The notes below the pieces were generated by a model that made no database searches, was not told the origin of the DNA, and was given only the letters and a program-made list of their open reading frames with translations. DNA of 64,000 nt from Flammeovirga kamogawensis (GTDB taxonomy: Bacteria > Bacteroidota > Bacteroidia > Cytophagales > Flammeovirgaceae): positions 1,054,001-1,118,000 of the forward strand of contig NZ_CP076129.1 of NCBI RefSeq assembly GCF_018736065.1. Direction: 5' to 3'. Position numbers and translations under genes: made by a program. This document shows, one piece after another, positions 1-64,000 of the stretch. Within the stretch, counting starts at the first letter, position 1. Each line of letters begins with the position of its first letter.

Positions 1-1065
1 GTGTTTCTTAGTTTTTTTCAATGTAACACCCCACAAGATGCAATGCCAATTTCTGACACTGCTCCCCCTAAGAATAATCTAATTTTAGAAGATGGATTAT
101 TTGTTTTAAATGAAGGGAATTTTGATTGGGGACATGGTACTTTATCACATAAAAAATATGATAGCGATACCGTTAATAATGAAATATATAAAGCAGTAAA
201 TGATTTTGAGATTGGGAATGTAGCTCAGTCAATGACTATAATTGGAGAAAAAGGATATATCTGTGTCAACAATTCTGGCAGGATAGATATTATAGAAGCA
301 AAAACAAGTAAATGGTTAGGTAGAATTGAAATTCCCAAAAGTAGCCCTAGGTATCTTTTACCTATCAGTAACACAAAAGCATATGTAACAGATTTGTATG
401 CTGATTATTTTTATGTAATTGACCTTAAAGAAGATGAAGTAATAAAAAATGTGCGTACGTCAGGTTGGACAGAAAAACTAGCTCTAGTTGATAAATTTGC
501 ATATATCACACAAACTAGAACAGTTTACGATAATAGAAAAGGTGGTCAACTCCTATTAAAAATAGATATTGCTACAGATGATATTATTGATAGTCTTGCC
601 CTACCTTACGGACCAATTGATTTAGTAGTTGATAAAAATAATATGCTCTGGGTATTATCAAATGGTGGTTTAAGTTCTACAAACAACCCTAAACCTCAAC
701 CCGCTATTTGTCAGATTGATCCAGGTTGTTTTTGTATCAAAAAGCAATTTAACTTAGACAGTGAAAACTACTTAAGCATGCCCTCTAGATTAAGAATAAA
801 TAAAGAAAAAGACAGAATATATTATCTTCAGAAAGATGTATTTTCTTTTTCTATTGACGCAACATCCTTACCTAAATCACCTATTATCTATAAAGAAAAA
901 AGGTTGTTCTATGGCCTAGGAATATCTCCTAGAAACAATGACATTTACGTTACAGATGCTATTGATTATGTACAAAAAGGATGGGTGTTTAAATACAATG
1001 AAATGGGTGTAAAATTGGATTCGTTTAAAGTTGGTGTAATTCCTAATGAGCTCATTTTTCAATAA
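1..1065 (+). CDS. DUF5074/BtuG-like beta-propeller protein (5' end cut by window)
   Basis: This is a YncE-like beta-propeller protein resembling DUF5074, the family of surface B12-binding lipoproteins such as BtuG that accompany cobalamin TonB receptors in Bacteroidetes. Visible family signatures are GLFVLNEGNF near residue 33, GNVAQSM, NNSGRID, SPRYL, AYVTDLYADY and the C-terminal DAIDYVQKGWVF and GVIPNELIF. The frame is open to base 1. The GTG there gives FLSFFQC, a poor lipobox, so the true start and signal peptide probably lie upstream. The 3' end converges on the transglutaminase-like gene 14 bp away. Family assignment is from remembered sequence signatures; a cobalamin role is inference because no BtuB-like gene is visible here. 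Confidence 0.7.
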   Translation: MFLSFFQCNTPQDAMPISDTAPPKNNLILEDGLFVLNEGNFDWGHGTLSHKKYDSDTVNNEIYKAVNDFEIGNVAQSMTIIGEKGYICVNNSGRIDIIEAKTSKWLGRIEIPKSSPRYLLPISNTKAYVTDLYADYFYVIDLKEDEVIKNVRTSGWTEKLALVDKFAYITQTRTVYDNRKGGQLLLKIDIATDDIIDSLALPYGPIDLVVDKNNMLWVLSNGGLSSTNNPKPQPAICQIDPGCFCIKKQFNLDSENYLSMPSRLRINKEKDRIYYLQKDVFSFSIDATSLPKSPIIYKEKRLFYGLGISPRNNDIYVTDAIDYVQKGWVFKYNEMGVKLDSFKVGVIPNELIFQ

Positions 1066-1079
1066 AAAATTATTCTGCT

Positions 1080-2036
1080 TTACTTTATTTTATACACCAA
1101 TATTCCATTAATATCATAATAGATAATTAAGTAATTAGGGTTTCCTTTTGGGGCAGGAACAGAGAATACATAATTGCCATTATTCTCTTTTAGCTTTAAT
1201 GGTTGCATATATTTCTCATTACTATAATTATAATTAATTTTTGATGGGTCTCCCTCCGCCATTTTCATTACAAACTCAATAGGACTTTTAGGTTTTTTCA
1301 AAACGCCAGAAGTAGGTTTACTCACTTCAATACCTCTTTTTAAAACATCACTATACATTAAGGGGTTATTATTAAAAGTATCAAAGTTCCCATCCATAAG
1401 CATCCACTTTTCTTCTAGAGGATAATGATTATAGAAAAATTCTTTAGGAGGAGTCATAAAATAAATATCAGAATACATTCTATGGAAACCCTCGTTGTCT
1501 ACAATTCCTGCACCCCATGTAGCATCTAAAAGATGCCAAGATCCATCTATTTTAATAGCATTCCAAGAGTGGTCGGCTTGTAGTTTTAAATCACCAATTT
1601 GATTAATATATGCTTTCCCAATCCCATCTACTACAACACATTCTACCCCTACTTTATCCATTACGTATTGATATAGTTTTGCATACCCATCACAAACACC
1701 TTTGCCCTGTTTTAAAGTTTTACAAGCTGTATCGTAAATCATCTTCTGAATTAATTCTTGTTTTTCTTTTTCAGAACTATAACTAAATCTTACAGAAGAA
1801 ATCTGATTTCCATTTTTCACATCATAGGCAATATGATTACCTATCCAAAAATATGCAGCATAAGCCTTATTAATAGGCGTAGAAAAATCTTTTTCAATTT
1901 TTGCAGCTAACTTATCAGGGTCCGAAAATTTTGAGGAGTATTTATTGACAACTTCTTGTACATGGTTTTTATCTTGAGCTGTACTTTGGAACGCTGTTAC
2001 GAGAAAAAGAAAGCAGATAAGGAAATACTTAATCAT
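1080..2036 (-). CDS. Exported transglutaminase-like superfamily protein
   Basis: A 318-residue protein with an N-terminal signal peptide (about residues 1-20, ending FQSTAQ) and a transglutaminase/protease-like core. The catalytic triad is visible: Cys115 in GKGVCDGYA, His156 in ADHSWNAIKIDG and Asp171 in LLDATWG. Such proteins are papain-fold enzymes and often act as peptidases or amidases in the periplasm; the substrate cannot be read from the sequence. ATG start with no better upstream alternative. It is a single-gene unit, converging with the propeller gene on its 3' side. Confidence 0.8.
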   Translation of the reverse strand: MIKYFLICFLFLVTAFQSTAQDKNHVQEVVNKYSSKFSDPDKLAAKIEKDFSTPINKAYAAYFWIGNHIAYDVKNGNQISSVRFSYSSEKEKQELIQKMIYDTACKTLKQGKGVCDGYAKLYQYVMDKVGVECVVVDGIGKAYINQIGDLKLQADHSWNAIKIDGSWHLLDATWGAGIVDNEGFHRMYSDIYFMTPPKEFFYNHYPLEEKWMLMDGNFDTFNNNPLMYSDVLKRGIEVSKPTSGVLKKPKSPIEFVMKMAEGDPSKINYNYSNEKYMQPLKLKENNGNYVFSVPAPKGNPNYLIIYYDINGILVYKIK

Positions 2037-2153
2037 TATTAGAATATTGGTTACTAAAATTATCTATCAAGATACTAAAATAGTATATAAAATAGAGTGC
2101 AACTAAATTATATAGAAGTCTAAAAGAAAAAATTGCACCTGTAAAAGATATTA

Positions 2154-2184
2154 TTTGATGTCATAACCTCGTGTTGTACATTCA
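2154..2184 (+). promoter_or_regulatory. Candidate Bacteroidetes-type promoter for the 2217 lipoprotein gene
   Basis: TTTG at 2154-2157, a 19-bp spacer and TACATTCA at 2177-2184 resemble the Bacteroidetes -33/-7 pattern (TTTG, about 19 bp, TANNTTTG). It ends 32 bp before the ATG. The -7 box is imperfect at its last bases. Confidence 0.4.
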
Positions 2185-2216
2185 AAATAATCAATAACCT
2201 AATATCTTCTTACCCC

Positions 2217-3647
2217 ATGAAATATTCTAATTTACTTTTCCTTTTACCTTTTGCTCTTCTATGGAATAGTTGTTCAGACGATTCCGATGAATTTTTGCAT
2301 GATCAAGATTATGATATAGAATTTGAAATTACTGGTGCAGATAGTTTTAAACGTTCTGGTACTTTTGTAAAAACATCAAGTCAAGAGTATATAGATGCTT
2401 ATTATGAATGGAATTGGGGCGATGGTTCTAATAAAGAAAAACTAGTCACAGATACCACCTCTCATACTTTTTTAGGAACTGATTCAATATTTGAAATCAC
2501 TTTAGAATTACACGATCAGTATACAGGTAAACTATTAGCGTCTACTTCTGATACTTTAGACTTTAATGAGTACATAACTGCTCCCCCATTTGATGTGGAA
2601 GCATCTACATTCACGGTAGGTACTTGGGATACAAATATTAGTTGGAGTTACCTAAATAACGATCAAGATGATGTTTATGCGACTTATATGACACTTGCTT
2701 TAGATAGTAACTATACTCAGTTAATTAATGTCTTTGAAGGTACTACAAGCACAGATGCAGAAGAAGATGCGGAAGTAGCTAGAAGTGGTTTAAGTGACTA
2801 TACTTTTAAAAACTTAGAAGCTGAAACAACCTATTTTTTTAAAGTAAGACTAGAAGAATTAGATGGTCCATCTAGTAACTTAGATGGCTCTTTCACTACA
2901 AATAATGTACGACCTCCTGATGTTGTTACCTCTTACGAAACAATGGGGAATGCAATTAGTGTTTATGCTAGATCTAATAATTACATTACTACTGACACTC
3001 CGATTGACCATGAATTTATTATTACCACTACCCCTGCTCTAGAAAAAACTTCTACAGAAAATGGTATTACTAAATACTTTAAACCCATTGGTACAGATGC
3101 CACTTTTAGTATTACTGAATCTACAACTGGACGACCAACAAATACGACATCTCCTGCTGGTACAGATACTTATAATAACCAAAATATAAATGTTTTTTAT
3201 AAGCAATCTACCTCTTCTGGCCAAGACCTTCCTTTGCCTGGAACAGTATACGCTCAGGTTTATGATTACCAAGGCAATAAAGTTTTATATATAGGCGAAA
3301 CTAAAAACAGTGCTACATTTAATGCCGAAGGTATGCACATAACATTTGGTACAAACTTACCTGCCGTAGGTAATTTTAATTTAAATTCTGGCAATACTAA
3401 AATAATTAATAATTCTATCGGATCAGGTAGTCCTATTGGGTTAATTGGAAGTGCTGGTATTAATAGTTACAAGCTAAAAATATTTAGTGTTGATGCTGAT
3501 ATTATTATTGCAGCAGTTAATAATGATGCTGATTTTGCTTCAGAACAACATAAATTAGTTTTTAACGATCAAAGTGTAAGTACATCTTATTTGGCTACAA
3601 TAGATGAACTGTCATTTAAATCAATTAGTAGTACTGTAACTCCATAA
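2217..3647 (+). CDS. Putative lipoprotein with PKD/fibronectin-like repeats
   Basis: A 476-residue protein starting with a lipoprotein signal (LLWNSC, Cys about residue 19), so it is probably anchored in the outer membrane. The N-terminal third has a PKD-like stretch (EWNWGDGSNKE, then SHTFLGTDSIFEITLELHD). A fibronectin-III-like region follows (TISWSYL-like strand, then LEAETTYFFKVRLEEL). The rest is a Thr/Ser/Asn-rich beta region with no motif I recognise. No enzyme signature is visible; adhesion or carbohydrate binding is possible but unproven. A strong hairpin terminator follows immediately. Confidence 0.6.
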   Translation: MKYSNLLFLLPFALLWNSCSDDSDEFLHDQDYDIEFEITGADSFKRSGTFVKTSSQEYIDAYYEWNWGDGSNKEKLVTDTTSHTFLGTDSIFEITLELHDQYTGKLLASTSDTLDFNEYITAPPFDVEASTFTVGTWDTNISWSYLNNDQDDVYATYMTLALDSNYTQLINVFEGTTSTDAEEDAEVARSGLSDYTFKNLEAETTYFFKVRLEELDGPSSNLDGSFTTNNVRPPDVVTSYETMGNAISVYARSNNYITTDTPIDHEFIITTTPALEKTSTENGITKYFKPIGTDATFSITESTTGRPTNTTSPAGTDTYNNQNINVFYKQSTSSGQDLPLPGTVYAQVYDYQGNKVLYIGETKNSATFNAEGMHITFGTNLPAVGNFNLNSGNTKIINNSIGSGSPIGLIGSAGINSYKLKIFSVDADIIIAAVNNDADFASEQHKLVFNDQSVSTSYLATIDELSFKSISSTVTP

Positions 3648-3651
3648 AAAA

Positions 3652-3693
3652 ACATCCTCACTTATCACGTTTGAATTTGATAAGTGAGGATGT
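3652..3693. terminator. Bidirectional intrinsic terminator
   Basis: A perfect 16-bp stem (ACATCCTCACTTATCA and its complement) with a 10-bp loop sits between two convergent genes, the lipoprotein at 2217-3647 and the membrane protein at 3717-4178. Confidence 0.85.
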
Positions 3694-3716
3694 ATTCTAC
3701 TAAAACTTAGTATCTA

Positions 3717-4178
3717 TTAAGAGCCAAATAAAGAAGTTCCTAAATTGTAAGTCGGTAGTTCTTCATTTGTATGTGTTTCTATTGCTTCATTCAATGCCCC
3801 TTTTAATACTCTGCGATCAGTATCACTTAAGTAATCTAATCTAAAAACAATCATTTTACTGGTTTGCAGAAAAAAAGTAAGCTTTTCGTCTTTGAAATTG
3901 ATTTCATCAATTGTATCAAATTTTATTCTTCTAGTTTTATTCCCTTGTATAGAAATTTTTATCCTGTTTCTATTCCAAGAAATATAATTCCTCTCAAAGA
4001 TCATGATAGCTAAAATACCTAAATTACCTGTGTGGAGGATTATGTTAATTACCCGAAATTGGTAGGTATCGAGTGGTAGAACAAAGATGGCTAATAAGCC
4101 AAAGACTGGAATCAGAATGAGTGATTTTTGAGGAAGGGAGAACCTATATTTCAGGTCTCTTCTACGCGCTGTTTTCAT
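3717..4178 (-). CDS. Small membrane protein with PH-like C-terminal half
   Basis: A 153-residue protein. Basic N-terminus (MKTARRRDLKYR), then two hydrophobic segments at about residues 18-36 and 45-61, then a cytoplasmic beta-rich half (NRIKISIQGNKTRRIKFDTIDEI, KLTFFLQTSKMIVFRLDYL). This looks like the bacterial PH-like fold often seen after two membrane helices, but no family could be named with certainty. Function unknown. ATG start. Confidence 0.55.
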   Translation of the reverse strand: MKTARRRDLKYRFSLPQKSLILIPVFGLLAIFVLPLDTYQFRVINIILHTGNLGILAIMIFERNYISWNRNRIKISIQGNKTRRIKFDTIDEINFKDEKLTFFLQTSKMIVFRLDYLSDTDRRVLKGALNEAIETHTNEELPTYNLGTSLFGS

Positions 4179-4309
4179 GGTTATTTAATGGAAATCCTGT
4201 TGCATTATTTATATTTAATAGGCTGATTGTTAGTTCATTTCAATTTAATCATAATTATTAATTATCTAAAACAATACTATACATAAGCCAACTAAATACA
4301 TAAAAAATA

Positions 4310-4921
4310 CTATTCAGAATCTATTGTTCTAAAAGTGAGATTAACCCTAGGTATACCTATCTTTTTTGTAGGGGGTAAACGGTGTAACCAGAACTCTTGT
4401 GTTTCATCTTTCATTACTAATAAAGAACCATGTTCTAAAATCAAGCTTACTGTTTCTTTTGTCTCTTTATGTTTAAAAGCAAACTTACGTTCGGCACAAA
4501 AAGAAACTGATGCTATTGCCCCTTTTTCTTTTAAATCTCTTTCTCCATCACTGTGCCATGCCATACCTTCACTACCGTTATGGTAAAGGTTTAATAAACA
4601 AGAGTTATACGTTTCTCCTGTTTCTTGTTCTATCAATGATTTTAATTTTAATAATTCAGGAGTAAAAGCCAAGGCCTCTTTTGTATTTTTAGAGTAGGTA
4701 TATTTAAATGGTCTATCTCCATACCATGCTACTTTTCTTTTGGTTTCAATACGTTTACCAAACATTATAGCAACATCATTTTTCCATTCTATGTGTTCCA
4801 TAAATGTTGTGAAATAATAATCGGCTTCTTTCTGCGACAGTATTTTCCCATAATAGTTTACAGTTCCATTATAAGGTAAAAGGTTTTTATTTTTGTCGCT
4901 TGGTAAATCGAAAAGTTGCAT
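4310..4921 (-). CDS. alkB: AlkB-family 2-oxoglutarate/Fe(II) dioxygenase
   Basis: DNA/RNA alkylation repair dioxygenase, 203 residues, the usual length for short bacterial AlkB homologues. Fe(II) ligands fit His123 and Asp125 (AWHSDGERDL) and His180 (FWLHRLPPT). The 2-oxoglutarate-binding arginines fit Arg192 and Arg198 (PRVNLTFR). The family oxidatively removes 1-methyladenine and 3-methylcytosine lesions. It is a single gene, transcribed away from a candidate parS-like palindrome at 5008-5033. Confidence 0.9.
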   Translation of the reverse strand: MQLFDLPSDKNKNLLPYNGTVNYYGKILSQKEADYYFTTFMEHIEWKNDVAIMFGKRIETKRKVAWYGDRPFKYTYSKNTKEALAFTPELLKLKSLIEQETGETYNSCLLNLYHNGSEGMAWHSDGERDLKEKGAIASVSFCAERKFAFKHKETKETVSLILEHGSLLVMKDETQEFWLHRLPPTKKIGIPRVNLTFRTIDSE

Positions 4922-5007
4922 AGAAATAAATTTAGGTGTTTATAATGGCAAGTAGTAATTATTTTATAATATCGTTAATGTCATACTCTTGAAATATTTC
5001 TTTTTCC

Positions 5008-5033
5008 CGATTTTGGCAAAATTGCTAAAACCG
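5008..5033. repeat. 26-bp palindrome, copy 1 (candidate parS-like site)
   Basis: Left arm CGATTTTGGCAA, 2-bp spacer AA, right arm TTGCTAAAACCG. It matches three other sites at 27.1, 27.4 and 39.4 kb with consensus CGRTTTTGGYAA, 2 nt, TTGCYAAAAYCG. It sits in the divergent gap between alkB and the 5151 gene, so it is not a terminator. Confidence 0.75.
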
Positions 5034-5150
5034 TATTCTATAAAGATGTATATCTTGAATTATTCTAATAACAAAACCTAAAATAAAAGCCCTATAGAAT
5101 GTAATTTAGTAAATTACTAAGACTTAAGTAAACCTATATAATTGTATGAA

Positions 5151-6344
5151 ATGGAAAAAATAGACCTCCTGCCTTTCGAAACATCATTAGCAATAATGGA
5201 AGAGCCTGGTGTTACATCAATTACTTTCTTTGAAGGAAATATAAAATTAATTGGCAAGAAAATTAAAGATCGTTTTCAAGAAATTGTTAACGCAAACCCA
5301 TGGTTGAGTGGTAAGATTATAAAACAGAATAAAGAAATTAGTTTACAGTTTTCAAACTCACCAGAAATAGAACAACTTTATCATCCAGATATTGACACTG
5401 TTTCCGTTTCTGATGAAATGAGTTACGAACAAATTACTCAAGCTGTAAAAAGTTGTACAGTACAAAGAGGAAGACACCTAATAAATAAACTACATCCATT
5501 AACGCTTTTATCTATTCTTCCTGATAAAGAAAATCCATCAGAAAAATTTGCAGTAATACTGTCTATCTCACATGTAATTGCTGATGGTTTTACATACTAT
5601 AGTATTCTAAATATGTTTTCAGATGATATAAAAATTGAGTCTTTAAATGTGAATAGGAAATTAGATGTTAGTAAGCAGATTCCAAACTATATTGGTAAAG
5701 ATCTTTATAAATTTACAAACTCTATTTCTTTAGGAATAAACTCTTTAAAAGGGCTAGTTTTTGGTAAAAAAGTACAATGCTTTGCTTATTATGTTGATAC
5801 TCAAAAAATAAATGCAATAAAAGCTGATTTACCCTCTAATATTCCCTTTGTTTCTACTAATGATATTTTACAAAGTAGTATTTCTAAAGCTGTTGATGCT
5901 CGGCTAAGTATGATGGCTATTAATTTTAGAAACAGAATTGAAGGAATTAATAATAACGATGCAGGAAATTATGAAGCAGGGTTATTTTTTGATAAAGTAA
6001 ATTATTATAAACCTCAAAATATTAGATCAGCATTAAACTCTGGTGTACCTATGAAAACGACATCAAGCAGTATACCAAGTTTTTTTGAAACATTAGGTGA
6101 CAAGTTTACACAAATTACAAATTGGGCTAGTTTTGCAAGTGGTATTGTTATTGACGGTACAAAGCAAAAAATTCATATCCCAATTTATGATTTAAGCTTG
6201 ATTCCTTTTGATTGTGCAATAATCTTTAAACCTGTTGCAGATAAAACTGCGGTGATGTTCCTTTCTAAAACTCTATCAAAAAATCACATATTAGCACAAT
6301 GTGAAGTAGAAGAACCTGTTGACAATGTGATTTTCAAAGATTAA
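5151..6344 (+). CDS. Condensation-fold acyltransferase-like protein
   Basis: A 397-residue protein carrying HVIADG (residues 141-146), the HxxxDG catalytic motif of chloramphenicol-acetyltransferase-fold enzymes such as wax-ester synthases, alcohol acetyltransferases and condensation domains. The N-terminal LLPFETSLAIMEEPG and the segment ANPWLSGKI fit the substrate tunnel layout of this fold. The DFGWG-type second motif is not obvious. The frame opens with a TTG at 5142, but ATG at 5151 is a better start. It overlaps the convergent DUF523 gene by 4 bp. Acyl donor and acceptor unknown. Confidence 0.65.
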   Translation: MEKIDLLPFETSLAIMEEPGVTSITFFEGNIKLIGKKIKDRFQEIVNANPWLSGKIIKQNKEISLQFSNSPEIEQLYHPDIDTVSVSDEMSYEQITQAVKSCTVQRGRHLINKLHPLTLLSILPDKENPSEKFAVILSISHVIADGFTYYSILNMFSDDIKIESLNVNRKLDVSKQIPNYIGKDLYKFTNSISLGINSLKGLVFGKKVQCFAYYVDTQKINAIKADLPSNIPFVSTNDILQSSISKAVDARLSMMAINFRNRIEGINNNDAGNYEAGLFFDKVNYYKPQNIRSALNSGVPMKTTSSSIPSFFETLGDKFTQITNWASFASGIVIDGTKQKIHIPIYDLSLIPFDCAIIFKPVADKTAVMFLSKTLSKNHILAQCEVEEPVDNVIFKD

Positions 6345-6784
6345 TCAGTCTCTTTACCTTCCCAATTTTGATCTGTATATATTTCAAATCCATTGTCTTC
6401 TAATAAAGACGATGTAATACCATTTCCATCAATTAAATTACCTGAAAAAGATCCATCGTATATTTTACCATAACCACAAGATGGGCTTCGTGATTGTAAA
6501 ATTGCTTTTTTGATATTTGCATTTTTTGCAATTTCTAATGTTCTCTGAGCACCTTTATTAAAAGCAATAGTTTGATCTGTCCCAAATTTATCTTTTACTT
6601 CATCACCAACAATCTCTACAGGATTTCTAGGTGTAGGTAAACCTCCTAATTCTTCAGGACACACAGGAATTGCTTTCCCATCTATTACAAGTTGCTCAAT
6701 CTTACTGATATGAGTACAACCGCCATTGTACCTACAATTTATGCCTACTAAACAAGCACTAACTATATATTCAGGCTTTGTCAT
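6341..6784 (-). CDS. DUF523 family protein
   Basis: A 147-residue DUF523 protein with the family hallmarks SACLVGINCRYNGG at the N-terminus, PVCPEELGGLPTPRNP in the middle and SRSPSCGYGKIYDGSF towards the end. The four conserved cysteines (CLVGINC, VCPEE, PSCG) suggest a metal or Fe-S site. The biochemical role is not established for this short form; longer homologues carry a DUF1722 domain. The start lies 1 bp beyond the stop of truA, so the two are probably one transcript. Confidence 0.85.
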   Translation of the reverse strand: MTKPEYIVSACLVGINCRYNGGCTHISKIEQLVIDGKAIPVCPEELGGLPTPRNPVEIVGDEVKDKFGTDQTIAFNKGAQRTLEIAKNANIKKAILQSRSPSCGYGKIYDGSFSGNLIDGNGITSSLLEDNGFEIYTDQNWEGKETD

Positions 6785-6785
6785 A

Positions 6786-7577
6786 TTATTGTAATCCTAA
6801 TTTTAATCCTGCAAGTAAACCGCTTTTTGATTCTATTTTTAAATATGGATATTCTACTTTAGATAAGAATAAACCCGATGGATACGCTGGTGGGGTATCA
6901 AGTATTGACACTTTATTTGTAAAAACTTTTTCAAATTCTTCTAAAGAAATTTTACCTTTTCCAACGTACAATAAGTTCGTAACAATTAAACGAATCATTC
7001 CTCTTAAAAAGCGATTTGCTGTAATTGTAAACCTCAACCTTTTGGCTTTCTCATCTACAAAAACCTCTGAATGTGTAACGTTACAACGGGTATGTTTATA
7101 AAGGTGAGGCTTTTTGCAAACACCAATAAAATCATCAAAAGAAGTTAGCATTTTTGCAGCCTTCTTAACAACATCTATGTCTAAAGCTGTAACATCGTAA
7201 TTGGAACTAAATTTAGAATTTATGATGTCTTTTTCTGTGTGAATAAAGTAATCGTAAGTACGCATTGTTGCATCAAAACGAACATGCTGATTATCGTTCA
7301 TAGGAATGACATCATACACTACAATAGCTTCTGGAAGGTTTTTATTGAGTCTAAATTTCAAATCAAAATTTAGAGGCTCTTCTAAGTTGATATGAATAAA
7401 ATACTGACTAGAATGTACACCAGCATCTGTTCTTCCACATCCGAATACAGTAATATCAGTTTTAAAAATTGATTTCAATCTATCTTCTATAGTTCCTTGT
7501 ACAGAAACTACATTTGGTTGGAATTGCCATCCTCGATAGTTTGTACCATCGTAGGCTAAATGTATAAAATAGCGCAT
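6786..7577 (-). CDS. truA: tRNA pseudouridine(38-40) synthase TruA
   Basis: A 263-residue enzyme that isomerises uridines 38-40 in the tRNA anticodon arm. The catalytic aspartate is Asp51 in GCGRTDAGVHSSQYF, and the N-terminal YDGTNYRGWQFQP is diagnostic of TruA. Length is normal. ATG start. The next minus-strand gene (DUF523) begins 1 bp after the stop, which indicates a two-gene operon. Confidence 0.95.
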   Translation of the reverse strand: MRYFIHLAYDGTNYRGWQFQPNVVSVQGTIEDRLKSIFKTDITVFGCGRTDAGVHSSQYFIHINLEEPLNFDLKFRLNKNLPEAIVVYDVIPMNDNQHVRFDATMRTYDYFIHTEKDIINSKFSSNYDVTALDIDVVKKAAKMLTSFDDFIGVCKKPHLYKHTRCNVTHSEVFVDEKAKRLRFTITANRFLRGMIRLIVTNLLYVGKGKISLEEFEKVFTNKVSILDTPPAYPSGLFLSKVEYPYLKIESKSGLLAGLKLGLQ

Positions 7578-7719
7578 GTTAAGAGTTTATATCAATTACT
7601 TAGAGTCAGCGAAAGTAAAGTTTTTAAATGATTAAACACTGATAAAATCGTTAAGAAACGTATATTATTTAGTATCAAGAGAGAATTAGCTTATATATTG
7701 CATTGTTAATTCAAATAAT

Positions 7720-8205
7720 ATGAGAAATTTTTTAATCAAACTTATAGACTTCTTTTATCCACCTTTTAAAAAAGTAATGCCCTTACAAACATTTAGATAT
7801 GCTGTATGTGGGGGAGGGAACCTTGCTTTGGATATTATTCTCTATTTTTTGGTATTTCACTTTGTAGTTGATGAACACAACCTTGATCTTGGTTTTATTG
7901 ATATAAGTGGGCACATAGCAGCTTTATTTATTGTATTCCCAATTACTTTTACCACAGGTTTTTTGCTCCAGAAATATATTACTTTTCAACTATCAGATGT
8001 TAAAAGTCATATTCAGTTATTTAGGTACGCTCAGGTTAGTGCCGGTGCTATAATACTTAATTATTTACTTATGAAGTTATTTGTTGATGTATTGCATATC
8101 TACCCCACGCCATCTAAGATGCTAACCACAGTTGTTTCTGTAATTTTCAGCTACATATCACAGAGTAGATATACATTTAAGGTAAATGCAAAGAAAAAAA
8201 AGTGA
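7720..8205 (+). CDS. GtrA-family integral membrane protein
   Basis: A 161-residue protein with four predicted membrane segments and GtrA-family features: FRYAVCGGGNLALDIILYF at the start, FTTGFLLQKYITF in the middle and SVIFSYISQSRYTF at the end. GtrA-like proteins are linked to flipping or transfer of undecaprenyl- or polyprenyl-phosphate-linked sugars for cell-surface glycans. No glycosyltransferase neighbour is present, so the partner is unknown. The stop lies 4 bp from the convergent corA stop. Confidence 0.8.
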   Translation: MRNFLIKLIDFFYPPFKKVMPLQTFRYAVCGGGNLALDIILYFLVFHFVVDEHNLDLGFIDISGHIAALFIVFPITFTTGFLLQKYITFQLSDVKSHIQLFRYAQVSAGAIILNYLLMKLFVDVLHIYPTPSKMLTTVVSVIFSYISQSRYTFKVNAKKKK

Positions 8206-8209
8206 GTGT

Positions 8210-9271
8210 TTACAACCACTTCTTTCTCCTAAAATAATTCATCATAAAAATGGTTATAACAAGCATAGTTACCCACATAAAGTGATAAGAATACTCATAA
8301 TGTAACTCGGGTATGTTATCGAAGTTTGTTCCATAAATACCTGCAATAAAAGTAAGAGGAATAAAGATTACTGAAAACATCGTTAAAGTCATCATCACAT
8401 TATTTAGTTTAGAACTAACAGTAGTGTGATAAATATTTAACAAGTCTGATAGAATCTCTCTATAACTATCAGAAATCTCATTTACCTGTTTTATATTATT
8501 TAAGAGCTCTTTAAAATGTAATTCATTTTCTTCAGAAACATATTCTAAATCCTTTTTGGTAAGTGTTAGAATAATTTCTACTGCAGGTTTTATATTTCTT
8601 CGGATGGTGTTTAACTCCCTTTTATAAAAATTAATAAGGTCTAATGTAGAACTCTTTGGGTTGGCTAATAGAATGTCTTCAAGATCTTCAATCTTATCGC
8701 CTAATACACTTAATAAATAAATATAATTATCAATTACTAAATCTAAAATTGTAAACAGTAAATAGTCTGCACCAGCATTTACAAGGCTCTTTTTACTTTT
8801 TTCTAATCGTTTAATTATAGGTGTAAAAAAGTCTGTAGGTTGCTCTTCAAAAGTAAATACAGCATTATTAGTTGTTACAATACTAAGGTTATTAATTTCA
8901 ACTCGTTTCTCTTCCGCATCATAATGTAATAACTTTATAGAAACAAAAAGAGATCTTTCATGTTCCTGAATTTTTGGGCGAGCTTCTGTATTTAAAACAT
9001 CTGAAAGAACAATAGGATTAATATCCATAGACTTTAATTCTTCTATGATCTTAGTATCATGAAGTCCAATAACATTCACCCACGTAACAGATCTATTATC
9101 TATAAATGGTTCTATTTCATGAACTCTTTTAAGCTCTTTTTTAATGAAACTAGTAGGTGTATAATCAAATAGACTTATAGTTACATGTTCACTTTTACGT
9201 TCTCCTCTAAAAACTATTTCATCAGGCGAAAGCCCTACATTTTCATCTTTATTATATAGCGGTTCTGACAT
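8210..9271 (-). CDS. corA: CorA-family divalent cation transporter
   Basis: A 353-residue CorA protein with a long soluble N-terminal domain, a stalk helix (about residues 190-280) and two C-terminal membrane helices ending in the basic tail RRKKWL. The pore signature is YGTNF (residues 313-317) followed by DNIPEL, so the canonical GMN motif is GTN here. CorA forms pentamers transporting Mg2+ (or Co2+/Ni2+); the Met-to-Thr change may alter selectivity, though I cannot say how common it is among relatives. ATG start; 6 bp downstream of the 9278 gene. Confidence 0.9.
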   Translation of the reverse strand: MSEPLYNKDENVGLSPDEIVFRGERKSEHVTISLFDYTPTSFIKKELKRVHEIEPFIDNRSVTWVNVIGLHDTKIIEELKSMDINPIVLSDVLNTEARPKIQEHERSLFVSIKLLHYDAEEKRVEINNLSIVTTNNAVFTFEEQPTDFFTPIIKRLEKSKKSLVNAGADYLLFTILDLVIDNYIYLLSVLGDKIEDLEDILLANPKSSTLDLINFYKRELNTIRRNIKPAVEIILTLTKKDLEYVSEENELHFKELLNNIKQVNEISDSYREILSDLLNIYHTTVSSKLNNVMMTLTMFSVIFIPLTFIAGIYGTNFDNIPELHYEYSYHFMWVTMLVITIFMMNYFRRKKWL

Positions 9272-9277
9272 ATTATT

Positions 9278-9823
9278 CTAGTATTCTCCTTTTATTAAAA
9301 AGTAAGTGATATGTTTTTTGGGGTTTTCTGGGTAATACCTTAATTGAAGTTCAGCACCTTCTACATAACTATCATAGATGGGCTTATTTACAATTTTAGT
9401 AACTTCTATAGACTCTCCTTTGGGAGTAAAATATTGATAAGTGACCTCATATACATCAATCATTCCCACACCTTTTTTTCTACGTGACTGTCCTTTATGA
9501 GTAACTTCTGCAGTAATATCTACTCCTGAAGAAGTTAATAATTGATTCCCCAAAGTAGAAAAATAACTACTTCCTTTTAAAACCACAGGCACAGTACTAA
9601 AAATAAGAAAGATTAATATTACCATCTGTATTTTTGATGGCTTTTTAGTCTTATCCCAAAAGTAAATTAGAGTTCCATAAGAACCTATGATTGCTAAGTT
9701 TAGTAAGAAGGGTAATAAAGTTACATTATCTATTGCAAAATTAACGGGTGGATTTAACCATGTAAAACAAACAAGCACCATTATTACAATAAACTGAATT
9801 ATCAGCATTATTTTTTTACTCAT
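9278..9823 (-). CDS. Membrane protein with DUF3592-like domain
   Basis: A 181-residue protein with three hydrophobic segments at about residues 5-22, 37-56 and 67-84, then a soluble part beginning VDITAEVTHKGQ and ending LRYYPENPKKHITYF. That arrangement (xAxVxxx, then VxYxPxNP) resembles DUF3592 proteins. Role unknown. It overlaps the upstream GNAT gene by 4 bp and is followed closely by corA, so 10314 to 8210 is likely one three-gene transcript. Confidence 0.55.
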   Translation of the reverse strand: MSKKIMLIIQFIVIMVLVCFTWLNPPVNFAIDNVTLLPFLLNLAIIGSYGTLIYFWDKTKKPSKIQMVILIFLIFSTVPVVLKGSSYFSTLGNQLLTSSGVDITAEVTHKGQSRRKKGVGMIDVYEVTYQYFTPKGESIEVTKIVNKPIYDSYVEGAELQLRYYPENPKKHITYFLIKGEY

Positions 9824-10314
9824 CTTATTATTTTTTGATAATCTACAACATCTAATACTCTACCAAACTTTTCTCCAACTTGTTTAAAGTGAGCACACTT
9901 TTCATACCCACACTTCTCAAACAATCGAATACTTTCTGTATTTTCACCTGTAATGCAAGCAATTAAAACACTAATTCCAACAGATTTTGCTATTTCTTCT
10001 AAAGCATTTATAACTCCAAAGGCAATACCTTTTCCTGTACTCTCTGGTTTTAAATAAATTGTAATTTCAGCGGTGCGATCGTAAGCAGCTCTTGTTTTAA
10101 AAGCACCAATATAGCAATATCCACAAATGTTACCTTCACTATAAATTAAGAAAGATTGATATTTGGGATGATTTAAAGGGACAGTAGACTTTAACTCTTC
10201 TATTGAAATTAAATCCAAGTGAAAGGTTGCTGTGGTATTTTCTATGTAATAATCATAGATCTCTTTTACAATTGAATAGTCTGTATTTTTAAGTTTCTCT
10301 AGTTGAAAAATCAT
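9820..10314 (-). CDS. GNAT N-acetyltransferase, Pat/MnaT-like
   Basis: A 164-residue GNAT enzyme like phosphinothricin/methionine-sulfone acetyltransferases: IYDYYIENTTATFHLD at the start, GYCYIGAFKTRAAYDRTAEITIYLKPESTGKGI in the acetyl-CoA site and SIRLFEKCGYEKCAHFKQVGEKFGRVLDVVDYQK at the end. Such enzymes acetylate amino groups of amino-acid analogues. First gene of a probable operon with the DUF3592-like gene and corA. Confidence 0.85.
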   Translation of the reverse strand: MIFQLEKLKNTDYSIVKEIYDYYIENTTATFHLDLISIEELKSTVPLNHPKYQSFLIYSEGNICGYCYIGAFKTRAAYDRTAEITIYLKPESTGKGIAFGVINALEEIAKSVGISVLIACITGENTESIRLFEKCGYEKCAHFKQVGEKFGRVLDVVDYQKIIR

Positions 10315-10325
10315 AATAAATAAAA

Positions 10326-10377
10326 AAAGTCAACATTAAAATACAAGATATAACAATCTAGTATTAAATGCTGACTT
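10326..10377 (-). terminator. Probable intrinsic terminator (imperfect stem)
   Basis: An imperfect stem (AAAGTCA-CATT against AATG-TGACTT) downstream of the T9SS cargo gene at 10405-11061, followed on the minus strand by a run of T. Confidence 0.45.
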
Positions 10378-10404
10378 AATTTCTAATCAATCTATTTTCG
10401 GGTT

Positions 10405-11061
10405 TTACTCCTTAATTATACTCTTAGATAACTTTCTAGTTTTAATAAAATACATGCCATTAGGAAACTGACTTAAATTAATTGTCACTGTGTTAGTATT
10501 CTCTATTTTTTGTGACAATACTATTTGTTGTCCGTTAGCATCAAAAACTTTTAATGTTGATAATTCTATTTCGTCTCCTGTAACTGTAAAAGTATTTACA
10601 AAAGGGTTTGGATACGTAAACAGTGATAGTACCGTTTCAGCTTCTCCATTTTGATATACTAATACAGAAGAAAAGCTTTCATTTTTATCAAAATCTACTT
10701 GATGTAGACGATAATAAGATTTTCCATTGAAAGGAGAATCATCTGTAAAGTTATATGTTAATTTTACTGCTGAATTTCCAGCACCTTCTATCTCTGTAAT
10801 TGTTTCCCAATGTTTTCCATCAGAAGATTTTTGTACTTCAAAATAATCATTATTTAATTCTGATGATGTTTCCCATTTTAGTGTAACACTACCATCCTGA
10901 TTTCCACTTAAAGTGAAAAAACTTAGCGTAATTGGTAAATCAAAACTTACAGATGCAGCTGTTTCTCCAAAATGAGTCCCTCCTCCATCTCCACCTTGGT
11001 ATTGAGCAAAAGATGAAGTAATAGTGATAATATATAAAAGAGTTGTGATATATTTTAACAT
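10405..11061 (-). CDS. T9SS type A sorting domain protein
   Basis: A 218-residue secreted protein. Signal peptide about residues 1-19 (ending SSFAQ), then a glycine-rich linker (YQGGDGGGTHFGE). A fibronectin-like domain follows (LSFFTLSGNQDGSVTLKWETSSE, then YYRLHQVDFD). The type A C-terminal sorting domain starts about residue 145 (LFTYPNPF, then FPNGMYFIK). The tail directs export through the type IX system and surface attachment. Short and non-enzymatic. It follows the SUMF1-like gene by 24 bp, so both are probably cotranscribed. Confidence 0.75.
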   Translation of the reverse strand: MLKYITTLLYIITITSSFAQYQGGDGGGTHFGETAASVSFDLPITLSFFTLSGNQDGSVTLKWETSSELNNDYFEVQKSSDGKHWETITEIEGAGNSAVKLTYNFTDDSPFNGKSYYRLHQVDFDKNESFSSVLVYQNGEAETVLSLFTYPNPFVNTFTVTGDEIELSTLKVFDANGQQIVLSQKIENTNTVTINLSQFPNGMYFIKTRKLSKSIIKE

Positions 11062-11085
11062 AGTAGCCTGTGTTGAGTTGAATTA

Positions 11086-12666
11086 TTAATTAGCTGTTCT
11101 TCCTGCTCTACCCGAAACATAATTTGAACGGATTGAAAAAGTTTTTGAAGCACTAAACCTATTTGAAGTTCTCATTAATGTTCCATTTTCTTTAAATGAA
11201 GTTCCTCTAAGACCTGTACCTACGGCGTCAGTTCCTGGCCAGTTTAGAACATCGGCATTACCATCTGTATCTATCTCTCCATTACCATGTAAACCTGTAA
11301 AACTTCTACCTGTAGTATTTCCTACAGTAATCCAAAGCTCTCTCATATTACCTGCAATATTCATGATCCCATAATACGTAGCACCACTAGAGACTCTATT
11401 GCTATTTGCATAAGAAGCATATGCTCCTACTCTTAATACATTACCATCCTCATCTCCACTAACTGTTTCATAATTTGCATTACCTATTGTTGTATTTGAT
11501 GTATCAATAATTGACTCGTCAATAGCTTCTGAATCACTATCTAAGCTATTGATTAAGTCTATTACATTAGAATAATAAACCTCTGAAGAAACTTGATTTG
11601 TTCCCCAAGGAAATTCACCTGCAACTGGTGTTGCTGTCCCTCTACAAAGTTTCTCGAATTCTAATTCTGTGATAGGTCTTAAAGCTGCCCAATCAAAATA
11701 AGCAACTAAATCTGCCCATTGTAATCTTCCATAAGGAACATGTGGAACATTTGAATGTAACTCCCCATCAACAACAGAAATATCATTTCTTGTAGATGGT
11801 TTGTTATAATCATCTTCTAATCTATTTACTTTTTGTTGCTCAGTTAATGTATTAATAAAATTTACATATTCACCTTGTGTTACTTCATATTTCATGCAAT
11901 AGAATGCTGAAAAACCTTTAGGGAAATTTGAAGGTACAGTTACTGTTGTACCCACAATTGCATCGCCTCTATCTGTATTTCCATCATTATCATAGAATAA
12001 GCTGTCTTTTGTCGATTCAATATTAATTGTATTTTCTGAAAGTACTTGATATGTATCAGAAGTATTAGTCCCCTCATCATATTTATAAAAATGAGCCGTT
12101 TCTTTTCCTCCAGAACCTAAGTGAAAAGAAGCCGTAGGAACATAAACCATTTCTATAGCGAATACGCGAATATTTAGTTCATCATTACTTGTTATCCCAT
12201 CTTCTTCATAATCCCAAGTCATACTTACATTATAAGATACATCTCCATTTAAATCTAGAGACCCATCACTATATATAAACATACCGTGACCATACCCAGT
12301 ACCTGAATCATTATTAATATCAAGTTTTGGGTTTGGATAAGAACTATCTCCATCCTCTACACTATTTGCTAAAGCAGAAGTATTAATAGAAAGATGCCCC
12401 CATTTACCTGTAGATTCGTTTTGGTATTTTAAGAATACCCATGCTGCATCCCAGTTAGAAGGTGAAGTTGTTACTCTCCAAGAGTTTTCCCATGTAATTG
12501 TAAAAGAAATATCTGCTGTTTTTGAAGAAGTATCTGGTTCACTTAAAATAACATTCGTAACTGTTATATTATTTGCATTGCAAATTAAGTCAGTCATTAA
12601 AAGACATAAACTTATAAAGAGTAATTTTTTAATATCAAGTAGTCGAAATTTAGTTTTCCATTCCAT
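11086..12666 (-). CDS. Secreted SUMF1/formylglycine-generating-enzyme-like protein
   Basis: A 526-residue exported protein. N-terminal hydrophobic signal (LLFISLCLLMTDLIC), a beta-sandwich half, then a SUMF1/FGE-sulfatase fold from about residue 250: MKYEVTQGEYVNFIN, RPITELEFEKLCRG, FPWG, GIMNIAGNMRELW and GLRGTSF. These are structural landmarks of the C-type-lectin-like fold. The two active-site cysteines of true formylglycine-generating enzymes are not evident, so a binding or structural role is more likely. Paired with the T9SS cargo gene downstream. Confidence 0.7.
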   Translation of the reverse strand: MEWKTKFRLLDIKKLLFISLCLLMTDLICNANNITVTNVILSEPDTSSKTADISFTITWENSWRVTTSPSNWDAAWVFLKYQNESTGKWGHLSINTSALANSVEDGDSSYPNPKLDINNDSGTGYGHGMFIYSDGSLDLNGDVSYNVSMTWDYEEDGITSNDELNIRVFAIEMVYVPTASFHLGSGGKETAHFYKYDEGTNTSDTYQVLSENTINIESTKDSLFYDNDGNTDRGDAIVGTTVTVPSNFPKGFSAFYCMKYEVTQGEYVNFINTLTEQQKVNRLEDDYNKPSTRNDISVVDGELHSNVPHVPYGRLQWADLVAYFDWAALRPITELEFEKLCRGTATPVAGEFPWGTNQVSSEVYYSNVIDLINSLDSDSEAIDESIIDTSNTTIGNANYETVSGDEDGNVLRVGAYASYANSNRVSSGATYYGIMNIAGNMRELWITVGNTTGRSFTGLHGNGEIDTDGNADVLNWPGTDAVGTGLRGTSFKENGTLMRTSNRFSASKTFSIRSNYVSGRAGRTAN

Positions 12667-13140
12667 AGCATTGTGAATAAATAGAATATTTTGAATAATT
12701 ATAGTAGTAGAGCCTTGACAACAAATGTATACAAAACATAGCCTTCAATACAGCCACTTATTGACTGCTAATAACACTTTATTCTCTTTTATTAGATATG
12801 TAGAATTACTACTCATCTTTAAGGTTAGTTGTGCTTTAATAGAGATAAAGAATACAAAAAACACTCGAATTGAATTGTAGAATTGATGTCATAAGTAATA
12901 TTGTCTACAAAAAAATAGGTAAGAGAAATAACCTGTAGCGGTTATATTTATCGATAATCAAAATTAGAAAAGCTCTATTTAAATTATTAGCAGAATTTCT
13001 GATAATAATTTCATTTATAGGTTTATTATTTAGCCAATGAAAAATATGCTATTTTAAAAAAAATCTGTGCTAAATATAAGCTAACAAACTATTAAACAAC
13101 AGATTACATAAAAAGCAATTACTTTAAAAAGTGATTAAAC
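12667..13140. other. Intergenic region without recognised gene
   Basis: Very AT-rich stretch between the SUMF1-like gene start and the terminator of the DUF3037 gene. I looked for short reading frames and RNA-like hairpins and found none I could support. It presumably holds the promoter for the 12666-10405 transcript. Confidence 0.5.
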
Positions 13141-13163
13141 AAAAAAACACCTTAAAAAGGTGT
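13141..13163 (-). terminator. Intrinsic terminator after the DUF3037 gene
   Basis: A 7-bp stem (ACACCTT, AAGGTGT) with a 3-bp loop at 13147-13163, followed on the minus strand by seven T. Confidence 0.65.
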
Positions 13164-13205
13164 AGTCTGTTACTCTTAAAAAGCATAGTAGATCAACTTT
13201 ATAAA

Positions 13206-13592
13206 TTAGCCAATATACTTATTAAATAAGTGTTCTAGTATTTCTTCTGGAGGATGAATGCATAACCCAGGATGTACTTTAGAGCTTTGTATTAATGTAC
13301 TCCTTGTTGCTGTTAGCCATCTAAATCTATTTGGTAAATCTTGTTCGCCAATTACACCGCCTTTTGTTCCACCTTCACAAATCAACTTCCAAGTCTGTAG
13401 ATAAGTTTCTAATTGCTTCTGATCTATTTCAACATCAAAAGCATCTAATTTTTTTTGAACAACTTTGTATTTTAAATCAAGATATTTTAGTCCTTTACAG
13501 AATAAAATTACTCCTACATTTATAAATTCTTCCCTTTCTACTTTTGGAACAAAGCGAATTACTGCATACTCATATACTTGCTTATCTTGCAT
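13206..13592 (-). CDS. DUF3037 family protein
   Basis: A 128-residue DUF3037 protein: YEYAVIRFVPKVEREEFINVGVILFC near the N-terminus and the C-terminal FRWLTATRSTLIQSSKVHPG are characteristic. Its start overlaps the end of the HipA-like kinase gene by 11 bp, so translation is probably coupled. The pair recurs across bacteria as far as I recall, but no function is established. Whether DUF3037 binds, regulates or is a substrate of the kinase is open. Confidence 0.8.
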   Translation of the reverse strand: MQDKQVYEYAVIRFVPKVEREEFINVGVILFCKGLKYLDLKYKVVQKKLDAFDVEIDQKQLETYLQTWKLICEGGTKGGVIGEQDLPNRFRWLTATRSTLIQSSKVHPGLCIHPPEEILEHLFNKYIG

Positions 13593-14361
13593 TTTTTGCC
13601 TCTTTTGTAAGTTGGTCTAAATTAGCAATTCTCGTATTCAAAAATTGTTTGTAAACGGTTCTTCTTTCCTCTGGGGCTGCATCTATACCTTTGGCAGACA
13701 ACCAATCTTCGGGCAACAAATTTACGATTCCATTTATAACTTCTTCAGTTAATTCTGATTTTAATAAAGTACAGGCTTCATCTAGTTTAGTTGCTTTCTT
13801 TAATAAGACATGGTCTTTTATCATAGGAAATGTTCTTTTAGAATGATCTTCCCATCCATCCCAAGAGTGATGAAAATACAAACTTGCTCCATGATCTATC
13901 ACCCATAGTGCTTTATTCCAATTAAGAAGGTTAGTGTTTCTATGTGTTCTATCAATGTTTGTGATGATACTGTCTAACAATACAACTTTTGAGGCTGCCA
14001 GAGGCTCAGCAATAGACACAAGAGGATCATAAGTAATTGCTCCGCTTAAATAGCTCATTCCTAAATTTAAACCTTCTGAAAACTTTAATAGATCTTGAAT
14101 TTCCTCATCTCCTTCTGATTTACTAAAAGTATCTACCAAATGTATAAACACTAATTCTGGCATATTTAAACCAATCTGACGAGCCATTTCTCCTCCAAGA
14201 AGTTCTGCAATTAATGCTTTTACTCCTTGGCCTGCCCCCCTAAATTTTATGACATACTCAAAACCGTCATCACATTCCACTATTGCAGGTAGAGAACCTC
14301 CTTCACGTAATGGTGTAATATATCGTGTCATATTGACTGTACGAATATCTGTGTTATACAT
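13582..14361 (-). CDS. HipA-like kinase family protein
   Basis: A 259-residue protein related to the HipA/PI3-4-kinase-like fold. Visible: the nucleotide-binding strand VIKFRGAGQG (about 37-46), the catalytic NIDRTHRNTNLL with Asp137 and Asn142, and the metal-binding VIDHGASL with Asp156. It lacks the separate HipA N-terminal domain and has no HipB-like antitoxin beside it. The partner is DUF3037, overlapping by 11 bp. The first ATG (14361) is used here; an internal ATG at 14331 (MTRYITPL) is also plausible. Confidence 0.75.
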   Translation of the reverse strand: MYNTDIRTVNMTRYITPLREGGSLPAIVECDDGFEYVIKFRGAGQGVKALIAELLGGEMARQIGLNMPELVFIHLVDTFSKSEGDEEIQDLLKFSEGLNLGMSYLSGAITYDPLVSIAEPLAASKVVLLDSIITNIDRTHRNTNLLNWNKALWVIDHGASLYFHHSWDGWEDHSKRTFPMIKDHVLLKKATKLDEACTLLKSELTEEVINGIVNLLPEDWLSAKGIDAAPEERRTVYKQFLNTRIANLDQLTKEAKNAR

Positions 14362-14441
14362 TTAAATTATGTTTCGATGTTATTGTTAAATCTCTTCAAG
14401 CTAAAGAATATTACTTGCAGATTAAAGTAGGTAGGATAATT

Positions 14442-14969
14442 TTATGAATAATTATCTAAAAAAATAGCATAATGAATTTCATTCAAATATTCATCATTTT
14501 TATATACTGCCTTTCTAAGTATGCCTTCTACTTTAAACCCAGATTTCTCCAAAACCTTTTGTGAGGCTATGTTTTTATCAAAGACCAAGGCATTTATTTT
14601 TATAAAGTCAAGATATTTAAAACTATAATCAATCATCATTTTTACTGCAGCAGAAGCTATACCTCTATTCCAATACTCTTCTCCAATAAAATAACCTAAT
14701 GTTGCCCCTTTTCTATATACATCCTGACCATGCATCAACTCGATATTACCTACATATTCACCTTTATATTCAATACCAAAAACTGTTGCAAGTTTTGTTG
14801 TTTTAGCGTTTTCTATAAACCTGTGTGCATGCTTAAATGTAAATGGTATAGGAAATCTATCTAATAAGTTTTTAGTAATATTCTTATTATTCACTAAATC
14901 CATCATACGGCTGCAATCCGAAAATTCTAGTTTCCGTAATGTAACTTTTTTTACGTTTACAAGGTTCAT
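14442..14969 (-). CDS. GNAT N-acetyltransferase, RimJ/RimL-like
   Basis: A 175-residue GNAT enzyme of the ribosomal-protein-alanine acetyltransferase type. Evidence is the N-terminal VTLRKLEFSDCSRMMDLVN, LGYFIGEEYWNRGIASAAVKMMIDY in the acetyl-CoA site, and INALVFDKNIASQKVLEKSGFKVEGILRKAV at the C-terminus. It acetylates an N-terminal amine or small molecule; the exact substrate cannot be read. Single gene. Confidence 0.85.
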   Translation of the reverse strand: MNLVNVKKVTLRKLEFSDCSRMMDLVNNKNITKNLLDRFPIPFTFKHAHRFIENAKTTKLATVFGIEYKGEYVGNIELMHGQDVYRKGATLGYFIGEEYWNRGIASAAVKMMIDYSFKYLDFIKINALVFDKNIASQKVLEKSGFKVEGILRKAVYKNDEYLNEIHYAIFLDNYS

Positions 14970-15058
14970 ATTTACATAGGCTAATTATTTACTAAAATAA
15001 GCTATTTGAAATAATAAGAGGTATTTATTTAGATAATTTAATGTTATCAGCATAATAA

Positions 15059-15103
15059 AAAACGAATAATATAGCTTTGTCTTTAAAGTATACTATCCGT
15101 TTT
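15059..15103. terminator. Probable intrinsic terminator
   Basis: A 15-bp stem with two mismatches (AAAACGAATAATATA against TATACTATCCGTTTT) between the 14442-14969 gene and the end of the 15132-16613 gene. A/T runs flank both sides. Confidence 0.5.
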
Positions 15104-15131
15104 AATCTAAATTTTTGATTATATCTAAAGG

Positions 15132-16613
15132 TTAGTTTATAATTATTTTTGCTGTTTTAGTGTTATAACCGTTCGATACTTTTAATAAATTAATTCCTTT
15201 AGTGGTTGTAGGTACATTTACTGTAGTCACTACATTCCCTTCAACATCTTTAGAAAGTACCGCTTGTGAAAGTATTTTTCCATTTAAATCATAGAAAATA
15301 CCAACAACGGGTTCGTTAGCATTTACCCCTGTCATCTCGATAACTAATTGTTCTCCATTTCTAGTTTCTGTTGGATATACAAACACTGTGAACGTAGCGT
15401 TATCATTTTCACTAAAAGTTACTACACCAAAATACTCCACAGCATTATCTAGATCATACTGAGCCAGTCTATAGTATTGTCCTTCTTTGTAATCATCTAA
15501 AAATTCATAATCCAGTTGAACATTACTATTCCCTGCAGCTTCTACAGAACCCACAACAGTCCAGTTTCTACGATCTGAAGATACTTCTACATCAAAATGA
15601 CTACTATTTGTTTCTGATGCCGTACTCCATAATAGTAAGTGTCCTTCGGGTGTCTGCTCTCCTTTAAAAAAGAGAAGTGAAACAGGCAGGTCAACATCAT
15701 CACAAATTGTTGAGTTACTACCAGATGAACAGTCATGACATTCTCCTCCAACATTTATATTACCATCTCCTGTAATATTACTATCACCATTGCAGTTAAA
15801 TATAAAATCTCCATCAATTTCTACAACACCTTCATCACAAGTATGTAAATCAAAAGTTCCTGTTATATCAAGGTTTCCATGTATTCTTAAGATACCACAA
15901 ACTTCGAAATAAATTTTACCACCATTAGATGACGTTACAGTCTGATCAATATCCATAATACCCGATTCTTTAATATAGATTTTTGAACCAGAATTATTGG
16001 CGGCAGTATTTCCGTTTACTGTCAAATTACCAGATACTTCTACTAAGGCTTGAGAATTATATAATTGTAAATCTTTTCTTACTATTAATTCACCTCCTTC
16101 ATTAATTGTAATTTTTTGATTAGAATTATTCATTGTTACTTTTCCAATAACAATTACTTTCCCTCCTGCCGTAATTATATTCCCACTCTGACCAAAAACT
16201 AGATCATTATTTATGATTAAATTTGAACCACTCTCTGTAGAAATTGTTACTTGTTTCCCAGAAATATTAAAATTAAAAGTACATACACCCTCAGACTTTA
16301 AGTTTAATGTAAAAGTATATTTAATTGGTGATAGCGTTAAATTTGGGTGATAATTTCTCAAATCAAAATTTATATTCAGATTATCGTACCCTCCATAACT
16401 ATCACTTGTTGTTATAATATCATCATCTGTTGGATACCCTTGACTAGAGTCTCCATTTTTTAAAATCCAGTTACCATTATTACTCCAATCAGCATATGAT
16501 TCAAAGGTTGAATTTGTATTCAAAATAAAGGTACTACTCGCCAAAGTATTCAACGTTGTGGTAAAGAATAGAAAGGCAAATAACACTATATAGTTTAATA
16601 AATGTTTGTTCAT
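15132..16613 (-). CDS. Secreted beta-helix-like protein with T9SS-type tail
   Basis: A 493-residue exported protein with a signal peptide (about 1-25, ending TLAS). Residues about 100-290 are a run of short beta-strands rich in Asn, Gly, Ile and Val (for example GNLTVNGNTAANNSGS, GKIYFEVCGILRIHGNLDI), typical of a right-handed beta-helix, and end in a Cys-rich turn (CHDCSSGSNSTIC). A fibronectin-like domain follows (LLFFKGEQTPEGHLLLWSTASE, then YYRLAQYD), then a C-terminal sorting-domain-like tail (VYPTETRNGE, then GINLLKVSNG). Likely a surface adhesin or matrix protein; no enzyme motif. Confidence 0.6.
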   Translation of the reverse strand: MNKHLLNYIVLFAFLFFTTTLNTLASSTFILNTNSTFESYADWSNNGNWILKNGDSSQGYPTDDDIITTSDSYGGYDNLNINFDLRNYHPNLTLSPIKYTFTLNLKSEGVCTFNFNISGKQVTISTESGSNLIINNDLVFGQSGNIITAGGKVIVIGKVTMNNSNQKITINEGGELIVRKDLQLYNSQALVEVSGNLTVNGNTAANNSGSKIYIKESGIMDIDQTVTSSNGGKIYFEVCGILRIHGNLDITGTFDLHTCDEGVVEIDGDFIFNCNGDSNITGDGNINVGGECHDCSSGSNSTICDDVDLPVSLLFFKGEQTPEGHLLLWSTASETNSSHFDVEVSSDRRNWTVVGSVEAAGNSNVQLDYEFLDDYKEGQYYRLAQYDLDNAVEYFGVVTFSENDNATFTVFVYPTETRNGEQLVIEMTGVNANEPVVGIFYDLNGKILSQAVLSKDVEGNVVTTVNVPTTTKGINLLKVSNGYNTKTAKIIIN

Positions 16614-16731
16614 TATGAATGCGTAGTTAAATAAAAATAGGAAATGATCGTTGGAACAAATTTATTCAAATACAACTCTATAAGACAATACATTAACATA
16701 GTTTGAGGAAGAATCATAATAACTAAAAATA

Positions 16732-16774
16732 TCAAAAAAAAACCTTTCAATATAGATTGTACTACATTGAAAGG
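16732..16774 (-). terminator. Intrinsic terminator after the GH9 gene
   Basis: A 9-bp perfect stem (CCTTTCAAT, ATTGAAAGG) at 16743-16774, followed on the minus strand by a T run. Confidence 0.75.
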
Positions 16775-16804
16775 CTCTTATTAATATTTAGTGAAGTTAC
16801 ATGT

Positions 16805-18583
16805 CTATTTATCCGCTAAGGGGTCTATTTTATTACCATAATGGCTTTCTAAACCTGCAATCATGTATACAAATGGTGCATTCCAATTTATTGCAATTTC
16901 ATTGGTAGTAAAACTACATACTACATCTTTATAAGTTGTTGCAGAAAACTCATTGTCATACCCACAATCATCAGAGTTATTATTATTTTGAGGACCTCCA
17001 ACCAACAGTCCAGGAAGTGGTTCTTTAATTTTATCTGCATCTGATAACCTATGATGTATATGCATTGGGTGCTGTTTTCCAAACCCAGTTAAAAAACACA
17101 TATCTAAAGGGTTTCTTCCCATTACAAAATCAAAAGCACCTATAGCAGTATCTATATATTCTTTATTATAATTAATAGGAAATGCATTTAAAAGAAACAT
17201 AGCATGGTTTGCTGCTACAGCATTAGAGCCCCAAACAAAATCATTATTGGTAGCTCCCATTGATGTAGACATTGCTGAACTTTTATATGTTGAAGCAAGT
17301 ACATCTGCTTTTTTTGTCATCATTCTCTTAAGCAGAAGTAAATCTTTTTGAGCTATTTTGGGCACATCATACTTCAATGTTAGTAGAGAATAAATGGCTA
17401 AATACTCTACATTATTCCAAGATGGCACCTTATTATAATTTCCTTTTGACCAATCTACTTTTGTATAATAAGTTTCATCTAAAGTAGTTAAAAACGCCTC
17501 TGTATAAGCCCAAATAAACTCATCAGATAAGTTTTTATCATCGTATGCTCCTGTTGTAATTTTAGGAGTGTACTTTTTATTCATTTCCTCCTGATCGTAA
17601 ATAACAGAAGGGTTCTTTTCTGCCCAGTCTAATGCTTTAATAGCTGCCAATTTATACTCTTCTGCTAAGTTTTCATCAAATTCGGCATACACCCTTGATG
17701 CATAAAAAAATACAGCTGCAAAATTTAATGCTGCTGCTGTAGATTTCTGAACAACATATCTTGGCTTTTTCTGAGCTTTTGCTGGCATAACCATTCCATC
17801 AAAATTTGCATTTGTCAATTTATGGTATACACCTCCATCTGATGGATCTTGCATTGTAAACATCCAATCTAAATTCCATTTTATATTATCTAAATATATT
17901 GGTAAGTGCTTATTGTTTACAGGTATTTTAAGCTCGATTGGTTTTAATATATCAACATAATTTTTATAGGCTAAAAGCAATGTATAAGTTGTAATACCAG
18001 AGTTTACAATGTACTTATTATAATCCCCTGCATCGTACCACCCTTTTGGGCTACTAATTGTTGTTTTAGGATCTTGTCCTGGATTAAGTGCAGAGGAATG
18101 AATTAGGATTTTATTATCTGGGTGGCCTTCCTCTCTAGCATAAACACCAGCGTATTCCTTCTCTATTGGAGATGAACATCTTTGTAAATAGTAAGCTTCT
18201 ATACTAGAAACTAAAGATTTTTCACCTAAATCATCTTTTATATTGATGACATCTGAATAACCAATATCTTCAATCCATACAATATACTCACCTGCTTCTT
18301 TAAAGCTTGACAGGTCGATCCTTCCATATGTATCTCCAGAAAACTTCCAGGGGGAAATATGGGTAACATCACCTTTTAAAATATCTTTTGATTTATCCGC
18401 CGATAAAAGTAAAAATTGTGCAGGCTTATCTGTTTTTACTGTAATAATTTTAGTAGCTGTTCTAAAATAGCCTTCCTGATTAATTAAGATCCTATTTTCC
18501 TCTTTGTTACTAGAACATCGTAAAAAAAGTAGGCAAATAATACCTAATACTATTGGAGATAGTTTCATACTTAGTTTGTTCAT
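16805..18583 (-). CDS. GH9-family glucanase lipoprotein
   Basis: A 592-residue glycoside hydrolase family 9 protein with an N-terminal Ig-like domain (LINQEGYFRTATKII). Lipoprotein signal with Cys in LLFLRCSS. GH9 landmarks are GWYDAGDYNKYIVNSG (catalytic base aspartates), the substrate-site histidine in KQHPMHIHHRLSD, and the C-terminal DDCGYDNEFSATTYKD containing the catalytic acid glutamate. The family hydrolyses beta-1,4-glucans (cellulose, lichenan), some as exo-glucosidases. The longer frame starts at a TTG (18613), so the ATG at 18583 is preferred; 18568 is another option. Own terminator. Confidence 0.85.
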   Translation of the reverse strand: MNKLSMKLSPIVLGIICLLFLRCSSNKEENRILINQEGYFRTATKIITVKTDKPAQFLLLSADKSKDILKGDVTHISPWKFSGDTYGRIDLSSFKEAGEYIVWIEDIGYSDVINIKDDLGEKSLVSSIEAYYLQRCSSPIEKEYAGVYAREEGHPDNKILIHSSALNPGQDPKTTISSPKGWYDAGDYNKYIVNSGITTYTLLLAYKNYVDILKPIELKIPVNNKHLPIYLDNIKWNLDWMFTMQDPSDGGVYHKLTNANFDGMVMPAKAQKKPRYVVQKSTAAALNFAAVFFYASRVYAEFDENLAEEYKLAAIKALDWAEKNPSVIYDQEEMNKKYTPKITTGAYDDKNLSDEFIWAYTEAFLTTLDETYYTKVDWSKGNYNKVPSWNNVEYLAIYSLLTLKYDVPKIAQKDLLLLKRMMTKKADVLASTYKSSAMSTSMGATNNDFVWGSNAVAANHAMFLLNAFPINYNKEYIDTAIGAFDFVMGRNPLDMCFLTGFGKQHPMHIHHRLSDADKIKEPLPGLLVGGPQNNNNSDDCGYDNEFSATTYKDVVCSFTTNEIAINWNAPFVYMIAGLESHYGNKIDPLADK

Positions 18584-19073
18584 TTCATGTTTAATTTCCT
18601 TAACAATATACAACCTATTTATATAATCTATATTAAGATGAATGTATTAGCTATAGAATTACTGAAAATGAGATAAAATAGGTTTACAGTTTGAACTTTT
18701 AAAGATACTTTTTGAACGATTTAGTAAAATCTTGTGAGTATAATTGATCGTTTATATAAACAAAACTAAAACAAAGTAATATACATTTCAGTAGTTCAAC
18801 TTTATGGGTTACAACTACAATAACTAAATGTTTCGTATCAATATAACATATTTAAAGTATCAATAGAGCATGATTTCAACTAAGATCGTGTTCTTTTTTT
18901 ACTTGTCATTTTTCGATATTAACATTCAATACAATTAGTTATATCTCGTTCACAATAATATCGAAACGGTGTCCGTTTATTTGCGTTAGTATAATTATAA
19001 AAAGAAACAAACCTCGATTTAATTCGAGATTAAGATATAAAGATTAAGAGTAATAGTTAGTTTTTGGGTTATG
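18584..19073. other. Intergenic region upstream of the GH9 gene
   Basis: About 490 bp of AT-rich DNA between the PP2C terminator and the GH9 start. It presumably holds the GH9 promoter. A weak hairpin (CTCGA, TTTAAT, TCGAG) near 19013-19028 and downstream A/T-rich sequence could be part of a small RNA ending at the 19074 terminator. No gene is supported. Confidence 0.35.
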
Positions 19074-19106
19074 AAAAAGAGTTAGGGGTTTCTCCTAACT
19101 CTTTTT
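19074..19106. terminator. Bidirectional intrinsic terminator
   Basis: A 13-bp perfect stem (AAAAAGAGTTAGG and its complement) with a 7-bp loop. It ends the PP2C transcript on the minus strand and would also end any plus-strand transcript. Confidence 0.85.
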
Positions 19107-19130
19107 TCGTTTAATAGCTTTTTAAAAATC

Positions 19131-19814
19131 TTAAATTGAATAGCAAACTATACTTATATCATCCTTATGCGATTCGCTAAAGTATTGTTGAGTCCTTTTA
19201 TCCAAGAATGTCCTTAATAACTTCTCTGTGGGCAGTCTTTTATTTTTAAAACTTTTGACACCATCAGAGGCTAATATTACTTTTTGATGAAAGGAAAACT
19301 CCTTATGAAAGGTATAATTTGTAAACCAATTAGAAAATGTACTTTCTAAGAAATAACATAAAAAGTGGGGTATATTTTGTTGATCAATGATAATCACTTC
19401 ATCATCAATATTTACCATTCCATCACCAGATACCATAACCCAAGTTTTTTTTGTTTGTGTATTAATTACAGAAATTAATACTGTTGATGCTAACTCTGAA
19501 TAATCAAGACATAGTTTATTTTTTATTTGGATCAATTGAATAAATAAAGTTCTTGTAATGTATTTCCCTAAAGCATCTAAGCTAATATCATCAATTAATA
19601 ATTTATCTGTTAAAGATTTCTTTTGTGGTAATTCTAAACAAATTTTCTTCAATAGCTTTTTAATTAATGCAGATGCAAAATAACTATCAACACCTGTTGA
19701 ACACCCATCCATTACAGCCATCACCGTAAATTTATTGTTTATAGCATACGTATAAAACGCATCTTCATTATGGTTAGAATGAATATCACCTTTTTTATAG
19801 ACGTGTTGAATCAT
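19131..19814 (-). CDS. PP2C-family protein phosphatase
   Basis: A 227-residue PP2C (PPM) phosphatase that removes phosphate from Ser/Thr residues with two Mn2+/Mg2+ ions. Metal-binding motifs are NEDAF (Asp18), VMDGCSTG (Asp36-Gly37), ASDGVKS and the final DDISIV. VMVSGDGMV matches the phosphatase core. It is divergent from the ECF sigma/kinase operon and is the natural antagonist of that kinase (inference). Its leader contains a terminator-like hairpin about 56 bp before the ATG, suggesting attenuation. Confidence 0.85.
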   Translation of the reverse strand: MIQHVYKKGDIHSNHNEDAFYTYAINNKFTVMAVMDGCSTGVDSYFASALIKKLLKKICLELPQKKSLTDKLLIDDISLDALGKYITRTLFIQLIQIKNKLCLDYSELASTVLISVINTQTKKTWVMVSGDGMVNIDDEVIIIDQQNIPHFLCYFLESTFSNWFTNYTFHKEFSFHQKVILASDGVKSFKNKRLPTEKLLRTFLDKRTQQYFSESHKDDISIVCYSI

Positions 19815-19869
19815 GCTTTTTATTTTTAGAAGGGAATTAGTAAGTAGTAAACCCTAATTTTTTAGCAAT

Positions 19870-19899
19870 AAAAAAGGGAAACAAGCGTCTCCCTTTTTT
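19870..19899 (-). terminator. Terminator-like hairpin in the PP2C leader
   Basis: Stem AAAAAAGGGA/TCCCTTTTTT with a 10-bp loop. It lies between the divergent starts of the PP2C gene (19814) and the sigma gene (20136), where no gene end needs a terminator. Read on the minus strand it is followed by a T run. Confidence 0.6.
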
Positions 19900-19944
19900 C
19901 ATCATCAAAAATTATAATATCTATCATTAATTACACATTCACTT

Positions 19945-19973
19945 GGTTCAATACATCATCACTATTTTGAACC
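19945..19973 (-). promoter_or_regulatory. Leader hairpin upstream of the PP2C terminator
   Basis: GGTTCAA and its complement TTGAACC frame a 15-bp loop about 45 bp upstream (minus strand) of the terminator-like hairpin at 19870-19899. Together they look like a structured leader or a small RNA of roughly 100 nt. No short reading frame was found in it. Confidence 0.35.
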
Positions 19974-20135
19974 TACATTAACTAATATCATAGAAATGAA
20001 AATGTCACCACAAAAAATAAATAATTTTATTTTAGGGGTATCATAGTTACTTTGCCCTTATAAAAACATGAAGTTATCAATTAATTTTTTTAGCTTTAAT
20101 TATATCTACTTATCAACTTTATACAACCTTGTACT

Positions 20136-20693
20136 ATGGATAAAAATGAAGTATCACAATTATTAAATCAGTTAGATTTACCTCAAGCTAAAGAAAAGTT
20201 ATATCCGTTAGTCTATGATAATTTACATAACATAGCAAATAATCTTTTCAGAAGAGAACGCAGTGGGCATACTTTGCAACCTACCCTATTAGTAAATGAA
20301 GCTTATTTAAACCTTGTAGATCAAGATAAAATTAATTGGCAAGGGCGTACACATTTTTTTGCTGTCGGTGCACAAGCTATTCGTCGTATTCTAGTACATC
20401 ATGCAAGATCAACAAATGCACAAAAAAGGGGTTCTGGTGCACATAAATTAGAATTAGAAGAAGGTATTGCATTTGTGCCTGAAAAAGAAGGAATGGTATT
20501 AGATATACATGAAGGATTAGAACAACTTGCTTTAGTACACGAACGACAAGCACAAGTAGTTGAACTCAAATTTTTTGGTGGATTAAAAATGCAAGAAATA
20601 GCTGATGAACTTGGAGTATCTATCAAAACTATAGAAGTTGACTGGAAAGTGGCTAAGGCTTGGTTAAAAAAGTTTATGAAAACAGATATATAA
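20136..20693 (+). CDS. ECF-family RNA polymerase sigma factor (TIGR02999-like)
   Basis: A 185-residue ECF sigma factor. Region 2 shows YDNLHNIANNLFRRERSGHTLQPTLLVNEAYLNL and HFFAVGAQAIRRILVHHAR, a pattern typical of the kinase-linked ECF group. Region 4 shows LEQLALVHERQAQVVELKFFGGLKMQEIADELGVSIKTIEVDW, a -35 recognition helix-turn-helix. The kinase gene starts 3 bp after the stop, so they are cotranscribed. In this group the sigma factor is believed to be activated by phosphorylation by the linked kinase rather than by an anti-sigma factor. Confidence 0.9.
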   Translation: MDKNEVSQLLNQLDLPQAKEKLYPLVYDNLHNIANNLFRRERSGHTLQPTLLVNEAYLNLVDQDKINWQGRTHFFAVGAQAIRRILVHHARSTNAQKRGSGAHKLELEEGIAFVPEKEGMVLDIHEGLEQLALVHERQAQVVELKFFGGLKMQEIADELGVSIKTIEVDWKVAKAWLKKFMKTDI

Positions 20694-20696
20694 TTC

Positions 20697-23012
20697 ATGG
20701 ATAAAAAGCTACATCAGCAAGCCTCTGAAATTTTGGCTAAGGTTTTAGAATTACCAAAAAACAAAGCTCTTGAATATATAAAAGATGCTTGCAGAAATAA
20801 TGAGTTTTTGTATAATGAAGTTATCGGATTATATAACGAGTTTACAGAAGTAAATATAAACACAAATAACACTGTTAAAAAAAAGGAAGTTAAACAACAC
20901 TTCATCTTTACAAATAAACAAGCTGATAAAAGTAGTTTTATAAATACATTAAGAGTTCGTCTATTTACAAAAAAACGTTCTAGATTACTTCTTATTTGTA
21001 CTGTTTTAATTTGCCTACTAGGACTCGGGTATTCTTTAAGGCAAGAAGTTTATTCTACAATAATTGCTTCTGAATTAGAAGAGAAAATTGCTCAAAATGA
21101 AACAACTGCTGTAATACTTAATGATTGGGTATCTACTGAAAAAGATAAATTAGAAAGGTTTGCAAAAACAGAGATAATTAGAAATCTTGGAAAAAAATTA
21201 GAGCAATTAGAAAAAAAGAATCTCTCTATTAAAGAATACAATAAGGTGGTAATTCCTTTATCCGATCAGATTCTTAGAATACAAGATGTTTACCAAATGG
21301 AGGCTATTGGTATTATTAGTAAAAACACTCCTAAGGTATTACTCAATAGTTATCATGCTAAGCAAGGTTTTGCTTCTGATTTTAATTTTGAACAATTAGG
21401 AGACGCATTTTATACTCCTCATATAAAAGCTAAAAGTGGAGAAACTATTTTTATTCCACCAATTCATAATTCTGAATCTTTATTTTCTAAAACGATTTTA
21501 TATAAAGATGCCGATTGTATTTTCCTAACTCCAATTACAGATACTAATGGAAATGTACTGTGCATTTTATACAGTGCCACTTTTGCTAAAGGTAAATTTT
21601 CTAAATTGTTTATTCCTAGTCAGCATGGTCATTCATCAGAAACTTATGCTATTGATAATGACTTTCAGATGATTTCAAAGACTAGGTTTAATGATCAACT
21701 TAAAAACACTATACTGATACCTAACACTCCAGATGCTACAAGTATATTCTATATCAATATTAAAAATCCTGGGGAAAACATTATGGCAGGTAATACTCCT
21801 GCATTACCCACTTCTGAGTGGCCTTTAACTGAAAGTGCAAAAGCAATTAAACGACATTTAGATCAACCTTCATCTTATAAAAATTCTGGAGTAATTGATC
21901 ATGTATATAAAAATTATCAAGGAGTAGCTGTTATTGGTGCATGGAAATGGTTAGATAACTTGGGCTTCGGAATTATTTCTGAAGAATACGCAGAGGATTC
22001 GTTGGATATTATCCCAAAGTTAGATTTACTTTTTATTATTCTATATATCATTATTGCAGGCTTACTTTTTGTACTTTATAATTCCAACATTACTTTACTT
22101 CGTTACAATAAAAAAATTAATCAACTTCATCAATTGGGTCAATATAAACTCTTAGATAAAATTGGTGAGGGTGGTTTTGGTGAGGTATATAAAGCAGAGC
22201 ATGTATTATTAAAAATGCCTGTAGCAATTAAACTTCTAAAGAAAGAAATCTCTAACGATGATAGTATCATGCGTTTTGAAAAAGAAGTAAAGATCACCTC
22301 TTCTTTAAAGCATCCCAATACTATAAAAGTATATGATTTTGGTAGGAGCCCTGAAGGCAATTTCTATTATGTAATGGAGTATATTAAAGGTATTACACTC
22401 TCTAAAGCTTTAGAAATTCAGCAACCTTTCCCTTTAGAAAGAGTTATTCATGTACTCTTACAGGTTTGTTACAGCTTACAAGAAGCACATAAAAATAACC
22501 TTGTACATAGAGATTTAAAACCTTTAAATATTCTACTCTCTCAACAAGGAGGTGCTTATGACCAAGTAAAATTGTTAGACTTTGGATTAGTAAAAAACCT
22601 GGAAAACCAAGATGAAGAAGTTACACAAATGCACAAAATTGGAGGAACACCAATGTTTATGGCTCCCGAAAGGTTAAGAGATCCGCTTAACAGTGACACC
22701 AAAGTTGATATTTATGCTTTAGGTGCTCTAGGATTATATATGTTAAGTGGAAAATTTTTAGTAGAACTAATTTCTCAGAAAGTAATGTCTGGAGAAGAAA
22801 CCATACAGGGTAACTTTAGAGATATGCTAATTGATAGAAATGATGTACCAGATGATTTAAAAGAAATTCTACTAAAATGTATCCGTTTTGATCCATCTAA
22901 AAGGTTACAAACTGTTGATACTCTAATTGCTGTTTTAGAAGTACAAAATAAACTTCATCCTTGGAATCGAGAAGATGCTAAAGCTTGGTGGAAAACATAT
23001 GATGTTTATTAA
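20697..23012 (+). CDS. Transmembrane Ser/Thr protein kinase with N-terminal sensor domain
   Basis: A 771-residue kinase. Residues 1-90 are cytoplasmic, TM1 is about 96-113, and a Cache-like extracytoplasmic sensor spans about 114-442 (LTPITDTNGNVLCILYSA, then AVIGAWKWLDNLGFGIISE). TM2 is about 443-461, and a Hanks-type kinase domain runs from about 483: glycine loop IGEGGFGEVYKA, Lys512 in VAIKLLKK, HRDLKP with Asp606, DFG at 628-630, and APERL. The kinase is C-terminal, whereas classic PknB-type proteins have it first. Partner sigma factor 3 bp upstream; PP2C divergent. Confidence 0.9.
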   Translation: MDKKLHQQASEILAKVLELPKNKALEYIKDACRNNEFLYNEVIGLYNEFTEVNINTNNTVKKKEVKQHFIFTNKQADKSSFINTLRVRLFTKKRSRLLLICTVLICLLGLGYSLRQEVYSTIIASELEEKIAQNETTAVILNDWVSTEKDKLERFAKTEIIRNLGKKLEQLEKKNLSIKEYNKVVIPLSDQILRIQDVYQMEAIGIISKNTPKVLLNSYHAKQGFASDFNFEQLGDAFYTPHIKAKSGETIFIPPIHNSESLFSKTILYKDADCIFLTPITDTNGNVLCILYSATFAKGKFSKLFIPSQHGHSSETYAIDNDFQMISKTRFNDQLKNTILIPNTPDATSIFYINIKNPGENIMAGNTPALPTSEWPLTESAKAIKRHLDQPSSYKNSGVIDHVYKNYQGVAVIGAWKWLDNLGFGIISEEYAEDSLDIIPKLDLLFIILYIIIAGLLFVLYNSNITLLRYNKKINQLHQLGQYKLLDKIGEGGFGEVYKAEHVLLKMPVAIKLLKKEISNDDSIMRFEKEVKITSSLKHPNTIKVYDFGRSPEGNFYYVMEYIKGITLSKALEIQQPFPLERVIHVLLQVCYSLQEAHKNNLVHRDLKPLNILLSQQGGAYDQVKLLDFGLVKNLENQDEEVTQMHKIGGTPMFMAPERLRDPLNSDTKVDIYALGALGLYMLSGKFLVELISQKVMSGEETIQGNFRDMLIDRNDVPDDLKEILLKCIRFDPSKRLQTVDTLIAVLEVQNKLHPWNREDAKAWWKTYDVY

Positions 23013-23054
23013 AAAAACGGTCATTTATCTAGTGTGATAAATGACCGTTTTTTT
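23012..23054. terminator. Bidirectional intrinsic terminator
   Basis: A perfect 13-bp stem (ACGGTCATTTATC) plus flanking A/T runs, 6-bp loop, between the convergent kinase gene and the GIY-YIG gene. Confidence 0.9.
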
Positions 23055-24141
23055 ATTTCTTTATTTTAGATAAGTAATTTAGTTCTTCAGCTGTGGTTTC
23101 CATCGATCTAAAATATTCTAAAGCTTCTGGATCTTTCGTAAATGTTACTTTGCCTTCTACTTCTTCTACAATATCTATAATATTCTGAATGGAGACAGAA
23201 AAGAAATTTTTCTCTAAATCAACCCTATTTACTCTATACTTATTCAACTGACTGTGTAATGTCTCTAATAAAACAGCAGCATTGTCAGACGGTATCATTG
23301 CATGTATATCGAACGGGTAAGGTACTGTAGCGTTTCCAAACTCATTAATTAATCTATTTGGGTTTTCGTCTTGTGTCATTCCTATTTTGAACACATCTTC
23401 TCCAAAAGCACCAAAATTGGAAAGTATATATACAAAACCAGAAGTTGTATTTTTAGATTGAGAAGTAGCTCTTTCAATATTCTCTTCTACTCTATTTAAT
23501 TTTAATTGAAGTAACTCTACTTGTTTCTCGTTTGCTTCTTGTACTGCAGTATTTAAAGCTTCCGATAAATTTTCTTTTTCTAATTTCAGACGTTCTAACT
23601 CTTGCTTTACTTTTCCTTGCATCACTTTCTCATCATGCATTTGATTTTGTAAACGCGTTTGTTCTTGCACTTGAATTTCTTTTCTAACCAATTCTTCAAA
23701 GCGATGCTTTAAATCCTTTTTTGATTTTGCCTTCCCTTCTTCATCTTTAAAACTATGAACCTCACAGAACTCAAAAATTTCTTCTAATTGGTGTTTCACT
23801 TCAACATAATTACTAGAAGTTACTTTTGTAGATAAAAAATCAACATAGTCATTTATTAATCGGTTTGCTAAAGCTGTTAAGTTATCTCCTTTAACTACCA
23901 ATTCACGTTCTAAATCATTTAATTTAGAATTGTATTCATTTTTCTGTATTTCTAACTCATTAAGAAGCTCATCATTTTTCTTTTGAAGCTCATTAAATTT
24001 ATCATCAGAATTAGATTTAACACTAAGTAATTCATTCTGCTTTTTAATTTTTTTTCCTCTAATCAGAAACATTACCGGAATTAACAAAACAAATACTAAG
24101 GCAAAAATAGTTGCAACTGCGTAGAAAAATTGCTCTTGCAT
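23053..24141 (-). CDS. Membrane-anchored coiled-coil protein with GIY-YIG (T5orf172) domain
   Basis: A 362-residue protein. One membrane helix at about residues 6-27, then a long charged coiled coil (about 33-100 and 150-230, DUF4041-like). A GIY-YIG/T5orf172 domain follows at about 235-325: FVYILSN (236-242), FKIGMT (251-256), NRLINEFGN (262-270), then KNFFSV. The first motif is VYI and the second KIG, as usual for T5orf172. The family nicks or cuts DNA and occurs in phages and defence-like genes; the membrane anchor here is notable. Confidence 0.75.
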   Translation of the reverse strand: MQEQFFYAVATIFALVFVLLIPVMFLIRGKKIKKQNELLSVKSNSDDKFNELQKKNDELLNELEIQKNEYNSKLNDLERELVVKGDNLTALANRLINDYVDFLSTKVTSSNYVEVKHQLEEIFEFCEVHSFKDEEGKAKSKKDLKHRFEELVRKEIQVQEQTRLQNQMHDEKVMQGKVKQELERLKLEKENLSEALNTAVQEANEKQVELLQLKLNRVEENIERATSQSKNTTSGFVYILSNFGAFGEDVFKIGMTQDENPNRLINEFGNATVPYPFDIHAMIPSDNAAVLLETLHSQLNKYRVNRVDLEKNFFSVSIQNIIDIVEEVEGKVTFTKDPEALEYFRSMETTAEELNYLSKIKK

Positions 24142-24334
24142 TATTTAAAAAGTTAGATTAAAAAAATAAAAATCATAACAACAAATTTATGAAAGTATGA
24201 ATCAGTATCAACAAAATCATTCCATTTTTTTATCTTATCAAATAGAAGCTTGATAACTAAAGATTTGAATTTGTTACATAATTTGTCGAGATTCATTTCA
24301 TCTGAAATTACACACAAATAAAAACAACTTATAA

Positions 24335-25084
24335 ATGGTTTGGGTACTACTTTTTATGCTTATTTTTTCTTCTACTAAAGGAGATGAATTCATTATTCCT
24401 AATTTTGAAAAATATGTAAAAAAGCATGTTGAGGACAAAGATAAAGTAAAGGCAATTGTTGGTATAGTTAAAGAATCTGCAGAAAATAGAAAAGAAGCGA
24501 ACAAAAAAGATAATTTAAACAGGAAAGAATTAAATACTCTTTTTATAAACCGTGCTACAACTACTCAAGAATTTGATGCTTTCTTTGATTCTGTAATTGT
24601 TCATAAAACCAAAATTAGAAAAACGAATATAGAAGTTCTTTCTAAGTCTCAAGAAATAATATCTAAAGAAGAATGGGACAAATTTATTCCTGATCTTAAA
24701 AATGACATTCTAAAATTACAAGAAAAGTCTGACAGCAAATTAATCAATACAGCAAAGTATTTTGGAGAAGTAAAAAAGGAAACACAAAGTGTTATACTCG
24801 ACAAAGAAAGGGAGAAAAATGCTACATTGGCTTTTGAAAACTTCGAGGTTGTACTTAATAATTCCTATCAGTCTTTGATTGATAAAGTATGTGATCAGAA
24901 CTCGATTCTCTACCAATACAATATCACTGATGACGAATACGAGAAAGTAAATAACTTTTTGAATAAAGTGACTAGAGATGTATTTGATGCTTACAGTACT
25001 TTACACAAAGAGTTAGTAGCAAATACTACTCAAGAAGAATGGGATCATTTTAGTAAAAAGTTATCCATTCCAAAAACAAAATAA
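24335..25084 (+). CDS. Uncharacterised helical protein with N-terminal membrane segment
   Basis: A 249-residue protein I do not recognise. A short hydrophobic segment (VWVLLFMLIFSS, residues 2-13) could be a signal or anchor. The rest is highly charged and helical (for example KYVKKHVEDKDKVKAIVGIVKESAENRKEANKKDN), with coiled-coil character. It is divergent from the membrane-anchored GIY-YIG gene (193 bp apart), and both combine one N-terminal membrane helix with coiled coil. A functional link is only a guess. Own terminator. Confidence 0.55.
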   Translation: MVWVLLFMLIFSSTKGDEFIIPNFEKYVKKHVEDKDKVKAIVGIVKESAENRKEANKKDNLNRKELNTLFINRATTTQEFDAFFDSVIVHKTKIRKTNIEVLSKSQEIISKEEWDKFIPDLKNDILKLQEKSDSKLINTAKYFGEVKKETQSVILDKEREKNATLAFENFEVVLNNSYQSLIDKVCDQNSILYQYNITDDEYEKVNNFLNKVTRDVFDAYSTLHKELVANTTQEEWDHFSKKLSIPKTK

Positions 25085-25088
25085 ATAC

Positions 25089-25129
25089 AAAAGCTCTTTA
25101 TTGGTTAAAACTAGTAAAGAGCTTTTTTT
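25089..25129. terminator. Bidirectional intrinsic terminator
   Basis: A 12-bp perfect stem (AAAAGCTCTTTA) with a 14-bp loop, between the 24335-25084 gene and the convergent ychJ-like gene. Confidence 0.85.
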
Positions 25130-25151
25130 ATAACATCTATTTTAATAAAAA

Positions 25152-25553
25152 CTAGATAGCGGCGTCATAAACCCAATGTCCATTTTCTTTTCTAAATGTA
25201 GATTTTTCATGAATAATACCTGGTATATGCTTATCGATAAAGTAAGCTTTAAATTCTACCACTCCTGTGGTATCACCTTCTTTACCATCAATTACATTTA
25301 GAATGTCTAACTTAATCCATTGTACAGCTTTTGCCCATCTTTCTGTATCTCTACGTTCTGCCTTACTGGAAGGTCTTGTTTTAGTGTAATGGCTTTTATG
25401 AAGGTAATTTCCATCTGCCATTGTAAATGCTGTATATCTGGAACGCATTAACTGTTCAGCAGTCTTTACATTCATAATATCTTTATGTGCTATTTCACAA
25501 CATTCTTTATATGTTTTTCCAGACCTACAAGGGCATTCTTTCAATTCTTTCAT
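25152..25553 (-). CDS. ychJ: YchJ-family SEC-C motif protein
   Basis: About 133 residues. An N-terminal SEC-C zinc motif (CPCRSGKTYKECC) is followed by the YchJ-type NTF2-like domain (TAEQLMRSRYTAFTMADGNYLHKSHY, then GVVEFKAYFIDKHIPGIIHEKSTFRKENGHWVY). This is the UPF0225 family, of unknown biochemical role. A longer frame starts at ATG 25604, but the ATG at 25553 puts the SEC-C motif at the N-terminus as in relatives, so I chose it. Confidence 0.8.
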   Translation of the reverse strand: MKELKECPCRSGKTYKECCEIAHKDIMNVKTAEQLMRSRYTAFTMADGNYLHKSHYTKTRPSSKAERRDTERWAKAVQWIKLDILNVIDGKEGDTTGVVEFKAYFIDKHIPGIIHEKSTFRKENGHWVYDAAI

Positions 25554-25675
25554 CAACAATATTTTATTTGTTTCTACTCCTGTAAAGTTAAACGTTAATG
25601 TCATAAAATAAACGAATACCGCAGACTGTTTTTAACGTTTAATTAATTACAATCTTTAACTGTTCAATCTTAGAC

Positions 25676-26242
25676 ATGAAAAAATTATATATAAATTTTG
25701 TGTTTCTTCTTCTTTCAATCTCAGTATTCGCATCAGAAGAACATCCAACAAAAATAAATTCATTTAATTTAGAAGATACCATTCTTACTTGGGAAACTAG
25801 TTTAGAAGTTGATAATAATAAATTTGTGGTAGAAGCATCAACTGATAAAATTAATTGGTCGACTATTGGAGAAATTAAAGGACAGTTCTATTCATCTATT
25901 CATAGAGAGTATAACTTGCCAATTACAGCTCCTAATACAACAACTTATTACCGTATTAAGCAAATAGATCTTGATGGTGATGTTATAGTTTACAATAAGA
26001 TTACAACTTATTCTGTAGCAAAAGAGGAGCCTTTTGTAGACTACGAGATCATTGATCAAAAAATAAGTATCCATACAAATGATGGTAATGTTTCTATAAT
26101 GGTTTTAAAAGCTGATGGTACTCCAGAGATTAAATTATCGAATTTAAAAGATCATTCCGAAATCAATTTACTTACAGGTATTCATTTCATAAAACTTAAA
26201 TCTGAACATGAGCAGCTTTTTGAACAAATAATTATAAAGTGA
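25676..26242 (+). CDS. Small secreted protein with fibronectin-like and T9SS-like tail
   Basis: A 188-residue exported protein. Signal peptide about 1-19 (ending VFASEE), a fibronectin-like domain (LEDTILTWETSLEVDNNKFVVEASTDKINW, then YYRIKQIDLDGD) and a short tail resembling the end of a sorting domain (LLTGIHFIKLKSEHEQLFEQIIIK). This is the same layout as the secreted tail regions of the 10405 and 15132 genes, but without a large cargo domain. Function unknown. A strong terminator follows. Confidence 0.6.
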   Translation: MKKLYINFVFLLLSISVFASEEHPTKINSFNLEDTILTWETSLEVDNNKFVVEASTDKINWSTIGEIKGQFYSSIHREYNLPITAPNTTTYYRIKQIDLDGDVIVYNKITTYSVAKEEPFVDYEIIDQKISIHTNDGNVSIMVLKADGTPEIKLSNLKDHSEINLLTGIHFIKLKSEHEQLFEQIIIK

Positions 26243-26257
26243 ATTTTATGAGTAAAC

Positions 26258-26298
26258 AAAAAGGCTTGATAGTAATAAATTATTATCAAGCCTTTTTT
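26258..26298. terminator. Bidirectional intrinsic terminator
   Basis: Stem AAAAAGGCTTGATA/TATCAAGCCTTTTT with a 12-bp loop between convergent genes. Confidence 0.85.
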
Positions 26299-26330
26299 AT
26301 GGATTTCACTTCCTTAATTTTGTTGCTTTA

Positions 26331-26978
26331 TTATGATTTAAAATCAATTAATAACTCTATTGAATGTTGGGTATCTTTGTGTAATAAACGTTCTCTGTAA
26401 ACAAGGTAGTCGTACTCTTTTTCCGGTACCATTATCGCATAATAATCTTGGACACCTGTCGCTTTGTCTTCTGATAAATACCATACTGAATACCAAGTTT
26501 GCCCTTCATTCTTAAATTTCATAAACTTATTGTTTATTACAGAAATAGAGCCGCTATTCAATCCAGATACTAAATTTTGTTTTATTCCTTTATAATATCT
26601 TGCTTTATTAGCAGGGTCTGTATTTTCTACATGTTGCATTAGCATCTGCATAAATTTAAATTCATTCTTTGCTACTACTACATTTAAATCTGCCGCCTTT
26701 TCTCCCTTAGGTATTAAATGATACTCTAATACATTTTCTCCATAAAAATTATCCAAGAGTGTATCCACATTTACTTGAGCACCTGTAAACACCGACATTT
26801 TTTTTAATTTTTTTTGTACATCATTATTTGAATCTCCTACTTGAATTAATTCTGGTGTTTCTGATTGCTCTTGAGTAACTTCTGATTGAGGGAGTGTATT
26901 ACTGCTATTATTATTTTGCTCTTTATTGTTACATGATACAGCTACACAAGCTGCTAGAACTAGTAATATTTTTCTCAT
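26331..26978 (-). CDS. Uncharacterised lipoprotein
   Basis: A 215-residue lipoprotein: MRKILLVLAACVAVSC with Cys16 as the lipidation site, then an Asn/Ser/Gln/Glu-rich linker (NNKEQNNNSS) and a compact domain (ENVLEYHLIPKGEKAADLNVVVA, then YSVWYLSEDKATGVQDYYAIMVPEKEYDYL). I do not recognise the domain. Single-gene unit. Its promoter region is next to the palindrome at 27104-27137. Confidence 0.6.
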   Translation of the reverse strand: MRKILLVLAACVAVSCNNKEQNNNSSNTLPQSEVTQEQSETPELIQVGDSNNDVQKKLKKMSVFTGAQVNVDTLLDNFYGENVLEYHLIPKGEKAADLNVVVAKNEFKFMQMLMQHVENTDPANKARYYKGIKQNLVSGLNSGSISVINNKFMKFKNEGQTWYSVWYLSEDKATGVQDYYAIMVPEKEYDYLVYRERLLHKDTQHSIELLIDFKS

Positions 26979-27103
26979 TTTTATATTAAAGTTTAATGTT
27001 AAACATTTTAATTTATAACGAATGTATTAACATTTTGGCTTAAAATAAAAACATATAATAACAATTACTTAAATGGTGTTTTATGCTATTGTATAAAAAT
27101 AGA

Positions 27104-27137
27104 AAACCGATTTTGGCAAAATTGCCAAAATCGGTTT
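27104..27137. repeat. 26-bp palindrome, copy 2, extended to 34 bp
   Basis: Perfect 16-bp arms (AAACCGATTTTGGCAA and complement) around a 2-bp spacer AA. It lies 31 bp beyond the stop of the 27168-27263 small gene and 126 bp upstream of the 26978 lipoprotein start. Shares the consensus of copies 1, 3 and 4. Confidence 0.85.
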
Positions 27138-27167
27138 CTTATATGTTTAAGTATTGTATTTATAATA

Positions 27168-27263
27168 TTAGTCTCTAAAAATTTTATACATTTCACTAGC
27201 AGAAACAACGCACATTAATGTAATAAATATTGTAAGAACTGAAGGGAGTAAAATTGATTCCAT
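27168..27263 (-). CDS. Small single-span membrane peptide (31 aa)
   Basis: A short frame encoding 31 residues, beginning MESILLPSVLTIFITLM and ending SEMYKIFRD. One hydrophobic span covers about residues 4-22. It lies between two copies of the 26-bp palindrome (27104 and 27362), about 100 bp from the nearer. No homologue is recognised and no strong ribosome binding site is visible, as is usual in Bacteroidetes. Could be a real small membrane protein or a chance frame. Confidence 0.4.
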   Translation of the reverse strand: MESILLPSVLTIFITLMCVVSASEMYKIFRD

Positions 27264-27361
27264 GAGAGTATTTTTTAAAGAGTTTAATTTTTTGCTTTAT
27301 TATTAAAGCTTACATATACTAATATCAATTCATTAAAAAAGTCACCCTTTTATTTTACTTA

Positions 27362-27395
27362 TTTTCGGTTTTGGCAATTTTGCCAAAACCGAAAA
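27362..27395. repeat. 26-bp palindrome, copy 3, extended to 34 bp
   Basis: Perfect 16-bp arms (TTTTCGGTTTTGGCAA and complement) around a 2-bp spacer TT. The end abuts the terminator of the 27446 small gene. The perfect symmetry and the match to copies at 5.0, 27.1 and 39.4 kb point to binding of a dimeric protein. Confidence 0.85.
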
Positions 27396-27421
27396 AAGGC
27401 CAACATTTCTGTTGACCTTTT
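27392..27421 (-). terminator. Intrinsic terminator after the 27446 small gene
   Basis: Stem AAAAGG-CAACA/TGTTG-CCTTTT with one mismatch pair and a 4-bp loop, followed on the minus strand by a T run that abuts the palindrome at 27362-27395. Confidence 0.6.
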
Positions 27422-27445
27422 AATATATATTTATTTAAATAATTC

Positions 27446-27571
27446 TTATTTTAAACCAAGTACTTCCTTAATTTCTTCTTTAGAAACTCCTTGTCTAATT
27501 AAATCTCCTAAGCTAACGCCTTTCTTGAACTTCAAACGACGTTTTGTGTTTTTATCTTCAAATTGAAACAT
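27446..27571 (-). CDS. Small conserved-looking protein (41 aa)
   Basis: A 41-residue frame starting MFQFEDKNTKRRLKFKKG, with a second half GDLIRQGVSKEEIKEVLGLK that reads as a small helix-turn-helix-like or hinge motif. Basic N-terminal half (KRRLKFKKG). It has its own terminator, which supports a real gene. Homology not recognised; a DNA- or nucleoid-binding role is a guess. Confidence 0.55.
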   Translation of the reverse strand: MFQFEDKNTKRRLKFKKGVSLGDLIRQGVSKEEIKEVLGLK

Positions 27572-27665
27572 AATTATTTATTTTGGTTATAATCTATTTA
27601 ACGCTAGCTTATATCAAAAGTTTAATTATATCACTAAACAAATTCGAATAATTGATAATACTATC

Positions 27666-28478
27666 TTAAATATTAAAATCTATATGATAATGTTCATCAT
27701 GCATCTCATTCACTTCTGAAGGTAATTTATTTGCGAAATAGACTCCCCTACTTAATAGTTTCCGTCCTGATGGAGTAGAAAATAACTTCTCTTTAAATTC
27801 AATTTTAATAATTACCTGCTTAATACTAATTCCATTTTTATTACAAGCTATATCCAGAGCCAATATATGGTCCGCTAATTTTTCAAAATCATTCGTTACG
27901 TTTTTTGGTATAAATAACCTTCCAATAAATTTTGAAACTGAAGGACTTAAAAAATTTAATAAGGAATAGTTCTGTTTATAGTTACCATAATTATCTGTCT
28001 CTAAAAAATAATGAAAAAGTCCCCATTGATCTAAATATGTATAGGGTTTCCCCTCTTTCTGTTTTGGGATCATAAAATCTATACTCAAGCCATTTTCATG
28101 ACTTCTATGTAAATATAAATTTCCTCCTGAATGATCACTACATTCCATATAATAGTATAAACACTCGCTATTAATTGTACTATTCAAAGATTGATAACTT
28201 TCTAAAACACTACGATAAACACTATTATGTACATAAGCATTATCCATTAAATAATAACTAATTCCACTAAAACTACCATAGTTTTCTCCTCTATATGGAA
28301 GAAGCCAACCTCTCTCTAAAGTACCATTAAAACGTGTTCCATGTGAAACACTTTGCCCCTTATTAGTATGAAAAAGCTCTCTAAAAGAAAGAAAACCAAT
28401 AGATATTATAATTATAATACAACTTGTAATTGAAAAATATTTTACCAGATTTAGAAATTTCCTCAACAATAATTTCAT
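27666..28478 (-). CDS. MepA-like murein endopeptidase (M74/LAS fold)
   Basis: A 270-residue protein with one N-terminal membrane helix (about 14-32) and features of penicillin-insensitive murein endopeptidases: VSHGTRFNGTLERGWLLPYRGENY, the zinc-site HRSHENGLSIDF (His127, Asp134) and the C-terminal HDEHYHIDF (His263, His265). These enzymes cut D-Ala-mDAP cross-links in peptidoglycan. Membrane-anchored rather than freely periplasmic. Follows a second peptidase gene (28643-29191) on the same strand. Confidence 0.75.
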   Translation of the reverse strand: MKLLLRKFLNLVKYFSITSCIIIIISIGFLSFRELFHTNKGQSVSHGTRFNGTLERGWLLPYRGENYGSFSGISYYLMDNAYVHNSVYRSVLESYQSLNSTINSECLYYYMECSDHSGGNLYLHRSHENGLSIDFMIPKQKEGKPYTYLDQWGLFHYFLETDNYGNYKQNYSLLNFLSPSVSKFIGRLFIPKNVTNDFEKLADHILALDIACNKNGISIKQVIIKIEFKEKLFSTPSGRKLLSRGVYFANKLPSEVNEMHDEHYHIDFNI

Positions 28479-28642
28479 AATAACAGTATGATTATTCTAC
28501 TAATTAAAATATGATTTTTATAACGTCTGTTTTTAATAAAGCAGCCTCTAATTTTTTTAAATATAAAATGATACTAAAATAGTACTTTACATATAACACT
28601 ATAAATAAAAATAGGAAATAAGCATGTAATTGATAATCATAG

Positions 28643-29191
28643 TTAAAAAATAACCTCTGTGAGAATATCTTGTATAGATAATTGTAGGTGAGGTCTGTCT
28701 ACAAAATTTGTCCAATCACCACCCCAAACTAATCCTTGTTTTTTGCCAAAATCGCCAATGATACCCCAATTCTTAGAATTCCAATAAGGTTTTCCATTTT
28801 TGTATTCACAAACATCTACTGCCCACCCATAATTATGATATGACAACCCAGGAATTGCGTTTGTAACAATACCTCCTTTTGTTGTCCGACCTTGATTAAA
28901 TAACTTTTCTTGTTCGGTAAAACTTCTAAAACCTCTTACCACACGTAGATCTATTCCTTTTGAATGTGCTTCTGCCAATACTTTCTTCACTTTAGTTGCT
29001 AAAATTGGATGTACACCATTCGTAGTTGGGTATGGATTTGTTCTGTTTACGGTTTTTAAAACGATTACTACACCACTTTTTAGAGTAGAAATCGTTCTTT
29101 TAGGGTAAATCAGATAACAGGTAAAAGTAAGGATAATAAATAAAGTTGTTAGTAGTAATAGGTATTTAAAAATTACTTTAATCGTTTGCAT
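28643..29191 (-). CDS. M15-family LAS peptidase (VanY/L-Ala-D-Glu type)
   Basis: A 182-residue protein with an N-terminal membrane helix (about 7-28) and an M15 zinc peptidase domain. Arg86 and Gln95 fall in VVRGFRSFTEQ; the zinc ligands are His119 and Asp126 (YHNYGWAVDV) and His168 (DRPHLQLS). Resembles phage-type endolysins and L-alanyl-D-glutamate peptidases (GIVTNAIPG linker). It cleaves peptide stems in murein. It sits directly downstream of the parA1-parB1 operon but behind a terminator, so is probably transcribed separately. Confidence 0.8.
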   Translation of the reverse strand: MQTIKVIFKYLLLLTTLFIILTFTCYLIYPKRTISTLKSGVVIVLKTVNRTNPYPTTNGVHPILATKVKKVLAEAHSKGIDLRVVRGFRSFTEQEKLFNQGRTTKGGIVTNAIPGLSYHNYGWAVDVCEYKNGKPYWNSKNWGIIGDFGKKQGLVWGGDWTNFVDRPHLQLSIQDILTEVIF

Positions 29192-29205
29192 AAGTTCATC
29201 TATCT

Positions 29206-29239
29206 AAAAAAAATCCACCTTACGTTAATAAGGTGGATT
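29206..29239 (-). terminator. Intrinsic terminator after parB1
   Basis: Stem AATCCACCTTA/TAAGGTGGATT with a 6-bp loop and a T run on the minus strand (seven A on the plus strand). Confidence 0.85.
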
Positions 29240-29252
29240 CTAAAATATCTCT

Positions 29253-30629
29253 TTATTTACTCATTCGTGAGAAGCTTTCTCGCATAATCTGTAATTCCTG
29301 ATGCTCCTCTACCATATTGTAATGGCTTTCATGAATGCTTTTTATCTTTTTGTCAGCAGTAATACTAAGCACACCTATTGTAAGGTTTTGCTTTTGTACC
29401 TGAAGCACCGCCTCATCTTGTAGTTTTTCATGTACAACAACATAAAACTTATGACAAAAGCGTGATAACTCCTCTAAAGAATGAAGGTTTTCTAAGTCTG
29501 CAATTGTAGAAAAAATCTGATAACCAACAATGGCTGGAGCATATTCTTTCTCATTCAATTTTACAAGCTGTACAACGTCTATATTCTTACTCTGGCGTAC
29601 TTGCTGATTCTGCTCAATATATCTAGCAGAAAAATCATTAAAGTGAGTATATCGAAGCCCTGAAAGGTTTAAAGTATCAAATGCTACATCTGGATGACGA
29701 AATGCTAAAGCTACTCTACTAATTGTAGCAATTGAATCTTTATTATTTAAAAGCAATTGAATCTGACGTGGAGTAAGTTCTTTCTCTACTACTTTTTTAG
29801 ACTTAGAACTATTAATTTTCGATTCCTTTTCTTTATTTCGAATATCAGACCACGCTTTATGTATTGAAGTGACACCATCCATCACAGATGAAAGTAGATC
29901 ATTTGATCCCTTTTCTATCACTTTCTTCATTTTAGTGACATTTTTCGTGGAAACTCCAGCAATTTTAGCTGCTTCTTCAGCTCTATTAATTTTTCCTGAA
30001 GAACCTATGTTTAAATCACTTTTAAAAGCATTTATATCTTGTTGTTCCACAGAAACAACTTCCTTTCCAGTTGTTTTTTGTATTGTTGCATTTGTTTTTT
30101 CAGCAGCTCCTTTATTGAAAGCTTCAACTTGTTTCTTTTTACGTTCTTTTGCTTCTATGCTTAAAAACTCTGTTAACTGTAACGCAATTCTGATTTTCTC
30201 TGCATCCCCAATGTTTCTTCTTCCTAATTGGTTACGCAGCATCCAAATACGTACATCGTTATAAGATTCAAATTTCATCTCTTTAGAAGGGATAAAATCT
30301 AAATTCAACTTAATCGCTGCTTCGCATCTATGGTGGCCATCCACAACAGTATGTACAACCCTAGCACCAGATTTATCTCTTAAAGTGTGTGTCCAATACA
30401 AAATTGGCTCTCTTACACCTTCTTCTTTAATTGATACTTCAAAATTAGCTGCTTCATCGTCGTTTTGTTTACGAATAAGTTCCCTAAATTCTGGTTCAAT
30501 ATGAAAAGCACCTGGAGATTTATAATCTATTTGCGTTAATTTTTCTTGTGATTTCTTTTCACGAAGGGTTGTTTTACCCTCTTTTATCCTTTTTTCCTCT
30601 TTTTGTTTAAACTTATCTAGGTTCAGCAT
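29253..30629 (-). CDS. ParB-like partition protein 1 with C-terminal extension
   Basis: A 458-residue ParB/Spo0J-type protein. The N-terminal nuclease-like/CTPase domain shows VDGHHRCEAAI (97-106) and NQLGRRNIGDAEKIRIA. A central helix-turn-helix (about 205-240, AAKIAGVSTKNVTKMKKV) follows. Residues about 320-430 are an extra domain (DVVQLV, GYQIFS, FCHKFYVVV, LTIGVLSI) that looks like a PD-(D/E)XK/MmcB fold without the catalytic Glu-x-Lys. Its start is 39 bp from the stop of parA1, so the pair is an operon. It should bind a centromere site; see the 26-bp palindrome. Confidence 0.75.
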   Translation of the reverse strand: MLNLDKFKQKEEKRIKEGKTTLREKKSQEKLTQIDYKSPGAFHIEPEFRELIRKQNDDEAANFEVSIKEEGVREPILYWTHTLRDKSGARVVHTVVDGHHRCEAAIKLNLDFIPSKEMKFESYNDVRIWMLRNQLGRRNIGDAEKIRIALQLTEFLSIEAKERKKKQVEAFNKGAAEKTNATIQKTTGKEVVSVEQQDINAFKSDLNIGSSGKINRAEEAAKIAGVSTKNVTKMKKVIEKGSNDLLSSVMDGVTSIHKAWSDIRNKEKESKINSSKSKKVVEKELTPRQIQLLLNNKDSIATISRVALAFRHPDVAFDTLNLSGLRYTHFNDFSARYIEQNQQVRQSKNIDVVQLVKLNEKEYAPAIVGYQIFSTIADLENLHSLEELSRFCHKFYVVVHEKLQDEAVLQVQKQNLTIGVLSITADKKIKSIHESHYNMVEEHQELQIMRESFSRMSK

Positions 30630-30668
30630 AGGATTTCTGAATTGTAATTTGGGGTATTAAAACAGTTA

Positions 30669-31499
30669 TTAATCAATAATAGGAAGTAATTCATTTACTA
30701 TTTCCCTTACTTCTTTAGTGATTGAAGTATTGCTAAAATTAGTATCTCTTTGGTACTGAATTGCATCTGGTAAGAACGAATCCATCAATTTTAATCCCAT
30801 ATAACCATCTAATTCGAATGGCATTTTAGATTCTTTTACCGTTCTATTCACTCTATTTCTAATACCAATAATCTTTGTTGGTAAATCTAAAGAGTCTCTT
30901 ACATCTGCTATGTTAGAAATACTCGATATAGTAGGTCCTAGAGCCGTCTCGTTCAATGTTATCGGTACAACAACATCAGAGTTAGCGATAATGCTTGTAA
31001 GCAAGTCTGTAACGGCTACATACCCCGCAGTATCTACTAATATGTAATCATACTTATACTGACTTTCTTCTATTAGCTTTCTATATTTTTCAGAAACTGC
31101 AATAGAATTGGAATCAAACCCAATTACTTCAATGTTTTCATGCAATCCGTTTTCAGAATACATTACCAATGTTTGCTGAGGATCAGTATCTATACATAAA
31201 ACCTTTATTTCAGGGTATTCTGTAACAATACCTACAGCTATTTGACGTAATAATGAGGATTTTGTATTACCTCCTTTAGAATTAATTAAAGAAATTACCT
31301 TAGAAGGTGCACCTTTAACGATATAATCTAGGGGAACTTTGAATACGTCAGCTATTTTGGATAAACCAGAGTAAGGAATTTCTACTTTTCCCTTCTCCCA
31401 TTTAATTAAACCTTGCACAGAAATATCAATTAGCTGAGCTAACTCCTTCTGTTGCATATTATTTTTCTTACGAAGTTTTACTATGTTATCTCCGATCAT
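30669..31499 (-). CDS. ParA-like ATPase 1 with N-terminal XRE helix-turn-helix
   Basis: A 276-residue protein. Residues about 2-60 are an XRE-type helix-turn-helix (LRKKNNMQQKELAQLIDISVQGLIKWEKG). A ParA/MinD ATPase domain follows: INSKGGNTKSSLL at about 73-85, CIDTDPQQ and YILVDTAG. In the deviant Walker A the usual KGGxGK is KGGNTK (75-80), lacking the second Gly. An ATG at 31499 is preferred over the GTG at 31502. It is divergent from rep across the iteron region, so it may autoregulate through its N-terminal domain. Confidence 0.8.
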   Translation of the reverse strand: MIGDNIVKLRKKNNMQQKELAQLIDISVQGLIKWEKGKVEIPYSGLSKIADVFKVPLDYIVKGAPSKVISLINSKGGNTKSSLLRQIAVGIVTEYPEIKVLCIDTDPQQTLVMYSENGLHENIEVIGFDSNSIAVSEKYRKLIEESQYKYDYILVDTAGYVAVTDLLTSIIANSDVVVPITLNETALGPTISSISNIADVRDSLDLPTKIIGIRNRVNRTVKESKMPFELDGYMGLKLMDSFLPDAIQYQRDTNFSNTSITKEVREIVNELLPIID

Positions 31500-31602
31500 C
31501 ACTTCGGTTAATTATATTATTGTATAGTTACAAACCTACAATTTTTCTATTAAAGGCGCAATAATCTTAGTTTGATTATACTAAAGATTAATTAAAAAAT
31601 TA

Positions 31603-31621
31603 AAATATGTATCATAATTCC
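31603..31621 (+). repeat. 19-bp direct repeat, copy 1
   Basis: AAATATGTATCATAATTCC, identical at 32359-32377. Both contain TGTATCAT, a motif also found at 32531 and 32678, and as the complement TGATACAT downstream of rep. It is distinct from the main iteron. Confidence 0.6.
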
Positions 31622-31630
31622 TTTAAAAAT

Positions 31631-32922
31631 ACGGTATAACTATACATTTTTTTAATTTACCGCGCATTCTAAAAAGTATTTATGTAATTAAATAAGCTTA
31701 TCTGTATAGATATACCGTATATAAATGTTCTATAATTACTATATATGTATAGAATTACCGCGCAATTTTAGTTCAATTTATTAAAGTATGTATAGATATA
31801 CCATATATATTTTTCTAAATAGTAAAATCTTAAGGTACATCTATACATACTTCAACTTTAAAATAAAAAATAGTAAAAAATTAAATATAAAATTGTCTTA
31901 ATTATAAGGGTTGCTTATATATAGTTATTTATATTGTTTTTATTATAGGGTGGCGTAACATACTGATAATCATATACTAAAGCACTAACTAGATGTATAG
32001 ATTACCCGAAGATAGATGTATAGATGTTCCATATTAAGATGTATAGGTATACCGATAAGCTATGTATGAGAATTCTGAGTGTATAAATAGAATACTCTTT
32101 TATGTATCTAAAATGGCCTATATGTATAGTTTTACCGTCTATTTATGTATAGATATACCATAGTATGTATTCTAATAATTATATATGAATGGAAATGACA
32201 TACATTTAATAGAATTTACTGTATACAGTGTATACAATGGGTCGCTAATCTCTTTTTCATTTAGAATTATAGAATATTTGGTCAAATTGATTGATAGTTA
32301 CTACTGCATAGCTGGTATTTTTATGTATTAATTGACTGAATTAAGTATTGAAAGGGATAAATATGTATCATAATTCCAATATTCATCATTAAGTAACCCA
32401 TTTAACAGCCTTTATATGTACTACAAGCTCTACTTATGTATAGATGTACCGTACTTTATAGAGTAAATAGTTACAGGTATGGTATATCTATACATAAATA
32501 GGGTATTTAATTCTTCTCAAACTGTAAAACTGTATCATGTTCTATTAATATGTATAGATAACCCGTATAATTTAAAGATTATTACTTCTTATTTTATATT
32601 TAAGGCATATTAGAAAGACTTTGATGTTTATAAAGCCCATTAATTAGTTTGAACTAATGTATTCTATCACTTAAATCTGTATCATTTTTATTAATTATGT
32701 ATAGATGTACCGTGAAATGAGCTTATTTATAGAATAGATGTATAGATATACCATAACTTTTGGTAACTGATGAAAATAGTTCTTTTTAATGTATATAGGT
32801 TCTTAAATATGTATAGATATACCGTACTAAAATGAAATTATGTACAATTTACCCGCCAATTATTTGTATTTATGTATAGATATACCGATATAGTGACTGC
32901 TTAATACGGTAAAGCTATACAT
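31631..32922. repeat. Iteron array, 18 copies of ATGTATAGATATACCGT type
   Basis: Eighteen strong 17-bp iterons. Plus strand at 31702, 31745, 31788, 31993, 32016, 32039, 32122, 32145, 32436, 32550, 32697, 32738, 32809 and 32872; minus strand at 31631, 31832, 32479 and 32906. The core ATGTATAGATATACCGT varies mainly at positions 9-14. Spacing is exactly 23 bp in 31993/32016/32039 and 32122/32145, and 43 bp in 31702/31745/31788. Two weaker copies are at 32788 and 32840. Typical Rep_3 iteron plasmids have far fewer. Confidence 0.9.
32359..32377 (+). repeat. 19-bp direct repeat, copy 2
   Basis: Identical to 31603-31621, at a distance of 756 bp, inside the iteron-bearing region. Confidence 0.6.
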
Positions 32923-32959
32923 ATATATTAATTTCCGAACGTAATATTGGTTTTTGTCG

Positions 32960-34150
32960 ATGGACATTTTAAATAAAATTCGAACAAGTAGTAATAAAGT
33001 AAAGAGAAGTAACCGATTTATTAAGGCGAAGCAAAAGAAACCCCTTCCCTTAGTATCTCAGAAGCTACTCCTATTTGCCTTTACATTAAATGATTTAACA
33101 GTAGAGGATGAAATCGAATTTAAAGTCTCCGAATTTTTAGGTCGACATCCAGGAGGAAAAGATTTAAAACAACTGGATTTTGGTTGTGATGCTTTATCGA
33201 GTGCAAAAATAACACTTGGAGAGGGAGATCATGATTCTAAAACATTTGATAGAGAGTATATTCCACTTTTCAGTAAAATTAAGTTAGACAAAACGTCTAT
33301 AAAGTTTCAGTTTAATGGAAACTTTAAGAACATCTTATCACCCAGTTCTAATTATACACAATACCTGTATTCTAGTGTACGCCACATGCGTTCTCCTCAT
33401 GCAGTAAGAATGTATGATTTACTCTCTCAGGGAGTTGGCAAATACAATTCTAGAAAGATATCTGTAGAGGAACTTAAATCTATATTAGGTCTTTCAGAAT
33501 CAAAATCTTATAAAAGTTTTGCAGCTTTTAATAGATCAATTTTACAGAAGTGTTTAAAAGATATTAATGAGAATACAGATTTAGAAGTTAATCTCGAATT
33601 AATAAAAACTGGTAGAAGATGTACACATTTAGAGTTCTTCTTTAAGAAAAAAGAAAAAGAACAACCTAAAACAATAGAAATTGGACAAACAGCCAATCAA
33701 CCTGCAAATAATACAGCTCAGGAGCCTCAACAAAATAGCTTACAACAGAAAATGAAGATGCTCCAATCTTTAGGTTTTTCTAGAGAGGAGATTTTAAGAG
33801 AATTATTAAAAACTGATGTAGAAGTTGGAGGTAACGAACAAGAAGATACAATAGATGTTGATCCTGTAACAGTAACTGAACAACCAACACAACAGACTGT
33901 AACCACTCCTAGGACAGCTTCACAAGGTTCTTTAGACTTCGATTTTCAAGAAAAAGTAAATAAACTCCATTTAAGATTAAATGAGATTGGTTTAACTGCA
34001 GATATTGTTTCAATTGCTATTAAGAAGTACCAGTCTGATCCTAATTGGAAAATATGGCCAGAATTGAATAACGTGAAGATGGCAATGAGAGATGGGGCTA
34101 GTTACCCAAATAAGCATACACTTAAGAAATGGATTATTGATCAGAAATAA
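32960..34150 (+). CDS. Rep_3-family (RepB-type) replication initiator
   Basis: A 396-residue initiator with two winged-helix domains: LVSQKLLLFAFTLNDL and SPHAVRMYDLLSQGVGKY, then ISVEELKSILGL, YKSFAAFNRSILQKCLKDINENTDLEV and RRCTHLEFFF, the classic end of the Rep_3 fold. A Gln/Thr-rich linker (about 230-315) leads to an extra C-terminal helical segment of about 75 residues (KVNKLHLRLNEIGLT, then MRDGASYPNKHTLKKW). The frame starts at a TTG (32954), but ATG at 32960 is preferred. Iterons lie just upstream, ending 38 bp before the ATG. It should bind them to open the origin. Confidence 0.88.
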   Translation: MDILNKIRTSSNKVKRSNRFIKAKQKKPLPLVSQKLLLFAFTLNDLTVEDEIEFKVSEFLGRHPGGKDLKQLDFGCDALSSAKITLGEGDHDSKTFDREYIPLFSKIKLDKTSIKFQFNGNFKNILSPSSNYTQYLYSSVRHMRSPHAVRMYDLLSQGVGKYNSRKISVEELKSILGLSESKSYKSFAAFNRSILQKCLKDINENTDLEVNLELIKTGRRCTHLEFFFKKKEKEQPKTIEIGQTANQPANNTAQEPQQNSLQQKMKMLQSLGFSREEILRELLKTDVEVGGNEQEDTIDVDPVTVTEQPTQQTVTTPRTASQGSLDFDFQEKVNKLHLRLNEIGLTADIVSIAIKKYQSDPNWKIWPELNNVKMAMRDGASYPNKHTLKKWIIDQK

Positions 34151-34169
34151 TTTATACATCTTATTAATC

Positions 34170-34209
34170 AAAAATGGGTAGTCTATACATAAATAGGCTA
34201 CCCATTTTT
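34170..34209 (+). terminator. Terminator of rep with an iteron copy in the stem-loop
   Basis: Stem AAAAATGGGTAG/CTACCCATTTTT. The reverse iteron copy at 34174-34190 (complement of ATGTATAGACTACCCAT) forms part of the left arm and loop, so a Rep-binding site overlaps the terminator of its own gene. Confidence 0.7.
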
Positions 34210-34441
34210 GTTTTATCTAATTATGTATAGGTTTCCCGTAAATAGAATGTTATGCTGTAGAAATATGCTAAATATGTATTGAACAGCTGTAGAATGTATC
34301 TTTTTAAATACAATTTATTTGAAATGTGATACATTTTACGGTACACCTATACATATTTAAGTAAACTGATACATTATACTGGATTTTAATACATAGTATC
34401 GAAATCTCATACATTTTTATTGAATTTGATACATAAAAAAA

Positions 34442-34469
34442 CCTTCTAATCATTTTTTAGATTAGAAGG
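34442..34469 (-). terminator. Intrinsic terminator after the 34490-34777 gene
   Basis: Perfect 10-bp stem (CCTTCTAATC) with an 8-bp loop, T run on the minus strand. Confidence 0.8.
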
Positions 34470-34489
34470 CTTAGAAATTTATAATTTTA

Positions 34490-34777
34490 TTACGCTACCT
34501 GCGGAAATACAATATTTTTTAAAGTATGTACGTCGTAACGTTTCCAAGATTTAATTTTACTACCATCTTTCAGAAACTCCATCTTCAAACAAAAGTCATC
34601 TACAAGCTCATCGTAATAGGCTTCAATGATTTTGCATTGTAGTTTTTCTTCAATAATGTTCACTCTATCTAATATAGAGTCAATTTCTTTCATTGCTAGC
34701 TGCATACCTTTTTGTAAAAGTTTGAGTACATCAGCAAAGATAGGTGATTCTTTAATATGTATAACGAAAAATTTCAT
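34490..34777 (-). CDS. Small uncharacterised protein, 95 aa
   Basis: A 95-residue, mostly helical protein (ADVLKLLQKGMQLAMKEIDSILDRVNIIEEKL, then a short beta part LVDDFCLKMEFLKDGSKIKSWKRYDV). It has its own terminator, and a second terminator separates it from the upstream gene, so it is a single-gene unit. No family recognised. Found between rep and the plasmid-type membrane protein, which suggests a replicon-maintenance accessory, but that is position only. Confidence 0.5.
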   Translation of the reverse strand: MKFFVIHIKESPIFADVLKLLQKGMQLAMKEIDSILDRVNIIEEKLQCKIIEAYYDELVDDFCLKMEFLKDGSKIKSWKRYDVHTLKNIVFPQVA

Positions 34778-34792
34778 TTATCCTCAATAATG

Positions 34793-34822
34793 AAAAAGCT
34801 CATCACATAATGATGAGCTTTT
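34793..34822 (-). terminator. Intrinsic terminator after the 34947-35735 gene
   Basis: Stem AAAAGCTCATCA/TGATGAGCTTTT with a 5-bp loop, T run on the minus strand. Confidence 0.8.
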
Positions 34823-34946
34823 ACTTAATCTTATATTACCCTTTAATAATGCGGACGATTATTAATTAATCAATCCATGAATACAGAACTATCCATTCAT
34901 TCATATTGTTTAAAAATTTATAAATTATTTTTTAATAACGGTATAT

Positions 34947-35735
34947 CTATACATAGTTAGGTTTATATGTACTTAAAAGTTGATTTGCCTGACGGACATT
35001 AAGACGAAGTAATTTCATTAGTACTTTATGATCTGTAATTTCTCCAGTTTGAATTTTTAAAATTATCTCTTCTTCAAAATTAGTTGTAGTAGTAACTGGA
35101 ACTTCTGATGAATAATGGATAGCTGTATTTTTATGCGGAACAGTGCTAATTGTATTTGTAACTACTTTATTATTAGCAGTTTTTGACGTATTTGTTAGCG
35201 TACTTGCTATAAAGGCTACACAGAATAATAAAATAGAAAAACACCTAAAGTCATTAGCAAGTTTTTTTGCTTCATTACTTTTTATATTGATAATTGTGAG
35301 TATCCTTTCCTTTTCTTGTTGTAATGTTTCTAATTGTTGAGATGCCGTTCTATATTGTTCTACATTCCTCCAATTTCTTTTATTGGCATTTTGATGTATA
35401 ATTTCCATTGTTTCATCTATCTGTGAATCAATTTTTTCTGTGGTTGGAATATCTGCAACATTTAAAGTATGTATAGATTGCCCGTTCCATTCTGCATAAA
35501 AAACAAAACCCATTAAAATAATTGCTATGAGAATAGATTGAGAAACTGATTTAGTTTCTTTATAATGCTTTATTGTTTGAAAGGTATAATGATGCCCAAG
35601 TGAAACTATAAATACTGCTATAAAAGCAGCAACATATACATTGCTCACTTCTGAAAGAAAAAGAAACGATACATAAGAGCTATACATTAATGAAACTAGA
35701 ATTAATGAATAGTCTGCAATTTTAGAAATTGACAT
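34947..35735 (-). CDS. Membrane protein with coiled coil, replicon accessory
   Basis: A 262-residue protein with hydrophobic segments at about 10-28, 32-48, 67-83 and 165-183. A coiled coil lies at about 98-160 (IDETMEIIHQNANKRNWRNVEQY, QQLETLQQEKERIL). The short C-terminal helical part (EEIILKIQTGEITDHKVLMKLLRLNVRQANQLLSTY) looks like a winged or helix-turn-helix motif. I do not recognise the family. Iterons lie inside the gene (35469-35485) and at its stop. Plausibly a mobilisation or membrane-tethering protein of the replicon, by position only. Confidence 0.5.
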   Translation of the reverse strand: MSISKIADYSLILVSLMYSSYVSFLFLSEVSNVYVAAFIAVFIVSLGHHYTFQTIKHYKETKSVSQSILIAIILMGFVFYAEWNGQSIHTLNVADIPTTEKIDSQIDETMEIIHQNANKRNWRNVEQYRTASQQLETLQQEKERILTIINIKSNEAKKLANDFRCFSILLFCVAFIASTLTNTSKTANNKVVTNTISTVPHKNTAIHYSSEVPVTTTTNFEEEIILKIQTGEITDHKVLMKLLRLNVRQANQLLSTYKPNYV

Positions 35736-35768
35736 ATTAAAGGTGTGTAGATTTTAGTGATATGAACA

Positions 35769-35785
35769 GTGGTCAGATTGACCAC
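35769..35785. repeat. GTGGTCA palindrome, copy 1
   Basis: GTGGTCA, 3-bp spacer GAT, TGACCAC, followed by CGATAT. Located 33 bp upstream of the 35735 gene start. Same pattern as 35974-35994, so a repeated operator- or centromere-like site. Confidence 0.6.
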
Positions 35786-35973
35786 CGATATTATTGTATT
35801 CTCTTAATACCTATTGAAACCAATGTGTTATATAAACTTATGCACAATTGTATCAAAGAGTAATTGATAAAAGAAAAAATATTTTGATAAATAATTAGAT
35901 ATTGTAATACATAAAGTAATGTGACTTATAATGGCTAACTACTTTAATGTTAAATTTAATAAGGAGGGAAGAA

Positions 35974-35994
35974 CGGTGGTCAAACTGACCACCG
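35974..35994. repeat. GTGGTCA palindrome, copy 2
   Basis: Nine-bp arms CGGTGGTCA and TGACCACCG around a 3-bp spacer AAC, followed by ATATAA. Located 20 bp beyond the parB2 stop. No T run follows on the minus strand, so a terminator is unlikely. Confidence 0.6.
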
Positions 35995-36014
35995 ATATAA
36001 TAATGATAAAAACG

Positions 36015-36848
36015 TTATTTTTTTAATTGATTCACTACATTTTCTAGATAAGAAATGAGTTCTTGTTTTTCATCAGTGCCTAAATTTTTATTCCAAGATT
36101 TCACCTGTGAATCTATCTTAGAAATATATGAACCTAAATAATTTATATCTCTTTCTCTAGGTTGGATAACTTCTTGATTAGTGGATGCCTCTCCTTTTAG
36201 AAAAGCTACTAAATCTAAGATTTCATCCAATTGTTTAGCTGCTTCTAGCATTCTTGCTCTGGTGTATGTAGACTCTCCTGTTAAATACATAACTCTTTCA
36301 ATAGTAGGTAATGCATCAACAACACTAGCAATAGATGCATCTCTACGAATTGTTTTCTCACCTATTCCATGTAAATCAGCTAATTTTTGAGCTAATTTTC
36401 CACCACTACCAGCTCTACCCAAGTTTTCTGTAGATTTATGCATATTGTAATGCAAACCACGGTAATAAGAAGTTTCGTTACTATTTAAATTACGTCTACC
36501 GAGCTGGAGTTGAATCATATATTCTTTTACTTCTTCTATAGAAGCATAATATTTGTATTCAACTTTAAATTCGATATCATGTTTTTTGCAAATCTCAAAC
36601 CGATGATGACCGTCTATAATATACAGTTCATCATCATTTTTTTTCCAAATTTTTAAAGGGTCATGACACCCTTCTTCTTGTACAGAACGTTCTAACTGAG
36701 CAAATTCTTCAGGTTTTAGCTTTCTTATATAATGCTCTAATTCCGGAAGAATTGAAATAGTATCTCTTACTTCAGCTTTTAAACTTTTGCCAATCGTTGA
36801 TTGAGTATTTGATGGCATCTGAAAATTAAAACTCTTACTTTTTGCCAT
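36015..36848 (-). CDS. ParB-like partition protein 2
   Basis: A 277-residue ParB-type protein: DGHHRFEI (79-86) and QLQLGRRNLNSNETSYYRG (about 113-131) form the N-terminal CTP-binding core. A helix-turn-helix lies at about 150-175 (KLADLHGIGEKTIRRDASI), and the C-terminal helices (about 250-277) could dimerise. Its start is 2 bp after the parA2 stop, so the pair is an operon. Compared with ParB1 it is shorter and lacks the extension. Two GTGGTCA palindromes downstream are candidate binding sites. Confidence 0.82.
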   Translation of the reverse strand: MAKSKSFNFQMPSNTQSTIGKSLKAEVRDTISILPELEHYIRKLKPEEFAQLERSVQEEGCHDPLKIWKKNDDELYIIDGHHRFEICKKHDIEFKVEYKYYASIEEVKEYMIQLQLGRRNLNSNETSYYRGLHYNMHKSTENLGRAGSGGKLAQKLADLHGIGEKTIRRDASIASVVDALPTIERVMYLTGESTYTRARMLEAAKQLDEILDLVAFLKGEASTNQEVIQPRERDINYLGSYISKIDSQVKSWNKNLGTDEKQELISYLENVVNQLKK

Positions 36849-36850
36849 AA

Positions 36851-37792
36851 TTAATCTAGTATTTCGATTGCCAAGTTTAAGTAATCATCTGCCCCTTTAG
36901 AATCAGGAGCGTATTCGAAAATATCTTTTTGTGCACCCGTAGATTCTGCAATTGCGATAGAATCATGAATAAATGTATCAAAAACATTGTAGTTGGTTAC
37001 CTGATCACGGAGTCCCTTCATAAAATCTCTGTGTAGAACAGTTTTAGGTTTGATAGATGTAAACAGAAAACCAAGAATCTGAATATTTGGATTTAAGTCG
37101 CGAACATCATTTATTAAATTAAACATATTCGAGATACCATTCATACTAAAAGGTTCAGCATCTAAAGGAATAATAATATCTGTAGAAGCAACCAAAGAAC
37201 CCGCTGTTAGAATACTTAAAGATGGAGGACAATCAATAAGAACAAAATCATAGTTCTCAGCAATTGGTCCAATTACATTTTTAATGCGTTTGTATCCTCC
37301 AATTGTTTGTTTTTGTAATTCTAAAGTAGCTGCATCTAAATTAATAGTAGAAGGTAATAAGTGTAGATTCTCACTATGTTTATGAAGAATTTTTTCCCAA
37401 TCGTCCGTTTTTCCTAATACAAGATCAACAAATTCTGGTTGAGGGTTAGTACACCCAAGATATTGAGAGAGGTTACCTTGAGGATCAAGATCTACTAACA
37501 ATACTTTTTTACCTTTAAGTTCTAGTGCTTTTCCAAGATTACAAGCTGTGGTTGTTTTTCCAACTCCACCTTTGTTGTTTATAATACTGATAATTTTAGC
37601 ATCGGATTCATCTTCCAAACCAAATTTACTTAATACCTCTGCGAGTCTTTCTATGTATTCTTGTTTAAAAGAATAGTTGCCATTAAGTGCTTTATGGAGA
37701 GAGTTACTAGGTAAGCCTGCCTGTCTTTCTAAGGCAGAGATCTTAAGCATATCATTTTTCTTGATAAACTTCAGTATTTTTTCTTGGTTCAT
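36851..37792 (-). CDS. ParA-like partition ATPase 2 with N-terminal helix-turn-helix
   Basis: A 313-residue ParA. Residues about 5-60 form a helix-turn-helix (ISALERQAGLPSNSLHKALNGNYSF). The ATPase shows the canonical deviant Walker A KGGVGKT (74-80), then LLVDLDPQGNLSQYLG and FVLIDCPPSLSILTAG. The N-terminal DNA-binding part suggests self-repression, as in plasmid ParAs of the P1/F type. Cotranscribed with parB2. ATG start. Confidence 0.88.
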   Translation of the reverse strand: MNQEKILKFIKKNDMLKISALERQAGLPSNSLHKALNGNYSFKQEYIERLAEVLSKFGLEDESDAKIISIINNKGGVGKTTTACNLGKALELKGKKVLLVDLDPQGNLSQYLGCTNPQPEFVDLVLGKTDDWEKILHKHSENLHLLPSTINLDAATLELQKQTIGGYKRIKNVIGPIAENYDFVLIDCPPSLSILTAGSLVASTDIIIPLDAEPFSMNGISNMFNLINDVRDLNPNIQILGFLFTSIKPKTVLHRDFMKGLRDQVTNYNVFDTFIHDSIAIAESTGAQKDIFEYAPDSKGADDYLNLAIEILD

Positions 37793-38617
37793 TTTCTAAA
37801 AAGTATAATTTTTAACTTTACGCTCTGCAATTAAGTAAAAAAATCATCTTTTATAAAATATTTAACCTTAAAAAGTAACTATTTCTACTATTTAAGTTGA
37901 AAAATATACTTGTAGTTAAAATTCTAAGTAGATATTCATACTTTTTGATGGAATTGAGATAAATTTCATTTTAAATCAAGAAACTATTTAACACAAAATA
38001 CCCTTCTTAAATTTTCAAGAAGGGTATCTTCAATTAAAATACTATGTTATTCAAATAATAGATTATTTAGTTTTTAGGTAAATTATGATGATCTCATTTT
38101 TATTTTTTATTCAATATCCATTCAATTATTTCATGTCCTTACTAGATAATACGCTATCCTTAGCGGAGGGTTATTTTGCCTTTGTACATGATTTTTCAGA
38201 ATTCAATTAGATAGTAGAATTTGCAAATAACTGACTTATAAACTTACATTATTATTCTAAGTAGAATTGATATCATTTATTAAGTGAGAGAGATTTGGTT
38301 AATAAATAGATGTACTTATTATAATAAAAGTACATCAACAGAAAAATTGAAGAGATAAACAAAAACTAAAAAATTGAGAAGTAAATAATAATTATAACGT
38401 AGCGTATAGTATCGTGTACACGATATAATTTTTAAAGTGAATATTTAGTTTTATTTATAAATATTGTATGTTTTACCCTTATTGTAATAACGTTTTCTAT
38501 ATAATTAAGGCGTATATTTGTGCCAATGATAAACACAAAACCAGTTTTTATTAATATCTACTGTTAAATAAATAATTTTTAATAACGATATCTGACATCT
38601 ATTAAATATCTACTAAC
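37793..38617. other. Gene-poor region upstream of parA2
   Basis: About 820 bp with an 11-bp-stem hairpin at 37998-38027 (ATACCCTTCTT, then the complement), without a clear T run, and no convincing gene. One 41-residue plus-strand frame at 38085-38210 is not supported by any motif. It probably contains the parA2 promoter and the promoter of the 38618 gene near 38493-38520. Confidence 0.45.
38493..38520 (+). promoter_or_regulatory. Possible promoter of the 38618 gene
   Basis: TATATTTG at 38513-38520 matches the Bacteroidetes -7 consensus TANNTTTG, preceded by TTTT at 38493-38496 (16-bp spacing, shorter than usual). Confidence 0.3.
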
Positions 38618-39319
38618 ATGGCAACAAAAAGGAACTACAATTATATCCTCGAAGAGGAGAAATTGTCTTTAGACTCATACCGTATTTTTGGAAAATACAT
38701 TATTTATGCGGATGGGTATATCAATCAAGAATTGAAAAAACAAATCAATTACGCAGCAGTTACAGGTAAACCTTTCATAATTCATGAAAGAAAAAGTTAC
38801 TATTTAGGGAAGATTGTTCTTACCTTATTTAGAGGTAATAGCTCTAAGAAAAACTTTCTTTATTTAGATGGTAATCCTCAGAATAATAACATAAATAATT
38901 TGATGTGGGGTTTGGCTCCGGTAAATGCTCAGTTTAAAGAACGAGTAAGCGAATTACCAGATAGGTTAATGAGTGATAAAACCGTTTGTTACAAATTACC
39001 CTCTTTTCCGGGTACTTATATTGATAGAAAAGGAAGGTTTTATACCGTAGAAAAAGGTTACCGTTTAAAACTTTTGAAATCAAGACTTTTAGATGGAATC
39101 CCGAGTGCGTCTTATATAAGTATAGATAAAAAAGGAGCGACTATGTATACGCATATTTGTATGTTAGAAGCTTTTAAAGGAATTAAGTACGGTACAGCTA
39201 GAATAACATGGAAAGACGGTGATAAAACAAATGCTGCACTTTCTAACTTAGAAGTAGTAAAAACTAAATCAACTAAGAACCAAAATGAAATAAAAGAAGA
39301 GGATATAAGTATTGTTTAA
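38618..39319 (+). CDS. HNH/NUMOD-like DNA-binding protein
   Basis: A 233-residue protein with two copies of a NUMOD/HNH-like segment. LDGNPQNNNINNLMWG (about 83-98) resembles the metal/DNA-contact strand of HNH endonucleases, and WKDGDKTNAALSNLEVV (about 198-214) is a weaker second copy. An earlier part, FGKYIIYADGYINQ, resembles NUMOD4. A full catalytic HNH (His-Asn-His) set is not complete, so it may be a homing-type endonuclease relative or only DNA-binding. Single gene with its own terminator. Close to the parS-like site at 39418. Confidence 0.55.
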   Translation: MATKRNYNYILEEEKLSLDSYRIFGKYIIYADGYINQELKKQINYAAVTGKPFIIHERKSYYLGKIVLTLFRGNSSKKNFLYLDGNPQNNNINNLMWGLAPVNAQFKERVSELPDRLMSDKTVCYKLPSFPGTYIDRKGRFYTVEKGYRLKLLKSRLLDGIPSASYISIDKKGATMYTHICMLEAFKGIKYGTARITWKDGDKTNAALSNLEVVKTKSTKNQNEIKEEDISIV

Positions 39320-39342
39320 AACGTTTTAAATCATCTTCTCTT

Positions 39343-39375
39343 AAAGTCACTTTAATTCTGTTAAGGTGACTTTTT
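39343..39375 (+). terminator. Intrinsic terminator after the 38618 gene
   Basis: Stem built from AAAGTCAC and GTGACTTT with a T run (TTTTTATTT) on the plus strand. Confidence 0.75.
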
Positions 39376-39417
39376 ATTTATATCACTTTGATAATTAATA
39401 ATATATAAATTGAAATA

Positions 39418-39443
39418 CGGTTTTGGTAAATTTGCTAAAATCG
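39418..39443. repeat. 26-bp palindrome, copy 4 (candidate parS-like site)
   Basis: CGGTTTTGGTAA, 2-bp spacer, TTGCTAAAATCG. Matches the shared consensus in most positions and lies between two plus-strand genes. Confidence 0.75.
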
Positions 39444-39576
39444 GAAAACTGTTTGTTTATTTTCTCTTAAAATGAATAGAAAATATTAAAATACTACAGT
39501 AAAAACGTTATTAATTTTTCGTGGATATTATTATCTTAGCAAGGTCAAATAAATTAACAAAGAATTGAATTATAAT

Positions 39577-40056
39577 ATGAAATTGGTATTAGAAAAGAAG
39601 GACCGAATTCGAATGTTCGAAGAAGGAAATAAACTACCTTATGACTTATTGCTATTAGCAGATGAAACAATAGATGCTATTGACCAATATATACACGATT
39701 CTGAAATTTATATTTATGAAAGAGGAGATGAAACTCTGGGGGTATATGCATATCAAATGTTTGATGAAGAATCTATTGAGATAAAGAATATTGCGGTTTC
39801 AAAAAATAATCAAGATGAAGGTATTGGTCAGAAAATGCTTCTTGATGCAGTGGAAAAAGCAAAGAAAAGAGGCTTTAAATATCTTTTGATAGGAACATCA
39901 AATGCTGCATTTAGGCAATTATATATCTATCAAAAAATAGGGTTTGAATTTTATGAAATTAAAAAGAACTATTTTACAGAGAAGTACAAAGAACCAATAA
40001 TTGAAAATGGTATAAAATTAAATCATCAACTTGTTTTGAGAAAGAAATTATTCTAA
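39577..40056 (+). CDS. GNAT N-acetyltransferase
   Basis: A 159-residue GNAT enzyme with ETLGVYAYQMFDEESIEIKNIAVSKNNQDEGIGQKMLLDAVEKAKKRGFKYLLIG, containing the core strand and pyrophosphate-binding loop (Q/D-x-G-I-G). The longer frame begins with TTG (39565); ATG at 39577 is preferred. No substrate is evident. Followed by the MFS transporter gene after 142 bp. Confidence 0.75.
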   Translation: MKLVLEKKDRIRMFEEGNKLPYDLLLLADETIDAIDQYIHDSEIYIYERGDETLGVYAYQMFDEESIEIKNIAVSKNNQDEGIGQKMLLDAVEKAKKRGFKYLLIGTSNAAFRQLYIYQKIGFEFYEIKKNYFTEKYKEPIIENGIKLNHQLVLRKKLF

Positions 40057-40140
40057 ACAAGAAATGTATAAATAAAGCATCTTATTAGAAATAGTAAGGT
40101 GCTTTTTTTGAAGAGTATTAACACGTATTCTTGATTGAGG

Positions 40141-40172
40141 TTTTGAATCAGATATTAATAACGTAACCTTTG
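40141..40172 (+). promoter_or_regulatory. Strong Bacteroidetes-type promoter of the MFS gene
   Basis: TTTTG at 40141-40145, an 18-bp spacer and TAACCTTTG at 40164-40172 match the -33 and -7 elements (TTTG and TANNTTTG). It ends 26 bp before the MFS ATG. Confidence 0.6.
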
Positions 40173-40198
40173 CACTCTAATACTTAATCAAATTAATA

Positions 40199-41383
40199 AT
40201 GAATAGTAAAGAGAGAAAAAGGTTTATTTTATTGCTAGGGTTATTAGCTATGATAGGACCTTTTAATATAGATACATGCTTACCCGCACTTACACAAATT
40301 AGTAATGAACTAGGCGTAACATTTCAGCGTGTAGAAATTAGCATGAGTATCTTCTTTTTAGGCTTTGGAATTGGCCAGTTATTTGGAGGTTACTTTTCTG
40401 ATATAAAAGGAAGGAAATGGATTGTTTCTTTAGGTTTAATTATTTCGATAGTTGGTAGTATTGTTTTAATTTTTACACCATCAATAGAAGTTTTTTATAT
40501 TTTCAGAGCATTTCAAGGTCTTGGAGCAGGATGTGTTGGAGTATCTGTTGCAGCAATTGTTAGAGATAATTTTGAAGGAAATGAAGCAGCAAGTGTAATG
40601 TCATTGGTAATGATGATTGCAATGGGCGCTCCTTTAATTGCACCATCAATAGGAGCAACATTTTTACACTTTAGTACATGGAATAGTATATTCATTTTTA
40701 TAGCATTGTATGGAATAATCACTTTAATTTTCTTACAACTGCGGTTAGAAAATGTGATACCACCAAAAGAAAGTAGACACTCATTTTTTAAAGGAATAAA
40801 AAGAGTTTACAGCAATAAACCTGCTTTAGGTTATATGGCTGCAATGGCTATACCATCAGGAGCATTGTATACGTATTTAACAACAGCACCATTTATATAT
40901 CAAGAGTTTTTTAATATTCCAGAGAAACAGTTTGCAATATTATTTGGAGTAAATGGCTTATCATTAATTATAATGAATAAGTTAAATTCAAAGTTAGTTT
41001 TAAAGCACTCTCCTAAAAGAATGTTGAATATTGGATTGACTATTCATATTAGTACATTAGTAATTCTATTAATTAGTCTGCTATTATTTAAACCTAACTT
41101 CTATTTTATTTTACCAATGATTACACTTCATGTGTCAACTCTTGGATTTATTTCTGGTAATGCAACAACAATTGCTTTAGAAAAATTTGATAAAAGTTTG
41201 GCAGGTTTGGCCAATTCACAAATGAGAGTAGTAGGTATTATTGTTGGTTCTTTAGCAGGAGCAACGGCAAGTACATTAAATAACGGTACTTTATTTCCTC
41301 CAATTATAGTAATGATGTTTTGTTCTCTTTTAGGAATATCTTTATATATATTTTTGGAGAGAAAACATAAAGTAGCAGTATAA
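40199..41383 (+). CDS. Bcr/CflA-family MFS drug efflux transporter
   Basis: A 394-residue transporter with about twelve membrane helices. Bcr/CflA signatures are LPALTQISNELGV near the start, FGIGQLFGGYFSDIKGRKW (MFS motif A), RAFQGLGAGCVGVSVAAIVRD, and GNATTIALEKFDKSLAGLANS in the second half. Such proteins pump drugs and small peptides out by proton antiport. A good promoter lies just upstream. An IS3 element sits 14 bp behind the stop and separates the gene from a hairpin terminator at 42788. Confidence 0.88.
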   Translation: MNSKERKRFILLLGLLAMIGPFNIDTCLPALTQISNELGVTFQRVEISMSIFFLGFGIGQLFGGYFSDIKGRKWIVSLGLIISIVGSIVLIFTPSIEVFYIFRAFQGLGAGCVGVSVAAIVRDNFEGNEAASVMSLVMMIAMGAPLIAPSIGATFLHFSTWNSIFIFIALYGIITLIFLQLRLENVIPPKESRHSFFKGIKRVYSNKPALGYMAAMAIPSGALYTYLTTAPFIYQEFFNIPEKQFAILFGVNGLSLIIMNKLNSKLVLKHSPKRMLNIGLTIHISTLVILLISLLLFKPNFYFILPMITLHVSTLGFISGNATTIALEKFDKSLAGLANSQMRVVGIIVGSLAGATASTLNNGTLFPPIIVMMFCSLLGISLYIFLERKHKVAV

Positions 41384-41433
41384 GAATAACTATTTATTGT
41401 CTAGTCCGTCCATAGCGTTACAGATTTAGACTA

Positions 41434-42330
41434 TTATATATTGATAGCATCGAGTGTAGACTCGGTGCTATTTTTACTTTTATAAGTTCTCATTTTTATT
41501 TCACTTTGCTGATGCATCTCAACAGGTGTCTTCATATAATTACTCCAATGAGGCCTTTCATTATTGTAAATATATACAGATTCTCTAATAAATTTATTCA
41601 TTAAATCGAGATCATTAATTTTTATTCCTAAAATAAATTCTTGCTTAAGAATTCCGTTTATTCTTTCTGCTACCGCATTTTGATAAGGATCGTAAGATTC
41701 CGTCATCGAGCACAATACTTTATTTTCCTGAAGATGTCGTTGATACTCGTGACTACAATATTGTAATCCTCTATCTGAATGGTGTATCATTGGTAAATCA
41801 ACATAGTTTCTATTTTTCAGTGCTTCTTTTAATGCTGCAATAGCTCCATTTGCATTCAAACTATCTGATACATTTAACCCCATTATTTTCTTAGAATAGG
41901 CATCTGTTACTAAGGAGAGATACATTGGGTTACTTCGCTCACCTATGTAAGTTATATCAGAAACTAATACTTGTTCAGGTCTATTTATTTCCAAATGCTC
42001 AATAAGATTTTTATGCTTTTTAAATCTGTGATGAGAATTTGTAGTGACATGATATTGTTTTTTAGGCTTGATATCGAGTCGATTAGCCCTCATGATATCA
42101 AAAAGCTTATCTCTACCTACATTTAGTAATTGCAATTCAGGAAGAAGTAATTGATATAATTTCCTTGTCCCTATTTTAGTTTGCTTCAAACGAATTCTTT
42201 TCACTAAGTCTACTACTTTAGATGCAATACTATTATTATTTTTTACTTTCCTTTTCGAACGATAATAAATTTGTCGATTTAACCCAAGCAATTCACAAGT
42301 CGGTTTGACTCCTATTTTTTCTTCTTTTTT
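41434..42330 (-). CDS. IS3-family transposase OrfB (made by -1 frameshift from orfA)
   Basis: Catalytic domain of the OrfAB transposase. DDE residues appear in VLVSDITYIG (first Asp), HHSDRGLQYCS (second Asp) and NAVAERINGILKQEF (Glu). The region upstream reads KKIGVKPTCELLGLNRQIYY, as usual for IS3 OrfB. Its own frame offers only a TTG near 42291, so expression should come from slippage on the A-AAA-AAG heptamer at 42324-42330, where orfA ends. The start given here is the slippery site, not a start codon. Confidence 0.85.
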   Translation of the reverse strand, partial: KKEEKIGVKPTCELLGLNRQIYYRSKRKVKNNNSIASKVVDLVKRIRLKQTKIGTRKLYQLLLPELQLLNVGRDKLFDIMRANRLDIKPKKQYHVTTNSHHRFKKHKNLIEHLEINRPEQVLVSDITYIGERSNPMYLSLVTDAYSKKIMGLNVSDSLNANGAIAALKEALKNRNYVDLPMIHHSDRGLQYCSHEYQRHLQENKVLCSMTESYDPYQNAVAERINGILKQEFILGIKINDLDLMNKFIRESVYIYNNERPHWSNYMKTPVEMHQQSEIKMRTYKSKNSTESTLDAINI

Positions 42331-42740
42331 GAATTGGTCAACTGCTTGGGTAAAGACTTTTTTCTAATAGGAATATTAAACTCATCCTCAGCAATATCGA
42401 TCATCATATCAAAGAAAATTGCTTTTTTATCTGTTACGTAGAGTTGTTTTTCTAAAGAAGCTTTTTGCTTCTCTAATAATAGAACCTTTTGTTCTAGCTC
42501 CAATAATTTTTGTTCTGGTGTCTTTCCCATTTTTAATTTAGATTTATTATCCCAATCTAAATTACCATACTTTCTTATCCAAGTACGGATGGTACCATGA
42601 CCTTGTATTCCATATTTAAGTCTAGCTGCCGTTATACCTATTTCCCCTCGTTCCACTTCATCTACAATTTGTAATTTAAAAGAGTAGCTGTAATCTTTTT
42701 GTGTACGTTTAGTGTACTGATATTCTTGATCTTCATTCAT
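42312..42740 (-). CDS. IS3-family OrfA (helix-turn-helix and leucine zipper)
   Basis: A 142-residue protein with an N-terminal helix-turn-helix (YSYSFKLQIVDEVERGEIGITAARLKYGI, then TIRTWIRKYG) and a leucine-zipper-like segment (KLLELEQKVLLLEKQKASLEKQL). It binds the IS ends and forms the N-terminal part of the transposase. It ends in a poly-Lys run that includes the slippery heptamer for the -1 frameshift into orfB. Confidence 0.88.
   Translation of the reverse strand: MNEDQEYQYTKRTQKDYSYSFKLQIVDEVERGEIGITAARLKYGIQGHGTIRTWIRKYGNLDWDNKSKLKMGKTPEQKLLELEQKVLLLEKQKASLEKQLYVTDKKAIFFDMMIDIAEDEFNIPIRKKSLPKQLTNSKKKKK
42324..42330 (-). promoter_or_regulatory. Programmed -1 frameshift site of the IS3 element
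   Basis: On the minus strand the sequence is A-AAA-AAG, the standard IS3 heptamer, near the end of orfA. Shifting back by one base reads on into the orfB frame without a stop. Confidence 0.75.
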
Positions 42741-42787
42741 AATGTTACGTTTTGTGTAACACTAATTCAGGACGAGACATATTTACT

Positions 42788-42826
42788 AAAAAAGGAGTAA
42801 CTGATTAAATCAATTACTCCTTTTTT
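42788..42826. terminator. Bidirectional terminator beside the IS element
   Basis: Perfect 13-bp stem (AAAAAAGGAGTAA) with a 13-bp loop, 8 bp outside the IS right end. It ends the 42846-44528 gene and, before the insertion, would have ended the MFS gene. Confidence 0.85.
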
Positions 42827-42845
42827 AGTACGTTTAAATTACGCC

Positions 42846-44528
42846 TTAGTAGCTTAAAGCTTCTAATGTAAAATCAAAACCGGTTGTATTTCCTGAACCA
42901 CCCATACGGATAATATAGTTTGTATTAATTCTACCAGCATCTAAAACATCTGTTCTAACTACATCTGTAGGATGAGCAGTAGCATATTCTTTCCAAGAAG
43001 AGTAAGACGCAGCAGGGCTTCCTGCTATCACATCATAATCTACAGTTCCGTTACTATTAATACTTACAGTTTTATTGACACTATCTGTAGCTACATAAAC
43101 ATTCATGAAAGAAACCACATTAGGTTGGTTTATAATTACAGAAAAAGAAGGATTTACTTCAGTAACAAATTTTGCATCTTCAGCAGTTAAAAGTGTTGCA
43201 CCATATGCCCAAACTTGGTATGTATTGTCTTTTCTTTCTACAGCTGTACCAGAAACAGCACCAGTGATATTGTCTACAGTTAAAGCTGTTGCTCCAGTGA
43301 TAGAAGAAGTTGCTAAAACAGGAGTAGCACTATCAATTTCTTGACCAAGAACTATAGCATTAATTGTGAAATTGAAGGCTTCTTTCACATCATTCTTCAT
43401 CCTAATAATATAGTTTGTGTTTATTTTTAAACCATCGATACGGTTAGTTTGTAGGTAAACCATACCGTTAGTTGCAAAGTAGTTTTGAACTTCTTCCCAT
43501 GTTTCAAATTCTGCAGCATATTCATTACTAATATAAACTTGAAATTTTTTAGCAGTACTAGCTTCCCATGCATTACTTACATCAACTCTTGCGTAAGAAC
43601 CTACCCCGTCTACATTATCAGAAAAATACATATTCATATAATGGTGTGGAGCTGTAGTTGTTACAGCATAAGATGGTTCAGTTAAAGCATTAATTGCAAT
43701 AGCATTAGAAGTATTCATTCCTGTTAGAGTATAAGCAGATACAAGGTTTTGTGCTGCTATAGAAGTACCAGAAACAGACCCGTCTGTATTAACGAATAGA
43801 TTTGTAGCACCTGTAATATTATCTAAATTGATAACTGTATTTACAGTTTCTAAAGCTCCATCAGAAGGTGTATCAAAAGATTCGTTTATAAAACTAAGTT
43901 GAGTATCTAAATTCACACTGTAACTAATAGCTTTACCTGCAATTGCAGTATTCTCATCAATTAAAACATTACGTGGTGTTTGAATATTTAGACTGTAATC
44001 AGTACCTCCCATTATATAATAAAATTGGTTTGTATTAATTACTAGCTCTTCATTTTGAGTAGCAAGATTAATTGAACTAATGTCAGCTGAATTTTTTACA
44101 ATAATTGCACCTTGTAATAAGTTCATTTCTATTGCTACACTACCTTCTGATTCAGGTACATCAACAACTTCACTTCCATAATATGCCCCTTCAGAAATTT
44201 CTATAGGATTATTGTTAAACTCTTCATTATAAACCTGAATAGTAAGCTCACCAGTTACATCATGTATTGTTACAGATTCATTGATATTTATTTCACTAAC
44301 AAATTCTTCTTCACCATTTACAACAACTGTATAGCCATCTGTAATGTAATTGTGTTCAGCATTCGAACGCATATCCGAGTGTATTGAAGATAAACCTGTA
44401 AAAGAAACTACTACATCATGAGGAGTGGTTTCAGGGGTAATTTCTGTGTCGTTAGCACATGAATTTAAGTAAATGATTGCAGCCATAGCTACACCACACC
44501 TTAGGGTAAACTTTGTAATTTTGTTCAT
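42846..44528 (-). CDS. Large lipoprotein with internal repeats
   Basis: A 560-residue lipoprotein (lipobox YLNSCAN, Cys about residue 24). Two internal repeat families are visible: GLKINTNYIIRM (about 367-378) and GRINTNYIIRM (about 537-547), and ITGATNLFVNTDGSVSGTSIA (about 235-255) and ITGATALTVDNITGAVSGT (about 410-428). That implies a repeat period of about 170 residues and probably a tandem beta-domain surface protein. N-terminal domain (IHSDMRSNAEHNYITDGYTV) unknown. No enzyme motif. The IS lies just downstream of its terminator. Confidence 0.6.
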   Translation of the reverse strand: MNKITKFTLRCGVAMAAIIYLNSCANDTEITPETTPHDVVVSFTGLSSIHSDMRSNAEHNYITDGYTVVVNGEEEFVSEININESVTIHDVTGELTIQVYNEEFNNNPIEISEGAYYGSEVVDVPESEGSVAIEMNLLQGAIIVKNSADISSINLATQNEELVINTNQFYYIMGGTDYSLNIQTPRNVLIDENTAIAGKAISYSVNLDTQLSFINESFDTPSDGALETVNTVINLDNITGATNLFVNTDGSVSGTSIAAQNLVSAYTLTGMNTSNAIAINALTEPSYAVTTTAPHHYMNMYFSDNVDGVGSYARVDVSNAWEASTAKKFQVYISNEYAAEFETWEEVQNYFATNGMVYLQTNRIDGLKINTNYIIRMKNDVKEAFNFTINAIVLGQEIDSATPVLATSSITGATALTVDNITGAVSGTAVERKDNTYQVWAYGATLLTAEDAKFVTEVNPSFSVIINQPNVVSFMNVYVATDSVNKTVSINSNGTVDYDVIAGSPAASYSSWKEYATAHPTDVVRTDVLDAGRINTNYIIRMGGSGNTTGFDFTLEALSY

Positions 44529-44722
44529 TATATTTTTTTTAATAAAATTATAATGCGAACATAATCAGTTAATTGTATTTGTAAAGAATAGGAAATGATT
44601 GAAATCTATCAAAAAAAGATTTTGAAACTTTCGTTATCTAAACAAACGTTTCTATCGTAATAATGTTCTGTCTAGGTAGTAGAATAGCTTAAGAATGTTT
44701 CTATGTATTAGGTTTAAATTTG

Positions 44723-45715
44723 TTAGAAACCGATTTTAGAAATTTGTTTAAATACGAACTTTTTAGAAAGATGTATAAAATTAATATACCATGGTAAATT
44801 ATTCCATTTTAATGCAGGCAATAAGATTCTATCTTTAGTAAAACCTTCAAAGTAAGGACGTAGTTGATTTTTATAATGAATATCTATTTCCGACAAGTTT
44901 ACATAAGTACCAAAATGTAATGCAGTAGCTTTATTTAAATTTGATTTAATGAATTCACTTAAAATATAATTTCTTGAATTTTTTGATCTAGAACCTTCTG
45001 TAGCCGTATTTAATAGATATTGAAAATGGTTTTTATGTTTAATAAATATAGAAACAGACTCGTAATTATTATCAGTTGCAGTTGCAAAAATAGAAATAAC
45101 ATTATGTTTATAGAGTACTTGATATAATTGCTTTAATTGTTCTTTTATAAAATGGATATCAATATTACCGATTCTCTTGGCTGTGTTTTTTTCAAAAATA
45201 TCTAAGAAAGTGTCGATCTCTTTAAGTTCAATTAGTTCATTATTTCTATTAATTCCTCTTCTAATATTTCTCTTTTTATTTTTAGAAAATAGAGAATAAA
45301 GATCTTCCCAAGATTTTGTTAAAGAAACATTAATATCTTCAACATAGATAGTAGTATCTACCTTATTTTTAGAATTGAAAGTATAGTCGATGCAATAAGG
45401 AATCTCATTTTTGATAATTTGAAGAGCTGTAGAAGTATAATCATCTGCATTTTGTAATGAGGAGAAGTAGCCAAGTTCATGTGTGAAAAGTGGCATCTTG
45501 ATAAAATGGAAACCTTGTTTTTTCTTAACAGGGAGAGGCATCACCCATACATATTTTTCATTTTTTTGAATAATTACTGCCCACCAATCAGGGGATGTAA
45601 TATCAAGGTACCAAGAAAAAGCAAATACAATAGACTGTACAGACTCTTCAACACATGTGTTCCAAAGCGAGGTATCTATCTGATTTCTTTTTAAAAGTTG
45701 AAGTTTTTCTTTCAT
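44723..45715 (-). CDS. FemAB/GNAT-like acyltransferase
   Basis: A 330-residue protein resembling BioF2/FemAB-type GNAT acetyltransferases: FAFSWYLDITSPDWWAVI (about 33-50), KNKKRNIRRGINRNNELIEL (basic, about 144-163), and a double GNAT-like core (VISIFATATDNNYESVSIFIKHKNHFQYLLNTAT). The family usually adds amino acids or acyl groups in cell wall or surface polysaccharide synthesis. No neighbours suggest the acceptor. Single gene. Confidence 0.6.
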   Translation of the reverse strand: MKEKLQLLKRNQIDTSLWNTCVEESVQSIVFAFSWYLDITSPDWWAVIIQKNEKYVWVMPLPVKKKQGFHFIKMPLFTHELGYFSSLQNADDYTSTALQIIKNEIPYCIDYTFNSKNKVDTTIYVEDINVSLTKSWEDLYSLFSKNKKRNIRRGINRNNELIELKEIDTFLDIFEKNTAKRIGNIDIHFIKEQLKQLYQVLYKHNVISIFATATDNNYESVSIFIKHKNHFQYLLNTATEGSRSKNSRNYILSEFIKSNLNKATALHFGTYVNLSEIDIHYKNQLRPYFEGFTKDRILLPALKWNNLPWYINFIHLSKKFVFKQISKIGF

Positions 45716-45762
45716 TCAATCATTCCTCTATTTCTACGTAAATATAACTTCTTGAATAAAAA

Positions 45763-45792
45763 AATAGCATCTCAATTAATTGAAATGCTATT
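45763..45792 (-). terminator. Intrinsic terminator after the 45820-46077 gene
   Basis: Stem AATAGCAT/ATGCTATT extended by the palindromic centre TCAATTAATTGA, T run on the minus strand. Confidence 0.65.
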
Positions 45793-45819
45793 CTATAGAC
45801 ATCATTAAGATGTTTATCT

Positions 45820-46077
45820 TTATTCAGCTTTTTTCTTTCTAGTTCTTTTAGGAAGCTTTGCAATTTCTTCTTCAACAAATTTATTCATTGTAGAATAGTC
45901 AATAATTGCAACAACAGTTCCACCCTCAGGTAAACTTTCTCCTACATCATAACTATAAAGAGATAATCTAGAATATACCTTACCATTAGACGACGCTAGG
46001 TATTGACGATTTGTATGTAACTCTTTATCTGTGTCAAAGAGTAGTGTGTAACTTTTCGAATCTAGAGTGATTTCCAT
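45820..46077 (-). CDS. Small uncharacterised protein with basic tail (85 aa)
   Basis: An 85-residue protein of unknown family. Beta-strand-rich start (ITLDSKSYTLLFDTDKELHTNRQYL), then GESLPEGGTVVAIIDYS, ending in a very basic tail (LPKRTRKKKAE). The basic tail could bind nucleic acid. Its own terminator follows. Single gene. Confidence 0.5.
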   Translation of the reverse strand: MEITLDSKSYTLLFDTDKELHTNRQYLASSNGKVYSRLSLYSYDVGESLPEGGTVVAIIDYSTMNKFVEEEIAKLPKRTRKKKAE

Positions 46078-46322
46078 ATTGTTAAATATTAGAGATATGG
46101 GGATGAAAGATATTTTATAAATTATAAACTCCTCATTTAGCCATCTTCTTAACTAAAAGCGGAAGTGTAATTTACGATTATTTTGGTTGTATATATATCA
46201 TTCTTGACTAATATTTCACTTTTAACTTATTATAGAACAATATATCGTTAAAATTGTATCAAATAGAATGCTTTTTCTCCATTTTAATTCTTTAATTGAG
46301 GTACAAATAAACTAATAATTAT

Positions 46323-46907
46323 ATGTATTTATTTTTTGATACGGAAACAACAGGCTTACCTAAAAATTGGAAAGCACCTATGACGGAAGTTGATAATTGG
46401 CCAAGAGTAATTCAGCTAGGGTATCAACTTTATAATACTAATCAAGAATTAGTAAAAGAATATGCCCAGTTGATTCTACCTGATGGATGGGTTGTACCAA
46501 AAGAAAAATTTTGGATTGATCATGGTTATTCTACCGAACAAAATGAGAAAGAAGGAATACCCATGCCCAATGCTATACAAGAGTTTATTCAGGATATTGA
46601 AAAAAGCCAACATATTATTGCTCATAATTTAAGTTATGATCATAATGTTTTAGGAGCAGAAATGATTCGTTATAATCAGTTTACTCGACATAAAACAAAT
46701 AAATATTGTACTAAAGATTTAACTGTTGATTTCTGTAAAATACCAGGTAATTATGGAAAATATAAATGGCCTAAATTAGAAGAACTACATCAGATTTTAT
46801 TTAAAGAAAACTTTGATGGAGCCCATGATGCATTGAACGATGTACGAGCTACAGCAAGATGTTTTTTTGAATTATTAAACAGGAAAGAAATTACCTTATT
46901 AAAGTAA
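46323..46907 (+). CDS. DEDDh 3'-5' exonuclease (DnaQ-like)
   Basis: A 194-residue exonuclease with all DEDDh residues: Asp6 and Glu8 (FFDTETTG), Asp106 (AHNLSYDHNVL), His168 and Asp173 (AHDALNDVRAT). It degrades DNA or RNA 3'-5' with two metal ions; similar proteins act as epsilon-like proofreading or general repair exonucleases. This is a stand-alone domain without a polymerase gene nearby. ATG start; terminator follows. Confidence 0.85.
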   Translation: MYLFFDTETTGLPKNWKAPMTEVDNWPRVIQLGYQLYNTNQELVKEYAQLILPDGWVVPKEKFWIDHGYSTEQNEKEGIPMPNAIQEFIQDIEKSQHIIAHNLSYDHNVLGAEMIRYNQFTRHKTNKYCTKDLTVDFCKIPGNYGKYKWPKLEELHQILFKENFDGAHDALNDVRATARCFFELLNRKEITLLK

Positions 46908-46959
46908 CTGTTTTTATAGTTTTTGTTTTTAAAAAAGAGTAATTCTTCCAACATAATAG

Positions 46960-47008
46960 ACATCCATTTTTTTTAAGTGACTTTTAGAAAAATGGATGTT
47001 TTTTTTAT
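46960..47008 (+). terminator. Intrinsic terminator after the exonuclease gene
   Basis: Stem ACATCCATTTTT/AAAAATGGATGT with a long T run. Confidence 0.75.
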
Positions 47009-47179
47009 CTAAATTTCACTTTTATACCTTTTGAAATAGACTATTTACCCTTTTGAGTCAAATATGTGCTTATATAAGTTCATTTAATGTTCAAAACACA
47101 CTTTTAGCTTTCGTACTTTGCCTAAGTGATTACTAATAACAAAATACATTATTCAGTTTAACTATTACTACAGAATTCA

Positions 47180-49225
47180 ATGAAGAATATTACTATCGTA
47201 TATTTTATATTTCTCTTATTTTTTGGTCTCCAAACTTCTACTATTGGTCAAGGAAATAATAGTAATGTAATACAGAAAAATGGCTGCGACTTTCAAAATA
47301 ATGATTGGTTGGAAATTCCTTTATCTGGAAAGAAAGGAGAAATTACATTGAAGATAAATTATGCAAAATGTTTTCTAGATTTAAGTGATTATAAAAATTT
47401 AGCTATTGAAATAGATAACGTATCAAAAGCAGATATAGATTATTTTATTACGGTTAGAGGAACAGTAACTTATAAAAAACAACAATCAAGGTATTTATTA
47501 AGTGCTGGAGAGCACAAAATAGGAAAGGTAATTCTTATGCGTCCTAACCTTGATAAGCAAGATACATGGGTAACTACTTTGGGAAATTTAAAAATGTACC
47601 CTTATGATATGCATCCAAGATGGGATGCTTTTGATCTTAAAAAAACAACATTTATTTCTGTAAAAATAGCTTGGGAGAAATCATCTACAAGAACGGAGAC
47701 AATTAAGATGAAAGTTCCTTATGGAATAGATACTTATGAATTTGGTAAACATCCTCAATATGATCTACCTCTTCCTGTCGTAGATAATATGGGGCAATTT
47801 ATTTCTGATACTTGGGAGAGTAAAGTACTTAACACTGAGGAATTGACAAAACATGGAAAACATGACCTACATAAATTTATTGGTAAAGGGTATGATAATG
47901 CTGAATTTAATAAATATGGAGGGTGGTTAAATGGACCACAGTTTGGTGCAACGGGACACTTTTATGTTGAAAAATATAATGATAAATGGTTTTTTATAGA
48001 CCCTGAAGGTTTCCTTTTTTGGTCTATAGGTGTTACAGGCGTGAATGGAGGTTCTGCAACACCTACAAAAGATAGAGAAGAACTTTTTCCTACTTTATCA
48101 GAAAATGAATTATCTAGTGATATTGGTAGTTTATTAAAAGAGGCTGAAACATGGAAAGGAATTGATTTTCATACTAGAAACCTCATTAGAAAATATGGTT
48201 TAGATTGGAAGGAAACTCACCAAAAAGTCTCTTTAGGTAGAATGCACACTTGGGGAATGAATACATACGGAGCATGGTCGCAAGTTACAAAAGGACAGAA
48301 AATGCCTTATACCTTAATAGTACATCCTAATGTTGTCAATTTTGGGAAAGCAGATAAAGTTCCTGATCCATTTTCAGAAGAATTTAGAGAAGACCTTAGC
48401 CGTAGGTTAAAAATGATGGCCAATAAATATAAAGGAGATGAATGGAATTTAGGTGTTTTTGTTCAGAACGAAATTCACTGGGGTAAGACACATCATACAG
48501 TTCCTTTAGCTGTTTTAAATTCACCAAATTCTGTTGCTGCTAAAAAGGAGATGCTGAAGGTCTTGAAAAAGAAGTACTCTTCAATCAATAATTTAAATAA
48601 AGCATGGGGGAGTTCTTTCAGCTCTTTTGAAACTATAAAAGCAAGAAGTATTAACAAGTATAATGATACCTTTAAAACAGATATTCAAGATTTTTTACGT
48701 CATCATGCAGAAACTTTCTACAGATTATCAAAAGAGTTGGTTGAGGAATATATGCCAGGACACTTGTATCTGGGAAGTAGAATTCATGGTCAGATTATGG
48801 AAAATAATAGTATTGTACAAGAGGCAGCTGCAAAATATTGTGATGTAGTTAGTTTTAATATTTATAGGTATTCCGTTTCTGACTTTAAGCCCTTATTTAT
48901 TGCTGATAAACCTGTCATTATCGGAGAGTTTCATTTTGGAGTTGCTAGTAAAGGTGTTTGGGGAGATGGTTTGCAAAATGCAACTTCTGATGAACATCAA
49001 GCAGATCTTTACAAGGCTTATATGAAAGGAGCAATGGAGCATGAGAAAATAATTGGAGCACATTGGTTTCAGTGGGTAGATCAATTAACAACAGGTAGAA
49101 AAGATGGAGAAAATTATAGAATTGGATTAGTAGATATCACAGATCAACCTTTTGATAAACTGACCAATGCAGTAAAATATACATCAGAGACTTTGTATAA
49201 AACTAGAGTTGGCGTAAAACAATAA
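47180..49225 (+). CDS. GH50-family beta-agarase
   Basis: A 681-residue glycoside hydrolase family 50 enzyme. Signal peptide about 1-24, an N-terminal beta-sandwich domain (about 25-200), then a TIM-barrel catalytic domain. GH50 landmarks are KWFFIDPEGFLFWSIG (269-284), the acid/base Glu431 in QNEIHWG and the nucleophile Glu583 in IGEFHFG. GH50 agarases cleave beta-1,4 links of agarose, commonly releasing neoagarobiose. No T9SS tail, so probably periplasmic. It heads a locus whose later genes fit anhydrogalactose catabolism. Confidence 0.85.
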   Translation: MKNITIVYFIFLLFFGLQTSTIGQGNNSNVIQKNGCDFQNNDWLEIPLSGKKGEITLKINYAKCFLDLSDYKNLAIEIDNVSKADIDYFITVRGTVTYKKQQSRYLLSAGEHKIGKVILMRPNLDKQDTWVTTLGNLKMYPYDMHPRWDAFDLKKTTFISVKIAWEKSSTRTETIKMKVPYGIDTYEFGKHPQYDLPLPVVDNMGQFISDTWESKVLNTEELTKHGKHDLHKFIGKGYDNAEFNKYGGWLNGPQFGATGHFYVEKYNDKWFFIDPEGFLFWSIGVTGVNGGSATPTKDREELFPTLSENELSSDIGSLLKEAETWKGIDFHTRNLIRKYGLDWKETHQKVSLGRMHTWGMNTYGAWSQVTKGQKMPYTLIVHPNVVNFGKADKVPDPFSEEFREDLSRRLKMMANKYKGDEWNLGVFVQNEIHWGKTHHTVPLAVLNSPNSVAAKKEMLKVLKKKYSSINNLNKAWGSSFSSFETIKARSINKYNDTFKTDIQDFLRHHAETFYRLSKELVEEYMPGHLYLGSRIHGQIMENNSIVQEAAAKYCDVVSFNIYRYSVSDFKPLFIADKPVIIGEFHFGVASKGVWGDGLQNATSDEHQADLYKAYMKGAMEHEKIIGAHWFQWVDQLTTGRKDGENYRIGLVDITDQPFDKLTNAVKYTSETLYKTRVGVKQ

Positions 49226-49383
49226 CACATTGTTGAACCAAGACTTTGACTCTTATTTTGATCATATAAAGCACCCAAAAATGATATGAAGTCAAAATAG
49301 TGTTTGTAGTGGTTTAAATATGTAAAATAAACACTAATAATAAGTGTCATATTTGATTATAAATTTTTTAATATAAATAGACT

Positions 49384-50439
49384 ATGGATTTTTTAGCAAT
49401 AACATTAATTGTATTCGCAAGCTTTTTCCAAGGGACTTTTGGTTTGGGAATGAAACATATAGCGCCTTTAAAATGGGAAAACTGGTGGTTAGTACATTCG
49501 TTTGTAGCAATGATTGCTTTCCCTATTGTATGGTCGTTAATTGTTGTTCCAGAAACATTTGAAATTATTGCAGGAACAGATCCTTCGGTATTAACAATGG
49601 CTATGCTTTATGGATTTCTTTGGGGTATTGGTGGAATCTTATTTGGTATTAGTGTTGAGTATACTGGTATATCAATTACATATGGTATTGTAATGGGACT
49701 TGCAGCCTCAATGGGATCATTAATTCCATTATTTCAGATGGAACAATTACCAGATAATATAAGTATTGTTTTAGCAGGTGTAGCACTTCTATTAGTAGGA
49801 GTAGGTATTACAGCAGTTGCTGGAGTGAAAAGAGATAGTGTTCAGAATGCAACTCAAGAGGACAGTGAAGAAGAAGAGGATGGTGATGTTTTAGTGGCTG
49901 TTGCTCCTAAGGTAGAAACACCTAAAAAATCTATAAAAACAGGTGTAATGATTGCTACAGCATGTGGTGTTCTATCTGCTTTTTTAAATGTAGGATTCTC
50001 TAATGCAGCACCTGTTGCAGCATCTGCGGTTGCTAATTTTGGAGCAGACCCAAAAGATGCAAGTTTAGTAGCTTGGGTAGTCGTATTGCTAGGCGCATTT
50101 GCAATGAATGGTGGTTACGCTGTATTTAAATTAGTTCAAAATAATTCTTGGTCATCGTTTCAGGTGGCCAATAGCGGCAACGCATATAAATGGTCAATTT
50201 TAGCAGGTTTATTCTGGTTTGCAGCACTTGGTGTTTACGGACAAGGAGCAGCATTAATGGGAAATTTAGGTCCTGTAATTGGATGGCCAATTTTATTAGG
50301 ATTAGCACTTATTATTAGTAACGTGTGGGGATACAGATCTGGAGAATGGAAAGGTGCAAAAGGACCTTTTAATATTCTACTAGGTGGATTAGCAGTTTTA
50401 ATTGTAGCTGTTTGTATTCTAGGTTACGCAAATTATTAA
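49384..50439 (+). CDS. RhaT-family sugar permease
   Basis: A 351-residue protein with about ten membrane helices. Its N-terminus (FFQGTFGLGMKHIAPLKWENWWLVHSF) and VGFSNAAPVAASAVANFGADPKDA match the L-rhamnose-proton symporter family. RhaT imports deoxy-sugars with a proton. In this gene order it most likely imports 3,6-anhydro-L-galactose or galactose released from agar; that substrate is inference. The next gene starts 53 bp after its stop. Confidence 0.8.
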   Translation: MDFLAITLIVFASFFQGTFGLGMKHIAPLKWENWWLVHSFVAMIAFPIVWSLIVVPETFEIIAGTDPSVLTMAMLYGFLWGIGGILFGISVEYTGISITYGIVMGLAASMGSLIPLFQMEQLPDNISIVLAGVALLLVGVGITAVAGVKRDSVQNATQEDSEEEEDGDVLVAVAPKVETPKKSIKTGVMIATACGVLSAFLNVGFSNAAPVAASAVANFGADPKDASLVAWVVVLLGAFAMNGGYAVFKLVQNNSWSSFQVANSGNAYKWSILAGLFWFAALGVYGQGAALMGNLGPVIGWPILLGLALIISNVWGYRSGEWKGAKGPFNILLGGLAVLIVAVCILGYANY

Positions 50440-50492
50440 CAAAAACGACTTCTTACCCGACCAACAAGCGATTTACAAACAAAAATTATGTC

Positions 50493-51653
50493 ATGAAAAT
50501 TAAAGAAATTAAACCTTATGTTATTTCGCAGCAACTCGAAGAACCTTTCTACTTTTCTCAGTGGGAGTATGCTTCTAGAAAAATTTGCTTAGTGAAAATA
50601 ACTTTAGAAGATGGTACGTATGGATGGGGCGAAGGCTACGGTCCGGCTGATGTTTTAAAAGCTGGAATTGAGTTTTTTAAACCATTTATTATCGGAAAAA
50701 ATGCATTAGAGCACGAAGAAATTTGGCAGACAATGTATATGCGTTCTCTTGATTATGGGCGTAGCGGTATTTTCCAAGCAGCAGTAAGTGCAATAGATGT
50801 TGCCTTATGGGATATTAAAGGGAAACTTTTTAAGCAACCTGTATCCGTTTTACTAGGCGGAGTGAAAAACCCTGTTATTCATCCTTATGCTACAGGATTT
50901 TATTTTACGCAGTCGCCAACATTGGAGGCAGATTTAGTAAAAGAAGCAAAACTATACAAAAAATTAGGTTTTAAAGCTGCCAAAATGAAGGTAGGTTTAG
51001 GGATCGAAAAAGATGTTTTTTATGTTGATTTATTAAGTAAGGCTTTAGGACCTGATATTAAATTAATGATCGATTCTAACCATGCTTATAATTACAGAGA
51101 AGCTTTAGAACTTTGTAATAGATTGAAAGAATACAATATAGGTTGGTTTGAAGAACCTGTTTCTCCAGAAGATTATAATGGCTATAAAAGGCTTAGAGAT
51201 AATACTGATATTCCAATTGCTGGAGGTGAGTGCGAATATTTAAAACACGGTTTCAAACGTCTTTTTGATGCTGACGCTGTGGATATTGCACAACCAGATA
51301 TTTGTGCTTCGGGTGGTTTAACAGAAGCAAAACGCATTGCTACTCTTGCATCTACTTATCATAAAGATATTGTGCCACACTCTTGGGGTACATGGATTGC
51401 AATTAGTGCGGCAGTACATTTTGTGGCAAATTTAGATAAAAACCCAGGCAGAATGTTTGGAGAAGCACCAATGATAGAGTTGGATAGAACCGAAAACCCA
51501 CTTAGAGATAATGTAACTTTCTCTGATGTGAAAGTGGAAAATGGAAAAATATTAATACCTACAACACCTGGTTTAGGTGTAGATGTGAATCAAGATTACT
51601 TAGAAAAATATGCAAGCGATAATCGAAGAAAAGAAAGCGTTGAAGTTTGGTAA
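50493..51653 (+). CDS. Enolase-superfamily cycloisomerase, likely 3,6-anhydro-L-galactonate cycloisomerase
   Basis: A 386-residue mandelate racemase/muconate-lactonising type enzyme. Lys164 and Lys166 (AAKMKVG), metal ligands Asp194 (MIDSNHA), Glu220 (WFEEPV) and Glu246 (GGECEY), and His296 in VPHSWG fit the active site. The known 3,6-anhydro-L-galactonate cycloisomerases belong here and produce 2-keto-3-deoxy-L-galactonate. A dehydratase such as galactonate dehydratase is the alternative. The longer frame from 50412 has an internal start; ATG at 50493 is right because it removes 27 unlikely residues. It overlaps the next gene by 44 bp. Confidence 0.7.
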   Translation: MKIKEIKPYVISQQLEEPFYFSQWEYASRKICLVKITLEDGTYGWGEGYGPADVLKAGIEFFKPFIIGKNALEHEEIWQTMYMRSLDYGRSGIFQAAVSAIDVALWDIKGKLFKQPVSVLLGGVKNPVIHPYATGFYFTQSPTLEADLVKEAKLYKKLGFKAAKMKVGLGIEKDVFYVDLLSKALGPDIKLMIDSNHAYNYREALELCNRLKEYNIGWFEEPVSPEDYNGYKRLRDNTDIPIAGGECEYLKHGFKRLFDADAVDIAQPDICASGGLTEAKRIATLASTYHKDIVPHSWGTWIAISAAVHFVANLDKNPGRMFGEAPMIELDRTENPLRDNVTFSDVKVENGKILIPTTPGLGVDVNQDYLEKYASDNRRKESVEVW

Positions 51654-53076
51654 GAAAAAACTTTATATCAACGGAGAGTTAGTTGAAGGTTCTGCTAATG
51701 AAACTTCTTTTGTGACATGTCCTCATGATAATGAGCCTATTGCAGAAGTAGCCTTAGCAACTTTAGAAGATACAAAAAGAGCTTTAGATGCAGCTCAAGA
51801 AGGTTTTAAAGTTTGGTCTAAACTTCCTTTAGAAGAACGTTTAGAGTGGATCAATAAACTAAGAAATAAATTATTAGAAAACAGCGATTTACTTCGTGAA
51901 GCTGTAAGCAATGAAATGGGAAAAACATGGGATGCAACCGGAGAGGACATCACTAGTATTACCGATTCATTAAAGTTCTATTCTGATGAAATGCGCGTGA
52001 AGTCGAATTTCGAAATAGAGGATAGAGCAGGAACACATACGCACAGAATGGTATATCAACCATTAGGTGTTGTGACAGCATTTTTAGCGTGGAACTTCCC
52101 GTTATTAAATTTAGGATTTAAATTAGGGCCTGCGTTGGCAGCAGGATGTTCTATTGTAATTAAAGCATCAGAATCATCTTCTGTCTCTTCTTTAATTATT
52201 GCAGAATTAGCACACGAAATTGGTTTCCCAAAAGGAGTGATTACCGTACTTTTTGGTAACCGTCAAAATGTGGGTATTCCTTTGTGCGAAAGTACAATTC
52301 CTCGTCTAGTAACCATGATTGGTTCTACATTTACAGCTCAAAAGTTAATTGAGCAATCTGTAAAAACTTCAATCAAACGTTATTCTATGGAATGTGGTGG
52401 TAATGCGCCATTTATTCTATTTGAAGACGGTAATATGGAGGATGCTCTAGGAATTACAACGGCAATTAAGTTTGGAGGTAATGCCGGTCAAGTTTGTGTT
52501 GCTCCAAACCGATTGTTTATTCAAGAAGGAGTTTATACAGAATTTGTAGATAGACTAGTAGCAAATGCTAAAGCTACAAAGCTTGGTTTCGGTAAAGAGA
52601 ACAAGCCAGATATGGGACCTTTAGCAAACAATGCACAGGTAAAATCTGTTGAGAAATTTGTAGCTCAATGTGTAGAACAAGGTGGTAAAATACTTGCTGG
52701 TGGTAAAACACTAGAAGGACCTGGTTGCTATTTTGAGCCAACAGTTATTGTAATGGATAACCCTAAAGCACCAATTTTACAACACGAAGTTTTTGGACCT
52801 GTGTGTGTGATCTTGAAGTTTAATACCAAAGAAGAAGTAATTGCTTATGCAAACGATTCTGATGCTGGTTTGGCTTCTTATGTATTTACTGCAAATAATG
52901 ATTTAGCAGATGAAGTTGCTATGGAATTAGAATTTGGAGAGGTACAACAAAATGGAGTAAGATACGATATCAATTTGCCACACTTAGGTGTTAAAAATAG
53001 TGGTATAAGTATGGACTGCTCTAAATATGCTTTAGACGACTACTTGATACTTAAAAGAGTATCAAAAAAAATATAA
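51610..53076 (+). CDS. NAD(P)+ aldehyde dehydrogenase, likely 3,6-anhydro-L-galactose dehydrogenase
   Basis: A 488-residue ALDH with Glu261 in MECGGNAP and the catalytic Cys296 in NAGQVCVAPNR; the Rossmann region AFLAWNFPLLNLG and SIVIKASESSS are also visible. The succinate-semialdehyde-dehydrogenase-like subgroup includes enzymes that oxidise 3,6-anhydro-L-galactose to the acid. The first ATG (51610) lies inside the upstream gene, a 44-bp overlap; no later ATG fits as well. In the pathway this step precedes the cycloisomerase. Confidence 0.7.
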   Translation: MQAIIEEKKALKFGKKKLYINGELVEGSANETSFVTCPHDNEPIAEVALATLEDTKRALDAAQEGFKVWSKLPLEERLEWINKLRNKLLENSDLLREAVSNEMGKTWDATGEDITSITDSLKFYSDEMRVKSNFEIEDRAGTHTHRMVYQPLGVVTAFLAWNFPLLNLGFKLGPALAAGCSIVIKASESSSVSSLIIAELAHEIGFPKGVITVLFGNRQNVGIPLCESTIPRLVTMIGSTFTAQKLIEQSVKTSIKRYSMECGGNAPFILFEDGNMEDALGITTAIKFGGNAGQVCVAPNRLFIQEGVYTEFVDRLVANAKATKLGFGKENKPDMGPLANNAQVKSVEKFVAQCVEQGGKILAGGKTLEGPGCYFEPTVIVMDNPKAPILQHEVFGPVCVILKFNTKEEVIAYANDSDAGLASYVFTANNDLADEVAMELEFGEVQQNGVRYDINLPHLGVKNSGISMDCSKYALDDYLILKRVSKKI

Positions 53077-53082
53077 TTAAAG

Positions 53083-54033
53083 ATGAGCTTACCAGAAAAG
53101 TTTATCAGTTGTGATTGGGGTACTTCTAATTTCCGTCTTCGATTAATTAAAACAGACACTTTAGAAGTACTAGATGAGCACAAAACTGATAAGGGAGTGA
53201 AAAAGCTTTATAGTGAATTTCAATCTCAAAAACGATTAAATCAAGATAGGTTTTTTTCTGATTATCTAACAGAACAATTAAAAGAAGTAACATCTCTTGA
53301 TGGCGAAAATGTTGTTGTAGCTTCGGGTATGGCATCTTCATCAATTGGTATGAGAGAGTTAGGATATTCTGCAATGCCATTTGATGCCTACGGAAAAAAC
53401 CTCTTTAGCAGATCAATATCACTTAGTAAAAAATTGCAGATATTATTAGTATCAGGAGCAAAAACTAAAGAAGATGTAATGCGTGGGGAAGAGATTCAAG
53501 CAGTTGGCTTATCAGAATTTCTGCCAATAGAAAAAGCGGGAGTTTTACTTCTTCCAGGAACGCATAGCAAGCACCTACATTACGAAAAAGCCTCATATGA
53601 TGACTTTAAAACATTTATGACAGGCGAATTATTTGAGATCATTTCTTCTCAAAGTATTTTAAAATCTTCGTTGGAAAAAACAGACTACTCTAAAAAGTTT
53701 GAGAAAGCTTTTATTGAGGGTGTAAAAAAAGGAGCTTCTGGTTTTACGGCCTCTTTGTTCTCTATTAGAGCAAAAGATTTGATGAAGAACGCAACGAAAC
53801 AAGAAAATTACTTTTTCTTAAGTGGGTTATTGATTGGCGATGAATTGGCCTACCTTAGTAATGATGATTCTACTATTAGTGTAGCAGCAAACGGCACACT
53901 TGGTGACTTATATAAATTAGCTTTAGAAGAAATTTTAGACGATAATAGTCGTTTAAACTTCATAGAAGAAGAAGTACTCGAAAAAGCACTGCTGATAGGT
54001 CAGCGTAAAATTTTAGAATCATATGAAAAATAA
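53083..54033 (+). CDS. 2-keto-3-deoxy-galactonate-type kinase (DgoK-like)
   Basis: A 316-residue sugar-acid kinase of the DgoK family. Landmarks are FISCDWGTSNFRLRL (phosphate 1), ASGMASSSIGMRELGY, ILLVSGAKTKEDVMRGEE and VLLLPGTHSKHLHY. It would phosphorylate 2-keto-3-deoxy-galactonate at C6 with ATP. Located 6 bp after the aldehyde dehydrogenase and overlapping the aldolase by 11 bp, so all are one transcript. Confidence 0.8.
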   Translation: MSLPEKFISCDWGTSNFRLRLIKTDTLEVLDEHKTDKGVKKLYSEFQSQKRLNQDRFFSDYLTEQLKEVTSLDGENVVVASGMASSSIGMRELGYSAMPFDAYGKNLFSRSISLSKKLQILLVSGAKTKEDVMRGEEIQAVGLSEFLPIEKAGVLLLPGTHSKHLHYEKASYDDFKTFMTGELFEIISSQSILKSSLEKTDYSKKFEKAFIEGVKKGASGFTASLFSIRAKDLMKNATKQENYFFLSGLLIGDELAYLSNDDSTISVAANGTLGDLYKLALEEILDDNSRLNFIEEEVLEKALLIGQRKILESYEK

Positions 54034-54679
54034 TTCATTTTCTTGGGATGCATTCAATGATGCACCAGTAGTTGGTATTATGCGTGGAGTTACAATAGAA
54101 ACAATCCACCGTATTATTCCAATATATATTAAAGCAGGTTTTTCTACAGTAGAAATTACAATGAATACTGAAGGAGCAACTGATTTAATAACAGAAATGC
54201 GAAATGTTTATCCAGACATTAATGTGGGAGCAGGAACTGTTTGTTCTTTAGAAGACCTCAAGAATGCAGCAGATGCAGGAGCTCAGTTTATTGTTACACC
54301 TGTTATTAACGAGGAAATTTTTGCTCCTTGCAAAGCATTAGGTTTACCAATATTTCCAGGTGCGTTAACCCCTACAGAAATTTACAAAGCTTGGACTTTA
54401 GGGGCAGCAGCAGTTAAAGTTTTTCCTTGTTCACAATTTGGAGTTGGATATATAAAAGATGTAATGGCACCATTAAATACGATCAAACTTTTACCTACAG
54501 GTGGAGTAGATAAGAAAAATATTGGTGAGTTTTTTAAAGTTGGAGCTGTTGGTGTTGGAATGGGTGGATCTTTATTTGATAAAGCCCTTATACAACCCGG
54601 AAAAGAACTAGAATTAGAAGCACATTTTGCTCAAATTAAGGCAGAAATTAAAGGTATTCAGGAGCCTACTTTAATATAA
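54023..54679 (+). CDS. KDPG/KDPGal-type aldolase
   Basis: A 218-residue class I aldolase of the Eda/DgoA family. Glu44 in VEITMN and the Schiff-base Lys132 in AAVKVFPC are visible; ALTPTEIYKAWTLGAA and KLLPTGGVDKKNI also match. It splits 2-keto-3-deoxy-6-phospho-galactonate (or gluconate) into pyruvate and glyceraldehyde-3-phosphate, the last step of the anhydrogalactose route. Start overlaps dgoK-like by 11 bp. Followed by an intrinsic terminator. Confidence 0.85.
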   Translation: MKNNSFSWDAFNDAPVVGIMRGVTIETIHRIIPIYIKAGFSTVEITMNTEGATDLITEMRNVYPDINVGAGTVCSLEDLKNAADAGAQFIVTPVINEEIFAPCKALGLPIFPGALTPTEIYKAWTLGAAAVKVFPCSQFGVGYIKDVMAPLNTIKLLPTGGVDKKNIGEFFKVGAVGVGMGGSLFDKALIQPGKELELEAHFAQIKAEIKGIQEPTLI

Positions 54680-54704
54680 GAAAATTCTGATTTAAGCGAT
54701 ACTC

Positions 54705-54738
54705 AAAAGGCTAGTAGACATATGTTTACTGGCTTTTT
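54705..54738 (+). terminator. Terminator of the agar catabolic operon
   Basis: A 12-bp stem with two G-U-type mismatches (AAAAGGCTAGTA, TACTGGCTTTTT), 10-bp loop and a T run. Confidence 0.75.
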
Positions 54739-55019
54739 CTCTTTTATGGCTCTTCTTAAAAATATAATGTATTTACCAACTACGTAGTAAATATTTATTA
54801 TGTTTTAATAACTGATATACTTCTAACCTTTATAATATTAATAAATTAGCAAAATATAGTCACGTATTAAACCTTTAATATTAAGTTATACTGTGTTTTT
54901 GGTGATCTAATAAAATTCATAAAAACTAAAAAAGTAATTTGAATTGATATTAGTACTATATTTTTAATGTATTCATAATCTCTGCTACTATATTTGTAGA
55001 GAAAATAATAAACGATTAA
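54739..55019. other. Intergenic region before the 57-aa membrane gene
   Basis: AT-rich. A possible -7 element TATATTTG lies at 54989-54996, 24 bp upstream of the next ATG, without a clear -33. Nothing else supported. Confidence 0.35.
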
Positions 55020-55193
55020 ATGAAAGATTTATATTATGGAATTGCATATACTGTAATTCTAATTGCATTGCCGATCTTGGCTTATAATTTTAATGGTAAT
55101 AGCATTTTAGACAGTATCTTTTCTGTTTTGTTCTTAGGTTGGTTAGCATTTATGTTTATCCGCTTAGCAACTTGGTTAAAGAATTTAAGCTAA
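55020..55193 (+). CDS. Small two-span membrane protein (57 aa)
   Basis: A 57-residue frame starting MKDLYYGIAYTVILIALPIL and ending FIRLATWLKNLS, with two hydrophobic segments at about 6-22 and 31-50. It lies 52 bp before the DinB-like gene on the same strand, so the two may be cotranscribed. A possible -7 box precedes it. No family recognised. It is too short to appear in routine gene calls, but hydrophobic pattern and context support it. Confidence 0.5.
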   Translation: MKDLYYGIAYTVILIALPILAYNFNGNSILDSIFSVLFLGWLAFMFIRLATWLKNLS

Positions 55194-55244
55194 GCTGTAT
55201 AACTCTAGAAAAAGAATTAAACCTATATTTTAATAAAAACACTC

Positions 55245-55748
55245 ATGCAAGAACTTCCTTTTAAAGCGATACCTCCGATACCCGAAAAAATTAATGGAAC
55301 TAATATCATTTCAAGAATGATTGATGGGCTTGGTTTTAGGTATTACTGGGCTACAAACGGTCTAACTTCATCAAATTTAAAATTCTGTCCTGTAGAAGGA
55401 AGTAGAGATATGATTGGCTTAATTAGTCATATTTATGACCTTTCTTACGGAACAAATAAAGTTTTGGGTGGAAATTTCAAGAAAAAAGAATTATCAGAAT
55501 TTAAAGATTTAAGAGAAGAAACTTTAGCATTGTATTGGGATACAAGCAAGCGTCTTAAAGAGATGGATCCTGACGATTTAGAGAACTATAATTATATGGG
55601 TTCAGCACAGAATTATCCCTTTTGGTACCTTTTAAATGGACAAATAGCGGATGCATTAACACATGTAGGTCAGGTAGTTAGTTGGAGACGTATTGATGGA
55701 AATCCTCAAGAAACAGGAGTAAACGTATTCTTAGGTAAGAAAATGTAA
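55245..55748 (+). CDS. DinB-like four-helix-bundle protein
   Basis: A 167-residue protein of the DinB/YfiT type. Metal-site histidines fit LISHIYDLSYG and ALTHVGQVVSWRR. Such proteins bind a metal with three His and include thiol-dependent hydrolases or transferases, but many are unassigned. No neighbour explains the substrate. ATG start. Confidence 0.65.
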   Translation: MQELPFKAIPPIPEKINGTNIISRMIDGLGFRYYWATNGLTSSNLKFCPVEGSRDMIGLISHIYDLSYGTNKVLGGNFKKKELSEFKDLREETLALYWDTSKRLKEMDPDDLENYNYMGSAQNYPFWYLLNGQIADALTHVGQVVSWRRIDGNPQETGVNVFLGKKM

Positions 55749-55959
55749 TTATTTTGATAGGCTTGTGTGTTTGTGTAACATTAAGTTAAATTATAACATT
55801 TTTAAATACAATTTTTTTTATTTATGTTTGTTATATAAGTAAGCTATTATAATTTACTTATAACTTTAATATACTAGCTTGAAAAAATTGACATTTTTTA
55901 ATTTTCAACGCTCATCTCATTCTCTGTGTAGTTGAATTTTAGAATAACAAACTAATCCT

Positions 55960-56187
55960 ATGAAAAGAAAATTTCAATTCTTCTCCTCCGTACTACTCGG
56001 AGTTTTGACTGTAGTTTTTACCCTTCTGTTTTTACTTTTGATAGTAAATATCGATAGTATGTACAGTGAAGTTCAAAGTAGATTTTTATCAATCTTATTT
56101 TTGATAATTACTATTGTTTGTATACTGTTTTCTGGACATCTTTCTAAAGAGATGTATAACAGGTTCAAACGTTGGAAATTACATTAA
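55960..56187 (+). CDS. Small two-span membrane protein (75 aa)
   Basis: A 75-residue protein with two hydrophobic segments (FFSSVLLGVLTVVFTLLFLLLIV at about 7-29 and FLSILFLIITIVCILFSG at about 41-58) and a basic end (NRFKRWKLH). No family recognised. Own bidirectional terminator follows. Confidence 0.55.
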   Translation: MKRKFQFFSSVLLGVLTVVFTLLFLLLIVNIDSMYSEVQSRFLSILFLIITIVCILFSGHLSKEMYNRFKRWKLH

Positions 56188-56205
56188 GCAAACACAAATT
56201 AATAC

Positions 56206-56252
56206 AAAAAAGGTGATTATGGAGCTCTAAAAGCATTCATAATCACCTTTTT
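56206..56252. terminator. Bidirectional intrinsic terminator
   Basis: Stem AAAAGGTGATTATG/CATAATCACCTTTT, 16-bp loop, between convergent genes. Confidence 0.85.
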
Positions 56253-56268
56253 AAGTATATAACTAAAT

Positions 56269-56838
56269 TTACAATTTTGCATAGCCAACATTCTCTTCGT
56301 TAGATTTTTCTTTTTTACCTTTAAAAGATTTTCTATATGCTTTATATTCTTTTTTAAATGCTCTCCACTCTTTACCATTCATTACATAAGCTTTATCTAC
56401 AGATTTATCTCTAGTAATTGCCTGAATAGTAGGAAGAGGTGCTACAATTAGAAAGTATGGATTAAGCAATACTAAAGTCCAACCAGATACGGCAAACATA
56501 GTAGACATTCTAGCATTTCTATATTTTTTAGTATGTTCATAATAAAGAGCATTTTCAGGAACATCACTAACTTGAATACTATCACCATATACTTTTGCCA
56601 CACGTTGTGCAGAGTATAAAGTTTGCACTTTTACGCTATCAAAGTGAGTTACTTTTTCTTTTTTCAATTTTGCTACAGAAACAACAACTGAATCGCCATT
56701 TGTATAGAAAGTTACATTATCTAATTGATTAGGAGTTTTTATAGAAGAGGCAACCGCCTGAACTACTAAAACTAACTGAGCATTTACACTTAATATAGAA
56801 AAGGTAAATAGTGATAGAACGAGTATTATTTTTTTCAT
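56269..56838 (-). CDS. Uncharacterised exported protein
   Basis: A 189-residue protein with a signal peptide (about 1-20, ending SVNAQ). It then has a beta-rich stretch (NVTFYTNGDSVVVSVAKLKKEKVTHFDSVKV) and one hydrophobic helix (about 113-134, FAVSGWTLVLLNPYFLIVAPL), ending in a Lys-rich tail (YRKSFKGKKEKSNEE). Not recognised. It converges on the 55960 gene at a shared terminator. Confidence 0.5.
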   Translation of the reverse strand: MKKIILVLSLFTFSILSVNAQLVLVVQAVASSIKTPNQLDNVTFYTNGDSVVVSVAKLKKEKVTHFDSVKVQTLYSAQRVAKVYGDSIQVSDVPENALYYEHTKKYRNARMSTMFAVSGWTLVLLNPYFLIVAPLPTIQAITRDKSVDKAYVMNGKEWRAFKKEYKAYRKSFKGKKEKSNEENVGYAKL

Positions 56839-57039
56839 AGAGTTTTAAAGTATTTTCAATTACTAATATCATTTTGAAAAAAATATCACCAATTAAAATC
56901 AAATAATTTTACAAAGTTGTTTTTAAACCGAAAACAAAATTTCTCTATCCGCAAATATATACTACAATTAAATCAGCAATAGTTATGAAATGTTTTATCT
57001 ACTATCTTAAAAATTAATTTACCTTAATTTCATTGCGTA

Positions 57040-57909
57040 TTAATTTCTGTTTAAATGTATTTTTTGATAATCTCTAGGGCTTACATTTTTTATTTTTTTA
57101 AACTGTCTATTAAAATTGGTTTGTGAGTTGAAACCACAACTATAAGTAATTTGACTAATAGATAATTCATTAGTAATTAGAAGTTTACATGCGTGCCCAA
57201 CTCTTACCTCATTAAGAAATTGTGAGAACGGTTTGTGTGTTCTTTTCTTAAAAAACCTACAAAAAGGAGAAATGCCTAAATAAGACAGTTCTGCCACTTC
57301 AGACAATTGTATATCCCTATGGAAGTTCTCTAATACAAACTGATACACCTTATCTAATCGCTTAGAATCTTTGTCATTGATATCTTCACTAAACCCACTA
57401 CTAACAAAAATACTTATATCATCTTCTATAGATAATTTATGTAGAATTTGAAGTACCGTTTGCATACTTTCAAAACCTTGAGAAGTTTGTAAATCAACAA
57501 GATGTTTAAATATCTCTTTCTTTACTTTTTCATTCCTAAATTCAATACCGTTTTTTGCTTTGCTTAATAGTTTACGTAATGAAACCGACTCATGCATTTG
57601 TAAAAAAGTATCTCCAAGAAAATTAGGGTCAAACTGTAGAATCAGAGAATCGGTAGTTAAACCTAGATTATTGTAGTATTCTGGAGAGTTTTTCCAAAGA
57701 TGAGGTAAATTTGAGCCTACTAGAACCAATTCCCCTTCATTAAACTCTGCTACATGGTCACCAATAAAACGCAATCCGTTTCCTTTATTGATGTATATAA
57801 GCTCTAATTCTTTATGAAAATGCCATTGTTCGTCTAAACATGGCTTCTGGTTTCTGTAAATAGTAAAACTCTTGTTTGTAGGTGCTAATTTTTTTTCAAG
57901 TAATCTCAT
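57040..57909 (-). CDS. AraC-family transcription regulator
   Basis: A 289-residue AraC/XylS regulator. N-terminal cupin-like sugar-sensing domain (EQWHFHKELELIYINKGNGLRFIGDHVAEFNEGELVLVG) and a C-terminal double helix-turn-helix (about 190-285: DIQLSEVAELSYLGISPFCRFFKKRTHKPFSQFLNEVRVGHACKLL, then ISQITYSCGFNSQTNFNRQFKKIKNVSPRDYQ). Divergent from the SusC/SusD operon across 350 bp, so probably controls it in response to a sugar. Typical for polysaccharide loci with AraC rather than hybrid two-component sensors. Confidence 0.88.
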   Translation of the reverse strand: MRLLEKKLAPTNKSFTIYRNQKPCLDEQWHFHKELELIYINKGNGLRFIGDHVAEFNEGELVLVGSNLPHLWKNSPEYYNNLGLTTDSLILQFDPNFLGDTFLQMHESVSLRKLLSKAKNGIEFRNEKVKKEIFKHLVDLQTSQGFESMQTVLQILHKLSIEDDISIFVSSGFSEDINDKDSKRLDKVYQFVLENFHRDIQLSEVAELSYLGISPFCRFFKKRTHKPFSQFLNEVRVGHACKLLITNELSISQITYSCGFNSQTNFNRQFKKIKNVSPRDYQKIHLNRN

Positions 57910-58259
57910 TTCATCAATTTTTGTGTCGTTGTAATGTAAATATTGTACTTATTTTGTTACTTGTCAACAGAATTGTTACAAACTATGTCAAATAAGTACT
58001 ACTTTCAGTAGAAATGTGTCTTATATACACTAATAAAAAGTGAGATATTTGAATTGTTAATTAATTTTAAAGTTTAAGATGTATTGTTTAATATGTTTTA
58101 AAATTTCGAATTAAGACTTACGGCTCTAAGAAAAGGATTGATGTGATCCTTAATTGAAATGAATTAAACAGGCACTCGACTACTATTATAATTTAACTAT
58201 TCATCTGACGACGGATATATAAAATGTATTGGTAGAAGGGAATTAATGAAATTCTCAAA
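57910..58259. promoter_or_regulatory. Divergent regulatory region of the AraC/SusCD locus
   Basis: A 350-bp region between AraC and SusC starts. It includes a hairpin at 58133-58151 (AAGGAT, 7-bp loop, ATCCTT) in the SusC leader, without a T run. AraC-binding half-sites and promoters are expected, but none could be defined with confidence. Confidence 0.35.
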
Positions 58260-61200
58260 ATGAAGAAAAAACTATTATTTTTTGTAGCCCTACTTTTTTG
58301 TTCGCTACAATTACTAGCTCAAGAGGCATTCCAACTTAATGGTCTTATCAAAGATGATACGGGGCAACCTTTACCTGGAGTAAGTGTAGTCATTAAAGGC
58401 ACTAGTACTGGCTCAATTACTAACATTGATGGTCAATTTAAGATTGAAACTAAAAAAGGAGATATTCTCCACATTAGTTTTATCGGAATGCTACCTCAAG
58501 ACATTACGGTGGGTTCACAGACAAGCATTTTAGTAAAATTGAAAGAAAATGTAGAGCAACTAGATGAAGTTGTTGTTACCGGATACGGAGAAATGAGAAA
58601 GCGTGACTTAACAGGGGCACTTACTCAAATTGAAGAATCTACTGATGTAAAAACACAATATAACACTGTAGATGGGCTACTTCAAGGACGTTCGTCTGGT
58701 ATTCAAGTTATTGGTAACGATGGTAGTGCAGGTGGTGCTACCTCAGTTAAAATACGTGGTACTAACTCATTAAGAGGTAATAACGAACCTTTGTATGTTG
58801 TAGATGGTGTAATTATTTCTACTGCTGGCGAAGGGATGAGTAGTCCTTTTGAAGGCGGAGGTGGATATGCTATGGGAGCTCAGAATGGTCTTGCTGGTAT
58901 TAACCCAAGAGATATTGAGTCTATGGAAGTTTTAAAAGATGCTTCTGCTACTGCAATCTACGGTTCTCGTGGTGCAAATGGTGTAGTTTTGATTACTACT
59001 AAAAAAGGTGAGAAAGGAAATGAGAAAGTTACGATATATGCAAATACATCAATCTCTAATTTTCAAAATGAAATTCCTGTTTTAAATGGGCATGAATATG
59101 CTTCATTTATTAATGAAGTGAAATTTAACCAAGGTTTGCGCCCTGTATATAACATTGACCCTAACACTAAAGAAGTAACTGATTTTAATACAGGTGATAA
59201 GTTTGAATCAATAAATTGGCAAGAACAGGTTTATAAGCAAGCTGTAAGTTATAATGCAGGAGCAACTCTTAGTGGGGGGTCAAAAAAATCGAACTATTAT
59301 ATTGCTGCAAACTATAGAGATAATCAAGGTTTACAATCAGTAGCTAAATCTACTGGAGGCGATTTCAGAATTAATTATAATAGAAATGTAAGTGATAAGT
59401 TTAACTTCAACATTAAATCAAACTTATTCTATAATAATGGTTCTCAATCTCAATCAGGATTAGCTGCAGGTGGTAACGCTTCAATTGTTACTCAAGCAAT
59501 TTTTTCAAAGCCTTTAATTGGTGGTCAATTTAGTGATGAAACGACAGACAATGCTGATACTAACAATACACCATTAACACGTATGTTAGGAAATGATGAT
59601 TTGACGGAAGAATTGAGATCTCAATTATCGTTAAACATGAAGTACAAGTTCAATAAGTATTTAAGCTATACTTTTAGAGCTGGTGCTGATATTAGAATGA
59701 AAAACAGAGAAGTTTGGTACGGAACAGGTACTACAAGAGGTGATCGTTCTAATGGAACATACAATCAATCTGAGCAAAGTAGAAGATCTTTTACTATGGA
59801 TAATCTTTTGATGTATAACAGAACATTTAAAAAGAAACATAGAATAAATACTACTGTTGGTGTTACTTATGATGGTGTGTACCAATCAGATCAAGTATAT
59901 GGTGTTGCAGATTTCGCAAATCAATCGTATAGAACTGAATTCCCACAATTGGGTAAAACAGTTATAATGCCTTACTCTAAAAATCTTACTGAATATACTG
60001 TATTGTCTGGTTTGGCTAGAGCAAATTATTCTTTCAAGAACAGATATATTATTACAGCTTCAATAAGAGCTGATGGTTCGTCTAAATTTAGAGAAGATAA
60101 TCAATGGGGTTATTTCCCATCATTGTCAACAGCATGGTATGTTTCTGATGAGCCTTGGATGAAAGGTTTAAAAACAGTATCAAACTTAAAATTACGTGCA
60201 GGATGGGGTGAAACAGGTAATCAATCTGTACAGCCATATAGATCTTGGCAAAACTATACTACTGGAAGATATGTAGATGCTGGTGGTAATACAGTGATGA
60301 CTGCTAATCCAATGAACTTTGAAAACCCTAACTTAACATGGGAGTCGACAGCACAAACTAACGTTGGTATTGATTTAGGTTTCTTCGATGATAAAGTAAC
60401 ATTGGTTTCGGATTTCTATTACAAGCAAACGGATGATTTATTACAGCAAGTTCAAATTCCTAACTCAACTGGTTTTGGTTCTTACCTAACAAATAGAGGT
60501 TCTTTGGAAAGTAAGGGTATGGAATATGCGTTAAATGTTGTTGCTTACGACAAGAACGATTTAAAAATTCTGGTTGGTGGTAACATCTCATTTAACAGAA
60601 CAATTATTACAGATTTAGGTGTTCCAAACTCTACGTTCTATCAAGATGGAAAAGAGGTAACAAAAGAGATGATCCAAGGTGGTAATATCTCAACAGGATT
60701 TACTTTAAAATCACCGGCTAACTTATTTATTGTAGGTGAGCAATTAGGCTTGTTCTATGGTTATAAATCTGATGGTATCTATTCTTCAGCACAAGAGGCA
60801 CAAGACAGTCCGTTATTAAACGGAAAACCTTCAGTAGCTGGAGATATCAAATATATTGACCTTAACGGTGACGGTGTAATTAATGCAGACGATAGAACTA
60901 CAATGGGTAATCCAAACCCTAAGTTTAATTATGGTATGAACATTAATGCTTCTTACAAAGGAATATCATTATCTGTATTATTTACAGGTGTGTATGGTAA
61001 TCAAATCATGAACTCAGGTTTAGCATTCTATGGTTATCCAGATCCAATGTGGGGTAATAACAGTGTTCGTCACGATACATATACAAACAATTGGTCAGAG
61101 AGTAATCCAAACGGAACTAACCCTAGAGTGGGATATGGATATACTGAGGGGTACAATAACATAATCTCAGATAGGTTATTAGAAGATGGTAGTTATTTAA

Positions 61201-61433
61201 GATTATCTACGGTAACGTTAGCTTATGATGTACCAACAAACAAACTAGGTATGAATAAGATTAAAGGTCTTAATGTATATGTTACAGGAAGAAATTTATT
61301 TACTATCACCAACTATACTGGATACGATCCAGAAATAACTTCTTACCTATACGATGGTACAATCTTAGGAGTAGACTGGCAAACAATGCCTAACCCAAGA
61401 ACATTCATCTTTGGTTTTAACTTATCGTTCTAA
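58260..61433 (+). CDS. SusC-family TonB-dependent outer membrane receptor
   Basis: A 1057-residue receptor. Signal peptide about 1-20 (ending LLAQ), carboxypeptidase-regulatory-like domain (about 25-100, GQPLPGVSVVIKGTSTGSITNIDG), plug domain (LYVVDGVIIS, RDIESMEVLKDASATAIYGSRGANGVVLITTKKG) and a C-terminal beta-barrel ending in a terminal Phe (FGFNLSF). It forms the importer for oligosaccharides with SusD. The next gene follows 18 bp after the stop. The glycan is not identifiable from sequence. Confidence 0.92.
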   Translation: MKKKLLFFVALLFCSLQLLAQEAFQLNGLIKDDTGQPLPGVSVVIKGTSTGSITNIDGQFKIETKKGDILHISFIGMLPQDITVGSQTSILVKLKENVEQLDEVVVTGYGEMRKRDLTGALTQIEESTDVKTQYNTVDGLLQGRSSGIQVIGNDGSAGGATSVKIRGTNSLRGNNEPLYVVDGVIISTAGEGMSSPFEGGGGYAMGAQNGLAGINPRDIESMEVLKDASATAIYGSRGANGVVLITTKKGEKGNEKVTIYANTSISNFQNEIPVLNGHEYASFINEVKFNQGLRPVYNIDPNTKEVTDFNTGDKFESINWQEQVYKQAVSYNAGATLSGGSKKSNYYIAANYRDNQGLQSVAKSTGGDFRINYNRNVSDKFNFNIKSNLFYNNGSQSQSGLAAGGNASIVTQAIFSKPLIGGQFSDETTDNADTNNTPLTRMLGNDDLTEELRSQLSLNMKYKFNKYLSYTFRAGADIRMKNREVWYGTGTTRGDRSNGTYNQSEQSRRSFTMDNLLMYNRTFKKKHRINTTVGVTYDGVYQSDQVYGVADFANQSYRTEFPQLGKTVIMPYSKNLTEYTVLSGLARANYSFKNRYIITASIRADGSSKFREDNQWGYFPSLSTAWYVSDEPWMKGLKTVSNLKLRAGWGETGNQSVQPYRSWQNYTTGRYVDAGGNTVMTANPMNFENPNLTWESTAQTNVGIDLGFFDDKVTLVSDFYYKQTDDLLQQVQIPNSTGFGSYLTNRGSLESKGMEYALNVVAYDKNDLKILVGGNISFNRTIITDLGVPNSTFYQDGKEVTKEMIQGGNISTGFTLKSPANLFIVGEQLGLFYGYKSDGIYSSAQEAQDSPLLNGKPSVAGDIKYIDLNGDGVINADDRTTMGNPNPKFNYGMNINASYKGISLSVLFTGVYGNQIMNSGLAFYGYPDPMWGNNSVRHDTYTNNWSESNPNGTNPRVGYGYTEGYNNIISDRLLEDGSYLRLSTVTLAYDVPTNKLGMNKIKGLNVYVTGRNLFTITNYTGYDPEITSYLYDGTILGVDWQTMPNPRTFIFGFNLSF

Positions 61434-61451
61434 TTGATAAACACAACTGAC

Positions 61452-63113
61452 ATGAAAAAGAATAATATCTTAAAATATATACTATTACCTCTCTTAATTT
61501 TATCATCGTGTACAATTAAGGAAGAACCACCTTTTGCAGATAAAGAGTTAATCTATGCAGGAGATCAAGGAAAAAAAGCAGTATTAGATGGTTTGTATGC
61601 TATGCTTATTGAGTTTCCTGGTTATAAGCAAGGGTTTCATGAAACAAGACAAATACATTCAGGTATTTTAAATTCTAGACAAGCATCTTTACAAGCTACA
61701 GTTGGATCTTTAAATATCGACCCAACATGGAATCAGAATGATTTTTCTTGGGGTAATTACTATACTCTGGTTTATAGAGCAAATCAATTATTAGTAGATA
61801 TAGAAGTAAAGGAAACATCTACTGCTTATGATATAGATGTAGTGGGGAATGCATTATTCTTACGTGCTTTTTCTTATTTCCATTTAGTAAGAAGCTGGGG
61901 TGAAGTTCCTTTAATTACAGCTCCAACTAGTTTAGAGACCTTATATATTGGTAAATCAACTAAAGGAGAAATTTACACGCAGATTATTGCTGATTTAACG
62001 TTAGCTGCAGAGTATTTATCTGAAGGTGGTTTAGCTCCAGGGTATCCTAAAAAATATGCTGCCGAAATGCTTTTAGGTAAAGTGTATATGTGGTTAGCTT
62101 CTGCAGAAGATAGCGGAGAAGAAGATGTATTAATCTCTGGTGTTCAATACGAAACAGATACAACTTCTGGTACTGAACTTACGTACTGGCAAAGTGCTTT
62201 AGCTCATACATCTAAAGTAGAAGGTCAATATATGCTAACTTCTGATTATAGAACATTATTTGCAGGAGCAGATGGTAACCATACAGAAGAAAGTATTTTT
62301 GAAGTGAACTTTAACAGCGAAGTTGCTCAGGTTTCTTACACAGCATTATTTACACCAAATAACTGGACAAAAGGTTTAAATAATTATGGTAGAATAGTTG
62401 TTAACCCAGAGATTTACGCTAGACATCAAAATACGCATGAAAATGATCCAAGGTTTAAGGGTAACTTCTTGGGAGATTATAATGGGTTTTCTAGAAATCA
62501 AAGTACAGGCGAAATTATTGTTGCTCCTTGGGGTACTAATTTTAAAATAAATGATGCGGGTAGATTAAATCTTAAAGCAAACCAAATGGGATTAGGCTAT
62601 GCAGTATTAACAAAGCATATGCTAAAAGATAGAGAGCAGACTACTTTAGATTCACCTAAAGGATTTATCATTTTCAGATATGCAGATTTATTATTAATGC
62701 TTGCTGAAATTGAAAATGAGTTAGGAAATACTTCTAAAGCAGAAACTTACCTAGCAAAAGTATTAGAAAGAGCAAGAACATCTACATACCTAAATACAAA
62801 TGGTGATGTTCAGTCTGGAAATGGTATTGATCCAATATTACAACCAGGTCAATCTCAAGATGAGATGAGAGAGACAATTTTCCAAGAAAGAATATTTGAA
62901 TTAGTTGGCGAAGGAGAAGATTGGTATGAAGTAAGAAGAAGAGGCTTTGCTTATTTTACTTCTCATGTGATAGAACCTCATAATAACTTTATCTACTTTA
63001 ATGAAGCTATTGATGTTAAGTTAAATACTACAAATAAAGGAATGCTATTTCCAATTCCTTTATCAGAGATTGCAAATAATCAAGCTTTATCAGAGCAAAA
63101 CCCTGGTTACTAA
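61452..63113 (+). CDS. SusD-family nutrient-binding lipoprotein
   Basis: A 553-residue SusD/RagB lipoprotein. Lipobox LILSSC (Cys about residue 18), SusD N-terminal part (RANQLLVDIEVKE, LFLRAFSYFHLVRSWGEVPLIT) and the C-terminal RETIFQERIFELVGEGEDWYEVRRRG are characteristic. It caps the SusC barrel and binds glycan at the surface. The frame opens with a TTG at 61434; ATG at 61452 is preferred. Confidence 0.9.
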   Translation: MKKNNILKYILLPLLILSSCTIKEEPPFADKELIYAGDQGKKAVLDGLYAMLIEFPGYKQGFHETRQIHSGILNSRQASLQATVGSLNIDPTWNQNDFSWGNYYTLVYRANQLLVDIEVKETSTAYDIDVVGNALFLRAFSYFHLVRSWGEVPLITAPTSLETLYIGKSTKGEIYTQIIADLTLAAEYLSEGGLAPGYPKKYAAEMLLGKVYMWLASAEDSGEEDVLISGVQYETDTTSGTELTYWQSALAHTSKVEGQYMLTSDYRTLFAGADGNHTEESIFEVNFNSEVAQVSYTALFTPNNWTKGLNNYGRIVVNPEIYARHQNTHENDPRFKGNFLGDYNGFSRNQSTGEIIVAPWGTNFKINDAGRLNLKANQMGLGYAVLTKHMLKDREQTTLDSPKGFIIFRYADLLLMLAEIENELGNTSKAETYLAKVLERARTSTYLNTNGDVQSGNGIDPILQPGQSQDEMRETIFQERIFELVGEGEDWYEVRRRGFAYFTSHVIEPHNNFIYFNEAIDVKLNTTNKGMLFPIPLSEIANNQALSEQNPGY

Positions 63114-63184
63114 TAAAAACTACATTCACTCAGGTAAACTACTATTTACCTGAGTGATCATAAAAACATTAAGTATTTCAGATC

Positions 63185-64000
63185 ATGAAAAATATTTATA
63201 TATATAGTTTCTTAGCTTTCATTTTAGCTTTTACAAGCTGTACTAAAGAGCAAGAGATAATAGAAGGAGTTGAATCGGATATTTCAAATCCGCCTCAAAA
63301 TGTAACATACAATAGCTTAACAACAAGCTATGCAGATACTATAATAACAGAGAAACCATCGCTATCAGGAGGTACAACAAATGTAGCTTACGGTATTGAA
63401 TACCCAGTAAGAGTGTTTATTGGTGGCGAGGAAGTGGACTATGCTACAACTTCAATTGTAGATAGTGCAATGGTACAATTCTTATTTACTACCGATGCGA
63501 AAACTGGTGAAGTAATTATTAGAGATACACCAAACTTTAGTGTTACAGATTTACCATATGGTGATTACGTAGTTTCTGTATATACAGATTATAGAGGGGG
63601 CACAGTTGTTCATGATTCTGCATCAACAATCCATCTTGTAAACTTAGGTTTAGAGTTAGAGCAACCGTCGTATACAAATACTGTAAATACATCTTTTACA
63701 GGTGTTTATGAAACTGTAAAAGCAATTGTTACAGATCTAGAAACTTCGGATTTAGAAATCTTATCTTATGCCTTAATTAATGATCCAGTAGAAGGTTTTT
63801 CTATAGATTCTTTAACAGGAGAGCTTTCTAAAGAATCTGTATTAATTGCACCTGGTACTTATCAATTTGGTGTAAAAGTGAATACAACATATGGAGATAA
63901 ATATTTTGATAGTACTTTAATTGCAACCGTTAATCCTTTGGATATTGCAATGTCTTACACATCAAAAAGCTTGGGTTTCTTAGAAACTGGTTCTTTAGGT
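63185..64000 (+). CDS. SusE/SusF-like or SGBP-type lipoprotein (3' end cut)
   Basis: A lipoprotein continuing past the window end; 272 residues are visible. Lipobox FTSC (Cys about residue 20), then domains with strands such as YADTIITEKPSLSGGTTNVAYGIEY and LPYGDYVVSVYTDYRGG, and a later IVTDLETSDLEILSYALINDPVEGFSIDSLTGELS that looks cadherin- or Ig-like. Position right after SusD suggests a surface glycan-binding protein. The frame is open at base 64000. Family not assignable with certainty. Confidence 0.65.
   Translation, partial: MKNIYIYSFLAFILAFTSCTKEQEIIEGVESDISNPPQNVTYNSLTTSYADTIITEKPSLSGGTTNVAYGIEYPVRVFIGGEEVDYATTSIVDSAMVQFLFTTDAKTGEVIIRDTPNFSVTDLPYGDYVVSVYTDYRGGTVVHDSASTIHLVNLGLELEQPSYTNTVNTSFTGVYETVKAIVTDLETSDLEILSYALINDPVEGFSIDSLTGELSKESVLIAPGTYQFGVKVNTTYGDKYFDSTLIATVNPLDIAMSYTSKSLGFLETGSLG

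Follow-up and report, generated by a model that had tools for sequence, protein, structure and literature searches.

Partition systems of secondary chromosomes, such as ParB2/parS2 of Vibrio cholerae and those of repABC replicons, consist of the replicon's own ParAB together with its own centromere. KorB of plasmid RK2 is a ParB-fold protein with dispersed operator sites. For ParB and Noc, a study that tested parS and NBS experimentally reports that a few interface residues set specificity (Jalal 2020, PMC7383237). A ParA-ParB-parS system on chromosome II is named in passages of PMC8653839, and those passages give no site.

We propose, with a probability of about 0.86, that a palindrome of 26 bp serves Flammeovirga chromosome II as its centromere (parS), within a ParA1-ParB1-parS system distinct from the Spo0J parS. 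The four copies in Flammeovirga kamogawensis would very probably act as a private "centromere" of the second chromosome, a landing site for one segregation protein, and they give the Bacteroidota a concrete candidate for the centromere of a second chromosome. This reading draws on the sites, their clustering, their conservation with ParA1-ParB1, their independence from Rep and ParB2, and recognition-helix covariation in relatives, all of which are evident at the level of sequence. As in V. cholerae and the repABC replicons, a plasmid-derived chromosome would thus have its own ParAB and centromere, although the Flammeovirga ParB family and site are not theirs, and the Flammeovirga origin differs in having two ParAB pairs and two palindromes beside a Rep3 initiator.

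The window, a stretch of 64,000 nucleotides, sits on chromosome II (C2, 1.61 Mb) of a genome of 6,968,008 bp in four contigs. The original prediction of four intergenic copies around an iteron origin, two of them with perfect 16-bp arms, held in full. Exact matches to CGRTTTTGGYAANNTTGCYAAAAYCG occur at 5008-5033, 27108-27133, 27366-27391 and 39418-39443, and 100 dinucleotide shuffles gave none at up to three mismatches. The first site (CGATTTTGGCAAAATTGCTAAAACCG; this and the other sites have no assigned strand) lies between the divergent genes 4310-4921 (minus strand) and 5142-6344 (plus strand), and G006 has the identical sequence at the syntenic position. The second and third, which lie 2.1 and 1.9 kb 3′ of parB1, extend to 27104-27137 and 27362-27395 as perfect 16-bp arms around a 2-nt spacer, while the arms of the first and of the fourth site (CGGTTTTGGTAAATTTGCTAAAATCG), which lies across the origin from the others, are imperfect. 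No open reading frame of at least 70 aa overlaps any of the four, or any of 25 sites across nine genomes. The main iteron array, with a TGTATAG core (31521-32921, no strand assigned), marks the chromosome II replication origin; 23 of the 35 TGTATAG copies in the window fall in 31400-35000. The array coincides with the cumulative GC skew minimum of the window at about 32 kb (4-kb bins), and the palindromes therefore surround the origin.

Across the whole genome, the exact 26-bp pattern is found at these four places only, in a 34-kb stretch with the iteron origin inside it, so that the predicted single arc at the origin was borne out for exact matches, and an even spread over all replicons was not seen. 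The chance of four random points falling within 34.4 kb of the genome is about 5e-7. A looser 20-bp core (TTTTGGNAANNTTNCCAAAA, at most one mismatch) matches at seven places, all on C2, and is absent from C1, C3 and C4; three of the seven are weaker matches far from the origin (C2 97311, 574314 and 1275595). Because the copies are dispersed and intergenic, a mobile or selfish repeat of the REP or MITE type might be suggested, but this is contradicted by the distribution and we consider it the least credible of the alternatives: the 6.97-Mb genome has no exact copy beyond those 34 kb, the same four places are occupied in two species, and all nine Flammeovirga genomes have two to four copies.

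Conservation of the sites follows the adjacent partition genes. In all nine Flammeovirga genomes searched, the two to four copies lie beside the same parA-parB pair, with at least one site within 4 kb 3′ of parB1 and with ParA1/ParB1 adjoining the sites. Order-wide, among 390 genomes, at least two sites (at most one mismatch) were found in the nine Flammeovirga and in none of the 381 others, two of which have a single match each. A PLSDB DNA search with positions 27008-27491 of the window gave no match. Between two species with the same four site places, the sites are identical at 100 of 104 letters versus 505 of 645 in the flanks (P=1.7e-6). The Rep3-family replication initiator (32954-34150, plus strand; PF01051 and PF21205) is merely 38% identical in four Flammeovirga genomes in which the palindrome is still kept, and a Rep-bound site was rejected on this ground. 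The palindrome tracks ParB1, rather than the initiator or ParB2; both its conservation and the helix-site covariation described below point to ParB1.

ParA1 (277 aa; 30669-31502, minus strand) combines a Cro-type helix-turn-helix with a ParA-like ATPase bearing a KGGNTKS Walker-A-like motif, matches PF13614 at 1.4e-10, and is 84-99% identical in the other eight Flammeovirga genomes. Its gene is directly upstream of parB1 in all nine genomes, which places a ParA-type ATPase gene beside parB, as ParABS requires; palindromes of the cognate type also lie near the origin of the replicon that encodes ParB1. ParB1 (458 aa; 29253-30629, minus strand) is the likeliest reader of the 26-bp site. Its N-terminal part is ParB/Srx-like (VDGHHRCEAA ... 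NQLGRRN), the helix-turn-helix-like stretch GVSTKNVTKMKK is conserved, and the C-terminal part is long and variable. The matches that connect it with ParB are weak. ParB1 matched no Pfam or NCBIfam family and, as a single query, no solved ParB structure; in PHROGs, a weak ParB-like match (1.7e-8) ranked behind a family of unknown function, and a profile of 13 family members weakly matched ParB 6t1f in the PDB (1.4e-4), with a hypothetical protein, free serine kinases and SbnI ranking higher. Some relatives of ParB1 match PF02195, below its cut-off.

ParB1 might bind the sites and act mainly as a long-range regulator of transcription rather than as a partition adaptor, as KorB of RK2 does, a protein named in PMC12704722. 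The 5008 site and some sites in G005, G006 and G010 lie between divergent genes, the palindrome is just 5′ of parB in the relatives L139 and L141 in what could be an operator position, and the C-terminal part of ParB1 is unusually long. Although KorB shares with ParB1 a ParB-like character and dispersed sites, the Flammeovirga sites cluster at the origin with ParA1. They are never more than about 25 kb from parB1 and the origin despite much change in the surrounding gene order between species, ParA1 accompanies ParB1 in nine of nine genomes, and none of the 25 sites is at the parAB1 promoter, judged by distance. Regulation as the main role is, therefore, unlikely.

Bidirectional terminators or RNA hairpins could also produce palindromes, and 27104-27137 has A- and T-rich ends and is one of three of the 25 sites that pass a simple test (an RNA-pairing stem followed by a T-run). 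The other 22 sites fail this test, so that a location mainly at gene 3′ ends finds no support; the 5008 site is between divergent genes, and the position 3-24 pair shows A-C, T-T and A-A, and thus RNA pairing is not kept. That this pair does not covary across the 25 sites is expected if the two half-sites are read independently. We regard terminators as highly improbable. Distal look-alikes occur on chromosome II at six places in four genomes; two of them (G000:1275592, between convergent genes, and G005:1475146) look like terminators by the same test, both G000:97308 and the corresponding place in G006 are intergenic, and a seventh, G000:574311, lies inside an open reading frame. One further site in G006, G006:586171, which has one mismatch and is 167 kb away, was left out of the 25-site set as it falls outside the fetched origin stretch. 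None of the look-alikes was counted as parS. Palindromes of similar form that lie 100-190 kb away on this chromosome are only partly explained.

The origin also carries a second ParAB pair, ParB2 (277 aa; 36015-36848, minus strand) and ParA2 (313 aa; 36851-37792, minus strand; PF13614 at 1.1e-51). As a ParB-like protein beside the origin, ParB2 could itself be the reader of the 26-bp palindrome, but a different palindrome, GTGGTCANNNTGACCAC, occurs twice just 3′ of parB2, at 35769-35785 (GTGGTCAGATTGACCAC) and 35976-35992 (GTGGTCAAACTGACCAC), outside the 26-bp family and without assigned strand, as candidate ParB2 sites. All eight places of GTGGTCANNNTGACCAC in 18 genomes are within about 4 kb of ParB2 (G000, G006) or its nearest extra-generic relative (G016:C2, 44% identity). 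The 26-bp site, on the other hand, is kept in G005 and G010, where a whole-genome search found ParB1 itself as the only relative of ParB2, and in four other Flammeovirga genomes in which ParB2 is only 35-36% identical. Recognition by ParB2 is accordingly very hard to credit, and ParB1 is retained as the putative reader.

Related palindromes accompany most of the ParB1 relatives encoded on other replicons, and their inner letters vary with the residues that open the ParB recognition helix. Such a palindrome lies in or near parB of 10 of the 11 nearest relatives, a set that excludes the ParB2-like protein in L139 (5958-6878); the remaining one (G003:C7) has no evident palindrome. Those of L140 and L199 are weak, and were chosen since both share GCTAAATTTAGC, the one in L199 being second best within 800 bp; L130 and L199 have a stronger palindrome elsewhere in the locus. 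Of 21 ParB-like proteins at greater distance, 19 showed no palindrome that could be assigned. In a table of 13 entries, with cores entered by hand, the inner 12 letters agree fully in all 17 pairs whose helix triplet is shared and in none of the 61 pairs whose triplets differ, an association that is confounded by relatedness. The table uses the consensus for ParB1 and, for L180, which also has a 3′ copy with a different middle, the in-gene copy; L137, which has no palindrome, was omitted, and L131, which with L130 makes two copies on one contig, was dropped beforehand. At seven of the only eight places where the word GTGCAAATTTGCAC occurs in 18 family genomes, an SRR-type parB contains or adjoins it, and these are the loci from which the word was taken; the eighth is on a 19-kb contig (G011:C50) without a parB. 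The idea of this word as a constant marker of SRR-type parB held at those seven places of eight.

The ParB/Noc case (PMC7383237) is alike in that related DNA-binding proteins read related palindromes, whereas here the series is a natural one of six ParB-palindrome types in one family, deduced by sequence comparison. In the present genome, chromosome II has palindrome letters of its own and so does contig C4 (46 kb), and different words seem to serve the other replicons of that cell. A small natural code may link parS letters to residues of the recognition helix among the replicons of one cell, which bears on the avoidance of replicon incompatibility and on the transition from plasmid to chromosome.

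A ParB1 dimer would use its helix-turn-helix to recognise the half-sites CGNTTTTGGYAA, each subunit taking one of the two, and the two central bases would be a free spacer. By analogy with ParABS systems, ParB1 would next be loaded at the sites and spread outward, perhaps driven by nucleotide, and ParA1 would move ParB1 and so separate the copied chromosome II origins. It is tempting to speculate, though we hold this as somewhat less than an even prospect, that the origin carries up to three centromere codes, namely the ParB1 sites of 26 bp, a separate site for ParB2 and, for most of the species, a single near-canonical Spo0J parS. The latter would let the main-chromosome ParB (and SMC) load, tying together the segregation or arm alignment of both chromosomes, and the ParB1 helix-site code would keep the partition of each replicon private. 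A near-canonical Spo0J site by several chromosome II origins makes such cross-talk testable.

Like Spo0J/ParB parS (TGTTNCACGTGAAACA), the Flammeovirga site is a palindrome in several near-origin copies on one replicon beside parA-parB; however, the 26-bp consensus is unlike TGTTNCACGTGAAACA, as originally predicted, being unrelated in sequence and longer (26 versus 16 bp), and ParB1 did not score as a member of Pfam ParB_N. In the window, TGTTYCACGTGRAACA at up to two mismatches has its sole match at 28335-28350, inside a gene and away from the palindromes. A near-canonical, intergenic Spo0J parS lies 8-44 kb from parB1 in seven of the nine genomes (in one, on a separate contig placed by matching flanks). 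Contig C1 of this genome holds its only PF02195 match, together with one Spo0J-like site with one mismatch.

The four 26-bp palindromes of the original prediction are present at window positions 5008-5033, 27104-27137, 27362-27395 and 39418-39443, and their interpretation as parS sites is well supported, with ParB1 (29253-30629, minus strand) as the likely reader. In a whole-genome search of the source genome, the exact 26-bp pattern was found at these four places only. The 20-bp core TTTTGGNAANNTTNCCAAAA, at no more than one mismatch, occurs at seven places, every one on contig C2, and three of the seven are distant from the origin (C2 positions 97311, 574314 and 1275595). The match at 574314 lies within an ORF, and that at 1275595 is terminator-like with convergent genes on either side.

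The window itself corresponds to positions 1054001-1118000 of C2, a replicon of 1,613,666 bp in a genome of 6,968,008 bp. It belongs to chromosome II of a Flammeovirga species, the genus from which all five named relatives of ParB1 come and which is described as having two chromosomes (PMC8653839). The chromosome II origin is located at approximately 31.5-32.9 kb of the window, where the Rep3 initiator gene (32954-34150, plus strand) adjoins a cluster of TGTATAG cores, 23 of the window's 35 falling in 31400-35000, and where cumulative GC skew in 4-kb bins reaches its minimum (~32 kb).

Clusters of two to four sites on one contig were detected in all nine Flammeovirga genomes searched, and in each genome at least one site lies within 4 kb 3' of parB1. 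None of the 25 sites found in the origin stretches of these genomes (all matches with up to five mismatches, in 30-104 kb) overlaps an ORF of 70 or more amino acids. Between the source genome and G006, another Flammeovirga, the four sites agree at 100 of 104 positions and their flanks at 505 of 645. Of 390 genomes of the order, 9 have at least two sites with no more than one mismatch, and these are exactly the ones with a full-length ParB1 match; two of the remaining 381 have a single such match each. Beyond the origin stretches, weaker matches (1-3 mismatches) occur on various contigs, including G006:C2:586171. This belongs to a set of four look-alike palindromes on chromosome II, with G000:C2:1275592, G005:C12:1475146 and G010:C2:641888, which occupy two independent places ~100-190 kb away from the origin; our terminator test (full RNA pairing plus a T-run of four on the same strand) was passed by two of them. 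Also distant from the origin, a partial match between genes has the same letters at the matching place in the source genome (G000:C2:97308, core 97311) and G006 (G006:C2:1207179).

The same terminator test was passed by only 3 of the 25 origin sites, 27104-27137 among them, and a terminator or hairpin role was rejected. The pair formed by positions 3 and 24 is A-C in three of the 25 sites, T-T in one, A-A in three and G-T in four; thus, each half-site keeps the consensus CGNTTTTGGYAA, and pairing is not kept. The middle two bases are AT in 13 sites, TT in seven, AA in four and AC in one.

When the window's genes were compared by tblastn with the origin stretches of the eight other Flammeovirga genomes, ParA1 (30669-31502, minus strand; 84-99% identity) and ParB1 (60-95%) were found in all eight. 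For the initiator, identity is 76-96% in four of these genomes but drops to 38% in the remaining four. ParA2 (36851-37792) and ParB2 (36015-36848), both on the minus strand, are 98% and 94% identical in G006; four genomes have 45% and 35-36%, G003 has a ParA2 match of 42%, and G005 and G010 have no ParA2 match in these stretches. A ParB2 query against the whole G005 and G010 genomes matched ParB1 only. The palindrome therefore follows ParA1-ParB1, and these sequence comparisons point to ParB1 as its probable reader.

ParB2 has a candidate parS of its own, GTGGTCANNNTGACCAC, just 3' of parB2 at 35769-35785 and 35976-35992. Exact copies occur at eight places in 18 genomes of the family (two in the source genome, two in G006 and four on G016:C2), all within ~4 kb of ParB2 or its closest relative outside the genus, a G016:C2 protein of 44% identity. 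Several further ParB2 relatives have different palindromes close by.

Away from chromosome II, the closest relatives of ParB1 are ParB-like, 273-430 aa long and encoded on other contigs; two of these proteins belong to named Flammeovirga plasmids. A palindrome lies in or close to parB in 10 of the 11 nearest, and in nine of them no stronger palindrome occurs within 800 bp; one is also present at two loci beyond these (L179 and L180). Overall, a palindrome could be assigned for 12 of the 32 ParB1-related proteins examined, and none for L137 and 19 more distant ParB-like proteins. When the proteins are sorted by the residues that begin the recognition helix, the nine ParB1 proteins (STK) go with TTTTGGCAAATTTGCCAAAA, six SRR loci with GTGCAAATTTGCAC, two SRA with GCTAAATTTAGC, one SGT with GTGACAAATTTGTCAC, one SSG with TTGTCAAACTTGACAA and two PRT with TATCCAAATGGATA; no palindrome was found for the one SAR protein. 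With ParB1 counted once, the inner 12 letters are identical in 17 of 17 same-triplet pairs and in 0 of 61 different-triplet pairs, an association inflated by relatedness because close proteins share both helix and site. In five of six SRR-type loci (parB in local coordinates, L132 4097-4927, L133 9298-10122, L134 10475-11398, L136 9769-10683 and L138 4449-5327) and both SRA-type loci (L140 and L199), the palindrome is within parB itself, at a point between LGRRN and the recognition helix. An orphan GTGCAAATTTGCAC with long symmetric flanks was also seen at 8997-9010 of L201, on a 19-kb contig (G011:C50) that has no parB match.

We postulate that a ParB1 dimer would sit on the palindrome with one helix-turn-helix per half-site, leaving the middle two bases free, and that, by analogy with ParABS systems, ParB1 may spread outward from its sites while ParA1 moves it. 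In ParB1, the stretches DGHHRxxA and NQLGRRN occupy the N-terminal part where, on our reading, ParB proteins carry CTP-binding boxes. Because Pfam and NCBIfam gave no family match in ParB1 and its family profile matched one solved ParB weakly, we infer spreading and CTP use by analogy; ParB1 alone as query matched no solved ParB structure.

Candidate Spo0J-type sites are also found near the chromosome II origin. An intergenic match to TGTTYCACGTGRAACA with one mismatch occurs there in seven of nine Flammeovirga genomes: three have it at a conserved place, 8-9 kb away from parB1 (G003:C3:281580, G005:C12:1570539, G010:C2:500273), and three at a second, 31-44 kb away (G007:C76:66026, G008:C116:82936, G009:C138:78384). 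The G004 site (G004:C70:12110) is on a separate 13-kb contig, and its position at the second place is deduced from flanks 83% matching those of G007. A Markov simulation, six times as long as the sequence searched, yielded no match at one mismatch or fewer. It is possible that these near-canonical sites are loading sites for the main chromosome's ParB; in the source genome, the only PF02195 ParB is on C1, which also has one Spo0J-like site. In the window, TGTTCCATGTGAAACA (28335-28350), one mismatch from the Spo0J parS, lies inside the gene 27666-28478 and encodes SVSHGTR. The same gene has such a match in G006, G005 and G010 as well, and it is the sole Spo0J-like match in the origin stretches of G000 and G006; since it encodes a conserved SVS[HR]GTR, it may be a coding coincidence.

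This kind of system is already known. The 26-bp site was not found in the titles and abstract openings of the papers listed by the searches, which covered few subscription journals; nor were the site, the ParB subfamily or the helix-site series met in the literature searched (including PMC8653839, PMC13342612, PMC12704722 and PMC7383237). Next to the two central sites, toward parB1, lies a 40-aa ORF (27452-27571, minus strand), with tblastn matches of 62-100% identity in six of the eight other Flammeovirga genomes.
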